In this document: piece after piece, positions 1-64,000 of the stretch
How positions within the stretch are numbered: position 1 is the stretch's first letter
Layout: every line of letters starts with the position of its first letter
NCBI GenBank assembly: GCA_963281155.1
Contig: CAUJLY010000002.1
Coordinates: 3,472,001-3,536,000, forward strand
Length of the DNA: 64,000 nt
Reading direction: 5' to 3'
DNA from: Rhabditophanes sp. KR3021
Lineage: Eukaryota > Nematoda > Chromadorea > Rhabditida > Alloionematidae
The notes under the pieces: generated by a model
What the model saw: only the letters and a program-made list of their open reading frames with translations
Told to the model about the DNA's origin: nothing
The model's database searches: none
Program-made: the position numbers and the translations under genes

Positions 1-3000
1 AAGTTGAAACCGGATATGGTAACTTTAATTTTATAATATCTTAATATGTAATAAATTAATTAGGCTGATAAAAACGAAACGAACTTCTCCTATAAGCTGT
101 CAAATTATGCGACAGCCAAGGAACTTTGGAAAATTGGAGTTGAACACCACACATTCTTTAGACTAATCCAACCGGAAGATGACCTTAAGAGAGGAAACAT
201 GTGTGCCCCACGAGGAAACAGAACATTCCGCTACTATGGACGCACCCAATATCAAACTAAATTACACGCTACCATGTTTGGTCAGATGTCCCCAGATTTC
301 GAAAGATCAGGGCATATCCGTGTTGATCCAGAGGAATTAATTGTTAGTTCTTTGGAAACAACAACTCCAGTCAAGAATGTTGTTGATGTTCAATCCCATC
401 CACACGAAAAGACTTACCACATCGTTGAAGGCGAGGACGTTTCGATTGATGAAGATGACAGAAACAAAACTTTGATCCAGGTAGGTTAATTTATATATTA
501 AAAATGAAAGATTTGAAATCTTTCTGCTTTGGTGCAGCACAATGATTGAGTAACTCTTTATTCATATTCATTCATATAAGTACATTTAAGATGAATAACA
601 TTATTCATTGATAGACGAATCGTTTTTCAACATTGGTGAACACATTTTATTCACTCGTATTGAATTTTTTATTAAAAACCCCGCATGAGTTTATTGCCAC
701 ACTCCTTCACAAACCATTACTCCCCTACACCCTCTTATTGTTGCTTACTCTCAGACCGATCAAGGATTGGCCTCTTCAAAATCGAGTCATGGTGCCGAAT
801 ACCTTATCCAAGACTCCCATTTCTCACATGACACTTTCACTAGTAGTGGCTACGCAACTGGTGACAACACGTTTAGTAACACACCTCGTTCTGACCCTTC
901 CACTTCTCGAATCCGTTTCGCAGACCGCGTCTCGATAGATTTAGAAAAGAAGAAAAAAATTAGAAGAACATTATTTGGAAAGGGAAAAGAAAAGGAATAC
1001 ATGAGTCATGGAAGCAAATTACTTGGATACCCAACAGATGATGAAACACAAGTCGAAACGAACGTATTATTAACTCAAAATTATGAATTCCAGCATTTAC
1101 CCATTGATAGGGAAGTTGCTTTGTACCATCCTGGACAGTCAACTGGAAAGGGAGGCATTACTTGCTGTGGACCTGCCAAGAAGAACGGAAAGAGAAATGC
1201 TAAGGGTAAACTTATCTATAAGAGTGAGATTTCCAAACCTCTCTCAATAGAAGAAGACCTTGAAAAGTACCCTTTGCGTTACAAATCTGACCCATATCAC
1301 TCAGGAGTTAGCTCAGAATCGTACTTTGTTAACAAAAAACACAGAAAATTCAAGAGACTTCAACATGAAGGAACAAATGAAGTTATCAAAAAGGAGAAAG
1401 TTGACTTCAAATATTATCCCGCTTTACAACCTGAAGCTGTTGTTGACAATAGATTAGAAAAAATTTATGAGCTAGAAAGTGAGCCTCTTCGAAAGCTGGT
1501 TAACAAATATCATTCCGGACTATGTTAGTTTTAAAAAAATGTCAAATAATTATCATTTATAATATCAATATGAGCTTCGAATATGAGATCAGCGACTTTG
1601 TCATCCATTTCCAGATGCATGAGATGGACTTCTTCAAATGATGACTTTCCGGAGTCAGAGTTTGTGAGTTGTGGTCTTAGAGCACCAATGAGAATACACG
1701 CTACATTTTCAGCGACTTCTTTTGATTGATACTTCACCTTTAGTACAATTACCTCCTTCTCACTCAATGACTTACACAGACTACTCCTTTATCATCGAAC
1801 AACATTTCTAGTTCACCAGCAAGATTGAATTTTAATTTGTGGTCGTGCAATCTTTGGATAAAGTCTTTTGTTCCTCCAACGTATCGAATCCCTTTCATGA
1901 TTCCTGCTTTATTCCAGTTACCCTTTATTTTTAAAGCATCTTCTACAATGTTTACATTTGAAAACAGAAATATATTTAGATTTCTTTGTACAACATCTAA
2001 GCAAAGTGATTCACCTTCAAAGCTTGTAAACCTTGTTCAGGAGGTTTCGAATCTTTGTCATCTGATTCCAAGAAACTTTCTTCGTCTTTTGGGGTGAATA
2101 GTTTTGACAACATTGGACCACATTTATTGCTCGGATATCCCTTTTTGAATGATTCAGTAAGCGTCTATAATTTTTTATCAGACGGAACTTGGGCTATCTC
2201 ATTGATCAATTCAATCATACAAGTGGCATCATTGATTTTTGACTCACTAAGTCCTTCTACTGGCGGCATGTTTATAACATTTTTAATCCGTTCTACTTTT
2301 AACAAAATGTCGAAGAAACATCCCATGAAAGCTGGATAATTGAAGCAGGAGTAGATGGTATGGTGTATCAATTGATATTCAGGAATAGTAGTACTAAATC
2401 CACCTGCCTTGAAACTATACAAGATATTTCTATTTTTAAATAAGAAGCTAGACAAATGAGCAGTTTTAAAATGAACCATAGTTTGGAGATCATTTTCAAA
2501 TTGATCCCACATTACTTTAGCATTTTCAAATAGTCGGTTCATTAATAAACTCTCTCCAAGAAACAGGAACATTGAATCCCTCAAATGCCAAGTTTGCTCA
2601 TAATTCCTATACTTTTCTTCTTCAAATTTTGCTGTTCCAGCATATGGAATTTGAGCCAGACTAATCATTTCAACAAAATCCTTGCGTTCTTCCACACTCA
2701 TCTCCTTATCTAGACAGAAAAGTGAATCATTTCTTCACTCTTTGATTGATCTAAAGTAGTTATTACAATAACATATGCTTTTGATCTTACCTTCAATAAG
2801 TTTAATTGTTATTGTGTAGCAAACCAGCATTCCTATCGTTTCCTCCATCATCAATTTGACCTAAAATTAAAGAATTTTTTGATGAAATTAGTTTTTAAAC
2901 TTACTTTCTTCCACAGCATTAGTACTTCTTCCAAGGTAATGCTCTTATTTTGAATACAAGCAATCTTTTCTTCCATAAAGATTTAGTAAACACATAATAA

Positions 3001-6000
3001 GGGCGATGTTGGGCACTAAAACAAACAAAGCAAATTAGTAAACGTGCATTTGATGTCAAATATCGCCATGGCACGTAAATAGCTTCCAGCTAATAATCAA
3101 AGGTACAAAGTCTTAGACCAATTTCGGTAGAGTGTTTCACTAACACAATAATTTAAAAATTAAAAACATGCAAATCTATTACGCTGTTACTTTAATTCAT
3201 AAAATGGAATTTCAGCCACGAATAAAAAAGAAACTAAAGAGCAAAAGAAAATTGCTAAAAGAGAAAAGTTATTGACAAATAAATCCAGTCCTGTCAGAGA
3301 AAGTCATACAAATAAATGTAGATGCATTCCTTGCCAATGTTTTGGTGGTTCCAAAATTCCAAAAAGCAACATTCCACGTAATAATATTTATAACTTTTCA
3401 ACAGAACCTTTTGATGGCCAGTTAGATGAATGTTCACGAACAAATGATATGGGCAATACTCCATTGAATGTTGTTTGTGAATCTTACCCTGTTCCAAAAT
3501 ACAAGGCAGCCAATAGGAAACAAAAGAGCGGTGTCTTATCTTGCCTTAAATCCAAAACACCGATTGAAGAAAGAAAGCAAGAAGAGTATGGAATTCAGGA
3601 AGAAACCATCGAATCCGATCCTCATCATATTGTTAAAAGAGTATTAAGAGATGAGGATTATCCTGTCCAAGAGCCGGATCAAGTTCAAGCTTACATCAGC
3701 CATGATCAATTTGATCCTTCTATACCAGGAACTAGCGACCAGTACCTTGTACAAGAGAGCGTTGAAGAAAGAACTGCAAGCCCTGTCAAAAATTACATAG
3801 AAGTTAAAGGAAGGAAAGGAAAAAAATCATCGCCTTCAAAGGAATCGTATGACTTTAATAAGGACAAATATGAAGGGCCATTGGAAGATGTTGAAAAATC
3901 ATATGACCTATTTACATTACCACTCAATGATCATGTTGATACTTACGATTATCCTAAATATTCACCTATGAAGAAGAACAAAAAAACAACCATTACCAAT
4001 GAATATTCCAACAATTACGGGTATAGCACGGACAAATATGACGGACCACTAGAAAATACTCAAAGGACGAATGATATCAACGACACCTCTTTAGCAGATT
4101 ATGTTGAACACTTTGAAGTTCCTAAATATTCCCCTGCCAAACCAAAAGAAAAGAGTCCCGTAAAAAGTGATCCCAATCAAAAATACAATTTGTCTTCAGA
4201 GCGTTATGAAGGTCCACTAGAAGCTATTGAAAAGTATTTTGACATGGAAAGTAACCCGATTAATGAACACGTTGAGTCTTATGAAATTCCAAAGTACATA
4301 CCTCTAAAGATAAACACGAAGAAAGACATTATGAAGGAAAGAACTCCTTCTCCCGCCGAAGGGGAAGATATCAATTACCCTTCTGCTACTGTTGTTACTG
4401 CTGCGGAAATTGTTGTTAAATCCAAAAAGCAAAAGAAGTCGAAAAAAAGTGAAGTTAGTGGAAATTATAATGTTATGGAACAAAATGAAATTGATGAATC
4501 GTCTTTAACCACTGACAACCTACCTAAATATGAAAAAATTATTATTAATCATCCCGATGAAGATCGTGTTATTGTTAAAGAAGACATTGTTATTACTCAA
4601 TCAACTGAAGAAGAAAAACCGTCGACCTCATTTGTTAAAGAAGTAACTATTGTTGAGCCTGAAGTTGTTAAGAAAGATTCCATTAATGAGGCTGACATTC
4701 GTAAAGAAAAATCAAATTCGTTGTCTAGATTATTGGGAAGATTCAATCGTAGTGGGAGACGTGATAGCAATCATGATGATATTGTCGACGTCAAGAAAAA
4801 GAGTGGAACGCTCCTTTCAGATAGAGGATAGTGGAGTAGAAGATCCTGGAACAGATGCCGGAACTTTGCCAAGACTTAATGAAGAACAAAATGAGCTTAG
4901 CGAAAAGAAAACTAAAAAGCAAAAGAAGGCATCTTTGCTATGCAGTAGTACTGGCAAGAAAGGGTCTATGGCATATCTTCCAATTGAACAGGATACAGAT
5001 AATAAAGTCTTGAAGAATTATCCTACTGCTGAAGCTCCATACGAAGGTGAAGTTTTGAATATCGGAAGAGACTCCGATTTGCCAACCAATGATTTGAGAC
5101 AAAATGTGGAAGTTTATCATAGTGGAAACTCTGTTAAACAACCATCATGGAATCGTGCCTTTGCTATTTTCACAAGAACAAAACACGATGGAATAGAGGA
5201 TGTTATTAATAAGGAAAACATCAATAAAGAATTATATGAATTAGATACGACTCAATATGATGGACCATTTGAAGTGATGAACGTTCAGACTCAATTAGAA
5301 ACCAGTCCCATCCAAACTTATTCCAAAGTCTATCACTCCGGTCAATCTTTCCAAAAGAAAGGCAAGAAGAGCTCCTCCAAAAGACAAACTCTTAATGCTG
5401 CCGATTCTGAGGAAGATGAATATCATCCCACATCCAAAGAAAAGTATTCTTCTCTTAGTAGATTTATGGGTCTATTTAATCGTCCGAAAAAGACTGAAAC
5501 TCATGTATTTTCTGAAGGTGATTCAGGGCTAGATGGTTCTAACAGTTCAGCTGAGGTACCTGCCAATTACAGTATTAGTAACAAGAAAGTCAAAAAGTCC
5601 AAATACGATTTAGACCCTCAACCATTTACTGGAACGTATGAAAATACTGTTAAAATCAACGAGTTAAGAACAGCACCACTGACAGAATCTGTTGACATTC
5701 AAGCGTCTGGTTCTTTGCAAAAGACAGGAACCTTAGATACATCCTACGATGCTTCTATTGGCTCTGAAAGCGACGAAGAAAAGAAGAATACACGTTCAAA
5801 CACTTTGAGTAAATTTATTCAACGTTTCCATCTTCAAAAGAAAAGCAATGGAGGCAGTGATAATTTGAAGAGCTTTGAGAAGTACCCTCCAATGACAGAA
5901 AGCTTTGAAGGTAACCTTGAAACTGTTGAGCTTACCAAAACCATGCCAACTACTCCACTTGATACTTCAGTAACTCTTTATGATGTTCCTAAATATCAAG

Positions 6001-9000
6001 CTAAAATTGAGAAGCCCCCCGGTTGTCTATCTTGCGCCGTACCTACTAGAAAAGAATCAGTTCATATGTATGAAGTTAAAGAAGTCACAGAAGAAGATCC
6101 ACGCATAACTTACCACCACAAAACATCAATTGAAAGTGAAAGAATCTTGTATGGATCTGCTGCCATGTCCACCGACAGTGAGGGGTCCGAGATGGAAGAA
6201 ACACCAGTTGAGGAGCCAACCGTAAATGAAAAACCATTTGGTCTTAAACTAACTGTTCAGAGACCAGTAATTCCCCAAATTGATGAAATGGCAGTTGTAA
6301 CTCCGGCAACCGACATGACATTTGAATTTAAGAATAAAAAGAAGCCCTCTAAATTAGCATGTTTGTCCTCTAGTTCATCAACAACTTCCAAATCAAGTGC
6401 ATCAGTTGAAGAAATTCGTCCCATTGGAAAAGATGAGATTAACTTTGAATTTTATCCAACCTATGATTCATACAAAGGACCAGTCGAACAAACACATCAA
6501 AACATTGACTTTGAGACTGTACCGATTCGCGAACATGTACAATTGTACAAAGTTAAAAAGTATCGTGCTAGAAAAGAGGGTGACGGAAATCATATGTTTG
6601 CATGTTTTGGTAAGCCAAAGTTAAGTGGGTCTGCAAGAAGACACAAGAAAAGTGAAACTAAATCTACTAATTATTCGTTGGGATTTGAAAGGTCAGTATT
6701 AGTTGAGTTGCCAGTGGCAAATGCCAGACTTAGCGTTAATGAAGATGAGAACATCATTAAAGAAGTTCAATACGAAGCTGCCCAGCCCGAAGTAAAAATC
6801 GAAACAGCTCAGTTGGAAGCAGAGATCAAAACCAAAAAATCTGGCCCATCTTGTTTGGCTTGTGTGAGACCTAAAGCAAAGAAATTGGATGTTGCATACG
6901 AAAGTCCATCTTCCGTCCACATTGAACATGGGAAGCCCAAAATCGAGAAAGACTTGGAGGCAGCTGAAAAGGATTTACTGCTAAAGACTAAAAAATCAGG
7001 CCCATCTTGCTTTTCATGCGTTTCACCTAAATCAAAGAAAGCTAAGCTGGAAATTAATCAAGAAGTACCTGAAGTTGCCATTTCATCTGACGAAATTGAA
7101 CAACCCACACTTCACGGAGATCTCGAATTAGCATTACCTGAAAAGGATGCTGAGGTTAAGGCTAAAAAACCTAGAGTTGCTTCATGCTTTACATGCATCA
7201 GGCCTCAAGCTAAATTAGAAAAAAGAGCTTACAAATTGAAACAATATCCAATTAGTGCTACATACGAAGGACCAGTTGTTGAGTTGAAGCAAGAGCCACT
7301 GGTAGGAAGAGCCAACTTGGAAGAACATGTTCAACTTTATGACATTCCCAAATACAACATTAAGTCGCCTAAATGTGCTGCTTTAAATTGTGCTTCCAAG
7401 CCAAAGAAAGTGGATTTAGAGGCTGAAGTAGAATACAAGCCAATTCAAGTATCATCAGCTGAAATTGATGTCGTTAAATCAGATGAAGCAATTGAATTAG
7501 ATGTTGAGGCTCCTAAAAAAGACTTGGATGTTGAAATTAAGGCTAAAAAAGCTAGCCCTTCATCTTGTTTCTCATGTATTACCCCGAAATCAAAGAAAGC
7601 TAAATTGGATGTTACAACACCCGAATATGTCATACCCTCAGCACAAGTTGATATTGACACAGCTATTGAGCAACCTGCCGTTCAAGCAGATTTACAAGTT
7701 CAACCTCATGATGTGGATGTTGAGATAAAGACCAAGAAAATGGATATTGAAAGTCCAAGCACTCGAGTAGACATTGAACAAGGAACTGATCACATCGACT
7801 TAGAAATTGTAAAGCCAGATAGAAAGTTAGACTTTGAATTAGAAGGTGAAAAACCACGTGGATTATTGTTTTCTTGCATGAAGTCAAAGCCAAAGAAAAT
7901 TGACTTAGAAGCAGAATATAAAGTTGAAGAAGTTCCTGCTGCTCAAGTTGAAATTAACATGGACAAAGCTGAATTACAGGAACAATTGAAAGAGTCAGTT
8001 CCAAGAGGAAAATTGGAAGGTGATGCTAAGATAAAGAAACCACGTGTTGTTTCATGCTTTACATGTATCAGACCTCAAGCTAAATTAGAAAAAAGAGCCT
8101 ACAAATTGAAACAATATCCAATTAGTGCTACATACGAAGGACCAGTCGTTGAGTTGAAGCAAGAGCCACTGGTGGGAAGAGCCAACTTAGAAGAACATGT
8201 TCAACTTTATGACATTCCCAAATACAACATTAAATCATCTAAATGTGCTGCTTTAAATTGTGCTTCCAAGCCAAAGAAAGTTGAGTTGGAAGCAGAATAC
8301 AAGCCAGCTGAATTGCCAACTGCCGAGATCAAACTTGAAGGACCAGATTCTGAAATTAAACTTGAAAATCCAGAAGATGAAATAAAAATCGAAGTTCCAC
8401 AAAAAGAAATAGATTTGAAAATAAAGAAAGAAAAATCTAGTTCTCCTTCTTGCTTCGCATGCATCAGACCCAAATCAAAGAAAGCTAAACTTGATGTAGA
8501 ATATAAAGCACCCGAAGTAGGTGTAGATGAAATCAGGGTTGAACAACCAGAACTTCACGCTGACATTGAAGCTTCAATTCCTCAAAAGGAAATAGATTTG
8601 AAAATAAAGGCTAAAAAATCCAGTTCTCCTTCTTGCTTCGCATGCATCAAACCCAAATCAAAGAAAGCTAAACTTGATGTAGACTACAGAGCACCCGAAG
8701 TAGGTGTAGATGAAATCAGAGTTGAACAACCAGAACTTCACGCTGACATTGAAACTTCAATTCCCCAAAAGGAGATTGAATTAGAAGTAAAGGCTAAAAA
8801 ATCCAGTCCTTCTTGCTTTGCTTGTGTAAAACCCAAATCAAAGAAAGCTAAACTTGACGTAGAATACAGAGCACCCGAAGTAGGTGTAGATGAAATCAGG
8901 GTTGAACAACCAGAACTTCACGCTGACATTGAAGCTTCAATTCCTCAAAAAGAGATTGAATTAGAAGTAAAAGCTAGAAAAATCCAGTCTCCTTCGTGCT

Positions 9001-12000
9001 TCGCTTGTGTAAAACCCAAGTCGAAGAAAGCTAAACTTGATGTAGACTATAAAGCACCCGAAGTAGGTGTAGATGAAATCAGAGTTGAACAACCAGAACT
9101 TCATGCTGACATTGAAGCTTCAATTCCCCAAAAGGAGATTGAATTAGAAGTAAAGGCTAAAAAATCCAGTCCTTCTTGCTTTGCTTGTGTAAAACCCAAA
9201 TCAAAGAAAGCTAAACTTGACGTAGAATACAGAGCACCCGAAGTAGGTGTAGATGAAATCAGAGTTGAACAACCAGAACTTCATGCTGACATTGAAGCTT
9301 CAATTCCCCAAAAGGAGATTGAATTAGAAGTAAAGGCTAAAAAATCCAGTCCTTCTTGCTTCGCTTGTGTAAAACCCAAGTCGAAGAAAGCTAAACTTGA
9401 TGTAGAATATAAAGCACCCGAAATCGGTGTAGATGAAATCAGAGTTGAACAACCAGAACTTCATGCTGACATTGAAGCTTCAATTCCTCAAAAGGAAATA
9501 GATTTGAAAATAAAGAAAGAAAAATCTAGTTCTCCTTCTTGCTTCGCTTGCATCAGACCCAAGTCGAAGAAAGCTAAACTTGATGTAGAATATAAAGCAC
9601 CCGAAGTAGGTGTAGATGAAATCAGAGTTGAACAACCAGAACTTCATGCTGACATTGAAGCTTCAATTCCTCAAAAAGAAATAGATTTGAAAATAAAGAA
9701 AGCTAAAAAATCTAGTTCTCCATCTTGCTTCGCTTGTGTAAAACCCAAATCGAAGAAAGCTAAACTTGACGTAGAATACAGAGCACCCGAAGTAGGTGTA
9801 GATGAAATCAGAGTTGAACAACCAGAGCTTCATGCTGACATTGAAGCTTCAATTCCTCAAAAAGAGGTTGATATTAGGGGCAAAAAATCCAGACCATCAT
9901 GTTTTGCATGTGTTAGACCCAAATCAAAGAAAGCTAAGTTGGAAGTTGGATATAAAGAGCCAGAAGTTGTAGTTCCTACATCTCAAATGGAAATTAACAT
10001 TCAGGAACCTAGCATTGAAGTTCAAAGTGATTTAGATCTCCCGGAGCAAAAAGTAGAGGCTAAAATAAAGACCAAAAAACCACATGCTGCTTCCTGCTTT
10101 GCTTGCAATAGACGACAGAACAAAAAAATGGATGTAAATTCATATCCTATTAGTGGAATATATGAAGGGCCTGTTGTACAATTAAAACAAGAGCCACTTG
10201 TAGCAATATCAAACTTGGATGAACATGTTGAGCTTTATGACATTCCAAAGTACAATGTTAAATCTCCTAAATGTATTTCTCTAAATTGTGGCGCTTCTAA
10301 GCAAAAGAAAATTGAAATGGATACGGAATACGAACCTGTTGATATTGAAGTGCCATCGACTGAAATTCCCGAGATTAACAAGCAAGTTGAAATTAAAGTT
10401 TCACAAGATAACTTAGGGTATAAGCACAAAACATCCCCAGCTAAAGCCTCATGCTTTTCATGTGCTTCTGGAAAGAAAGATTTTGGAACAGAATACAAGA
10501 AGCCTGAAATGATTTTATCTTCTGTCGAAATTGAGATGCCAGAATCCGAAATTAGATTACCCAGTGTTGATATCGAAATGCCAAAAATTGAATTACCTAG
10601 TACTGATATCGAAACACCGAAAGTTGAACTACCTAGTGCTGACATTGAATTACCAAGTGCACAAATAGATTTTAATCCATCATTAGATGTTAATGTACAT
10701 GCTATGGCACCAAAGCTTTCACATGATTATGAGTTGTCATTCGAAAGACCAGAAGGTTCTTTGGACGCAGAAATTGCAGAGACTAAATCATTTAGTATTC
10801 CAAGTGTTAGTCCAAAAACGGGTAAATTTGAATTCGAATACAAAAAGGCAGAAATCGAAATCCCAAAAGTTGATATTCCACAATTTGAAGTTAAACCATT
10901 TGACTTAGAAGTGCAATCGCCACGTATACAATTGAATAAAGAGTTCCATGTTACTTCCCCGGAAGCTGAGATTGCATTTGAAAGACCAGCTACTCCAGAA
11001 TTTAATATTGATACTGAAGTTAAAGGAAAAAAATTAAGTGTATCTTGCTTGTCATGTGTTAAATCAAACCAGATGGATTTGACTACGGAATACAAAGGAA
11101 CTGGCGTTACATTGCCTGATGATGATCAAGCAATAGAGGTGAAACTCGCAACATTGGACGCAGCAGTTGCCGAAAAAGATGTCGACGTTGTTGCGAAAGC
11201 TAAAAAACCAAAAGCTGCATCTTGTCTTGCTTGTGTCAAGCCCAAAGTCAGTAAAAAACCTTTAGTATTAGAAGCATATCCATCCACTGAGGTTTACGAA
11301 GGAAATGTAGTTGGTCTTGAGAAAGAAGGTGTTATTCCAACAATTAATTTGAAAGAAGAAGTAGAATTATATCCCATTCCTAAATACAATGTTAAATCCC
11401 CAAAATGCGGTTTATTCAGTTGTGCTGCTAAACCTAAAAAAGTTGTGGTTGATGATCAATATACACCCCGAGATTTAACTGTCGATCAACCACAAATTGA
11501 AGTTGATGTTTCTGTGCCAAAGAAAAAATTGGATGTGCAAGTAAAGACCAAAAAACCTAGTCTATCATCCCGCTTTGCTCCAAAGTCTAAAAAAGTTGAA
11601 TTAGAAACTAAATTAGATGTCCCAGCTGATGAAGTTGATGTTGCCATTCAACAACCTGAAATGCATAGTCAAATAGAAGTTATTGCTCCAAACGAAAAAT
11701 TGGAAGCTGACATTAAGGTTAAGAAGCCAAGTAGTAAGTGTTTATCATGCGTTGGAGGACCAAAAGCTAAAAAAGAAAGAAGAGCTTACCAAATGAGTCA
11801 ATATCCAATTAATGCTACTTATGACAGTCCAGTTTTAGAATTGAAACAAGAGTCACTAGTCCCTAGATCAAATTTAGATGAACATGTTCAGCTTTATGAT
11901 ATTCCTGAATACAATATCAAATCTCCTAAGTGTGCTTCTTTAAACTGTGCTTCTAAGACTAAGAAAGTAGAATTAGAAAGTGAATATAAACCAGTTGAAG

Positions 12001-15000
12001 CTGATAATCCAGAAATTGAAGTAGCTGTTCCTGAAATTGAAGTAACCAAACCTGAAATTGAAGTAGAAGTTCCTAAAAACAAATTAGACGTTGAAGGAAA
12101 AACTAAAAGATCGCGTTCATCTTGTTTCTCATGCTTTGCATCACCAAAGCCAAAGAAAGCTAATATAGAAGTAGAATATAAAGCACCAGAAGTAGCACCT
12201 GCTGAAATTGAGATTGAAGAACCTAAGATTCACGCAGATTTAGAAGTTGCCATTTCAGAAAAAGGAATTAGAAATTAAAGACTAAGAAATCTAGCCCATC
12301 ATGTTTTGCATGTGTCAGAAAACCTAAATCAAAGAAAGATAAGTTAGAAGTAGAATATAAAGGACCAGAAGTAGCACCTACTGAAATTGAGATTGAAGAA
12401 CCTAAGATTCATGCTGATTTAGAAGTTACTCCACCTGAAAAGGAATTGGAAATTAAAGCCAAGAAATCACCATCATGTTTTGCATGTGTAAGAAAACCTA
12501 AATCAAAGAAAGATAAACTAGAAGTAGAATATAAAGGACCAGAGGTTGTAATACCATCAACAGAAGTTGATATTAACGAACCTGAAATTCATGCTGATTT
12601 AGAAGTTACTCCGCCTGAAAAGGAATTGGAAATTAAAGCCAAGAAATCACCATCATGTTTTGCATGTGTCAGAAAACCTAAATCAAAGAAAGATAAGTTA
12701 GAAGTAGAATATAAAGCACCAGAGGTTGTAATACCATCAACAGAAGTTGATATTAACGAACCTGAAATTCATGCTGATTTAGAAGTTACTCCGCCTGAAA
12801 AGGAATTGGAAATTAAAGCCAAGAAATCACCATCATGTTTTGCATGTGTCAGAAAACCTAAATCAAAGAAAGATAAGTTAGAAGTAGAATATAAAGCACC
12901 AGAGGTTGTAATACCATCAACAGAAGTTGATATTAACGAACCTGAAATTCATGCTGATTTAGAAGTTACTCCACCTGAAAAGGAATTGGAAATTAAGGAC
13001 AAGAAATCACCATCATGTTTTGCATGCGTAAGAAAACCTAAATCAAAGAGAGATAAGTTCGAAGGTGCAACAGTTTCAATTGATCATGCAGATGCTGATT
13101 TGGAAATCAAAGAACCTCAATTGGATGCTTCCAAGGGAATATCCTGTTGTGTCAGTCCTAAATCAAAGAAAATTGACTTAGATGCTCAATATCATGTTTC
13201 TGACCTCACCCTTACAACCCCACAAATCAAGGCTACTGAATTACCAACTCCAAAGATCAAGGTTCATTTGCCATCTTCTGAATTCAAGAGTGATGCTTCA
13301 CTTGATATCACATCCCCTGAAGTTCATTTTGAGAGACCTGATTTTAAGATTGAAGAAATTCACAAAACAGCTGGTTACGACGTTAATTACTCAACACCCA
13401 AAATTGAAACGTTTGATATTAGTATTAATAATGATTTTGAAAGTTCTTACAAAAACTCAGATCCATCTCTTAATGTTGAAACTGGATCTTTACTTTTAAG
13501 AGGGCAAGACATCGATATTGGCAAACAAATTTACAAAGAAGTTGAAATAAGGATGAACACTCCTGAAATTAAAATTAGTGTCGATGAAGTTGATACTCCT
13601 AGTAGAATGAGCCTAGATCACAGTGCACAAATCCATGGAGAAACTTTACAAATTGAAACTCCACACTCTCAAATTGATGCAAATCTTAAAACTAAGAGTG
13701 GTGGGTGCTTCAACTGTGCATCAAAGCCAAAGAAGGTTAAGCACTCAAAAACTAATCTAGAACCTTATCTTACATCTGACGTATACAAAGGGCAATTAGA
13801 ATCAGTCACTAGAAAGGATACTTTACAAACAGAACCATTATCATCTTACATAACTTTGTATAATGTGCCCAAATATAGACCAGCCAACAAGCAACCGAAG
13901 TGTGCAAAATTTAACTGTCTTGGAAAGAAACAAAATTTGCAAATTGAAGAGTATACACCTGTTGATAAAACAATAGTTGCTAACAGGCAAATTGGTGTGG
14001 ATTCTCTTGCAACTTCTGATAATGTAGTATCTGCTGAAATTGAACCCATTTCGATCAATGTCGATGGGAAAAAGATATCTAATAGACCATCTTCCACATG
14101 TGGTTCACTTTCTTGTGCCTCGCCAAAACAAAAGGGAGAAGTATATTATCCCAATGAAAAGCTTGATTTTTCCAAATATCCTAATGTTGAAACATATGAA
14201 GGAGAAGTATCTTTTTTGAATGCTCAAACTGATATTGCAGATCAACCAATTTCATCATACGTTACTGTTTATGATATTCCCAAGTATAAAGCTGCAAATA
14301 AACAGAAAGGATGTGCTTCCCTAAATTGCACCACAACCAAACCTAGTGGCGATTATGAATTAACTCCTACTCAAATTGAACACCAAATTGAAAATGATAT
14401 TGAGACTGCATATGCGGTTGATTTCAAAGAAGCCAAGCCTACTATAACACCTGAATCGACCCCCATTGTAACACCTATCAGAGATCTTGAATTGGTTGGC
14501 ACACAAGAATCATCATGGTCCAGATTTGTTATTCCCGAACACACTCCTGACTACGAACGTCAAGGTGAAATTGAACTTAAACCAGAATCTTACTTAGCCA
14601 ACCAACAAGCCGAATTTTCATTTGCTGTTGATGAAGTACGCGAATCACCATCACGCCATCAAGTTTCAATGAATACGATTGCATTAGATCATTCTACTGA
14701 ATTTGATAGATCTTTGCAATCTTCTAACTTCGAAAAGGAGTTAGATTCTACAAACCTTGAAAAAGAATTGGATATTATAGATGGTGAAAAACATTTTGAT
14801 GCTTCTAAGTTTGGAAGTGAATTAGAATATAGTGTACATGTCGAAAAAGATGTATCTGATGGTGTCAGTTTTGAAAACGAATTACCAGACATTCCAGTAA
14901 TTATTCAATCACACAATTCTGAGTATAAACGTAAACATGATGAAATGAGAAAACAATCTGTTGAAATTGCTCATCAAGTTGAGGAGAAGTTTCACGTTCA

Positions 15001-18000
15001 TGTTGATCCATTTGAGGAAAAACCAATAATTGAACAAATTAATGACGGACAATCCCCGATTGTCTTACCACCACCTCCTCCAAAGTCTGACAAAATTCCA
15101 CTCATAACTGCCTTTAAATGCTTTTCGTGTATCAAAGGAAGTGCCAAAATTCAACGTGATTCGAAAGAATCTTTATTACACAGCACATTATCCATTACTT
15201 CAAGAAACTCATTCATCTGAGCTACTTTGTATGAACAAAACACCTGATGCAGATTATGACTCACTTGAAAAAAGTGTTCTACTACAAACATATCCTAAGT
15301 ACACTGCAAAGAAAATAGTTGCAAGTGATAGTGATGACAAATCTGATAGCAGTGGCCATGATAAGGGTAACAAGAAATCTAGCAAAATTTCATTTAAATT
15401 CGGAAGAAAGAGACATAGCGGTGCTTCTGAAACTATTAGTTATAAAGACGTCAATTTAGATGAATACAAATTAACATCTGCTTTGTATGAAGGAGAACTT
15501 GAATCTGTAAAAAGAGAAGACGAAATTAAGACACTTCCAATAAAAGAATATGCTAATCCAATTCACAAAGGATATTATAAAAACTTGAGAAAACAGAAAA
15601 CCAAGTCTTTACCAACGTCAGATTCGGGAATTAGTGAGGGAGAATCCATTTCAAGTGAAGATTCTCCAGACGCAAGAAACCTTCAAAAAACTTGTGCGCC
15701 CTTCACAGCTTGTATGCCAAGCAAACACAAAAAGTTAGATTCCCCTTACCGTAAAGTAGAAACCGGAAAACCACAACCTTTTGGATACAGTACAGAGAAA
15801 TATACTGGCGAATTAGAAGCTCTCGATATGCATAAAGAACTTGGATCTCAAGAATTAGTATCAGCTGTAGATGTGTATCATAACGGTGATTCGTATGATA
15901 AACTTGACAAAAAGACATCATCTCAATTCCATCTAATACCATTCTGTGTCTCGAAACAACAGCCATCTACCCCACCAACAGTTAGAGTTACCACTTGTAC
16001 TCTTTCTAGTAGCTTAAATAAAAACGATCAACTTGGACTACTTGAATTTCAGCGTATAAGTGACGGATCGCATACTCAGACATCGCTATTCAGTACTGTT
16101 GATCCATCGGGAGATTTACAATGTCAACTAGATGTTACTCGAGCCCAAAAGATGGACTGTGAATGTAGAGTGGTCGTTTGTCAAAGTGGGTTGAATGATT
16201 GTGATAGATTTTGTAAATTCCCTCGCAGTTATCAAAGCGTAACTACTACAATTACGATGAACAAAAACGGTGGACCTTCAAGTGCAAATTCAACTAAAAG
16301 CCCGTCCGCTTCTTTTTTCTCTATGATTAAAAAGCCATTTACAAATAACCAGTCGTCAAAAAATAATCAGGTGCGAAAATAATTAGTTTAATATAAATTT
16401 TATGTCTGTCACAACATGTCCCTCTTTTTCATATTATCATATTTCCTTATATTAACTCTGTTATAACTTACTCGCTTTAAGTGATTCTGTAATACGTTTA
16501 TTCTAAGTCACATTATATGTATTAACTTTATTTTAATTTTTTGCAATTGTCCATATTTTATCTATTCAACCCCTTTCCATTGTTTTATATTTTTAGCTTC
16601 TAAAATTTTTTGGTAAAAGAGCTTTTAAATTAAGTTTTACATCATCTCCTAATTTTGGTTCATTTAGAATGAGCCAGAGGATACAATTCCGATTGGGCAA
16701 ACTACATTTTTTGGTCATTTTTCTTTTGTAAGTAAATGTCAAGAAGTCCCAATGGAATTGATGTATTCCACAACATCCATCATATTTATATGCAACCCCA
16801 TTAATTTGTCTAACCCCAACTAATCTATCTATCTACAATATGCCTCCAATTATAACGCTTCTAACTCTTAACTTTGCCACAAATACACACTCAACACTAA
16901 CCCTTGCCCTTTTTTGTGCTTTTTTTAAATGCTGCAAGAGTTTGCAATGTTGCATCTAAAAATATAAATGTGCTAGTATATGTTTTGGGAAGTTTCATTT
17001 CAACCATACTTACCATTTCCTTTTTTACAGACAACAAAGAAGAGCAAAAAGACAGCATCGGACAAGGCCGGCAAGAATACACCATCCCCGCATTCTAAGT
17101 CGTCTGATTCTGACGCCGTCGAAGTGTACGACACTAAGGCAGGCCTCAATGACAAATCTAAGGTTAGTTTATACTCTCTACATGATAAATAAAAACTTAA
17201 TTATCGAGAGTTAGAGCATCATTTTTTGGCTCTAAACACATCCCACCACTTATTTTTTCCACACCCCAAAAAGGACTAATCTCTCAATGGACATTCCATT
17301 GTTCTTTTCCATTTTTCGACAACACACAACACATTTTCCTCCACTTTTTATTTTGTAAAATGTAACCTTTACAAATACTAAAATACATAAATCATACTTC
17401 CCATTGTTTCAAATGTTTCCTTGCATGTACTCACACCTACTTCACCTTATTACAGTTAAATTCTCAGAATTCTGCCACTAACTATTCCTTGGAAACACCT
17501 ATTCTTTCTAACAACATGGTTGTGAATCATTCTAACATCAATCCTCAGCAACAATCTTCTAACCAAGATAATGCACCAGTCACCTTGACACAACGGGATC
17601 CAGTGCATGAAGGGCAGACTAACTTGAGAAGCAGTGTTATCATGGATTCCACTGTTCTACCACTAGACCAAAATTCTTCTGGACCATATAAAGAAGCCGA
17701 GCCCTCAGATTATGCTCTCATTAGAGAAAACAAAATTGAGACCGTTTTTAAACTGCGTGGAAATACGGGTCAAGCGCCAGATTTTTCATCAGATTCTCCT
17801 GATATGGTAAACATTTGACACAAAATGAGACTTTTACATTTATTTAGACAAAAAAATATTCCTATTTAAAGGACAAAAAAATAGATGAGTGTAGACACTA
17901 TTTAGACTTTATTTTAGACACTATTTTAGATAGTGTTTCCATACATTTTTGCTTAAGCTAACTTAATTACTACCACTTCAAAATTTTTAAAACACAGATT

Positions 18001-20146
18001 GCATTTGTTAAATGTACTCTTTATAGTCGTTGAGTAGTATACTATCAAAATGCGTTGAAAAAAACTCGGTTTTTCCAAAAGTCGAGATGATCTGTAGAGA
18101 CGAGCATGTTAAAGACTATGGATACCCAGATGCGGTTTTAACGGTCGGTAATTTCACCTCATTATTGTGGCACTCTTCTAAACACCCTCTCTACCACCTT
18201 CACCACGCTTGTTTTGTGTACCCTATTAACCAACCTACTTTCTATCGTTATCCCTTGGCAATATATCAAAGTTGATGAATAATTCAATTTATCAATCACT
18301 TCTTCTTTAGCTTTTAATATAAATGTAATTAGTTAATGGCATTAACAAATTATCTGCTTTAGGATGAATCGCTCCCTCACACAACTGTTCAATCTTGGCA
18401 GGAAACGGATATTGGTCCAGAAGTCGTTTTTGAGGAGACAGATTCTCGCGGCAAGTCTTAACTCGTTTTAACTAATATTAATTTTTATTTTAGGTAAGTA
18501 AAGAACAATCAAAAAATGTACACAAAATAAGAGTTGTTGAATATCAAAAACATTAATTAAAAGAGGCAACAAATATTAAATTAGCAGAATATTATTGAGA
18601 AGTATCTTTAAAGAAAAATATATTTTGTCTGTGACCATCTCAGAGATTCCTTTGACAGTTTCTGGATGTTTTCTGAGCATAACATCGTTCGATTGTCCCG
18701 ATCCGTCGATGTTTGTCAATACACTTTGAAGATCCAATATGATAGCATATTCAAATGCTAGAGCTTCATTTTCCAGTCACAATAGAAGACTACAATTTGT
18801 CTAAAATATCCATAATTCTTGTCTCTTTGTCATTCAAGGGGATGAATCTCCTAAAGTTTGGTAGTTAAAATGTAATCAAGAAGCCTGGTTTTAACATTCT
18901 TAGGCATGCAAGAGGCATTCGATATCTGCCTTTCCTTCATTTCTTTCTGTATAATTACGTCCATAACAAATTCCCCGAATTCAGATTCCTAGATTGTTTT
19001 CTTTCCTCAACTTTTATCAACAAGAAAAGCTCCTATTTGAACTTCAAACAAAGTATGACTCTAGAGAATTATCCCGACTCCATATCCATTAATTCTTTTG
19101 ACACAAAATTCATGATAATCTATTGGAGGCTCATCCTCAAAACTTTCAAAAAGTGCCACTGCATTCTTTCTAAATTATCTTTGATATCTCCTACTATCGA
19201 CATATACTCTATTTCTAGAGTCACTTCAGATTCCTCATTCAATGGCAAATCAGTGTTCTTATTTGCTGAGACACGTTGCAATAATTAACTCAATACTTCT
19301 ACCACTGTGAATTTGATTATAATGGTTGATAGTTGATAACTTACCTTCTGCATTGACATCTTCTCTTATTGTCTCATTTCTTGTTAATGGGGCACTTGCA
19401 TCAACATTGTTGATTTTGCTTGACCATTCTTGATTTGAGCTATCTGATAATTGTCGTTTCATAGTCAAAATATTAACTTGAATGAGATATAAACACCTTT
19501 ATAAGTGAGGCAAATTTGAATGTCAGCAATCATTGTCTTTTTAAAACATAATTAAAACGAATTTTTTATATTTTTAAATATGATTTTGCAATATTAATCA
19601 ACGATTGTTGTAGGCAAAGTTGTAAAGAAAACCGTCAAAACACAGCAAACCAGAAATACTATAACTAGGCAATCTTATCAAACCTTCAACCTTGATAACG
19701 AACCCATTCAAACTATTGATAGAACTCAAAATATTGTTGTTCCTAGGAATCAAAGTGCCAGTAGAATACCAGTTTTAGAAACAAGAACCAGAACTATTGC
19801 TTATGAATGTAGACCTGAAGAAGCCTTATGTGGCCCTGATGACGTCGTTCCCGGTGATTTTGTCTCTAGTAACACTGTCACCCAGGGAAACAAAACAATT
19901 GAAAGTGTAACAGTAAGTGTTCATGTGTAAAACAATTTATTTATTTGCATATTGTTCTTTTAGTATAAAACCGAAAAAGAAGGTATCGTTTCAACTCACA
20001 CCGAACACAAAGTTATTATACACTCGGAAGATGGCATCGACCATGATGCTGAGTTGTCGAAAGCTTTAATTGAGGCAACTTCAATGGATCCTGATAAGAC
20101 CGTTGAGATTGAAAAAATAGAGATATCTCAAAAAACTCAAAACTAA
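1..20146 (+). CDS. Giant protein 4.1-like FERM protein (paralogue A), 5' end outside the window
   Basis: Membrane-skeleton adaptor of the protein 4.1/coracle family. The window opens inside the FERM C-lobe. Inferred exons are 1-18, 64-480, 755-1205 (or 755-1528), 3216-16370, 17031-17162, 17456-17806, 18363-18449, 19614-19912 and 19964-20146, and all phases agree. Exon 64-480 has the FERM and FERM-adjacent hallmarks VEHHTFFRL and FRYYGRTQ. The last exons carry the 4.1 C-terminal domain: a WQETDIGPE stretch, a KKTVKTQQ stretch and a DGIDHDAELSKAL tail. Between them lies a 13-kb, roughly 4,400-residue exon of repeats not seen in textbook 4.1 proteins. An alternative transcript probably ends at the stop at 1528. 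Four places need a one-base correction to keep frame: near 4796-4800, 12259-12263, 12277-12279 and about 15205 (the last could instead be a 49-base intron). The intron at 18450-19613 has a GC donor. Family identity is clear; exact exon use in the repeat half is inferred. Confidence 0.85.
1531..2976 (-). CDS. Uncharacterised gene nested antisense in an intron of protein 4.1 A
   Basis: I do not recognise the product. Exons read on the minus strand are 2905-2976, 2791-2860, 2189-2709, about 2032-2164, 1776-1996 and 1531-1737, and they give one open frame of roughly 400 residues. The introns are very small: 44, 81, 24 (or 48 with another acceptor), 35 and 38 bases. The phases match, which argues for a working gene. 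The middle is a helical-looking stretch (residues about 60-220). Near the C-terminus there is a segment GIRYVGGTKDFIQRLHDH, whose spacing resembles the second motif of GIY-YIG nucleases (YVGxTxxxxxRLxxH). No convincing GIY motif precedes it, so a nuclease function is only a hint. The gene sits wholly within the inferred 2-kb intron 1206-3215 of the host, on the opposite strand, as do the other intron-borne genes in this window. Confidence 0.65.
8440..9965 (+). repeat. Tandem 180-base coding repeats, array 1 (CFAC-basic-acidic unit)
   Basis: About nine in-frame units of 60-62 codons. Each has an SPSCFAC core, a PKSKKAKLDV basic run, then EVGVDEIRVEQPELHADIE and an SIPQKEI segment. Core starts fall near 8448, 8634, 8812, 8997, 9175, 9355, 9538, 9724 and 9898. 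Units differ by few bases, and length differences are whole codons. The array lies inside the giant 4.1-like exon, so it varies protein length without breaking frame. Confidence 0.9.
12110..13065 (+). repeat. Tandem 180-base coding repeats, array 2 (CFACVRKPKSKK unit)
   Basis: Five to six units share the core SPSCFACVRKPKSKKDKLEV followed by VEYKAPEV and an NEPEIHADLEVTPPEKEL segment. The last four cores are spaced exactly 180 bases apart (about 12474, 12654, 12834 and 13014) and are almost identical at the nucleotide level, which indicates very recent duplication or gene conversion. The first unit contains two single-A differences that break the frame (12259-12263 and 12277-12279). They are probably assembly errors within the repeat. 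Confidence 0.88.
16371..17030 (+). other. Intron of protein 4.1 A without a recognisable gene
   Basis: A 660-base intron between CAG|GTGCGA and TTTTTTACAG. It is AT-rich and pyrimidine-rich, and I see no antisense ORF of substance. The next two introns (17163-17455 and 17807-18362) are likewise low complexity. The second has a possible short alternative exon at about 18027-18138, beginning after TTTATAG and reading SLSSILSKCVEKNSVFP, but its donor is ambiguous. Confidence 0.5.
18450..19613 (+). mobile_element. Mobile-intron-like element, copy 1 (whole intron of protein 4.1 A)
   Basis: This intron runs from the GC donor (CGCG|GCAAGTCTTA) to TTGTAG|GC. It is nearly identical over its full length, inverted, to the cyclase intron 34364-35525. 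Similarity begins at GGCAAGTCTTA, immediately at the donor, and fades only in the last 15 or so bases before the acceptor. The lengths are 1164 and 1162 bases. No long terminal inverted repeat is visible. The aligned position in the tandem paralogue (KIIKTVKTQ region, about 25906-25945) has no intron, so this intron was gained here or lost there. Confidence 0.85.
18560..19468 (-). pseudogene. Decayed gene carried antisense inside mobile intron copy 1
   Basis: On the minus strand a frame starts at 19468 with MTMKRQLSDSSNQ, a basic and Ser-rich start. It has its own splice donor (GTAAG after DVNAE) and acceptor, then continues through several frames: LPLNEESEVTLEIEY, FEDEPPIDYHEFCVKRING, ESEFGEFVMDVIIQKEMKE and finally ALAFEYAIILDLQSVLTN followed by MLRKHPETVKGISEMV. 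At least three stops and two frame changes interrupt it. The same stops occur in copy 2, so the element was copied after its gene had decayed. No nuclease motif is recognisable, and the product is unknown. Confidence 0.6.
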
Positions 20147-21778
20147 GATATTTGCATACTTACTTCATGAACCTTTAATCCGGTATACTTCTTTTTCTTA
20201 CCCTTATCATGTACGTATGTCAAGATACTCTGTCAAGTTGAAGGATCCAATTTTTTGATGTCACTAGAGCTAATTACTGTTTGCTTATTACAATCATACA
20301 AACAAAAACCAGATGATAATATATTAATTTTTCTTGTTCTATATTTAAATCATCTTCATTATACAAATTTTCTTTTTTGTCTACACTCTCCATTTTATTA
20401 TATAACCAAACATTATATATGTCTTTGCTTAATTCAAATTTATATGTTAATAAAAATTTATAAATACTTGTCATTGATAATAAAAAGTCACAAAAATATT
20501 TGATAAAAAGAACAAAATATCTTGTACGATAAATAAAGTACAATCAATTACGTATGAAATGGGATTTGACAAAGTTCGGCAATTATACAATTGTTCATAG
20601 TCGGTTAATCAAAGCAACGCTTATCAATTCTTTAAATTGACTCGACAGTCACTCTAACACTTTTTTGTACACAATTGGACACCTTCGATATCAACTACAC
20701 CACCTATCTTTTCCATCTTTTATATTGCATTCCCAACAAAATCAACTAAACTACTAAACATCACTCTTTCCATTATAAAAAATAATTGTCCCTGAAAATG
20801 CATTATCAATCGTCTCAATTTCTGTACTTTTTCTCAACAAGACGTTAAAAACTCATTTGATCATTCATTCATACATAAATAGAACCTACTCTAAGTGATT
20901 TATGCAAGGAAAAAATAACAATCGCAATTTTTATATCCTCCCTCAAATCCTCGTATTGATGGCTTTTATATTGAATTATAGTTGCGCACCATATAATGAA
21001 TAAACTCCCTCTCGTTCTGGTAACTCCGAATAGTTTTATGTCATCCGGACATCTCAATAAAGAGACCCAAATAGTACTTGTTATATGCATCACTTTTATT
21101 AGACTCCATCCGATTTGCCCCTGATAACAAATTACTTACTAAAGCTGCAATAGCTAACCAACCTTCTTTTTATTTTTGTCACCAATACTTTTATTATAGA
21201 ACACATTTTTAATGTATTTTAGTCATTGCAACAATATTCTCTCTCCCTTTAAACAAATATATAAATATACAAAATTTATTTTTTGTGCTAAAAAATGTTT
21301 TGAACATTCAAATTGTTTATTTTAATCCATTAGTTACAAATATCATATTATTAAATGTGTTTATATTTAATGTTGTTACTTTTAATACATATTTTATATA
21401 GTGTTCTTACTTCTGATATTTTAATTTACGTACGTGCATAAATTATTTAGACAATTGGTCAAGTAAGCTTATTTTAAAAATACCTCTCTACTAGCCACTT
21501 GTATTGTAATATGTCTTCTGCAAACAAACAACCTTACAGCTCAACAGTACATATTATAATCAATTTAACTGTTTAGCATGTACCTACAATGACTAACTTT
21601 TCTCAATGACAGCGGCCCCATTTTTTTGCCATCCTCTTTATAAATATCATATTTACCCTCGTCTTGCTTTTTTGAGCTGTCAATACTCCAAATTGACCCA
21701 TTCAACACTGTGTCAAAATACATTTTAATCAAATTTTTAAAAGAGATATCCATTATTTATGATATTCAAACTTTATAT

Positions 21779-21915
21779 TAGACTCTTTCAAATTATTTAG
21801 ACTATTCTTAATTATTTATACTCTTTCAAATTATCTAGACTCTTTTTAATTATCTAGACTCTTTCAAATTATCTAGACTCTTTCAAATTATCTAGACCCT
21901 TTCAAATTATTTCGA
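21779..21915. repeat. Short tandem repeat, about 20-base unit
   Basis: Six to seven imperfect copies of a unit like TCTAGACTCTTTCAAATTA occur one after another. Related motifs (TTTAGAC, CTATTTTAGA) recur at 17840-17930, so this is a low-complexity family rather than a gene. Confidence 0.8.
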
Positions 21916-22390
21916 CCTTTTTTAGTATTGTGCAATATTTAGACAGATCATAGACATCATCTAATATAAACAGTTCAAACGTACACTAGTAGTGTCTAAA
22001 GTCCAATGAGCTTTACTCGCTACCCGCGCTTTCTTTCATACACATTTTTTGGCGAAACAGTTACTTTTTTATGCCCGTGATTTTACAGATATTTTTTGCC
22101 CGAATTACGACACCACTTTCTTATTCTATTTTGCTCAAATTTTCCCAAATTTAGTCATGCAATGAAACATTTCCATTGTTCAAAATTTTATATTTAAATT
22201 ACACTCACACCACTAACCAACTATCATCTTTTCCCTTAAATATTGTTTTATTCCTACAATATAAGTTTAACCATTTCGACTATTATCGTGATGAGTAGTT
22301 AGTTACATGTGATAAATTGCTGCCGTCATTTTATGAATCATCATATTTCCACACTATATAAATTGATGTTTTCATTGACGTTTTCACTTA

Positions 22391-22412
22391 TTTTAGTCTT
22401 TATTTGCTATCG
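22391..22412 (+). promoter_or_regulatory. Likely trans-splice acceptor before the protein 4.1 B start codon
   Basis: TTTTCACTTATTTTAG lies 16 bases upstream of the ATG at 22413, with no upstream coding exon in sight. A lone strong 3' splice site just before a start codon is the usual signature of spliced-leader addition in nematodes. An unseen non-coding 5' exon would look the same. Confidence 0.5.
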
Positions 22413-25400
22413 ATGAAAGATTTGGAAACAAGCGTTATCATGGAAGATCCTGTTGCAGATGGTACCGTCACTTCCAATGTCCAACCTGGCGTCAAGGAAA
22501 AAAATCTCCATCCCGCCATGGTTCACTTCTTGGATGGAACTAAGATGACGTACCATGTTCACGTAAATAAAATTATACCTTTGTCATGCAATATTAACTT
22601 TATTCCCTTTTTAGAAGAACGCTGAAGGTCTTGTTTTGTTTGACCTTGTCGCTAAAACGCTAAATTTAAATGAAAAAGATTACTTTGCTTTGAGTTGGAT
22701 CGACGAGCATAATGAGAAACAATGGCTCTACAACGACAAGAAAATTAATAAGAAAGCCAAAGGTGACTGGGAGTTCAAATTTGAAGTAAGTCTGACAAAT
22801 ATTTATCAAAATAAAAATAGCATTAATATAAAAACATAAAATTAATCAAAATACTGCCATTTAAATCCACAGCGGATGCCCCAACTTTTATGTAATTCGC
22901 AACAGTTGATGCTACTACTCCAACAGATTCAGCTACACGGACAATTGATGGGTAAATAACAGAAGTTTCAACATCTTTATATAATTGAAGAACCTTTTTT
23001 ACATTTTCTTGAGAAGTTACCCATTTTAGATTATTGACGAAGTTGTCCTTCCTATTATGATTTATGTGGTCGATTCGTAGCTTATCATCAGGATTGGCAA
23101 TGAATGTCAAACCAACAGAAGAATAAGCTGTAAAAGATTTTTGCTCGTGATCGTAGATTGAAATTTTGATTAAATAATATCCAACTGAGTGAGTTGCAGA
23201 TCGGAGAGGTCTCAATGTAGTACGGTTTCTGAAAATACCAAATTTGAAACATTGTAATTGTGTTCAACTCCGTTATAAAAAATTCTTCTCCATTCAACTG
23301 TAGTAAAACTAGCATCCATGGCATCATCAACAATATCTTCATAAACATTATTTTGCATGGTTTTAAATTTAATGTAAAGTTATAATAATATTTTGTTGTT
23401 ATAGGTAAAATTTTTTCCACAAGAACCAGAAATATTGAATGATGACATTACTCGCTATTTATTATTTCTCCAAGTTAGGGAAGACATTTTAACGGGAAAA
23501 ATTCCTGTTTCAAAAGCAACTGAGGGATTACTTGCCTCTTACGTTTTACAATCTGTTTTTGGAGACTATGCGGAATGTGATAATTACAGCGACAAAATCA
23601 AACAAGTACTTGTCACAAAAGATGAATCGCCTGAATTTGAGGAAAAATTGAGGGAATTACATATTCAACAAAAGTAGGTTGATGGTACAATTATATCTAA
23701 TTTGAGTTTGTTTTTTAGAGGTTCTACTGCGTCAGAAATGGAACGTTTATATCTTGAAGCTGCCAAACAACTTTCAATGTATGGAGTTGTTTTATTTTCA
23801 CTCAAGGAACTTAAGGACAAACCAACACATATCGGAGTATGTGCATCGTCTATAAATATTTACAGAAACCAAACAAGGGAACATCGCTTTGTTTGGCAAG
23901 ACATAGTGAAGGTCAGCTACAGACGAAACAATTTCTCAGTTAAAGTCAAGCCAAATATTGTAAGTATCCGTTTGGCATGTTTTAATTAATTATTTATAGT
24001 TGAAAGAGAAGAAGGAAGCAGTATGGACTGCCAAAACTGTTGACTTTAAGAAAGCTAAAAAAATTTGGAAGGCTTGTGTGGAGTACCATTGGTAAGACAA
24101 TAGAATAGGGCCAGACATAAACTTATTTTCTTTTTAGCTTCTTCAGATTAATTCAAGCGGAGGAGGAAAAAGAGAGGGATTCTTCAAATTTGGTAGCAAA
24201 CGATTCAGTTACAAAGGACGTATGTTTGGGTTATTCAAATTAAAACTGAGTTATTTATGCTTTTAAATAGTTATTAAGATAAGAATATTCTTACTAACTT
24301 TATGTCAACTAAAAATACAAAAATATTAAGATTAATTGTTGATCATAATTTGAACTTTTCCAAAAATAATTTTGTGTCATCACGTAGTTTGGTACTTTTA
24401 CACAATTTGGACATTCTCTTCTTTTATTTGTTCTTTCGTTAATAGCTATAACGTAATGCTTTTGGCATTTTTGATTAGTACAAACAAAACAAGCGGTTTT
24501 GTGAGAGGAATTTGATCTAACTCTAAGTTGTTAACTCCTCTGTTAGGGCAGGGGTATCTTTACAAATCTGCTTGTAGATTTCCGGACTTTTAGTTATTAG
24601 CTTCATACAATCACTGATCTCTGATTTACAATTGAACGTGATAGTATTTCTCGTCCAAACTTTTCGGTCATGCGGCTGAGGGATACAATACTTTCATACA
24701 CTTGCCTAAAGATAGGAATATCTTTGATCAAACGGCTTCTCAAATTGGTCAAATAGCTTTTGTGGTAGAGGAATAATTAAACGATACAAAAATTACCAAT
24801 AATTAGGTAACTTCATGCAATCTTCAATACTGTCATGACATTCTTCCTTCTCATCTTTAACTTCATCTAAATCAACCTTCCCCATTGCTTCATTTATAGC
24901 CTCTTCTTCCAAAACAGATGATTTCCTTAATTTGTTTTTCTTTTGAATAACTTCTTCAGGCTCATCATTACCACTTGAAAGTACAATTACGTCACCTTTT
25001 GGTTTTTTAAGCCAAGACAAAGTACTTAAAGGCGAACCCTTTCTTTTAATCGTGTGCCAAAAAAATTAAATGACTTAGCTATGTTTTTCTACTCCTTTTA
25101 TAGTAAAAATTAATGGGGACATACCCTCAAAATTTCTGCACGATATTCATTAAAATCATCCAGTTACTTTTATTTAGTACTAAAAAAGCGCTTAAGTGTG
25201 TTGTCATCAAAATTAAGTAAACTCATTATTTTGTTATTTACTAATTATTTATATGCCTTAGGTACCCAATTTCAATCGAAAATGCATTCAAATTTAATTG
25301 GGTCCGAACCTAATATGAGCCGTGACAAGAGTAACGACCAATTAAATGGCGGATCTACTATGTCAGAAGTTGGAACAAGTGAATTTGGTGCTAGTCCGGG

Positions 25401-26332
25401 CAAAAGTTACACCATCAGTCAATCATCACCTTTGAAGAATAAAAAGGACAAATCAAAGAAGGATAAGTCTAAGAAAGAAAAGAAGGATAAGAAGAAAAAG
25501 AAATCAGGAAAGGAAAGCGAGTCCAGTTCATCTTCTGATTCATCCGATGCTGATATTGTTGATGAGAGAAGCAAAGTTTTGCACAAGCACCATAATACTT
25601 CACCGTATGAAGTAGTAGGATTGCAAAAGGCCACAGACATCGAACAAATTCCCTACAGTAAAGAAGATCTTGACGAGACACCAGCTAATGAGAGCATTAT
25701 CATTAATACTACTCACCATCATGCCAGCAATGTGCCAGAAGAAATTAATTCTCCTCGTTCCATTACAATTAGTCCAGTTCCAGGCGGCAAAACTGAAGAT
25801 CAAAGTACTTGTGCTCATGAAAATGCATTCTCCGACTCGGAAAATGGGTGCTCCCGTTTCAATACTTGGAAGGAAATTCAAACCGGACCTGAAATTGTAA
25901 CGGAGGAGTATGATGAAGATGGAAATAAAATTATTAAAACTGTCAAGACACAACATATCAAGACAATTACCCAAAAAGAAACTTTCCAAACAGTTGATAT
26001 TCCACTTGACGAGTTGAAAACAATGATGAAATTACAGGAAAAAGAAAATGGAGCAACTCCTAAAGAAATAATTGCGAATGAATCGTACACAATCGGAAAT
26101 TGCACTGTTGACACGATCAAAGTAAGTTTTTTACTTCTCCTTCTTTTTAAACAAACAACTTGTTTTTCAGTACCGAGGCGTCAAAGATGGAATGATTGGA
26201 AACCACACGTTCCATAAAATTTCTTACGTTAATGAATATGCTACCGACTATGATGCCCTTCTTGATAAAGCTATTTTGGAAAGTACTGACGTAAATCAGC
26301 AAGCCATCGTTGAGAAAATGGAAACACATTAA
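22413..26332 (+). CDS. Protein 4.1-like FERM protein, paralogue B (complete)
   Basis: Eight exons (22413-22562, 22615-22785, 23405-23673, 23719-23959, 24000-24091, 24138-24219, 25262-26121, 26171-26332) give about 675 residues, the usual size of a compact 4.1 protein. The FERM domain covers residues about 30-320: F1 with MVHFLDGTKMTYHV, F2 with KFFPQEPEIL and DITRYLLFLQVREDIL, and F3 with VCASSINIYRN and the CVEYHCFFRL end. The FERM-adjacent motif FGSKRFSYKGRTQFQSKMH follows. Next come a Lys-rich then Ser-rich linker (spectrin-actin-like position) and the C-terminal domain TWKEIQTGPEIVTEEYDEDG. One A must be added at the A-run 24167-24171 to join the FERM end to the FERM-adjacent motif. Introns 22786-23404 and 24220-25261 both carry antisense genes. 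It lies in tandem with paralogue A, so a duplication is likely. Confidence 0.9.
22786..23404 (+). mobile_element. Spliceosomal intron hosting the first HNH gene
   Basis: The host intron runs from GAA|GTAAGT to TTGTTATAG|GTA in phase 0. It splits a highly conserved FERM stretch between F1 and F2 (EFKFE|VKFFPQEPEIL). Insertion into conserved coding sequence is typical of homing elements. The intron ends are ordinary spliceosomal signals. I see no group I or group II core, and the available non-ORF length (about 80 bases) leaves no room for one. Confidence 0.7.
22823..23358 (-). pseudogene. HNH homing endonuclease, antisense in an intron of protein 4.1 B (one frameshift)
   Basis: The minus-strand reading starts at ATG 23358. 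It gives a NUMOD4-like segment (VEWRRIFYNG then YNVSNLG), an HNH core with the classic form IDHINHNRKDNFVNNLKWVT followed by SQENVKK, and a C-terminal helix-turn-helix of NUMOD1/IENR1 type (SIVRVAESVGVVASTVANYI). This is the architecture of phage and organellar HNH homing endonucleases that nick DNA at intron insertion sites. One base is missing near 23238 (TTGGTA where TTGGGTA restores VSNLGIF). That is either a true inactivating deletion or an assembly error, since the rest is open to the stop at 22823. The ORF fills the 619-base host intron almost completely, ending 37 bases from the donor and starting 46 bases from the acceptor. HNH and both Asn/His positions are intact. Confidence 0.85.
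24220..25261 (+). mobile_element. Intron of protein 4.1 B carrying a decayed antisense gene
   Basis: A 1042-base intron in phase 1, from GGAC|GTATGT to GCCTTAG|GTACC. It splits the conserved YKGRTQ motif of the FERM-adjacent region. Paralogue A has the same codons uninterrupted (YYGRTQ, about 232-252), so the intron is specific to this copy. Confidence 0.75.
24340..25055 (-). pseudogene. Decayed antisense gene: basic/acidic N-terminus plus zinc-ribbon-like end
   Basis: On the minus strand, IKRKGSPLSTLSWLKKPKG leads into DVIVLSSGNDEPEEV and an acidic-basic stretch that ends at 24793. Further fragments in shifted frames read KVWTRNTITFN, SDCMKLITKSPEIYKQI and ALTEEL. A final piece has paired cysteines, CFVCTNQKCQKHYVIA and RRECPNC, as in a zinc ribbon. 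Two features are shared with the intron relic at 58949-59864: the VI(V/I)(L/I)S..DE.EEV acidic motif and the KVWTxNxITxN segment. It is therefore probably a relic of the same family of intron-borne genes. No complete frame remains. Confidence 0.55.
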
Positions 26333-26493
26333 GTGTACTTCAAAATACTTATACAAAATATAAATATACTTTTTAAGATCTTAGCAAAATATTAGCATTT
26401 TTATTACTAATTATTATATTTGGAATTACATTTGTAATATTATCTTAATTAAAATTTCATTTTATATCAAATTATTATGCTTGCAATTTCATT

Positions 26494-26670
26494 TTATATG
26501 ACCACAAAAATATTATGTTTACGAAGAATAATAGTAAGGGGTAGGAAGAGTAATAAGAAAGCAGCATAATTGTAAACAACAATGATTGTATCAAAATCAA
26601 ATGATTTCATCTCATCCAATGCATCACAAGTTAACTGTTCATAGTATTTTCTCATGTACATAATATTCAT
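26494..26670 (-). CDS. Possible small single-span membrane protein
   Basis: A 58-codon minus-strand frame starting at ATG 26670 has a charged N-terminal half (KYYEQLTCDALDEMKSFDFD) and a C-terminal hydrophobic helix (VVYNYAAFLLLFLPLTIIL). It lies in a 1.2-kb spacer between protein 4.1 B and the four-span protein. The rest of 26333-27527 is AT-rich with nothing recognisable. Composition looks protein-like, but length and lack of homology keep this uncertain; it could be the last exon of a longer gene. Confidence 0.3.
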   Translation of the reverse strand: MNIMYMRKYYEQLTCDALDEMKSFDFDTIIVVYNYAAFLLLFLPLTIILRKHNIFVVI

Positions 26671-27527
26671 TTCGACAAATGTTTCCGTCAAAGATGTCTT
26701 TTTAATTTAAATATATCTTTCACATTTACAAGCATATTTTATTTTAATTTCGATATCTCACAAATAGACCATTACCATGTCAAATTATGTCATATTTCAC
26801 AAGTATCATTTACTCTTCTAAGTTTATTTAAATTAGCTAAACTGTTTAGCTAGCCACAAAAAAGACATTCTTCAATGCTTTTCAGAATTATAAGTTTAAA
26901 ATGTTTGCAAAGATATTGTTTACACGTTTGCCAATCTAAAAATACATCTCACTAGACTTTAGTAAATTTCGCTATATTTAATAAAGTTATAGTCCATCCT
27001 ACCAAAATATTTTTTCTATTTTAATTTTAGAAAACATTTGCTATTCTTGATTATATAGATTTGTGGTGGAAGCAAGCGATTCTATTTTGTTGTCATATTC
27101 CGTCAAAACAATTCAGATATGCATGGAAAAGCTTATATTGTAAGTTGGGAAATTATCTTGGTCATGCTTTATAATGGTTGTTGATTGTAAAGTCAAAGGT
27201 AGCAATAAAAAAAGTTTAATAGAGCTATTAAATACATTATTTTGACTTGATTGTTAACTTTTTACATAAACAATTGTCGATGGCTTGATATTATCAAAAA
27301 TAGAATTTTGTCCGCTTATCGTAATGGTAAATAGATAATGTGAGTAGTAAACTTTGTTTCAAAACAAAGGCTTCCTTTATTTAACTAGATGACTATTCAA
27401 ATCTATAAGATTAAATTACATGTAAAGATTAATCTTCAATTTTGTTTAAAAAACAAATTTTAAGCGGCTGTTCTTGTAAATTGATATGAAAATGAGACAT
27501 TGAAACAAATTATGAATTTTAATTAAA

Positions 27528-28122
27528 ATGTTACAAATTATGATTTTTCAGGGGCTTTTTTTGGTATGCTGCTTAACAAATTTAACAATAAGTGCAATAT
27601 TGCTTTTAACACTCGTTAAAGCATACATGAGTTCAAATAAACCCGCTTGGCCAATATTACTTGCATTTTCAATTTTTATCTTGCTTACATTTTCCTTATT
27701 TGTTGTTTATTTGATGTATAGAACATCTAAAAGGCAAATATTTCTCGTTTTAGCAGTATCATTTACTGTAAGTTGGAAACAGGAAATACTTTACGGAAAT
27801 AACTTTAAACAATTTTCAGATTGGACAATTTTTATGTGCCCTCGTTACATCAATTGCTTTAATTGCCGAAGATAATTACCCAACTTCCGTTACTTTCGAT
27901 AGAGATCCAATTGGTTTCATAGAATCTCATCGCTGGTTGTCCGTTGCTTTTTGTTTAATTATAATTCCAATATTTGCCATTCAAATTTTTGTAATTAATC
28001 GCCATGCAAGCAAAGATCAGTCTGTGAGATTGTCAAACTATTCGAAAGTTGAATCGCATACTTTAAGAAAAGATACTCCATACATTAAGAATGCCAACAA
28101 TATTCGAAAATACGAAATTTAA
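27528..28122 (+). CDS. Four-span membrane protein of unknown function
   Basis: Two exons (27528-27767 and 27820-28122, with a 52-base intron) encode about 180 residues. There are four hydrophobic segments: QGLFLVCCLTNLTISAILLL, ILLAFSIFILLTFSLFVVY, FLCALVTSIALIA and FCLIIIPIFAIQIFVI. A short polar C-terminal tail follows. I do not recognise the family; tetraspanin CCG motifs are absent. The ATG is followed after 21 bases by TTTTTCAG, so the first codons could instead be the end of an intron, with the true start in an upstream exon. Confidence 0.55.
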
Positions 28123-28719
28123 AATAATATTTTTGTACAATTACTTTTCTATTCACAATCAATCTATTTTTGTATTTTATGTCATTTTTAGACAAATTGG
28201 TTCGTACATCAAAAACAACTATTTCAAAGTTTCATGCTTAATTAATACTAGTATCGTAAACATGCCTTTTTAGCAGAAACCAAATTATTTATTCAAAATG
28301 TTGTTGAATATGCGAGATAATAAGGCGAAATGGGAAGGAATTTGTCAATTCTATATGAATCTTTCCATTACGCTAATATACCAATTGATAATCTTTAAGC
28401 GTTACCATTATGTATATTTGTTTAATAAACATTGCGTTATATGATGTAATTTACGTGTATAATTGAATAATATGAACTCATTGAACTTCCTCACCTTTTC
28501 TAATTATTGGTTGTGTAACTATGAACAAAAACTAATGAAACATACAATTATTTTATTACCAAGTATGTAAATAATTGGTTAAAGTTAAATACACAGGTGT
28601 TTTAGGATGTCTGTTATGACTTTATAATTATCCCAATTTCATTAAGTAATTTTATTTAAAATATAATATTAATCTAGGCAGCGAGGCTTTAGCTTTAATT
28701 TTATTAGAAGTTAATTTGT
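28123..28719. other. AT-rich spacer
   Basis: About 600 bases between two membrane-protein genes on the same strand. I see no ORF, repeat or RNA gene. It presumably holds the 3' end of the first and the promoter of the second. Confidence 0.5.
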
Positions 28720-29695
28720 ATGAACACTTTTTTTTCTATCCTTTTTTGGCTTTACGCTGTACTTGCAATTATTGAGGTGTCATTGCTTACATTTAATTTG
28801 GTTTACTTGAAGTTTAAGACTTTTAGAGAAAGTAGCAACAAAAGTTTTTACCAATTATTAAGACCAATAATAGTGTTCAATGTTCTCCAAATTATTTCAA
28901 TGACGCTTAGTCATGTCTTTCCAAATTATCTTATTTATTCCTCGTACTATGAACAATTGCGATATGGTGAAAAAAATGTGGCAATTTTATTGTTTTTCAC
29001 AAATGCAACTACTTTAATGCCTTTAATTAGTGTTTTATGGGTTTCGATAAACATATTGTCAGGAATTATTTTAGGAGAAAAGTGGCATAGATATATTTGG
29101 ATGTTTTCAAGGGTGTTTTTAAAATGGATCACGATAATTGGTTCATTTATATTAGTCACACCAACTTTCATAACTAAGGCGATAATCGCACCTATTCCAA
29201 CAGCTACAAACCCAGATGGTTTTATGATAATTTATCCAGAGTGGTTGCTTGAAGGATACGATTATTATTCCCTCTTAATGTGGATTTCAAGTATTTCCCT
29301 TGGAATAAGCATATTTTGCGTAGTTTGTTCAACTTTATTATGTCTATTTGTGCCATCAGTAAGAAATAATCCCAATTTTCAAGAAAATGTGAGAATAACC
29401 ATATTTAATGGTACAATGGTTTTATCCTACGTAGCTTATATTATTTTTTATGTAAGTATGCTTGTCATCAACAAGTAATTATCCTTTTTAGACAATACAT
29501 TATAATTATGTTAGTTCAAGCAAGGATATTAATGAATATCTTAATTATCTGCGGTATATTCCATTTACCACGCTATTATGTGCTGCACCAACTTCAATAT
29601 TCCTGCCTCTTATCTCTAACAGATATCAAGAAACAATATTTAAGTTATTTAAGAGGAGACCGAAAGTTGCACCTGCTGTTGGGGAAGTTAAATAA
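28720..29695 (+). CDS. Nematode-type seven-transmembrane chemoreceptor
   Basis: Two exons (28720-29451 and 29492-29695, with a 40-base intron) encode about 311 residues with seven hydrophobic spans. The first lies at residues 5-28 (FWLYAVLAIIEVSLLTFNLV). The last lies at about 262-290 and reads YIPFTTLLCAAPTSIFLPL, followed by ISNRYQETIFKLFKRRP. The short basic tail and the TM7 pattern resemble nematode serpentine receptors of the Srg superfamily, which act as sensory or developmental GPCRs at the plasma membrane. Subfamily assignment needs a profile search. Ligand unknown. The gene looks intact. Confidence 0.65.
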
Positions 29696-29769
29696 ATATA
29701 TAAAACATCTTTATTCTTTAATATTCGGTTAAATAAAATATTGATATGAATTAATGAGTGCTAAGTACA

Positions 29770-30643
29770 TCAATAGGATTCTCTTTTTGGGCCCCTCATT
29801 TCAGTTGGAAGTTCTTGATAGCTCAATGTTTTGGCATTAACTGCAATGTCCTTGAGTGCTTGGATTGCTGGACGATGAAGAACTTTAATAACAGTAAAGT
29901 GTGATTTGATGTATTCTGCATCAATGTGTTGGAAGCGAACGTATTTTAATAATCTTTCTAATACTTTAGCTCTTTCCTCGGAGTCAATGGGCAACTCCAT
30001 GTGAGAGTGGAAATTGTTGCTATAACGGATCAAAACATCGATCAAATCTTTTTCGTTGATGTTAATTCTGTCATTCTTAATTAAGTCCAGGACGTGTTCT
30101 TCCCTAAATAAATAAAAAAGGGTATGCTTGTGAACGATACCAAAGTTTTCTAGCATGTAATCTCTGACCTTTTTCTTTGTTAGCATTATTAACCAAGATG
30201 CTGCTGTTGAATTGAAGAAAAAGTTTAAGGACATTAGATTCACTGATGTGGGGCAATGTCCGTGCATATGCAGTATTTAAGACCTCTTTGAAGGAAAAAT
30301 AGTCAAGAAGACGCAAGAATTCCGGAATCTTGGCTTCATAAATGGCGCATTTTCCCTTATAGAGCAATTCAAGTAAGTTTCTAAAGGGTTCTCTTTCAAA
30401 TTGAAATGGATCCATTCCCTCAGTCATATCAAGTTCTGATTCCAACAAATTCTTCCAATACCCTGAATTGGCCTTCATAACATCCTTGTGAACGCTGTAA
30501 ACAACTGGCTCAGAGTCAGGATCGTCTTGAAATTTTATTTTGAGATCACCTTGGTTAAACCGAAACTCGTTGTCCAATTCGCGGAATACTTTAATTTTTT
30601 CGTTCTCTTCGGCATTTATATTAATCATTCTAGAATTGTACAT
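29770..30643 (-). CDS. BTB/BACK-domain protein
   Basis: About 290 residues. The BTB fold (residues about 25-130) includes YSVHKDVMKANSGYWKNLLE and an ELLYKGKCAIYEAKIPEFLRLLDYF stretch. A BACK-like helical region then follows (SESNVLKLFLQF then RDYMLENFGIVHKHTLFYLF). Such proteins commonly act as substrate adaptors for cullin-3 ubiquitin ligases, although this one has no Kelch or MATH domain. One extra T in the T-run 30170-30174 (A-run on the coding strand) breaks the frame between the BTB and BACK parts. Removing it gives a continuous domain, so it is probably an assembly error. A 25-base intron would also restore frame but would delete part of BACK. Divergent from NUP54, 274 bases apart. Confidence 0.75.
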
Positions 30644-30917
30644 TGTGCGACTATAAACAAACTTAATACAATTAAAATGAGTGAGATTGATTGGAATATG
30701 AATAATACAATCACATTACAAGCAATGGTACAACGCTTATAGCAATTATTGTGAATGAAGGCGATGATACATGCAGATGATTTGTCATCTTATTTAATTG
30801 AAAGGAACATATGTTCTTTGCCGAATACACTTTATTCCAACCAGAGAAAAGCGATCGTTGTGTGAAATTGATGTTAAAAAAGCATTCGAAATATATTTAA
30901 ATTGTTATTAAGATATC

Positions 30918-32293
30918 ATGTTCGGAAATGCAAGTCTGCCCGCTTCAGGCGGTCTATTCAACACCAAACGTAAGTAAAAATAAAATTAACTATTTTTGAA
31001 ATATTCTCTTTAGCAGCTGCTGGTCCTGCCTTGTTTGGGTCAACTCAGGCGAACACGACCACAACCAGTAATTTGTTAAATACTAAGTCAATTTCAAAGC
31101 CAGTTACGATGAATGATATAGTCCAAGGATCTGAGTCTTTGGTACAATCTCTTACTAATCCTGAGTTGTTTGGAGATAAAAGAGATGAAATTGTTTCAAA
31201 GCTAAATCAAATTTGTGCAGCTGCCGGTGTTTCGAAAGGATATTATAAGAACGGGGCTAATCCAGTGGAATACACTCCCCAGGGAATTTTTTATCGCTTC
31301 AAATCTGTCGGTTACAATAGACAGCCAAACTTTAAGGATAGCGATGGAATGATTGGAATGGTCATACAAGCAACCCTAGAGGCCATGTCATCTAGCGAAC
31401 GAAAACAAAAGTTTCTTGATATTTTGTATATCATCCTGGGGAGCAAACCTACACTTCATGCTCACTTGGAAGGTATGCGTACTTTAAATGAAACGTGCAT
31501 TGAGATTGTTCTTTATGTTAAAGAAAAGGGAATGGGGAGAATCGGAGCTAAAGAATTAACTAAATACTTCAACCAAGACCCTCAAATGAAACAATTGCGC
31601 GAGCAATTATGCTGTGAGCGGGTTGTGGCCAAAAGTCAGGTCTCCGAGCAAGAATTAAATAATTACCTTAAACTGACACCTCCCGGCTTTGATGCTAATT
31701 TCTGGCAACAATGCCTCAGTGAAAACCCAGATCCCACTGTCTTTATACCCTATCCTATCCGTGGGCACAATGAACTCTGTGACAGACAAACCCTCCAAGT
31801 CAATGAAGTCAACCACCAAGAAGATAGTATCGTCGATCTAAGAACTCGTCTTCACAGTGTCCAGAATGAAGTTGCCCAAATGCAAAATGAATACAATGCC
31901 TTCAGACAAACAAAAAAACACTTATCTCATCGTCTTTTGAAGTTACTAGCAACCCAAACTTTGATGCATAAATTTGGTCGGACAATTGATAGTGACGATG
32001 AAAGGTTGAATGCCAAGTTGGAAATGATTAGTGCTCATCTGAATACTACAGGTCAAATTAAAGATAAAGTGGTTGATATTTTGAGAAAAGTTGAAACAAA
32101 TACTGACGTATGGAAAGATCAAAAAATAGCTCTCCAAAGGCAAAAGAGGGAGACTCTAAATGCTAACTTACATTCAGAGGATGCCAGTAAAATCAAGATA
32201 TATTTAACACGCTGCAAGCATTCTCTCGACGAATATTGTGCTGCTTTGGAGAAGTCCCAGAGCGAACTTAGTATTTTGAATTCTGGACATTAA
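30918..32293 (+). CDS. NUP54: Nucleoporin NUP54 (central channel, Nup62 complex)
   Basis: Two exons (30918-30969 and 31014-32293) encode 443 residues. A short N-terminal FG region (MFGN, ALFGS) is followed by the conserved alpha/beta region, with GIFYRFKSVGYNRQP near residue 115 and LHAHLEGMRTLNETCIEIVL. A C-terminal coiled coil of about 180 residues binds Nup62 and Nup58 in metazoa. The FG region is much shorter than in vertebrate NUP54. The phase-1 junction is C|CA. The ATG at 30918 is the first in frame after a short leader. The gene looks intact and should act at nuclear pores. Confidence 0.9.
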
Positions 32294-32709
32294 TTATGAA
32301 CTTTCTTTTTTGCGTTGGGGTATTTTTGTGTTATTCCTGATATTATGGAGTTATAAACAACCGAGCCTCTTATTGCATAAATATTTTTTGTCTTTTATTC
32401 TTATCTTTAATTTCAAAATAAAATGCTTTCTTAATTGAAGCTGTTTACTAAATTAAGTACGGATACTAGTTTACAACAATAACTATCAAGTCTATAAGTA
32501 AATAACCATTTTGTGTTTTATACCTATTAGTGACTTTCATTTCAAAATAGAATTTTTTAAATGAAACTGTTTATTAAATTAAATGCTGATATAAATTTTA
32601 CAAGAAAGGATATTATAAATTCGAATCACCGATATCTTTATACATTTTTGGACAACAACTTGTGAGATCAATTAACTTCTGCAAAAAATTTATTGAAGAT
32701 GTTGTAAAA
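32294..32709. repeat. Convergent 3' spacer with an imperfect direct repeat
   Basis: Between the ends of NUP54 (+) and the cyclase (-), a stretch of about 75 bases at 32405-32485 (ATTTCAAAATAAAATGC then AGCTGTTTACTAAATTAAGT) recurs imperfectly at 32538-32602 (ATTTCAAAATAGAATTT then AAACTGTTTATTAAATTAAA). No gene is seen. Confidence 0.5.
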
Positions 32710-35700
32710 TTATTTTGGAGCTAAAGGTGGGTAAAGCGGCAATTCTCCCTTTCTACCAACTAACAGAAAGGTATCCATTCCAGCATCAACTCCTTTTACT
32801 TCGATATGATCTCTAAATTCAAAATCATATCTATCAACTAGTAAATCTTTGGTATGTTCAGAAACTTGAATTCTATTTTCTACACCTGTCGAATACATCC
32901 TGGAGGCAATGTTTACTGTGTCTCCCAATATATCATAGTAAAGTTTTGAGTTGCCAAGAACGGCTGCGGTCACGGGCCCTATATTATACCCAAACTTGAC
33001 AATAAAATCGAAATTTAAAAGATCTTCATTGAAATCATTCAAAACACTTTGAAGGCTTAATGCAAACTCCATTAATTGGTACAAATGCTCATATGGATGC
33101 AAACTTAAACGTCTTCTGTCAGGGTTCAGCCCACTTGCTGCCATGTAAGTACTACCAATTGTCTTAATTTTTTCAATGTGGCAAAATTCTGGTCGATCTA
33201 ATAAATCGTCAAAATCTCCCATGATTTCATTTAACACACGAATGAACTCTCTTCCACCCTCAAAATTTTCTTCATACATTTCATTCCAATTAGTTATTGA
33301 GGCAAAAATGACTGCAACCATGTTGTGATTTTCAGAGTATTTTGTTTCAAGTCTCATCGTCTCAACTACATGCGGAGGAATAATATTTGTTAGAAGCCAA
33401 TCAGCTTGATCTTTTACATGTTGCATCTTTTGGGTGTCTCGTTTGGCCTGAACGTCTCCATAGAAAGACATTCTAAATCCAGCTTCATATTGATAGTTCA
33501 AGAAAGCAACTAATATTACTGCAAGCGTCACATCAACTACCAACTCCCATACAAATAAAGGTGATCCAAAATGCTCATATGCCCAATTTGGCTGAGTTGT
33601 ATTACATTGAATAGTATCATTAAAAGTGCCAAACTTCTGGCTTGTATTATTTTGTTCGATGATATCATTTAAATTATTCTGACACATCACTGTGACAACT
33701 ATAAACATGACGGCGATAACGATCGCTTGGAGAGTTTTGGGCCAACAACCTAATTTAATTAACGATTAATAATAAGAAGTCTATTTTAATGAACAGTAAT
33801 GAACAAATATTGGTTATTTAGGAGAATATTTGCAGTTTCCTTTATATTTATTTTTAACCTACTCAATTGGCTGAAATTGCAGTGTGCATAAATGACAGTT
33901 AAGATTACAAAACTGAAAACCAATCTTTGCCTTATACTTGCTATTGGATTACATATTGAATCTGGAGTATCAGTATTTGAACAGAATGGTAGTATAAACA
34001 AAGCCATACCGAATGGAAGTGCTATAAGCAGCAAACCCAATATGTGTCTTAAATGCCAATGATGTAATTCGGGTATAAATAACTGAGTTGAGAGAATTGG
34101 CATTCCGATTAAACAAATAATTACAATCAAAAATATTGTAGCCAAAGCTGTGTAAATATATAATGTCGTAGTGCTTGTATTGAAATTGAGTAATATTACT
34201 ATTTTGGAAATAACAAATATCATTGCGCAAATAGCTAAATCAACAAATAAAGCGGAATATTTTAATTTTGAAGTGGACTGATCATTTCTGTCCTCAGCAT
34301 CTAAGATCAATTTACGATTGCTTCCTTTGCGGCTTGAATTATCTTGGCATTTCTTTTTGTAACCTTCGATTAATTGTTAATTAATATTGCAAAATAATAT
34401 TTAAGAATATAAAAAATTCGTTTTAATTATGTTTTAAAAAGACAATGATTGCTGACATTCAAATTTGCCTCACTTATAAAGGTGTTTATATCTCATTCAA
34501 GTTAATATTTTGACTATAAAACGACAATTATCAGATAGCTCAAATCAAGAACGGTCAAGCAAAATCAACAATGTTGATGCAAGTGCCTTGTTAATAAGAA
34601 GTTAAGCAATAAGAGAAGATGTCAATGCAGAAGGTAAGTTATCAACTATCAACCATTATAATCAAATTGACAGTGGTAGAAGTATTGAGTTAATTATTGC
34701 AACGTGTCTCAGCAAATAAGAACACTGATTTGCCATTGAATGAGGAATCTGAAGTGACTCTAGAAATAGAGTATATGTTGATAGTAGGAGATATCAAAGA
34801 TAATTTAGAAAGAATGCAGTGGCGCTTTTTGAAAGTTTTGATGATGGGCCTCCAATAGATTATCATGAATTTTGTGTCAAAAGAATTAATGGATATGGAG
34901 TCGGGATAATTCTCTAGAGTCATACTTTTTTGGAGTTCAAATAGGAGCTTTTTTTGTTGATAAAAGTTGAGGAAAGAAAACAATCTAGGAATCTGAATTC
35001 GGGGAGTTTGTTATATGCGTAATTAGACAGAAAGAAATGAAGGAAAGGCAGATATCGAATGCCTCTTGCATGTCTAAGAATGTTAAAACCAGGCTTCTTG
35101 ATTACATTTTAACTACCAAACTTTAGGAGATTCATCCCCTTGAATGACAAAGAGACAAGAATTATGGATATTTTAGACAAATTGTAGTCTTCTATTGTGA
35201 CTGGAAATGAAGCTCTAGCATTTGAATATGCTATCATATTGGATCTTCAAAGTGTATTGACAAACATCGACGGATCGGGACAATCGAACGATGTTATGCT
35301 CAGAAAACATCCAGAAACTGTCAAAGGAATCTCTGAGATGGTCACAGGCAAAATATATTTTTCTTTAAAGATACTTCTCAATAATATTCTGCTAATTTAA
35401 TATCTGTTGTCTCTTTTAATTAATGTTTTTGATATTCAACAACTCTTATTTTGTGTACATTTTTTGATTGTTTTTTACTTACCTAAAATAAGAATTAATA
35501 TTAGTTAAAACGAGCTAAGACTTGCCTTCTGCAAAATGAGATCTGTATTCGTCTTCAATTGAACTTTCAACAAATTTAAGTGTCCATCTATTGAGAGAAT
35601 CTTCATGCATCCAAAACCCATCTCCTTTTTTAATCTTCGGTTTATTCTTATTTTCTTTATCACTGCCATCTCGATCAGAATCTCTCTCTCGTTGAACGAA

Positions 35701-38700
35701 CAACTGGCAATTATAAGTTAAATATTGTATTTTAATAAAATTTAAGGAAACTGTATATATACCAAAGGTTTTTTAAATTAAGAAGTTATGTTTACCTTTT
35801 TTGCTGTTTTTAATATATTAATAATTATGATGTTATTTAGCTTATGACGTTTAATAAATAAAGCCTTTTTATTTTAGCTGCCTATTCACTCAAGCAGGAG
35901 TAAACTATGGAGAAAAACAGTGCCAATAACGCTGTCAGGAAAGTCGAAAAGAAACAACGATAAAATGGCTCTGATATTTGGTACGAGGCAATTATCCTAT
36001 GAAGCCACTGCAAAAGAACACCAATTGTCGAGGAAGTCTCGTTATCTGTAGAAAGATCCGCCAGCTAAAGGTAAGTTAACCATTTCAAGAAATAAGTAAT
36101 TCTTTTAGTTCCAGGCTAGCTCCCCGCCAAGTCGCTTCTTTGGCTTGTTTCAAATAAAGAATGACTTTTTGTCTGAACATGAAATGCTACTAAAAAAGTC
36201 GACCAAAGGTTGAAGCTTGCATGAACATTATTAAAGAGGACTTTAGGATGCCTTCTGATTTTTCCAAGGCCTTTGTCAATCCAAGTGAAGTGCTCGGGTT
36301 GAGACAAGACTAGTTGACTATATATGTTCAAAGCAAGTGTTTTGTGAGAAAACTTTAGATGAAACAATAAGTTTAAGGTACTTGCTGATACGCACACGGT
36401 GTTTAATGATGCTGGATTAAGCTAAGCTAATTTTGCCGTAAACGACGATAATATTTTATCACCATCTATGAAGCCTCAGATAAGTATCTGTTCTATGTCG
36501 GAGAGTCCGAAGTGCACAAAAGGATTAATACACACTTTTCAGAAAGTTGAATCTTGTTTTAGAAAATGGTAGTTTATTTGACAGAAGGGAGCTAGAATCA
36601 ACCAGATTAGAGCCCATCTAGCCTAAGCATACCACCTCAAGCTTCCAGTTTCTGTCAAAGAATTAGCCGAAAACTTTGAATTTATTTTAATTGAAGATTC
36701 AAGAGATGATTACCAGCTTATCCAAGGCAAATGTAGTTTACCTTAAGTCTACTCTTCAATAATGTCAATGCATGTGCTGTTGCTGACATCTTGGTTAAAA
36801 TTATGCTCAAGCCTAAGATGACTTCTGATGATTAATTTAATTTAAATATTTTGATCCCACTTTTAACTACAACAAAATTTTTTACCTGGGCTATTTTTTC
36901 GGCCGTGTCTTTACACTCCGCATCGTATCTTGTAATGGATGCTGCATTATGATGGTGGCTAATGGCATTATCTAATGCCGCTACTGACAAAGCTTCAGAG
37001 CCCAAATCTTGCAACCCACTACTTCTACTTCCTCTCAAACTGTTGTTAATGCTACTTTCATGAGCCAAATCCATCGAAATTTTACCTCCAATTCGTCGGG
37101 CAACTACAGCCGTCTCATCTTCATCGTCCATAAACTGATCCTTTTCTGGACAACTCATGCTGAATGATGTTTTCCCTAAAGCCATTAGGCTGCTACTTTT
37201 TCTTCGTCCACTGGAGATAACAACTTCTGTGTCTCCACTAACATTGAGATTGGAAGTAGTTTGTAACTGCATATCTTGTTCTAACTCTCTGAATTTGAAG
37301 CTTCCTCCCAATTGAGAATTCGGGGATCCACGAGTAGATGAAGAATGGGCAATTGCTTTCATCTTATTATGCACTTTTCTTCTAAAACTTTTGTTCGGCT
37401 CAATCGCTCCCTTGGTAATTGAACCACCTGCCTCAGGGCCTAACCCAAGTAATGAATCTGTTTTCAATTCAGCTGCAACTTCATCTTCTAATTCTTTTGA
37501 TCTACCTGCAATAAAGTATGTTTTCAAGGACTGATGAACAGGACCTTCATCTAATTTGTATCTTGTATCCAAAAATTTAGCCGTAGTTTCACTGATATGA
37601 ACTCTGCCAGCTATCCCCGTAGACTCCATTTCATTTGCTAAAGTGACATCATTTGAAAACACATCGAATTTAAACCGCTTAGTCCCAACCATCCCACACA
37701 TCACTTTTCCACTGTGGACTCCGATTCTCATGTTTACTTCTTGCTTTCTATCTATATCAAATTGACGAATGGCAATGATCATAGCTAGCCCCAACTCAAT
37801 GCATTTGTTGGCATGATTTTTATTAGGAATAGGGCACCCACAAACCGAGTAGTAACAGTCGCCAAGTGTACTGATCTTCTCACATCCTAATTTTGAACAC
37901 AAATAATCGAAACGGCCAAACAAATCATTTAGCAGTGAAACAAGCTCATCGGCACTTTTATTTGAAGACATTTTGGTGAAACCAGCTACATCTGCAAACA
38001 CAATCGTAACTTCGTCCATTAAATTCATGGTAAAGGGTCTAAATTTGCGGACATCGTTCACTTGCCCAAATGATGGATTCACTGAACCCGGAACCCCTTC
38101 TCCTGCCGAAGATCGCACTGTCGTTGCATTTGACATTCGATATGCTGAATCTGCTGATTGAGAAGGTCGCCTTAATTCACCGGCATCTTTCACTAAGTCT
38201 TCGGCCATATTTTCGGGCATTACGGATAATATCATGTTGTTTTTAAATTTAGTTTCACGATTCAAGTCATCATGAATCTAAAATATCCGTTAATTATAAT
38301 TAATGTCACTTAACTTACTAATAAACTTAAGCCAACTGTTAGGAATGTCTTTCTTTGTCTAATTTGGGTCAAGATGTACAGGTGAATTCCCAGGCAATGT
38401 ACACAAAAGTGTGCTGCCATTCTTATATAAGATGGAACTTCCACAAAACCGAAACTTTGATTTTGAATGGTAATTAATTCAAACAAAAAGGAATACAGAA
38501 TATTAAAAATGATGCAAACGTATAAGGGTAACGGAATGACTGTGTAGACAAGTAATATCACCTGCGTACTTGTCGTCAACGTAGCCATTGGACCCATAAA
38601 AGATCCAGTATGCTGAGAGAATATTAATAGCGTTATTATGTATATTAGAAATGAGGATAGAAAAGACGTTGGCAAATAAAAGCGTTGATAATGATCAGAG

Positions 38701-39224
38701 TTGCAAGCAAAATGTAACATTCCTATGCATAACAATATTAAGCCTGTAAAAACAAGCCAATTCATTAGTGAGTCTTGTTGGAATATTCGTAGATATGTCA
38801 TCCATAACGTTGAAGTCAGCATAATATAGATTAGGCCTAGTCGAAACCTGTCCCTTAATAAAGGAAACGAAATTTTCCAGTATTGTGTTTCCAGGTTTGT
38901 AGAAACAAATTGCGGGTTCCACCATTTTGATGATGTACTTTCGAATAGTGGAATTCGACGAGGGCTAGACGTACTTCGTACCTGAAAAGGAACTTATCAA
39001 ATCTCACCGTGCAATTTAAAAACAATTATTTCAACCATTAAAAAATAGTTCTTTCAATGATACAAATATTTATGCATTTATTTGTTGTTATCAAAACTTA
39101 CACGATCGGCTAAACTATGGTTAGTAGTACAATCTGTTCCTCCAACATATACATTGTCATGAGATAACATCTTAACTGCTTCTTCGCCAGCAATCTGGCT
39201 TTTTGCAGAAGAACTTTTCGTCAT
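32710..39224 (-). CDS. Membrane adenylyl cyclase, AC9-like (complete)
   Basis: Makes cAMP from ATP at the plasma membrane. Six exons on the minus strand (39102-39224, 38319-38981, 36886-38277, 35526-35703, 33863-34363, 32710-33749) join in phase to 1,298 residues, close to vertebrate AC9. Order: N-terminal tail; six membrane spans (exon 2); catalytic C1a, with VRKFRPFTM, VFADVAGFT (metal-binding Asp) and ISTLGDCYYSVCG; a long Ser-rich C1b; six more spans, with HCNFSQLSCWPKTLQA as in AC9; and catalytic C2a, with IEKIKTIGSTYM (adenine Lys), YYDILGDTVNIASRM (Asp, Asn, Arg). Both halves keep their key residues. The 33750-33862 junction was placed by phase and by similarity to AC9. Introns 35704-36885 and 34364-35525 each carry an antisense gene relic. 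The latter has a GC donor and is the twin of the intron at 18450. Confidence 0.93.
34364..35525 (-). mobile_element. Mobile-intron-like element, copy 2 (whole intron of adenylyl cyclase)
   Basis: This is the inverted twin of 18450-19613. On the host strand it starts GAAG|GCAAGTCTTAGCTCG and ends TTAATCGAAG|GTTAC. The five bases GAAGG occur at both ends (before CAAGTC and after TTAATC), as a target-site duplication would. The carried gene lies on the plus strand, antisense to the cyclase: start at about 34511, its own 79-base intron at 34634-34712, and a last open stretch at 35197-35400 with EALAFEYAIILDLQSVLTN and MLRKHPETVKGISEM. It shares stops with copy 1 and is not functional as written. 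Confidence 0.85.
35880..36765 (+). pseudogene. GIY-YIG-like gene relic, antisense in an adenylyl cyclase intron
   Basis: It sits in the 1182-base cyclase intron 35704-36885, on the opposite strand. It is readable only in pieces: RSKLWRKTVPITLSGKSK then MALIFGTRQLSYEATAKEHQ (35895-36060); its own 38-base intron (36071-36108); VEACMNIIKEDFRMPSDF; then FITIYEASDKYLFYVGESEV with HKRINTHFSES (36453-36548); and LKLPVSVKELAENFEFILIE (36639-36700). The IYEASDKYLFYVGES...RINTH spacing matches the Tyr-YVG-Arg-His core of GIY-YIG nucleases. FEFILIED could provide the metal-binding Glu. There are many stops and frame changes, so it is dead. The nuclease call rests on one motif. Confidence 0.5.
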
Positions 39225-42200
39225 TTTAATGCCAAAATAACAATTGTATTTGTAATATTTTTGTTGAGTCAAATAAAAGCTTCTATATATTTGTCTATTC
39301 TTTTTACTTAATTAACTTCAATTGATAGAGATTTGGTGACAGCTGACTTCAAAACAAAGTGAAGATCAAGTTGGTATTGTGCCATTCACCTGCTTGTTAA
39401 AAAATAGTTTTGTTATTGATGCCCTTCCTCTCTTTTTTGAGTCACTCACAAATTATTCTCTTCAATATACTAATTTGAGATGTAAAACAAGTTGAGATAT
39501 AACGATTTAAGATATATAGCAATTTAAGATACAACAAATGGCGGAGATGCTAGAAAGTTATATGGCAAAACAATTTCCCTCCAAGACTAGCTTAAACACG
39601 TAATATTGTCGTTCGAATCGTAGTTGAGGGCTCTTTCTGATATGCTGTAAAAAAAGTACATTAACATTCAAAAATAGCCATATAGTGTGGGTAAAGAGAA
39701 AGTTGTTGTCGGCTATATTATTAAGATAAGTATGCATTCGAGTAAAAGAATAAATTTCCCAAAATATGCTTTGATAATATGAAAGAGATAAATGAAATGT
39801 ACACCAAAAGACATATTTCAATATGTCTATTTGAAACAAACTGCTACCACTAAAAGGAACTAAATAATATATTTATAAATTTGCCAGTGTCATAAAGATA
39901 AGCTAAATTCAATTAGATAAACTCTTAGCAAACTGTTTTATATCATCTATACAGTTTATATCATTTTTACCATTTTTAGTATTTTTCACATTTATTGGCG
40001 ATAACTTTTTTTAACAATATGAATATTAAAGAATATAATTATGTTGACTAGCATTTTTGAAATCATTGGTAAGCATATTTATAATAACAACTTTTAACAG
40101 TTAATTTTTAATATTTGGTAACAGTTATTACTTATTTTTCAAATACATTATCATAATAAACATCTAAATTACTTTTTTAACTACCAAATGAGTATCTTGA
40201 CTCTTGTTAGAAACATATAATAAATATAACTGCCTAAGAATGTTTTTATCCTGATGTGTGGAAATATGTTAAATATATGTAGGAATGTGAATATCCCTCT
40301 AAAATATGTCCAAAATAATAGAGATGTATGTATAATATAAATGTAAGTATGCAGGCGAGTAAGATTCGCCAAAAAATAACATCGACCAACAGGCATTGGC
40401 TAAAAAATTGTGAATGTAAAAAATATGGTGGCCACTACTTTAAAGTTTGCAGCCAAATATATTTATTACTCTCTTTCTGGAGTAATAAATCTTTTTCTAA
40501 TATCCATATTCAAAAATTGGGGAAATAATTAAAAAAATGTATTTAAAGGAAGGATTAAAATTGTTATCAAGTCAATTAAATTAATTTTCCCGAAAAAATG
40601 ATGCATTAAAATGATAATGAAGTTTTAATAACAAAAAATTATATAAGAGATTATTTTTCCACATTATCCATAATAAATGAACTATACAAAACATTGCCAT
40701 CCGATTGTTTGAGGTTATCAAGAAACATAAAAAAGACATTTGTTCATTCAATCCTATCAAAATGTTCATATTCTAAATAAATACAATGCAATACTATGAA
40801 TACTACCAATTCTACATACTTCTTTTATTTACAAATAATAAATAAAATTATATGCGTTAGTAAAAACAATTTAGTAATAAAAGTTATTACAGCCACTTAG
40901 TTAGTGAATAATTGTTTGTTTTAAATTAAAATAAATTTACTCGTTACAACCAAGCCATACGTTTAGCTAATTTATTACGTATTTATTTATTTTGAAGAAC
41001 AATAAAACCATGTATTCTGTTTCAATTTAAATGATAGTCAAGATTTCGAATACTACAAATAAACTGTCTATTGCTTCTTTTATCTTCAAGTACTTGATAA
41101 AAATAATTTAACAAAGAATGTCGTATATGTATTTAAATATAATTTATATGTTGTCGTTGGAAGGAATTGGCAAAAGAACATGTTAAGAGGTTTCAACTTG
41201 TATGCATATATATTTATGTGTTGTTGCGGGGCATCGACTAAAAAGGTTGAGGAGGTGATGTGGCTAAGTCCGTTATAACATTAAAACTGCCAACAACCAA
41301 CTCAAAATCGAGACATTACCAATGGCACACACAAAACTTATACCATCATGGACTTTATAATGCAACAAGACGGCTTCTTTTTATATGGATGTGAATATTA
41401 AATTTGGATGTTTCCTCTAAAATTATAAAACCTACATTCCTTTTACTTTATCTTTTCAAATCATAATAAAGCGTAACAAATCTTAAGAATCAATGCCAGA
41501 TAAATATAAGCCTCACATTAAAAATATCTTTATATATTACATAATAAATTAATAAATGTCTCTAAAAATACAATTAAAAACAATTAAATGGAATAAAATG
41601 CTATAAATACTATTTATTCTGTGGCTTTTTTAAAGCTCTAGTAATGTATGCATATGCATCTTAAAGATATTTCTAATATTTCTAAATAAAGATATATAGC
41701 TCTGTATTACAAACATATTAAAATAAATATAGGCCATAGATAGTGTGATACTTTCTGTAATATTCTAATAAATAAGGAACATTTTTAAAAATTAATGAAT
41801 GTTATATGACATCTATCATTCCCAAAAAATATAGCAACTTGTTTAGTAGTTTTGAATAGATTTAGTGCCAAACTTATCTCCCGCAAAGTATAAAAGTATA
41901 AAAGAATTATAGGCCTTTATGTATCAATCCATTATTGAATATATATAAAGATAGTATACATATACATGTTTCTTTAGACAAATTTTGTAGTCGTAAACTA
42001 ACAATAAACATATGGAATCTTTCTCTAACTAATCTTTCTAATATTGTGGGCTAATGTTAAGAGCCCAAGTTGTTTCCTTGTCGGACCATAAATAAATACC
42101 AAATATTGATATTAAGGAGCTTATCGTTTTAAAGGAAATCGTAGAATTTAGGTAATGTGACAAATTATACCTCATCTTTTAAATGACGTAATTTTATAAA

Positions 42201-43393
42201 AGTGCTGCATGCATATAATAAATTATTCGTATTTAAGCATTATTTAGTGGGTATGTCATGAAGATCGTCAAATAATTAAATGAGGTTTGAGATTGCCAAA
42301 AGAATAAGCAGTTTAATGTAAATTATTTAATAACGCTTGTTATTAAGTTCCTTAAGTATGGCTTTTGTGAAGATCATTAGAAAGATTGATATGTGAGTCT
42401 AGATCAAGTACAAACATTTAAAAAGAATATGGTTTAAGTAATTATTTAGTGGAAATCTGTATTACTTAATTTTTTGGTAGAAATTACTTTTGATTGTATG
42501 TATTTAGTAGAAAATAGTCTTATTTATTTAATAGGAGTTGGTTTTATTTAATTATTAAGAATTAATTTAGTGAGTTATTGAATAGGAAAAATCAGTTACA
42601 ATTGGCTTTGTTCTGAATATTTGAATGGAAATGATTGGTGAAAATGATTTAATGTTTATATAAACAAATTTGAATAATATTTTTTATTGGGAATGTATTA
42701 TCAGCATATCATCATTATAAAACAATTTAATATGCTTAGTCATAAACGGTCTTCGGACAAGGTTTTTGCAATACGTTTAACATTAACAAAGGAAGCGTGC
42801 AAAAAATTATGCAAAATAGAGATGTGATATGTGATTGATATTCTATCTAATAATTTATTTAATTCGTAACGAAGAAGCGAGACTCCAATGATTGACTAGA
42901 TTCTGTATATGCGTGTCAAAGTTTTTTACTCGATTTAAATGTACCTTTCCTCTTTATATACCTCGTCTTTAAGAAAGAAATTTTTCTTTTTTAAAATAAT
43001 CTTTACTGTCGCTAAAAGTATCTTTTTCGAGACACATTTTTATCAGTTCAAAGTAAATAAGTAAATTATGGTAAGAATAGTGTATGCCACATTTGAGCCA
43101 TCACCACATCATTGGGTCTTGTGTATATTGTTTAAATCGACTTTCTCTATAAACAATCATAATGGATTTTGTAACAAAGCATTTAACTTTTATGACATTT
43201 ATATAAATGTTTACAATATACAAAATAGAGATCAATTATACTAATGGGATGAATATATGTGAAGAAATTCGAGAAAGCGATTTGTAATAATGCTTCAATA
43301 CATTACATTTGAATCATTCTATTAACAAACCTTTTTCTAGAATAAACACATCATTTGCTAACATCTAGTAAAGTATAATAATTTAGTCTTATA
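39225..43393. other. 4.2-kb AT-rich intergenic region
   Basis: Between the divergent starts of adenylyl cyclase (-) and TMEM144 (+). Very AT-rich, with only short spurious ORFs rich in Tyr, Phe, Ile and Lys. I see no RNA gene, transposon or conserved coding stretch. The size suits cis-regulatory sequence for a neuronal-type cyclase, but no site can be named. Confidence 0.5.
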
Positions 43394-44811
43394 ATGGGAT
43401 TCGAAATTGGACTTTTAGCATGCTTATTAGCATCAGTCTCATTTGGGAGTATGTTCGTACCTGTCAGGAAGTATAATGCAGGAGATGGTAAGTTAATTAA
43501 GAGTTTTGAAATAATGACAATATTTTAGGTATATTTTCACAATTAATGATGTCAATTGCAATAATGATTTGCTCGTTTTTACTTAATGCTTATCAAGATT
43601 TTCCGCCCTTCCAGCCCATAGCCATGATAGGAGGAGCTCTGTGGTGTTTAGGTAAGCGTTGAATGTGATAATAAGTTTAAGATTGATAAGTTCATTACGC
43701 ATACCACAATAGTGTGTTTAAATAAAAACAAAAATACTTATGTTTGATAGAAGTTATCAATATTGGTGGTAGAAAAAGAATATTTTTATCAAAAATTAAC
43801 ATTGTGGCAGTAATGTTAGTATTGTTGTATAAAATATTAACATTGGGCAGTAATATATTAGATTGTTGTATAAAATATTAACATTGGTGGTTTAAAATAT
43901 TAATAATGGGGTTTAAAATATTAATAATGGTGCTTTAGAGTATTAATAATGGTGGTATAAATATTAATATTGTTGGTTTAGGTAATAGTATGGCAATTCC
44001 AATTGTCAATAGATTGGGAATGGCATTAGGAATATTGTTGTGGAATTCAGTAAACTGTGTAACAGGCTGGGCAACAGCGACATTTGGTCTTTTTGGAACT
44101 AAAGCTAGACCTCCATCAAATTCCATCTTAAACTACCTAGGCTTAATAGCTGTTATTGTAGGAGGAATTTTATTTTCACAAATTAAAAGTGACAGAATCG
44201 AAAAGGGCAAAGAAGAAGAAGAAATAGTTTTATCGAATTCGGCAGCTACTGCTAATTTAAGCAAAACAGAGGACGATGGTTTGATTGAAGATGGAATAAT
44301 TATTGTAAGTATGAAAGAAAAGAAAGAAAAGCAATATCTAGATCGAATTATTGGAATTGTACTTTCAGTTTGTTCTGGAATATTATATCCATTAGCCTTT
44401 CTTCCGATTACAATTATACAAGATAATGCAGATAAATTCAAGAATGTTTCTGACAATGGCTTAGATTACTTTTTTTCTTTTTGTTTCGGCATTTTTATAA
44501 CGGCGACCATCATTTTTGTGATCTATACTTTAGTAAGAAAAAACGAGCCATTTATCAACAACAAAGTTGCTGTGCCTGCATTGGCTGCAGGTGTCCTATG
44601 GACACTCGGACAATCTTCATTTTTTGTAGCAAATCAAAATTTAAGTCAAAGTGTTTCTTTCCCTATAATTACACAACTTCCTGGTTTGGTTGCATCACTC
44701 TGGAGTATCTTTTATTTTAAAGAAATTACACTTTCGAAAAGTATTATTAAATTGGCAATAGCAAGTTCATTTACACTTTTAGGTGCGCTTCTGGTAGGAT
44801 TGTCAAAATAA
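43394..44811 (+). CDS. TMEM144: TMEM144 family membrane protein
   Basis: Three exons (43394-43487, 43529-43651, 43982-44811) encode 348 residues with ten hydrophobic spans, matching the TMEM144 family (drug/metabolite-transporter fold, related to sugar transporters). Diagnostic stretches are FGSMFVPVRKYNAGDG at residues 18-33, MIGGALWCLGNSMAIPIV, the WNSVNCVTGWATATFGLFG loop and VLWTLGQSSFFVANQNLS. A charged loop (residues about 135-190) separates two five-span halves. Substrate unknown; carbohydrate is inferred from the family. Both junctions are G|GT phase 1. The second intron contains tandem repeats. Confidence 0.88.
43775..43981 (+). repeat. Tandem repeat in a TMEM144 intron
   Basis: About seven imperfect 25-45-base units built around AAAATATTAACATTG or AAAATATTAATAATGG with a following GGTGGTTTA or GGTGCTTTA. 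The array runs straight into the splice acceptor (GGTTTAG), so the acceptor itself looks like a repeat unit. Confidence 0.75.
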
Positions 44812-45013
44812 GTTTTTGTAAATATTAAGCATACAGTTTTCTAATTATAATTTATTGAACCATTTTTTTATAGACATTTAAATACACTTTTATTAACAAA
44901 CTTTTAATTAAATACGTTGAAACTGTTACTTATTGAAGACCTTCCATCAAATATGTGAAAAGATAAAAGTAAGTATCCAAATGGATATTCAAAATATCAA
45001 CTTATTACAATTA

Positions 45014-45366
45014 TTATGGTGTATAGTAGTTAATGAGTCCGTCGAGAATGTGGCACAATGGTCTTTGCAAAAGTAAAGTAAGTGCCAAAAATGATGCAAA
45101 AATAAATCCAAAGTGCAAAAGATACCACAGCGCATTAAACTTACGAGGGCTCATCCAAATAAGCTAAAAACAATAATTAATGGTGATGTATAATAAAAAC
45201 ATACTCCCTGATCACAATTTCTGCAACAATAAGACAGTGGTTGTTTTGATTTATATGAGCATGATTGAGTAGACTGAACAGATGAGTTAGTTAATGAATT
45301 AGTTGTGCTTTCTAATTGAGAACCATCTTTGTCTGTCAGAAATGGCTTACTACTGACTCGATACAT
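45014..45366 (-). CDS. Small cysteine-containing single-span membrane protein
   Basis: Two exons (45205-45366 and 45014-45163, with a 41-base intron GTATGT...TTTTTAG) encode 103 residues. A Ser/Thr-rich N-terminal half is followed by a Cys cluster (LSYCCRNCDQG), one hydrophobic helix (WYLLHFGFIFASFLALTLLL) and a short tail with one more Cys. I do not recognise it. The phases agree and the frame is clean, so it is probably real. It faces TMEM144 tail to tail. Confidence 0.55.
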
Positions 45367-45592
45367 TACGATAGATGCAATAAATATATTGAATACAATA
45401 ACAAATTAAAATTGTCTACTCTTTTATATAAAAACAAGTAATATTTAAAATCCAAATTTCATAAACACATAAAATCAAAAGGCATTTTGGTAATATCCAA
45501 AATTTAAATTTTATAAACACAAATTTCCAAACCTCTTTGGCAATATTCAAAAAACATATTTTGTTATAAAAATAATTTAAAATCAGCATTAA

Positions 45593-48236
45593 TTAATTGA
45601 TGTATATGTTTCTTTGTACTGGCTTAACGATCTCCACATAGTTCGCCGGAAGCATACCATGTTGTAAATTACGTTGTAAAGTTCCACTCATCCATCCTTC
45701 ATCTATCTTGTGGCAATTCACAATAATATCATTTTCTTGAAAGCTGATTTCGTCTTGGTCAGCTGCGACATAGTCATACAAAGCCTTCACTGTAAAACCC
45801 ACTTGCTTGGAGTCAAATGTTTGTTTAGAGGCTGGTGATTTTACGCCACTAGGTACATTTGTTACAGTTTTACTGTTGTTGTTATTTGAAATATTATTGG
45901 CTTTTCCATTAATTTTATTATTGCCTATAGTAACATTATTTTGAGCTAATGTATTAACTAGATTATTTTTAGCAGACGAATTTTCTTTTTCTGTTTTGCT
46001 TAGCATATTCTCAAATTTGTTGAGTATATTGGATGAGGCAAGTGATCCCCATTCTCCATTCATTGGGTCGTAATCGGCGATAGATTTTACAGGGCGATTA
46101 CCAGGTGCTAAAATGACAATGTTATTCGTTATAATTAATGATTGGATGAATTTTACAAAACAAGAATAAAAACCTTTAAATTGCGGATCGCTAGAATAAA
46201 TTATGAAACCCTGAGCAGGTGTAAACAATGCAGTTACTGAAATAAAAGCTAATTTTTTTGAGAAACTAAAAGTAAATAAATGAAGTGTGTAAATATGGTG
46301 CATAAATGAAGTGTTCAAATAAAGTGCACAATTTGTACTGATTTTATTGGACACAATATCAATTATAACTAGCACAAAAAGGAGATCAACAAAAATATTC
46401 ATCTAACAAAAAAGACAACTAAAAGTGGATAGGGGTGTGCACAATAAAAAATAAAGCTAGGATCAAATTACAGAATCATATTTTGATCACATAGTTGGAA
46501 AAATGGTGACTTTTATAGGGTATAAAATCTCTCTACCTTCATTAGTGGAAGACATGCATTGAGAAGCATTTGAAATTCCAGAATCACTTCTTTCATCAAC
46601 ATCTTTGGTTGGTCGAATTTCATCCATAAGCTTCTTTTTGTCACTTTCACCAGAATAAGCATTTTTAGATACAACTTGTGTGTTTCGTAAATGTCTTTCC
46701 AATTCAGGATCTGTAGCAATTTCAATTTTGGTGCCTTTTACATTCTTCTCAAAATCTGCAGTATAATTGACCTACAAAATATGTGAAATAATTTTTAGTT
46801 AGACATCACGGGTATTTACATTAGATTGCAATTTAGTATTACCGGCTAGACGTAGCATTTCTGGTGTATCACAAACAACACTTGCTTTTGTTTTTGGGTA
46901 ATGAGATTCACAATAAGGCATTTTGTCGTAGCCTTTATAATTTTTCATATTCAAAGCCATTCCGCAAGAAGAGCACTTCAAAGTACAAAATGGTGTTTTA
47001 GATCAATTTGGATCGAGATGGTGTTTTAGTTTTATTTAAATGAATGTTGTATGCAAATGTGAACGGAAACCATGATCAACCCAATTTTCCTTAGGAAAAT
47101 GAATTCTATGCATTAATTGCAACATATATGATTAAATCAAGATGTAGTGCAGCAATTTTATGCTCTTTTTATCAATTTATGTCCTAGAAAATGTTCAAAT
47201 AGCTTAAGATGAAGCCAAGCATTCTTGCTCAACATCGTGCTGGTCCGGTAAAAGATTGAAGAACAGTGTTCCGTCATATAACTATATGTTTCATAGTCCT
47301 GATGGTGCCAAAACAATTGAGGAAGCGATAGCTGCCACCAGAACTAAACCGTCAATTCAGGTGTTTGCAACAGCTTTTTACAACGGAAAAGTGATGGTGT
47401 TTTTAACAAAGGAACCAATCAACATAAACATATTCGCCAACATTATTTGCTTCCCTCATTAAACGAAAATGATGCCAAAGATAATGTCATTGATAACACC
47501 CAAAACAAATTCTTCCTAGCAACCGTTTTGAAAGTAACTTAAAATCTACTGCTTCAAATGAGACTTTGTTGATAAGCAAATTCAAGGGTAATTAAACATA
47601 TTCTAGTTATTTTTTATTTAATTCAGGTAATGGAACCTGTACAAATATTAAAGAAGGAAGAGATTTGAAAATATTTATCTATGTTGGAAAGAACGAACTA
47701 ACTGAGTTAGTAATAGCTGATTTAATTGATCCCTCAAAAGGGTTCTCTTATGTTTTCGAAAAGTAGTTTCCTCAAATGGCGTGACAATGTTTAAATTTAC
47801 TTGTACTAAAAAAGAAGCAATGAATCTATTATCTGATTTGTGGACACCGGAACATGACAAAGCAGTTAAGGTACCAGAAGCAATAGATGCTAGAAAACAA
47901 AAATGTGATAAAACTATTGCTCCTTTCAAAGAAATAAAGAGACTTAATGATATTCGCCTTAGATCTAACTGAATACTTAATGTTAATAGTTTCCTTTTAA
48001 TATACATATTTATTATCACTATATCACATATCCCATTGCATTTAGATGTTTCTTTAGTAATAATAAATCGGTTAATCTAAAGCTTATATTACTTCTTTTC
48101 AGCAACAAATTTTATCAATAAAAATTAAATAACCTACCTTGAAGCAAGCTTTGTGCCATGATTTATCTAGACACTTAAATTCTTCAACAGGATAAACAGT
48201 TTTTCCGCATTCTAGGCGAGCACACTTTTTACTCAT
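45593..48236 (-). CDS. LIM-nebulin-SH3 protein (LASP-like)
   Basis: Actin-associated adaptor of the LASP/nebulette family. Four exons (48138-48236, 46820-46975, 46537-46771, 45593-46107) encode 334 residues. The N-terminal LIM domain (residues 5-60) has [28 protein letters not shown] and YCESHYP zinc ligands. Nebulin repeats follow ([48 protein letters not shown]). A low-complexity Asn/Ser linker leads to a C-terminal SH3 domain ([38 protein letters not shown]). The exon 1-2 junction splits the LIM motif CFK|CSSCG, and that 1162-base intron carries an antisense gene relic. All phases agree. Confidence 0.92.
46976..48137 (-). mobile_element. LASP intron hosting an antisense gene relic
   Basis: A 1162-base phase-0 intron, CAAG|GTAGGTTATT to GTACTTTGAAG|TGC. 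The acceptor is AAG with no pyrimidine tract, as in the cyclase twin intron. It splits the conserved zinc-ligand segment of the LIM domain. It is not similar in sequence to the 18.4/34.4-kb pair despite equal length. Confidence 0.6.
47211..47972 (+). pseudogene. Decayed gene antisense in the LASP intron
   Basis: Starting near ATG 47211 ([16 protein letters not shown]), the plus strand reads in shifting frames: [20 protein letters not shown] and [20 protein letters not shown]; then NKHIRQ-type and [20 protein letters not shown]; a 40-base intron near 47590-47627; [20 protein letters not shown]; and lastly [20 protein letters not shown] to 47972. Frame changes and stops indicate decay. No family is recognisable. 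The position (long host intron, opposite strand, own small intron) matches the other relics. Confidence 0.45.
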
Positions 48237-50364
48237 TATAAACTAAGCAGTCAGATAACTTTAACTAAACGAAGAAGTTATTTATTAAAAAAAATATAAA
48301 ATGATATAAGTAACGTATAATTAAAGAATTTGAAAAATTATTGGGGAAGTTGCATATTTTTATACTTGTGTTTGAAATGAACGGCAGGTATGTGTCTAAC
48401 TAATAATTATAGATACGAATATTTTACACAAACACATATCCTATAAATCTACAACTGTTAGGTATATTTATTCGAGAGTAATAACAAATAAAAAGCTAAA
48501 ATAATTTAATATGAATAGCCAACGGCCTAGCATTTCGTTTAGTATACCCTAATAGTTTGTGGTGCTTCTATATGCCTAATGTTTTAATTTGATTGCAATA
48601 TTTCCCTTTAAATTTTAAAGCATAAATATGTAAGCTTCCTACTTGAAAGTTGCTCAACTCTGTTATATAAATAACTTTTGGAAGAAATATAAGGATTAGC
48701 GAGAGAAAAGAAAGATAATCTTGCGCTTCAACTTTATGAGCTAACTATTTTAAAAAATAGACAATCCTGAATGTGTCTCTGGGTAATTGGCAATAAAAGA
48801 TTAACCATCACAAAATGTTTGTTTGGAACAAAGTTGAATTAAACGCAGCTGACAAAAAAGTGACACCAAAATGTGTTTGCTATATAAACTTGACTAACTA
48901 ATTAATGATAAACTGGAGAAAAATAAAAATGGGGAAGTATAGGAGTATAAAAACAAGGAGGTTAATTTGCAGCATCCAGTTTCTTATCACTCAAGCTTTA
49001 TTGATTATGCAACTTTAATCGCTTTTGTTAACAATATACGAATCAAATATAGTGTAGGTGCAAAAATGGACATTGAAGAGGATGAAAGTTAGTTAATACT
49101 CTAAATTTCTAATAAAGCACTTAAAAAACTTTAGTATGGGAATGGCAACAAACATAATGAATATGTATAGATAATGCAGATAATAAGAGAGTACAATTAA
49201 CCACATACCCAAGATCCGAACCTTTTAATCGCCATAACAACTACCTTTATTATTAGTTTTATCTCACTCGGTCATCTAAAACCAATAATAACATTTTATC
49301 TAATGGGAGAAGGGATCTTTACGAGTACGAGAGTAACGAATCATGCATATAGATGTATTGTTGTAGTAACGACTTCAGAAATATCATCTGAGATCTGGTG
49401 AAAGAGAATAAATTCAATAATGTCAATGTCGTTTGAATTAACCATTCACCCACAAATATTAAAAACAAAAATTAGGGTAGGCTGAATAACAGCACTCAAA
49501 AATGAATGAGTAATTCACCTTTCACTCAAAATCGAAGCATAAGTAAATCAAATGATGTCTATTCAAATAAAAATTCATGCTTTAAAAAAAGAGATAAAAT
49601 AATATTGCTCAGGAATAGCCAAAGAAGTATAAAATCATGTAAGTGAATAAGACTTAGCAAAAGAATTAAAGATGACCAAAAATTAATCTATATTTTTATA
49701 ATGTAAATAGAAACATCTTCACATCTTCATATACATTTTTTATATTCAAGCTTAGAATGTCAAACTTAACCATGTCTATCATTACAATGAGTGATTGTCC
49801 ACTGATGTAGTGAAGTTGGTTATATCTTCCAAAAAATATAAACTACAAATAAATAAAGGTGAAAACAACTAATATAATCCTGATTAATGTTATTCAGTTG
49901 GAGATATTTTATAAATTGTAGAATAAAATTGAGTTATATATTGTGTAATAAATTGAGTCAAAAATAGTGTCATAAATTGCGGTATGAATTTATTCCAAAT
50001 TGTATAATATCTTATAAAACTACGTTGTAATCATTTCGTTTATAAGACAAAAATACTAAAAACATCGTTGTAATTGTTAGCAGCTGTTAATTTAGAATAA
50101 ATCAGAAAGAATTTGCAATCTTAATATCATTGTAGACTTGTTTCGCAACTCGAGAATTCAATATTTGTGAATATTTAACGTCCACAAAGTTTTTTAATCA
50201 AGCAGCAAATGATATCAAATCAAGAATGTATTTAGTTAGTATTAAATAACAACTAAATAATTACAACTAAATATTCAAACACGAGCAAGTCCATTGTTTA
50301 TTAACATAGACTTCTAAAGTTATCCAATAGTTAGGAAAACACACACACATTCAAATAATAGTTA
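48237..50364. other. 2.1-kb intergenic region upstream of LASP
   Basis: AT-rich sequence between the LASP start and the 3' end of the small membrane gene at 50365, both on the minus strand. No convincing ORF, repeat array or RNA gene is seen. It presumably contains the LASP promoter. Confidence 0.5.
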
Positions 50365-50706
50365 TTAATAAGTTAGTTCACTATCTGGTTGAATATAGTT
50401 TTCCAACAATGATGATTTAAGTAATGTAGTAGGATTACTAGCTTTTGAATCTAAGCTTGCTGAATCCGTTGTTTTAGAAATTTTCTTTGGTTTCGATCTT
50501 AAAGAAGTTCTCTTCACAGACCCTGAAACAGTTTTCCTTTTTAAGAATTCTATTTTGGCTTTAACATCATTTTGAAGACTAGTGTTGTTACATTTAATTT
50601 TTTCCATGCCATCTTTATCTTTCTTAGCTTTGATACAATTCGCTCTACATTTTTTGATTAGAATAAATATTCCAAACAAAAGTAAAACCTGTGAACACAA
50701 AAACAA
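50365..50706 (-). CDS. Putative type-III membrane protein with a Lys/Ser-rich tail
   Basis: The frame encodes an N-terminal hydrophobic helix (VLLLFGIFILI), a KKCRANC stop-transfer, then a basic, Ser-rich tail of about 85 residues. A good 3' splice site (TTTTTGTGTTCACAG|GTTTTAC) falls inside the first codons, so the true start is probably in an upstream exon. MEDSLASNSNK at about 50785-50753 would fit in phase but would need a non-GT donor (AAG|GAGTAT). Product unknown. Confidence 0.45.
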   Translation of the reverse strand: MFLCSQVLLLFGIFILIKKCRANCIKAKKDKDGMEKIKCNNTSLQNDVKAKIEFLKRKTVSGSVKRTSLRSKPKKISKTTDSASLDSKASNPTTLLKSSLLENYIQPDSELTY

Positions 50707-50819
50707 ACCAATTAACTAATTAAGATCCGTGGTTCGCTGATAATATACTCCTTATTTGAATTTGACGCGAGGCTGTCCTCCATGACGGCAAAATAACATG
50801 TAACTATTCTGACATCATA

Positions 50820-51273
50820 TCTCTCTTATTAAGCATGAAAATTTGAATTACAATTTACTCAAATTTTGTGACACTCACACACTAATTTTTATATATTTAT
50901 ATTTATGGCTTCAGGTTTAGTCGTATTCAACATATAATGTCTGTCCGCCCGACATAAAGTCATCACCAGCAAATTGATACGAAACAAGTATTAGCAAGCA
51001 TCTAATTGTATATCTACAACGTATGGGTTAGTAAATGGACATCAGTAATAAGAGTACGTACATACACTTTATAATGAAAGCACAACACATTGTATAATAA
51101 ATGTACGTACATACACACTTTATAGTAAATTAATCCCTATTAAGTGACGCATTTATAATGAGAGTATAAAATATACCCAACACATTTATTTGAAACAATT
51201 AAACGTTTGTCACATGAATTTATCGTTAACAATAATAATAAAAATTAGGAAAACAATGTTTTATACAAAACAA
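50820..51273. other. AT-rich spacer between two minus-strand genes
   Basis: Contains two copies of a TACGTACATACAC-type motif (about 51050-51070 and 51100-51118) and AT-rich sequence. No gene is seen. Confidence 0.5.
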
Positions 51274-54200
51274 TTAAATCTCAGATGATTGATAATTACT
51301 TGCAGATTGAGAGGGCCTTGGCTGAAATTGATCTTGTCTGGATGATTGAATATTAGAAGAACTTGGATTATTAAAGGTGTTTGAAGAAGATGCTCCAAAA
51401 ATAGGTCTTTGAGGCGGCGATAAAGTTGAACCAAACGCCTGAGGCGCGGGTCGTGAAGCTGCGAATGCATTAGCAGCAGGAAACGAAGGTTTAACTGTAC
51501 TGCTACCTTGTGCAAATGGATTTGGTGGCGCTGCTGTAGCAAAAGGATTCGGACTTGGTGGGGCTGCAGTTGCAAATGGATTCGGAGGAGCACCAAATGT
51601 ACGTCTTGTATTATTCTGAGTAGGAGCATCATCCCATTGTCTATCAAATACCAAATCACTGACGTCTTTTGTTGTTTCTCTTGATAGCAATTCCTTTTTG
51701 GTGGGATCTTCTGCGCGCATGCTAACTTGTCTTCTTCTTTTTGATCTGATATTTTTCCCAGCCTCAACTTGCTCCTTCTCAAACTTCTTTCTTCTGCCCC
51801 AAAGTATACAATAAAATATGGTTGCTATAAGAATAAACCCAAAAATGGTGAGAATCGATGTCATCCACTTTAGAGCAATCTCAAGCTGCCTACTTCTGCA
51901 CCAAACCCACGCACCTCCCGGTGATCCATCAGAATACCACGTCCCATTCACACATTGTCTTACTAAATCTCCATGTGAATAATATCGAGGCTTACAACTA
52001 AATTCAACGGTATCTCCATCGAGGTAGTTAGCCGATGGAGGAGTCTTAATCACCCCCAAATTCTTAATCAACGGCCCGCAAGAAACTAAAACTCGGGAAC
52101 CTTTTTTCTGCAGTGCTAAGAAAGCTTTGTGTTTCTTTAATGTTGTTAAGGCTATTTCTTTCTTTCCTGAAAAAAAAATATTATTGATGTTAAAAAATTT
52201 AAATAACTGTGGTGCAAGCTGCAACAACTGTATGCCAACTGTTCTTTAGTATTTTTAACATTCAATATATGAATATAGGCTGAAAGGCATTTTACGCGCC
52301 ATAATATTCAGTTATAATTTTATTTGCAACAAGATCACCACATAATTGGTGTTATTTAATCTAAAATGACTGACAAATCTCGAAAAAGAAAGACTGAAAC
52401 AATTGAACGAACTTTCAGTCAGCCGTTGAGCTAGATTAGCATTGAGGGAAAGCCCACGAAACCGTTCAAGACTGAAAGAAATCCCATTTAGGAACAGTTA
52501 GTCGTTTGTTGAAACTAACTAGTATGTCTTAAAGTTCGATTAACTTATTAATTATTTCCTTTTAAAACATGCTAACGTTGACAAAGTCCCTGAACTACCT
52601 CCTTTAATTTTAATCCATACTTCTACCTCGTTTAATTTAATAAATTTCTCAATCTATATTTTTACACGTTTTACTAAATTAAAAAACTTTCCTGTCAATA
52701 TATAATCATATTCACATTGTGCAACTCCCATACATGCAACTCTTACTTGTTCCAGTGTAATAACTCTAGAAGCATTCATATCAATTGTTGTTGGCCAATA
52801 TACAGGCATATAACTCTAAAATGAAATTATTAGTTTATTATATAAATGTTATAACTAAAATTTGAATATACTTTTTAAGAAAATAAATTTCATTCTCCTA
52901 TTTATTAACTCCATCAATTATGGTCAAAAGTCTCAAAAAACCTCAAAAACAATCAAGAAAGTCGGAAACAGTCAATTAAAAAAAGTGTCTCAACTACCGG
53001 TTCTTTTGTTGCTGAAAATTTAACTATTTAACTATTGAAAAACTCATTGTTTTAGGGTAAAGAAAATTAGTTGGGCAAGCGTTCGAACCGAATACACCGA
53101 ATTTGCCTGTTTTAGACCATATAGATCATGACAAATTAAATAACTTTACTTTGAGATTTGTAACCTATAAAGAGAATGCATTAAATGGAAAGGCAAAGCG
53201 TATTCTTCAGATTGATTTTAGTGGCAAAGAGACTGAGATTTTTGGATCTGTACTATTGGCTGCTGATAGCGATGGTATAATGGTTCTACTATATGTAAAT
53301 ATCTTGCCGATGGAAAATATTGCAATGGCTTCAGGTATGAATATTACGACGCCGAAATGCCTGAATAATTTTAATTATCTATGTTCTACTATTTTGCAAT
53401 TTTAATTAAACTCTAAAATTTTGAAAACTTTGTAAATTTTTTAAAGCCCACTTTTAAGTAAATTTTACGCCCCCCAATATTTTGCCGATGAGCCAAACAG
53501 CGAAGGATTGTAAATGGGTTTAAATGTATCTGTAAATAAGGGAGTTCCAATACGATCATTTGAACCATCAACCACCCATTTGGATCCGAATTGATCATAT
53601 ATTTGCTGTGTTACTGATGCTGAATGAGTCTGGAAATAATAAAGAACAAATAATTTAATAGTTAAATAAATTTTAATTTATAGATAGATAAACTTAATGT
53701 AAACTCTAAGTCTATAAAATGCGTTTAAAGAAAAATAATGATTATTTTAATTCAAAACATTTCATTTGATCTAATCAGGAAGACGTATTGTCAATTTTAA
53801 AATTGTAATAAACTTAAAGGTAAATATTACTTTTAAATTTGATCATAACAAAGCTATTTTTTTCAATAATAATCATGGATTCAGTGATTTGATACTGGCA
53901 TCATTTATGTTCCTACTAAACATTTACTATCATTTGATAAAGTAAATCGGAATCCTTGATCATTAATAAATTTAACTTACATCTCCAGTAACTCGGGTTG
54001 ATGTGCCAGATATTGTCGTCAAATCATCGGTCGGATCTTTATTGTATGTGCCTAGTAATCCAAGTGTAGTGTAGCATCTATTCGTTCCAACTCCTGTATC
54101 TACTGCAGAATTAGCCGTTTGCCCTGTTCGGCATGTTGTATTAAATGAGGGAGGTAAGAAAACCATTACATCAAGCATTCCGTTACTTTCCGAGACTTTC

Positions 54201-57200
54201 ACTCCAGTTCCAGACTTTAGCATGACGATGATTTCGGACATATCCATATTCAACAAAGGAGACCTCAAACTAACAGAATTAAATTGTTGGAACTTCCATT
54301 GGGGCTGATCAAAGAATCTTCTTACGCCATCCACATAAACATCCATTGCATATCTACAAAATTGATTCAATTTATAAATTTAATTTTAGTTACCTCCAAC
54401 GTCTCATTGGCTTTCTAGCAAAAATTTGAACAATTGAGGAAGAATTTTCTTGAATTGCAACTCCAGTAATTACGGTTGCATTAACGTGTGTGCGCCACAG
54501 AGTATCATCTGGCTGTTCTAGTCTCACCTGCACCATCAATTTGTGTTCAGGGTTCTCAGACATCGTCAAGACATAATAACCTTTAATTAGTCAAAGTTAA
54601 TAAGTGGTTTTTAAGTTAATTTGAATGAATAATTAATGTTGCATCAATGTAAAAGGAAACTCTATAACAACAAAATTTGCTTTATGCAAATGATGCTTAT
54701 ATTTAAATATTTACAACATATTTGACCAAATCAAAATGTCGTGTTGTCAATTTCCTCATTGTATGTATATGTAACCTTTGTTAGTAATGAACCATTTAGT
54801 CTAGATATCATATTACTTCTTTTTATGAATAAATTTTAACAGTGCAAATGAAATAACCTACCTTTTCCGGGGAAAGTATATTTCAATCCATCATATGTTA
54901 CAATATGAGGTTCCCCATACATGTATCCTAAAAAAGTTGTAAATAACTTAAACTAAATGCATACCTGCAACGGGCGGTCTGTAATCTATGCATCCGTTTG
55001 TTTGTCTTCTCCAATAGTAGAATTCGCAGTGTTGGGCATAATGGCAACACATCTGATATGGCAGCAAATCATTTTGGTAATGACTGAGTGATGGAATAAA
55101 TGGAGGAAGTTTGTAAGGATATGCTCCAAAAGCGTGTGATCTTGCGGGAGTTCCGGGTTGGAAAAACCCTAAATATTCAACTATTATAGAACAAATAAAT
55201 ATTAACTTACGCCCCTAAAATGGAAACAAACACCATTAGATTCGTATTATTACTTGTACTTCTGTTAGCTATCATTGTACCTTTGATAATAAACTGTATC
55301 GCTTACTATTAATTTTTACTATTGTGTACTATCAAATCAACGGAATGAAGAGATTACATTTTGAAATGAACTTTTAGTTATGTTTAATTTAATATGCCAT
55401 TAAAGAAAATCTCTAAATTATAACTTAAGTAATAAATCCTATAATTTTAAAATGGTGCTGATATGTTTTATCACCAAACCCTTTTAGATTACTTATAAAC
55501 ACGGATTAAGATGTTCATTTCAAACTAAAAATTAAAAAGTTACTCAAAATATAAAGCTAACTTTGTTCGTTGTAAAAGGATTCAAAATACGATCCAGATT
55601 TAAAAGTTTTTGATGTCTATTACTGTCTTGTAGCCTAGGTTAAGTAGCATAAAGCAATCACTATACTATATATATTTTTAACACTTTTAAGCCCTTGGCT
55701 CAATCAGAACAAAATCTTGCATAATCTGCGGCATTGCTAGGTTCAACATCGTCCGAGAACATCAGATACCCCTAAAAGCATTTAAAATATGACAAAATAA
55801 TGCCAACTTACTTCCGGATCATAACAACATTGCTGACTACTTCCTGGAATTATAAAATTAATTGAGATGTTGTTAAACATTAATTTTAAAGATATTGTAT
55901 ATCAGAGTATACTAAGACTTTTGTTCATTTGAAATTTTATCTTTAAGGTATTTATGTGTCAAGAAACAAAAGCGTGAGTTAATATTAAAAGATTTTTCTA
56001 ATTGCACACCTTTAGTGTATATTCTAAAGCGTTAGTACCCTTTTTGTAATTTTAAACAAATCATTAATTTACCTGTAGTTGTTGGATGAACACTTTGAAT
56101 GCAATGTCTCGCTCCTCTGAAAAATTGAAAATAAGCAAAAGTATGTTGTTGAACTAATTTAAGGCTACTCAGTTCAAGATTTGATTACTTACTTGTTGTA
56201 TGGACAAGATGTATCTCCGGCTTCGTCACAGTCCATGATTGGCATATATCTACCTAAGTCAAGCAATGCTTGCTCAAGCTTGCAAGGACAAGGCGATGCC
56301 CAAGTCAATTCTGTTACGAAATTCCGCCTCTTCCCATCATATTCAAACCATTCGATGCATAAATTGATAGCCCAATTATCTCCGTGCTCATCTTTCCAGA
56401 AGGGTCTAAATTTAAGTTAAACTGTGTTAATAAGGAAGAAAGTTACAAATTTAGCCACGGGAATGGAGTTATTTTAGACCACATTGCCCCATGCTCAGCA
56501 TTATCTGTCAATGCAACTTGCACAAAGCCGAATTGGAACCGGTCATAGGAATTTGGAATTAACATATTTCTCGTTAATTGTGCAGGTTTAAAATTATAAG
56601 ATCCAGAATTGGCTACACTTTTTGCTAATACAAAAACTTTCTCGAAGTGCGACTTATCTGAAATTAATTCGTAAAAAATACAACTTTATATTCACTCACC
56701 TGCGTCTTCCCAATAGCCCCATAAAGTCACATCGATTCTCGCACTTGTACTCCAAGTTAAATTTAGATTCTGCCATGCCATAGACAGCACATCCGCATTT
56801 GGCTGATTCCATCGATTTATAGCTTTTTCAACGTCATCTATCAACTTAACCGGCGGAGGTGCTCGATGAGGGCTAATAATATAGAATTTTCCTACAAAGG
56901 GATAACTTGCACCTCCATCTCGACTAAGCCGTACATCAACTAACCCCGTTTTATGGAACATCGGAACAACACATCGCGCACGTGCTACAGATATTCGTTT
57001 ACAATCTACAACCCATGATTCAAATGAAACTTTAATAGCATCTTTTTCTCTTAGACACGGTCCTAAAAATATGACAATTAAATCGGTCACACAAATATTA
57101 TGTCTAAATGGTAAGTCAAAACACAAAAGCACTAATTGAAATAATATTTTGGCTAATAATTTGTGATGGATAAAGGTTAGAAACTTAGGCATAACTTTCC

Positions 57201-60200
57201 AGATACATTCACAGCACCGCCTCCCTAAAATCATTTATTATTCTACGGTTGTTTTAAATTTACCAATGAAATACTCCATGGCGGGGCAGTAATAACACCT
57301 CCAGTTGAAGCGTTGGTGCATCCTGCAGGGACAATAACTTCGTCCACTCTATGAATCCATCTCCCGGGTGTTACACCGTTGGAAAAGACTCCTAATTTCC
57401 AAATACGTCCTTCCCCTGAGTAAGGAAGAGGGTAGTATCCGGTTCCATTACCACCATTGAAACCAGAATAGGCTGGATTCCCACCAAATCCATTTAAGCC
57501 ACCCTACATTTGAAATAAAATTTTAGTTTATTGTCGTTTAACGTACCGCATCCGTTGAAGATGTCCAATTTAATCTTGCATAATTGAAAATAGCAAATGT
57601 ACGAATTTCATCCGTAGCAATCACAAGTTGGAAAGTATTTTGCCAATCTTTGACATAATCGAACTGCGAAACATCAAGAGCTCTTGGTGCTCCTCCATAA
57701 CTCATTCGGAACTAAGTAAAAACTATGAAGTCGTTAATATGCTTTTGCTTACCCAAGTGACAATAAATGCATGTTCAGCTCTCCATCCATTGGCTCCTAA
57801 AAATATGGTAATGAACGCTTAAGGTTTCAGACTTGCCTGTATAACTATCTTGCACATGATTAGTAATATTGTCCAAAAGTTGAGGATCAATAACCATTCC
57901 GGGCTAAAAAGAGTTAAATCACAATGAATTTTAAATTTACTTGATTGGTTCTTCCAGGCATCTGCCGTTTTTTTCTTCCTGCAAAAGTTTGTTGCTGAGT
58001 ATTAAAGTTTTGATTAGTAAATTGCTGTTGCTGCTGATTTGTTTGAGGGTTAAAATTAGTTTGTGTATTAGTTTGTTGATTGCCGGTATTAGATCTTGTT
58101 GGATCATAAGGATTATAATATTCATCATCATCGAGTCTAGGACGATGAACCGAACGATAAAATACGTTTGAAATTTTAATTGATCCAATCCTTTGAAACG
58201 CAGCATCTGCGTAATAAGGAGCAATGAATGAATGATCACGTTCTTTTGGCCATTCCGGATTAGGAAAGGTATAAGGAGGTAAAGCATAAGAAGGCGTTGC
58301 AAATGAAACAAAGCCCATTGGATAAACAAATGTATAATTGAATCTATACCCGAAATAAGGACAATCGAATCCAAGATTTGCCTATTAAAACATAATATGA
58401 TTAGACATTCTTATTGATGATGGACTTACTTGTTTTTCACGACCAGCTTGCCCCATTAATTCTTCATCTTGAACCCACCTTCCAAAAGGATAAAGGATAT
58501 TAGTCCATCCTTCTTCTACTCTCATATCATAATCCCCACGATCCTAAATTAGCGCGTTATTAAGTCGATTATTGCTGTATAGTTAAATATACATATTAAA
58601 TACCTTCTTACTTTATAATATGTATATTTTAATTATTTGTAAGACAACTGTTTTGAACAGACGTCGCATTATTTTTGATATATTTTTAATAAATAATTTG
58701 CCTTTGTTCTTCTTTATTCAGTCTTGACTTTAAGAGGAAATCAATACCCTTCTTAAATTCAACAATTATGTTGGTCAAAAATGATGTTTGGAATAAAATT
58801 GGAACATTAATTCCCGCCAAAATAAGAGCAATTTGATGATTTTGAAAGATGCCATATGGAAATTAGAGGGGTGTGCCACCATTAAATTTCATCATATAAG
58901 GGGTATAAAAATACCATTAAATCATTTTTATTTTTTTGGCACTTCATCATGTCTAAAAGAAAGGAGTCATTTGAAGCTACTCCCTCTTCTCGGATTAAAA
59001 AGTCGAGAATAGAAGTGATTATTATCTCAGATGATGAAGATGAGAAGGAAGAAGTACATGAAACCAGATGAAGAGTGTTTTACTGAACGTCAATGACCAG
59101 ATAGATTTGAAGCAATTACCACTCAAATGTCCTTTGGAAAAAAGTGTCAGATTAGATATGATTTTTATTCTGTCAGGAAATAACTACCTGAATGTGACCA
59201 GAAATTCAAAGATGGGCCAACAATGAAAATCGGTCAATTTGACGCAACGTTTAAAGACAAGAAACTGACTAAAAAACCACTCATCTGCATCAACATTATT
59301 AAGAAGTACGTGTTCGACAATAAAGAGCTAATTGCAGGTAATTTTTGTTTTTATTTTCTATTAACAACCTTTTATTATTTTAGAAAACACGGATTGGTTT
59401 GATGAGTCCAAAAGAGGGGATATTGACTACGACCAGAGTTATATCTCCAAACTTAAAAGTCCTTTGATCAAGACATGCCAGTCTTTAGAGATGTCTACAA
59501 AAGTATTGTGAAAGTCGTCCGACCAACAAATGCTATAAAAGTTTGGACAAAGAACAATATCACCTATAATAGTGTCATTGAGATTATTTGTCGCTGTGAT
59601 GCTCCCAATTGTAATGCAAAGTACATTTATTCAAAATAACGCTTAACAACAGATTAGGTAGATTTGGACTACTGGATGAAATACATGGCTGTAATATTTA
59701 TATTTGCTTCTTGAAATAGATGGAGGTTATCATTCAACCCATCTGGTCGTCCAAATGGAGTTGCCAATTTCGAGAAACAACAAAAGCATGATCAAATGAA
59801 AAATAAGTATCGCCAAGACAATGAACTCCACTTAATCAAAATCTCCTACTCAAGGAGACAATGATGACAGATGTTCTTAGAAGATGGACTGCCGGATTTG
59901 GAAACGTTGGGTCATTGACCAAATTTTATGGGAAGAACACACAATATCAATAATGTTTGTATCTTATTTCTTTTAATAATTTAATAAAAACTTTAATTAC
60001 TTTCTAAACTTGATTGCAATATCAATAATATTTGTATCTTAATTTTTGTAATAATTTAATTAAAACTAACCAAGTTTTGGGCATAAGTTTGAAAATTTTG
60101 TCTGGCAGTTTGACGCTTTTTGCGAATTTTTGGAGTGAACTCTGAATCTTTTTGCTGATCCATTTTTAGTGCTCGTCTCACTTCTTCATTGTATTGCTTC

Positions 60201-60424
60201 GTTTTACTAGATTTTTGACACTTAATATCATTTTTAGAACAATAATTGTTAGGAGTAGATTTTTTTAATAAAACATCTTTAATAGATGATGTTTTCATCC
60301 GTTTATGACATTCAACATCGTCTATGGCACAATATGTTATGTTCGCTTCAATTATATTTAGTGTAAAATATAAAAGAAAAACTAATAACAAGACAAGAAA
60401 CGATTTTTCTTTTAATCGCGACAT
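51274..60424 (-). CDS. Mesh-like NIDO-AMOP-VWD-Sushi transmembrane protein (complete)
   Basis: Twenty-one inferred exons join to about 1,459 residues, the size of insect Mesh, a septate-junction protein. Order: signal peptide ([18 protein letters not shown], exon 60071-60424); KIRKKR and GRKKR furin-like sites; NIDO region ([26 protein letters not shown] part at 57547-57711); IPT-like segment ([16 protein letters not shown]); AMOP ([42 protein letters not shown]); VWD ([34 protein letters not shown]); Sushi (SCGPLIKN to GAWVWC); one transmembrane helix; and a cytoplasmic tail with three NPF motifs. Most junctions agree in phase. Two of them only fit with GA-AG splice sites (57199, 52691) and one is GC-AG (57836). 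The exon end at 55711 is uncertain. Introns 58544-60070 and 52814-53468 carry antisense nuclease genes. Confidence 0.88.
52366..52434 (+). pseudogene. Short N-terminal fragment of an intron-borne gene
   Basis: In the 525-base Mesh-like intron 52167-52691, on the opposite strand, an ATG opens [20 protein letters not shown] and stops after 22 codons. The basic KSRKRK start resembles those of the relics at 58949 ([12 protein letters not shown]) and 19468 (MTMKRQLSDSSN). It is too short to be sure, but the rest of the intron is non-coding. Confidence 0.3.
53061..53405 (+). pseudogene. HNH homing endonuclease (second), antisense in a Mesh-like gene intron
   Basis: The plus strand reads [17 protein letters not shown], then [20 protein letters not shown] with [11 protein letters not shown], then [20 protein letters not shown]. 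This is the complete beta-beta-alpha HNH_3 core (His, Asn and following Asn in place) plus the NUMOD1-like (I-D-x-x-G-x-x-x-x-I-F-x-S) start. The N-terminal NUMOD4 part is missing or decayed; a basic start, [19 protein letters not shown], lies at 52919 but is followed by stops. The host intron 52814-53468 (655 bases) is close in size to the other HNH intron (619). It splits the conserved end of the VWD region (KYWGA|YMPVYWP). Probably no longer a full enzyme. Confidence 0.82.
58544..60070 (-). mobile_element. First intron of the Mesh-like gene hosting a nuclease relic
   Basis: A 1527-base phase-0 intron, CTTG|GTTAGTTTT to GCTAATTTAG|GAT. It separates the signal-peptide exon from the rest. The relic at 58949-59864 is antisense; the flanks (58560-58930 and 59870-60060) are AT-rich. 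Confidence 0.65.
58949..59864 (+). pseudogene. Restriction-endonuclease-like homing nuclease relic
   Basis: Starts [20 protein letters not shown] and passes the acidic [15 protein letters not shown]. Shifted frames give [19 protein letters not shown] and, after its own 46-base intron (59338-59383), [20 protein letters not shown]. Next come [19 protein letters not shown] and [19 protein letters not shown] (Cys cluster). The end reads [14 protein letters not shown] in one frame and [20 protein letters not shown] plus HLIKISYS in the next. The LLxEIDGxxH ... FxKQQxxDxxKNxYCxxNNIxLIRIxY pattern is that of the PD-(D/E)XK-fold homing nucleases common in phages and large DNA viruses. Several frameshifts and stops break it. 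It lies antisense in the first intron of the Mesh-like gene. Confidence 0.65.
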
Positions 60425-62182
60425 TTAAACAAATTATGATGTCTAAAAAAAGCTTGTCCAAAACACTTTTACCGCAACGATCTAAATTAGGAGTAAATAT
60501 GTGAATGTGATAGTGTATCAAGGTAATTGAATGCATACAAACCGTACTATCTTTGGCTCATAAATTGAAATTACTATCAGTTAGTATCTCCTTTTATTGA
60601 CACTAATCGTTTCGTCTTCTGTAAGACTTCTTCAATTAAAACTTGTGAAATAGAAGGATGCTACATTCTAAGGTACAATAAGATAAGGCCGTAAGTGTCA
60701 TAGATCTTGTTGGGGGTCTTATAATAATTAATCCCATCAAAGGCTAATTTAATTAAAACTTAACTATGATCAAGAGTATTTTTTACATTTAAAATTAATT
60801 GATTTCTTTATTACCATTTTATACCATAATTACTCATGTATTAAAAATTGTTAATTTTGTTCACGATATCCAAATATATTTGTTTAATAATAAACATTTT
60901 ATTGCTTTTCCATGTCTTAAAAACACTTTAAAAGGCATGTTAATTCGTAGATACATGTTAAATTAATTATATGATAACATTTATAGTTGAATGAATATAT
61001 TGGGGGTCTATGCTCAATAATCATGAAGTAAATATTTGTTAGTATCATCAAGTGACAGTGCTTGTTTATACTTTTTAATATGATTGTGATGTTCTTTTTT
61101 TAAAAGTAACTTTTATCAGGCAAGTCTTCATAAATTATAATGCATTAATTTATATCAAGAGAAAGGAATATATGATCAGGATACAGTTTATTATCAATGA
61201 AAAAGGTGAACATTCCTACAAATAAATTTACTATCTTATATAAAAGTACAATAAGCTTAGTCATATTTCAGATTATATTATTATTAAATTTATTATTTTT
61301 ATATTTTGGATCACAATTACATACTTGGGTTTCAATTTATTCTAGATATTCTTTCGATTTGTACTTGATGATTTCATTTGGATATCCGGCATTGAGTATA
61401 ATTACAAGTATTTTAATTGTTCAATATGTAGCACTTATTTAGTTGCTTTTCTAATTTATTTATTCTTAAGAACAGGGATGTTAAAAGTTAAACAAACAAA
61501 CTAAAATAAGTAATCAGTATAAACGTATTAAATCTGATACATTTTTTATGTTATCAAAGTTTTTTTAATCTGCGGAACATTAAAACGATTCAGTCTTGGA
61601 AAAAGTGTTTAACTTATGTTAAGATTAAAGATGTTGTATTAATAAATTTATTAAAACAAATAGAATTGAAATTATACAAAGAATATAGAAATGTCTGACT
61701 TCACTGATTAAATATATGTGATTGGTAGTTTAATGTCGAATAACTATGAACAGATTATTATAATAACATTTAACCTATTACAAAATCAAATTTAGAACGT
61801 TCTTTGAATCTCCTCAAACAATAAAAATGACAAAAAATCATACACTGCCAGTGAACTTAATCTGATTTGCTTAATTAAGACCTTTGTAAAATGAGAGTCT
61901 TTTTAAACTTTTCAAGGATTTTTTAAGTTTATTTTGATACAATTACATAATTAGTGTATATTCGGACTAAATCCCCCAAAAAAAAAGATTAGTAACATTA
62001 GATATCAAAATGATCTTAATCGCTAAATTTGGATTAAAATAATCAAATTGCTTATCATTTAAAAACACCTCAAATTTGTATGTATAAGCGCATTAATAAA
62101 TGTTTAGTTGCTTGCAACTCATTTCATCTGGTGTTCGAAAATGCCACTTTGCTTTAAAATAGCTTTGATTTGATGAATTAAC
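60425..62182. other. Spacer with a possible receptor fragment at 61197-61442
   Basis: AT-rich region upstream of the Mesh-like gene. The only protein-like stretch is a plus-strand ORF at 61197-61442 (81 codons) with two hydrophobic segments, SLVIFQIILLLNLLFLYFG and DLYLMISFGYPALSIITSIL. The second resembles the last span of nematode chemoreceptors, so this may be a receptor pseudogene. Nothing else is seen. Confidence 0.35.
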
Positions 62183-62301
62183 GCTTACACTCATATCATG
62201 TTGAAAGCACCTCATCCCGTTCGATCTGAGCAATGAATCAATTTCGAGCTACCTTAGTACTTGGATCGGAGACGTCCTGGGAATCCGTAGTGGTGTAAGC
62301 T
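62183..62301 (+). rRNA. 5S ribosomal RNA gene (divergent, possibly a pseudogene)
   Basis: 119 bases, the standard 5S length. The 5' and 3' ends pair perfectly over eight bases (GCTTACAC with GTGTAAGC). The segments CATCCCGTTCGATCTG and TAGTACTTGGATCGGAGACG with CCTGGGAATCC match eukaryotic 5S, including the internal-promoter region. The stretch between them (GAGCAATGAATCAATTTCGAG) departs from the usual AAGTTAAGC loop, so the gene may be a diverged variant or a decayed copy. Only TTT, not TTTT, follows. No spliced-leader RNA gene is seen beside it. Confidence 0.75.
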
Positions 62302-62870
62302 TTGTGCTACACTTAGATAATATTTTAAATATTTGCGAGACATTTTATATTTAATTGCTTCGGTTAATCCTCCTAAACGTTTAGAAGTAAGATCAATATT
62401 GCGTCTATCCTTGTAAGTAATATATACAAATATTTCTTGGATAATTTTTTTACCTTTCTCAGTGTTGACTGTGATGGCGGAAAACTTCTTTTGAATTTGA
62501 GATCAAGTACGGTTTGAGCAATCATTAAATACGCAATATTCTATTCTAACCAGACTGTACCGATTTCTAAATCATTGTCTTGTCAACTGTTGTTCTTTCT
62601 GCATAATTCTAACCCAATTCAGTTGAGGCTACATTTAATAACTAAGGAATAGATGGAAATCCAGATTCTTAAATTGTGTTTCTCCAGAGTCAAACAATTT
62701 TACATGATGCAACATTTAATCATAAAAATTTGAACTGCTTTAAAAAGCCACTAAAAATGATGATATCCGTCTTTACGACTTGGTTCGTTTGAATATTATG
62801 CACTAAAATATGTGTGTCATCATTTTTAAGACTTTGTATTGAAATATCATCAATTTTAGATGTTGTCTCT
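62254..62870 (-). pseudogene. Decayed unknown gene overlapping the 5S region
   Basis: The minus strand holds protein-like pieces in changing frames: IDDISIQSLKNDDTHILVHN and KTDIIIFSGFLKQF (about 62860-62720); AYLMIAQTVLDLKFKRSF with PPSQSTLRK (about 62540-62460); and, after a 44-base intron-like gap, DRRNIDLTSKRLGGLTEAIK with MSRKYLKYYL (about 62415-62315), running on to a stop at 62254 inside the 5S-like sequence. No family is recognised. It may be another relic of the intron-borne kind, but no host gene is visible here. Confidence 0.35.
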
Positions 62871-63124
62871 CACATGGAAAACTTTTTAATTTTCGTTCAA
62901 CCAGCACGCGACTCTTTTAACTTCAATTTACCCGCTATTCCACCAAGATTTTGTATTTAAGTAGTACTTTTTTCATAAAGATATTCATTATTAGATTTTT
63001 TTAATTGAAATTGCATTCGAAAGTATATTGCGACTTTCTAAATTACATATCTTACTAAATCGATGATATATTTATAGGCTTTCCTAAACCAAAATCTGCA
63101 AGTAACTAATATTTTTGTGAAGTC

Positions 63125-64000
63125 ATGGATAAGCCGTTGAAAAGAAAACATGTCTTTTCTTCGAATGGACAGGACAACATCCATGAAAACCAATTAACTG
63201 TAACTTTTATCTCATCACTTTGTCTTTATATTTTATAGAACTCAATAAAGAAATCCCGCTATACGTCACCATCGCCACCCATTGGCACTGTCGAAAAAGA
63301 AAATGATAAAAATGGGTGTGTTGAAGTGTTCACGTCTTTCAAACAAACTCACACGGAACCTACAAATGGAATTTTAAGTGAAAATAATGGAGATATCACA
63401 AACCAAGAACCATTCAAAAGAGACGCTACTTATCTTGGTATTGAAAGTGAGAATACTTGTGTAGCTGGAATCCCGTCTGCTGAAGATTTTTTGAGGAAAC
63501 TACTCAGTGAAGTTTGTAATCAAAATGATGGAAGTGTCGAGGAAAAGGATAATTCCCTCGGCATTGAAGACGAGACTGCTTGTGTAGCTGAAGTACCGTT
63601 TGCTGAAGATCTTTTCAATAAGCTTCTCAGTAAAGTTTCGAATGGAAGTGTCGAAGAGGAACAAACTACCAATGATGAAGGTAGCCTTAATTTTACCGCC
63701 TTTGATCCCTTAAGTCATTTTGCTGCGTTGGTAACTTCTGCCGATCCTCTGTCAAAGGGTACCTCCAAAGGCAAAGCGATGAATAAGAGCACTGTCGAAC
63801 ATTGCCCTGCTCCTTTGAAGTTTTACAATCCTACAAAGAGGTTTATTGGCTTAGACTACAATAGAGTCGGAGAGCTAGTGACTTTGGAAAAACCCACAAG
63901 ATTGTTTGGTGGAAAGATGAGTGATGAAAGACAAAACTTTGCATATGCTAAACTCAACCGCCTGATGGAGACAATGGTTCATTTCACTGAACAAACGTCT
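63125..64000 (+). CDS. Unknown protein with a basic N-terminus and internal duplication (runs off the window)
   Basis: Exon 1 (63125-63199, MDKPLKRKHVFSSNGQDN) and exon 2 (63239 to the window end) are separated by a 39-base intron (GTAACT...TTTATAG) and stay open for 279 codons. Residues about 75-115 and 117-153 are a duplication: LGIESENTCVAGIPSAEDFL then KLLSEVCN, versus LGIEDETACVAEVPFAEDLF then KLLSKVSN. Downstream are FYNPTKRFIGLDYNRVGELV and KPTRLFGGKMSDER. I do not recognise a domain. The short basic start (PLKRK) resembles the intron-borne relics, so it may be an intact relative, but that is inference. The codon pattern is clean and the gene looks functional. Confidence 0.65.

Follow-up and report, generated by a model that had tools for sequence, protein, structure and literature searches.

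Introns of the nematode Rhabditophanes sp. KR3021 have probably been copied into unrelated genes, almost from one splice site to the other, and dozens of its long introns house an antisense HNH or GIY-YIG nuclease gene that is likely to drive, or once to have driven, this spread. Intron copies that end at or near splice sites occur as pairs within the window (the whole stretch of 64,000 nucleotides analysed here; Table 1) and in two families dispersed through the genome; the nuclease genes lie antisense to their hosts and are homologous to known nucleases. The initial annotation had proposed that homing-type nucleases of an animal nucleus live in spliceosomal introns, which might also be their mobile units, and the copied introns, in the window and genome-wide, bear this out. 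All genome-wide counts refer to the 44.8-Mb, six-contig genome. Host names are labels of the initial annotation, those of the cyclase and LASP genes being putative; Pfam finds FERM, VWD and Sushi domains in window host genes. The gene finder merges adjacent genes and recognises GT-AG borders only, and so missed the GC-AG intron pair.

Table 1. Introns, genes and comparison sites in the window (window coordinates)
Feature	Position	Strand	Basis or remark
Intron, 4.1-like gene 1, dispersed intron family	1524..3215	+	flanked genome query
Downstream antisense ORF, weak GIY-YIG match	1764..2036	-	PF01541 13.5 bits, E 0.09, cut-off 22.6
Antisense 189-aa ORF in intron 1524-3215	2165..2734	-	ORF
GC-AG intron, 4.1-like gene 1, copy A of 1157-bp repeat	18451..19613	+	1163 bp; alignment
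Intron, 4.1-like gene 2	22786..23404	+	619 bp, gene finder; FERM_N and FERM_M flank junction
Antisense HNH_3 gene, frameshifted, NUMOD4-like start, NUMOD1-like end	22823..23358	-	Pfam and reading by eye
Predicted intron, 4.1-like gene 2, with antisense ORF 24793-25065	24230..25177	+	gene finder
Uninterrupted matching site, 4.1-like gene 2 (GPEIVTEEYDEDGNKIIKTVKTQ)	25885..25953	+	inside exon 25262-26121
GC-AG intron, putative cyclase gene, copy B	34364..35525	-	1162 bp; alignment
Predicted intron, putative cyclase gene, with former GIY-YIG-like stretch	35704..36885	-	gene finder
Putative LASP intron	46772..48137	-	~115 bp from donor onward common to Mesh-like intron 54581-54861
Intron, Mesh-like gene, with second HNH	52816..53468	-	acceptor by gene finder, donor by eye
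Antisense HNH relic	53061..53405	+	HNH_3 13.8 bits, below cut-off
Intron, Mesh-like gene, with dispersed element ~58767-60010	58544..60070	-	genome query

Copies A and B are 97% identical over 1157 columns (copy B side 34372-35526), and the exons around them are unrelated. Their similarity spans almost splice site to splice site, stopping 7-8 nt short at the acceptors; the borders are GC-AG rather than GT-AG, and the host reading frames are intact. Copy A splits GPEVVFEETDSRG^KVVKKTVKTQ in gene 1, and the paralogous gene 2 has the matching site uninterrupted. A short repeat, GG or GAAGG, is seen by eye at the borders of the pair. When copy B was used with its flanks as a genome query (exon ending at query position 64, intron at 1226; 40 of 99 candidates scored), none of the 63 non-self matches among the scored candidates began before position 72 and 19 began at 72-79; at the other end copy A stops at 1227 and one scored match overruns to 1238 (12 nt).

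The intron at 1524-3215 behaves alike. In its flanked query (1440-3320) the first intron base is position 85 and the acceptor AG ends at 1776; among the scored candidates (40 of 126), 0/64 non-self matches begin before position 88, seven stop exactly at 1776 and one overruns to 1790 (14 nt). Pooled over the two families, none of 127 scored non-self matches crosses one border, and the other border is overrun once in each. A copy of the 1524-3215 intron, 95% identical at its core and alike up to the acceptor AG, sits in an intron of another gene, which we take to be LYAR-like. The 189-aa ORF has 48 genome matches, itself included, and no significant Pfam match; elsewhere its relatives and the GIY-YIG part lie on the same strand and close together, e.g. 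at C4:5175757 and C4:5176498.

A third family differs. The stretch 58949-59864, labelled a PD-(D/E)XK-like nuclease in the initial annotation and here only a putative one, belongs to a dispersed repeat with 68 matching stretches (itself included), of whose 67 non-self matches none begins before 58767 or ends beyond 60015 (border counts for all three families were made by hand from tables). This family had been expected to end at splice sites; it ends instead inside the intron, leaving 223 nt to the acceptor and about 55-60 nt to the donor, which a 51-bp direct repeat adjoins, and this counts against our preferred explanation.

The list of at least eight introns in the initial annotation holds in so far as the window does contain long introns that house antisense genes or their remains, a pattern found genome-wide, but its single intron 34364-36860 is two introns separated by an exon, and no antisense gene is seen in the LASP intron, whose start recurs in a Mesh-like intron. 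A GIY-YIG-like core reported at about 36453-36548 found no support: PF01541 has no match there in the genome-wide search at E<=1, nor does the peptide match this profile at E<=10. The weak GIY-YIG match of the window lies in the first intron instead, at 1764-2036(-). The left exon of the intron at 24230-25177 scores weakly (3.3), and its antisense ORF has no Pfam match.

Both HNH labels stand, the second less firmly. The gene at 22823-23358 reaches 28.4 bits with HNH_3 over 22823-23263(-) (cut-off 24.8); the part upstream of 23263, up to 23358, reads by eye in a different frame, NUMOD1 scores 13.9 bits, below its cut-off, and the NUMOD4-like start was recognised by eye. The relic at 53061-53405 stays below the HNH_3 cut-off, but was retrieved by a search with its sister (E 0.013) and groups in the tree with other copies, pairing with L056 (support 100/95). 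The borders of its intron were corrected after an exon overlooked by the gene finder was read by eye. The window HNH has 61 matches in the genome, 36 of them with stop codons (counted by hand from the table). I-HmuI is the HNH homing endonuclease of a phage group I intron; a profile of 13 HNH copies from the worm finds it (PDB 1U3E) as a sequence relative with E 1.2e-17 over 108 profile positions. A protein search with a single HNH sequence gave no relative; an alignment-based search gave 101, of which 99 are listed with NUMOD or HNH_3 domains. A 466-aa worm protein found no relative among viral sequences, nor did another relative among prokaryote genomes; a viral scan with a distant relative gave 53 candidate loci. 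Mismatches among HNH copies by codon position (0.252, 0.234 and 0.311, from overlapping pairs) suggest past coding constraint, although the closest pair has no third-position excess (12, 13, 7), which counts against our explanation.

Genome-wide, the profile search yields 74 HNH-type places at E<=1; HNH_3 alone gives 56 matches, 29 above cut-off (hand-counted from the table). PF01844 (HNH) gave no genome match, PF13392 being the fitting model. Placement was scored at 47 of the 74 places, mostly the better matches, and 41 of these lie in a predicted intron of an opposite-strand gene (40 by rule, and place 18 by reading), so that the pattern described for the window is genome-wide. Not one of the 47 lies inside a sense-strand intron; the outcome that the initial annotation named as refuting, relics as frequent between genes or in sense, is not seen in this sample of 47. 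Random stretches of this one window, taken as control, fell in an opposite-strand intron in 28/300 cases (9%) and in a same-strand intron in 47/300; strong antisense-intron cases make up 29/47 HNH places against 15/300 of these stretches (Fisher p 2.8e-19). The six places outside antisense introns, among them an open 466-aa double-HNH gene, count against our explanation. PF01541 (GIY-YIG) has 52 genome matches, 23 above cut-off (hand count from the table). Among eight GIY-YIG places (ranks 2-9; rank 1, C3:396736, was left out as a likely ordinary worm gene), six lie in an opposite-strand intron and two do not, with a gene-score floor of 10 rather than the 12 used for HNH. In 13 of 40 HNH-host peptides (hand count; host 16 unscanned) a Pfam domain, such as SepSecS, UQ_con, Y_phosphatase, XRN_M or Peptidase_S10, continues across the exon junction, which argues that the predicted HNH introns are real.

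Comparison of 40 HNH introns (288 alignments) shows how closely likeness follows their borders. In three pairs, all involving intron 34, the alignment begins exactly at the first intron base; in one pair it extends to the last. Of the donor-near alignments, 33/136 begin within -6 to +25 nt on both sides. In eleven the likeness enters the exon by more than 12 nt; every one of these involves host 0 or 41, for which the predicted borders look wrong. Related HNH introns reside in different genes, and two cation-ATPase paralogues have theirs at apparently the same place (by eye). In host 35 the intron breaks one of three tandem ankyrin units and the matching place is uninterrupted in the other two. 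The comparisons with the 4.1 paralogue and among the ankyrin units suggest that introns entered coding sequence that had been continuous before; loss of the intron from the other copies would be possible. No common target sequence was seen by eye at junctions of related HNH introns, which counts against site-specific homing. Long target duplications do not hold as a general feature, with a clear long direct repeat in only 1 of 40 HNH introns (place 42); the likeness between exon ends and intron ends is on average scarcely above that of swapped controls (14.5 vs 13.4), and a non-systematic view noticed no inverted ends. Rfam, at gathering score, finds no group I or II catalytic core in the window and 19 loci, its sole match being 5S rRNA. 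The initial reading of spliceosomal borders without a self-splicing core is upheld for the predicted borders, the A/B pair being GC-AG.

Some of this could also be produced by introners that a conventional DNA transposase mobilises, with the antisense nuclease genes as passengers or captured cargo, which we regard as possible but rather unlikely. In the A/B and 1524-3215 families, ends coincide with splice sites as in known introners, no nuclease is recognised in the 97% identical A/B family, which may therefore have another mover, and introners are mostly attributed to DNA transposition (PMC9860276). Against this, DDE_3, the sole transposase family searched and our Tc1-like control, has only 8 matches at E<=0.001, of which at most two (L087 and L090, by reading rather than rule) have opposite-strand exons on both sides; moreover the nuclease genes recur across many introns, and clear target duplications and noticed inverted ends are wanting as described above.

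It is less probable still that elements entered pre-existing short introns, so that their borders merely seem common because the introns were tiny, and that the antisense bias reflects selection against sense insertions. Such a bias is known for intronic insertions of other mobile DNA, 19 of the 65 predicted window introns are below 100 bp, the 58544-60070 family ends within its intron, and the 1157-bp repeat ends 8 nt short of acceptors. This would not account well for similarity that runs in the 1524-3215 family from 3 nt past the donor to the last AG base in seven copies, for the three HNH-intron pairs with zero-offset starts, or for the intact site of the 4.1 paralogue and those of the ankyrin units. 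Nested genes are common in nematodes, but that these are ordinary worm genes that happen to sit in introns is highly improbable, given that a single nuclease family recurs dozens of times, often in broken form, with no copy found in a sense intron.

The initial annotation knew of no described system like this, but a comparable one is in print: the shintrons of mirusviruses, viruses of unicellular eukaryotes, reported in 2025 as spliceosomal homing introns (PMC12768974). As described there, shintrons share with the worm introns spliceosomal borders, lack of a group I/II signature, and nested HNH and GIY-YIG nucleases and genes of unknown function; they also carry VSR-like and PD-(D/E)XK nucleases. 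They are reported to be specific to target genes and reside in viral genomes, whereas the worm introns occupy many unrelated hosts in an animal nucleus and their nuclease genes are antisense and often decayed; the main text of that paper does not use the words antisense, opposite strand or orientation. Introners, known across 175 genomes 'from animals to basal protists', likewise form families of similar introns, but are ascribed to nonautonomous elements, with DNA transposition most consistent, and are unlike the 1-2 kb worm introns with nuclease genes; the main text contains none of the words endonuclease, antisense or nematod* (PMC9860276). As in introners, we find similar introns in non-homologous genes with exons not entered; the 58544-60070 family ends inside its intron. 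Many introner families have target-site duplications or terminal inverted repeats. An antisense homing endonuclease gene is described in a myxomycete nuclear rDNA intron, which is however self-splicing group I (PMC9548176), a core that Rfam does not find here. What appears new is the combination of animal nucleus, antisense layout and units in unrelated genes.

On our preferred reading, introns moved as units and the nucleases would cause the movement. The nuclease would be expressed from a transcript of its own and cut an intron-free site, and break repair would copy the donor intron into the cut. Because the spliceosome would then remove the inserted intron from host mRNA, the host would pay little for it. 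Lying antisense, the nuclease gene would not bring its splice and poly(A) signals into the host transcript, and selection would therefore eliminate sense copies; after fixation of the site the nuclease gene would decay. The worm, we presume, may reproduce by parthenogenesis, in which case homing today would be limited.

The origin of new spliceosomal introns has long been a puzzle. Why the sources of gained introns escape detection is discussed in a 2022 nematode intron survey, which names unsequenced 'dark matter' among the explanations (PMC9169325). In the present case, copies of introns in unrelated genes occur alongside a candidate mover gene in one small six-contig genome. With slightly more doubt than belief, we suggest that animals host self-propelling spliceosomal introns with their own antisense homing nuclease, copied whole into new genes and silenced by splicing, as the route of intron gain in this nematode lineage and the cellular arm of the mirusvirus class. 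If so, nuclease-bearing spliceosomal introns would extend from viruses of unicellular eukaryotes to the animal nucleus, and the antisense layout would be explained as hiding a selfish gene from host mRNA.

The 44.8-Mb genome of Rhabditophanes sp. KR3021, a free-living nematode of the Alloionematidae, was searched across its 6 contigs, the window being part of contig 2. An HNH protein encoded in this genome agrees at 139/139 residues with a UniRef entry bearing that species name. At E ≤ 1, PF13392 (HNH_3) gave 56 matches (29 above cut-off), NUMOD4 16 (7 above cut-off) and GIY-YIG 52 (23 above cut-off), while the window protein at 22823-23263(-) gave 61 as query. Stop codons interrupt 36 of these 61, and 8 of the 56 HNH_3 matches, which are short. 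Merging of HNH and NUMOD4 matches left 74 places. Placement was analyzed for 47, mostly better-scoring and with at least 500 bp of DNA on either side, so the remaining 27 are weaker on the whole.

Most of the nuclease genes examined lie antisense within predicted introns. With a gene finder trained on exons from the window itself, our rule put 40 of the 47 HNH places in an intron (373-2036 bp) of an opposite-strand gene; by reading, place 18 comprises a pair of HNH stretches, likewise antisense, that occupy two introns of a leishmanolysin-like gene, which brings the total to 41. Outside such introns are places 10, 17, 62, 66, 67 and 73 (6/47). The rule flagged three same-strand cases, which we read as predicted exons of the nuclease gene itself, and no sense-intron HNH place was found among the 47. 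Applied to 300 random stretches of the window, a single region that itself contains such nuclease introns, the same rule gave 28 opposite-strand and 47 same-strand cases. GIY-YIG matches occupied opposite-strand introns at 6 of 8 examined places, the exceptions being L077 and L084.

The host introns have protein support. Among 40 scanned host peptides, a Pfam domain reaches at least 10 residues past the junction both ways in 13 (hosts 1, 6, 9, 12, 18, 23, 26, 32, 35, 36, 37, 50 and 65), and others carry adjacent domains on either side of it (FERM_N/FERM_M, Dynamin_N/DUF5600). Of the same 40, peptides 4, 20, 21, 22, 41 and 42 had no Pfam match, and the sole match of 38 and of 51 fell under its cut-off.

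Copied introns have ends at or near splice sites. In the window, two GC-AG introns (borders read), copies A and B, are 97% identical, and their surrounding exons are unrelated. Both junctions are in frame: ...ETDIGPEVVFEETDSRG^KVVKKTVKTQ... for copy A and ...RSHFAEG^YKKKCQDN... for copy B, and the second 4.1-like gene has GPEIVTEEYDEDGNKIIKTVKTQ unbroken at 25885-25953. The match ends 7-8 nt short of the acceptor in both copies. A flanked copy-B query (exon end at query position 64, intron end at 1226) found 63 other matching stretches when 40 of 99 candidates were scored; 19 begin at 72-79 and none before 72. Copy A stops at 1227, and one match reaches 1238. The flanked intron 1524-3215 (first intron base at 85) matched 64 other stretches, with 40 of 126 candidates scored; 13 begin at 88-95 and none before 88, seven stop exactly at 1776, the final AG base, and one overruns to 1790. 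A 95% copy lies in a zinc-finger gene, presumably LYAR-like. In a third family, the element leaves 223 nt of intron free on the acceptor side and about 55-60 nt on the donor side, positions that count against the intron as the moving unit.

Features of the window (bare coordinates) and of other sites (C, contig; L, nuclease-match site)
Feature	Coordinates	Details
Copy A intron	18451-19613(+)	4.1-like gene 1
Copy B intron	34364-35525(-)	adenylyl cyclase gene
Match between copies A and B	34372-35526 vs 19606-18450 (reverse)	1157 columns
189-aa family ORF	2165-2734(-)	antisense in intron 1524-3215, 4.1-like gene 1
Third-family intron	58544-60070	Mesh-like gene
Very large exon	4827-12245	4.1-like gene 1; codes tandem repeats of ~180 bp
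5S rRNA gene	62183-62301	Rfam, 87.5 bits
Open 466-aa ORF	C5:532271-535927 (L001, L044)	two HNH_3 and a NUMOD4 match, outside introns; Tc1-like DDE_3 match ~1 kb away
HNH gene open in a single frame	L005:1330-2079 (C1:5583957-5585012)	follows a stretch like a protein disulfide isomerase C-terminus (by eye)
189-aa family with GIY-YIG just downstream, same strand	C4:5175757+C4:5176498; C1:4718564+C1:4717892; C3:990558+C3:990745	
Exon-end repeat	L024 (C3:2208555)	3' intron end repeats 38 bp of upstream exon end, 32/38 identical
Cation-ATPase paralogues	L060, L006 (C1:1545497, C1:1611238)	66 kb apart, each with an HNH-relic intron

The HNH introns are older. Comparing 40 of these introns with one another gave 288 alignments. 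Three pairs, each including intron 34, align from intron base 1 in both members, two pairs, both including intron 43, start at -2, and one pair reaches the last intron base; 11 alignments enter the exon by more than 12 nt, every one with host 0 or 41. The closest pair (88.6% identity over 525 bp) reaches the donor, and its exons differ. One LASP intron (46772-48137) shares ~115 bp, starting at the donor, with a Mesh-like intron (54581-54861). The repeat at L024 is possibly a long target duplication. In the ATPase paralogues, which we take to be of Na/K type, intron position looks the same by eye and HNH subtypes differ.

A profile built from 13 HNH proteins of the worm matches I-HmuI. It also matches 101 proteins, of which 99 are annotated with NUMOD or HNH_3 domains; an organism is named for only two, Rhabditophanes and Mammaliicoccus. 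In a tree of 138 rows, the 13 worm HNHs (11 from antisense introns, and including both of the window) cluster with HNH domain 2 of the 466-aa protein encoded by the open ORF (C5:533771; support 99/84, bootstrap not settled). By this grouping, the sampled intronic HNH genes probably stem from a single lineage that diversified in the Rhabditophanes genome. The 466-aa ORF, outside introns, is a possible source copy. Remnants of the L005 joining stretch seem to sit ahead of the HNH at site L032. With overlapping pairs pooled, mismatch rates at codon positions one to three were 0.252, 0.234 and 0.311, a modest mark of past coding constraint, absent from the youngest pair (12, 13 and 7 mismatches). 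Judged from their arrangement, the 189-aa family and downstream GIY-YIG may form one two-part nuclease gene.

In the literature searched, with most subscription journals outside its coverage, no report of such a system in an animal nuclear genome was found. The nearest known system is the shintrons, spliceosomal homing introns of mirusviruses; their authors state that they knew of no earlier observation of this kind of association (PMC12768974).

We infer that the introns have moved as units: the putative nuclease would cut an intron-free site, repair of the cut would copy the intron in, splicing would remove the inserted intron silently, and decay would follow insertion. Because it is without a recognized nuclease, the 1157-bp family of copies A and B may move in trans or by another route.
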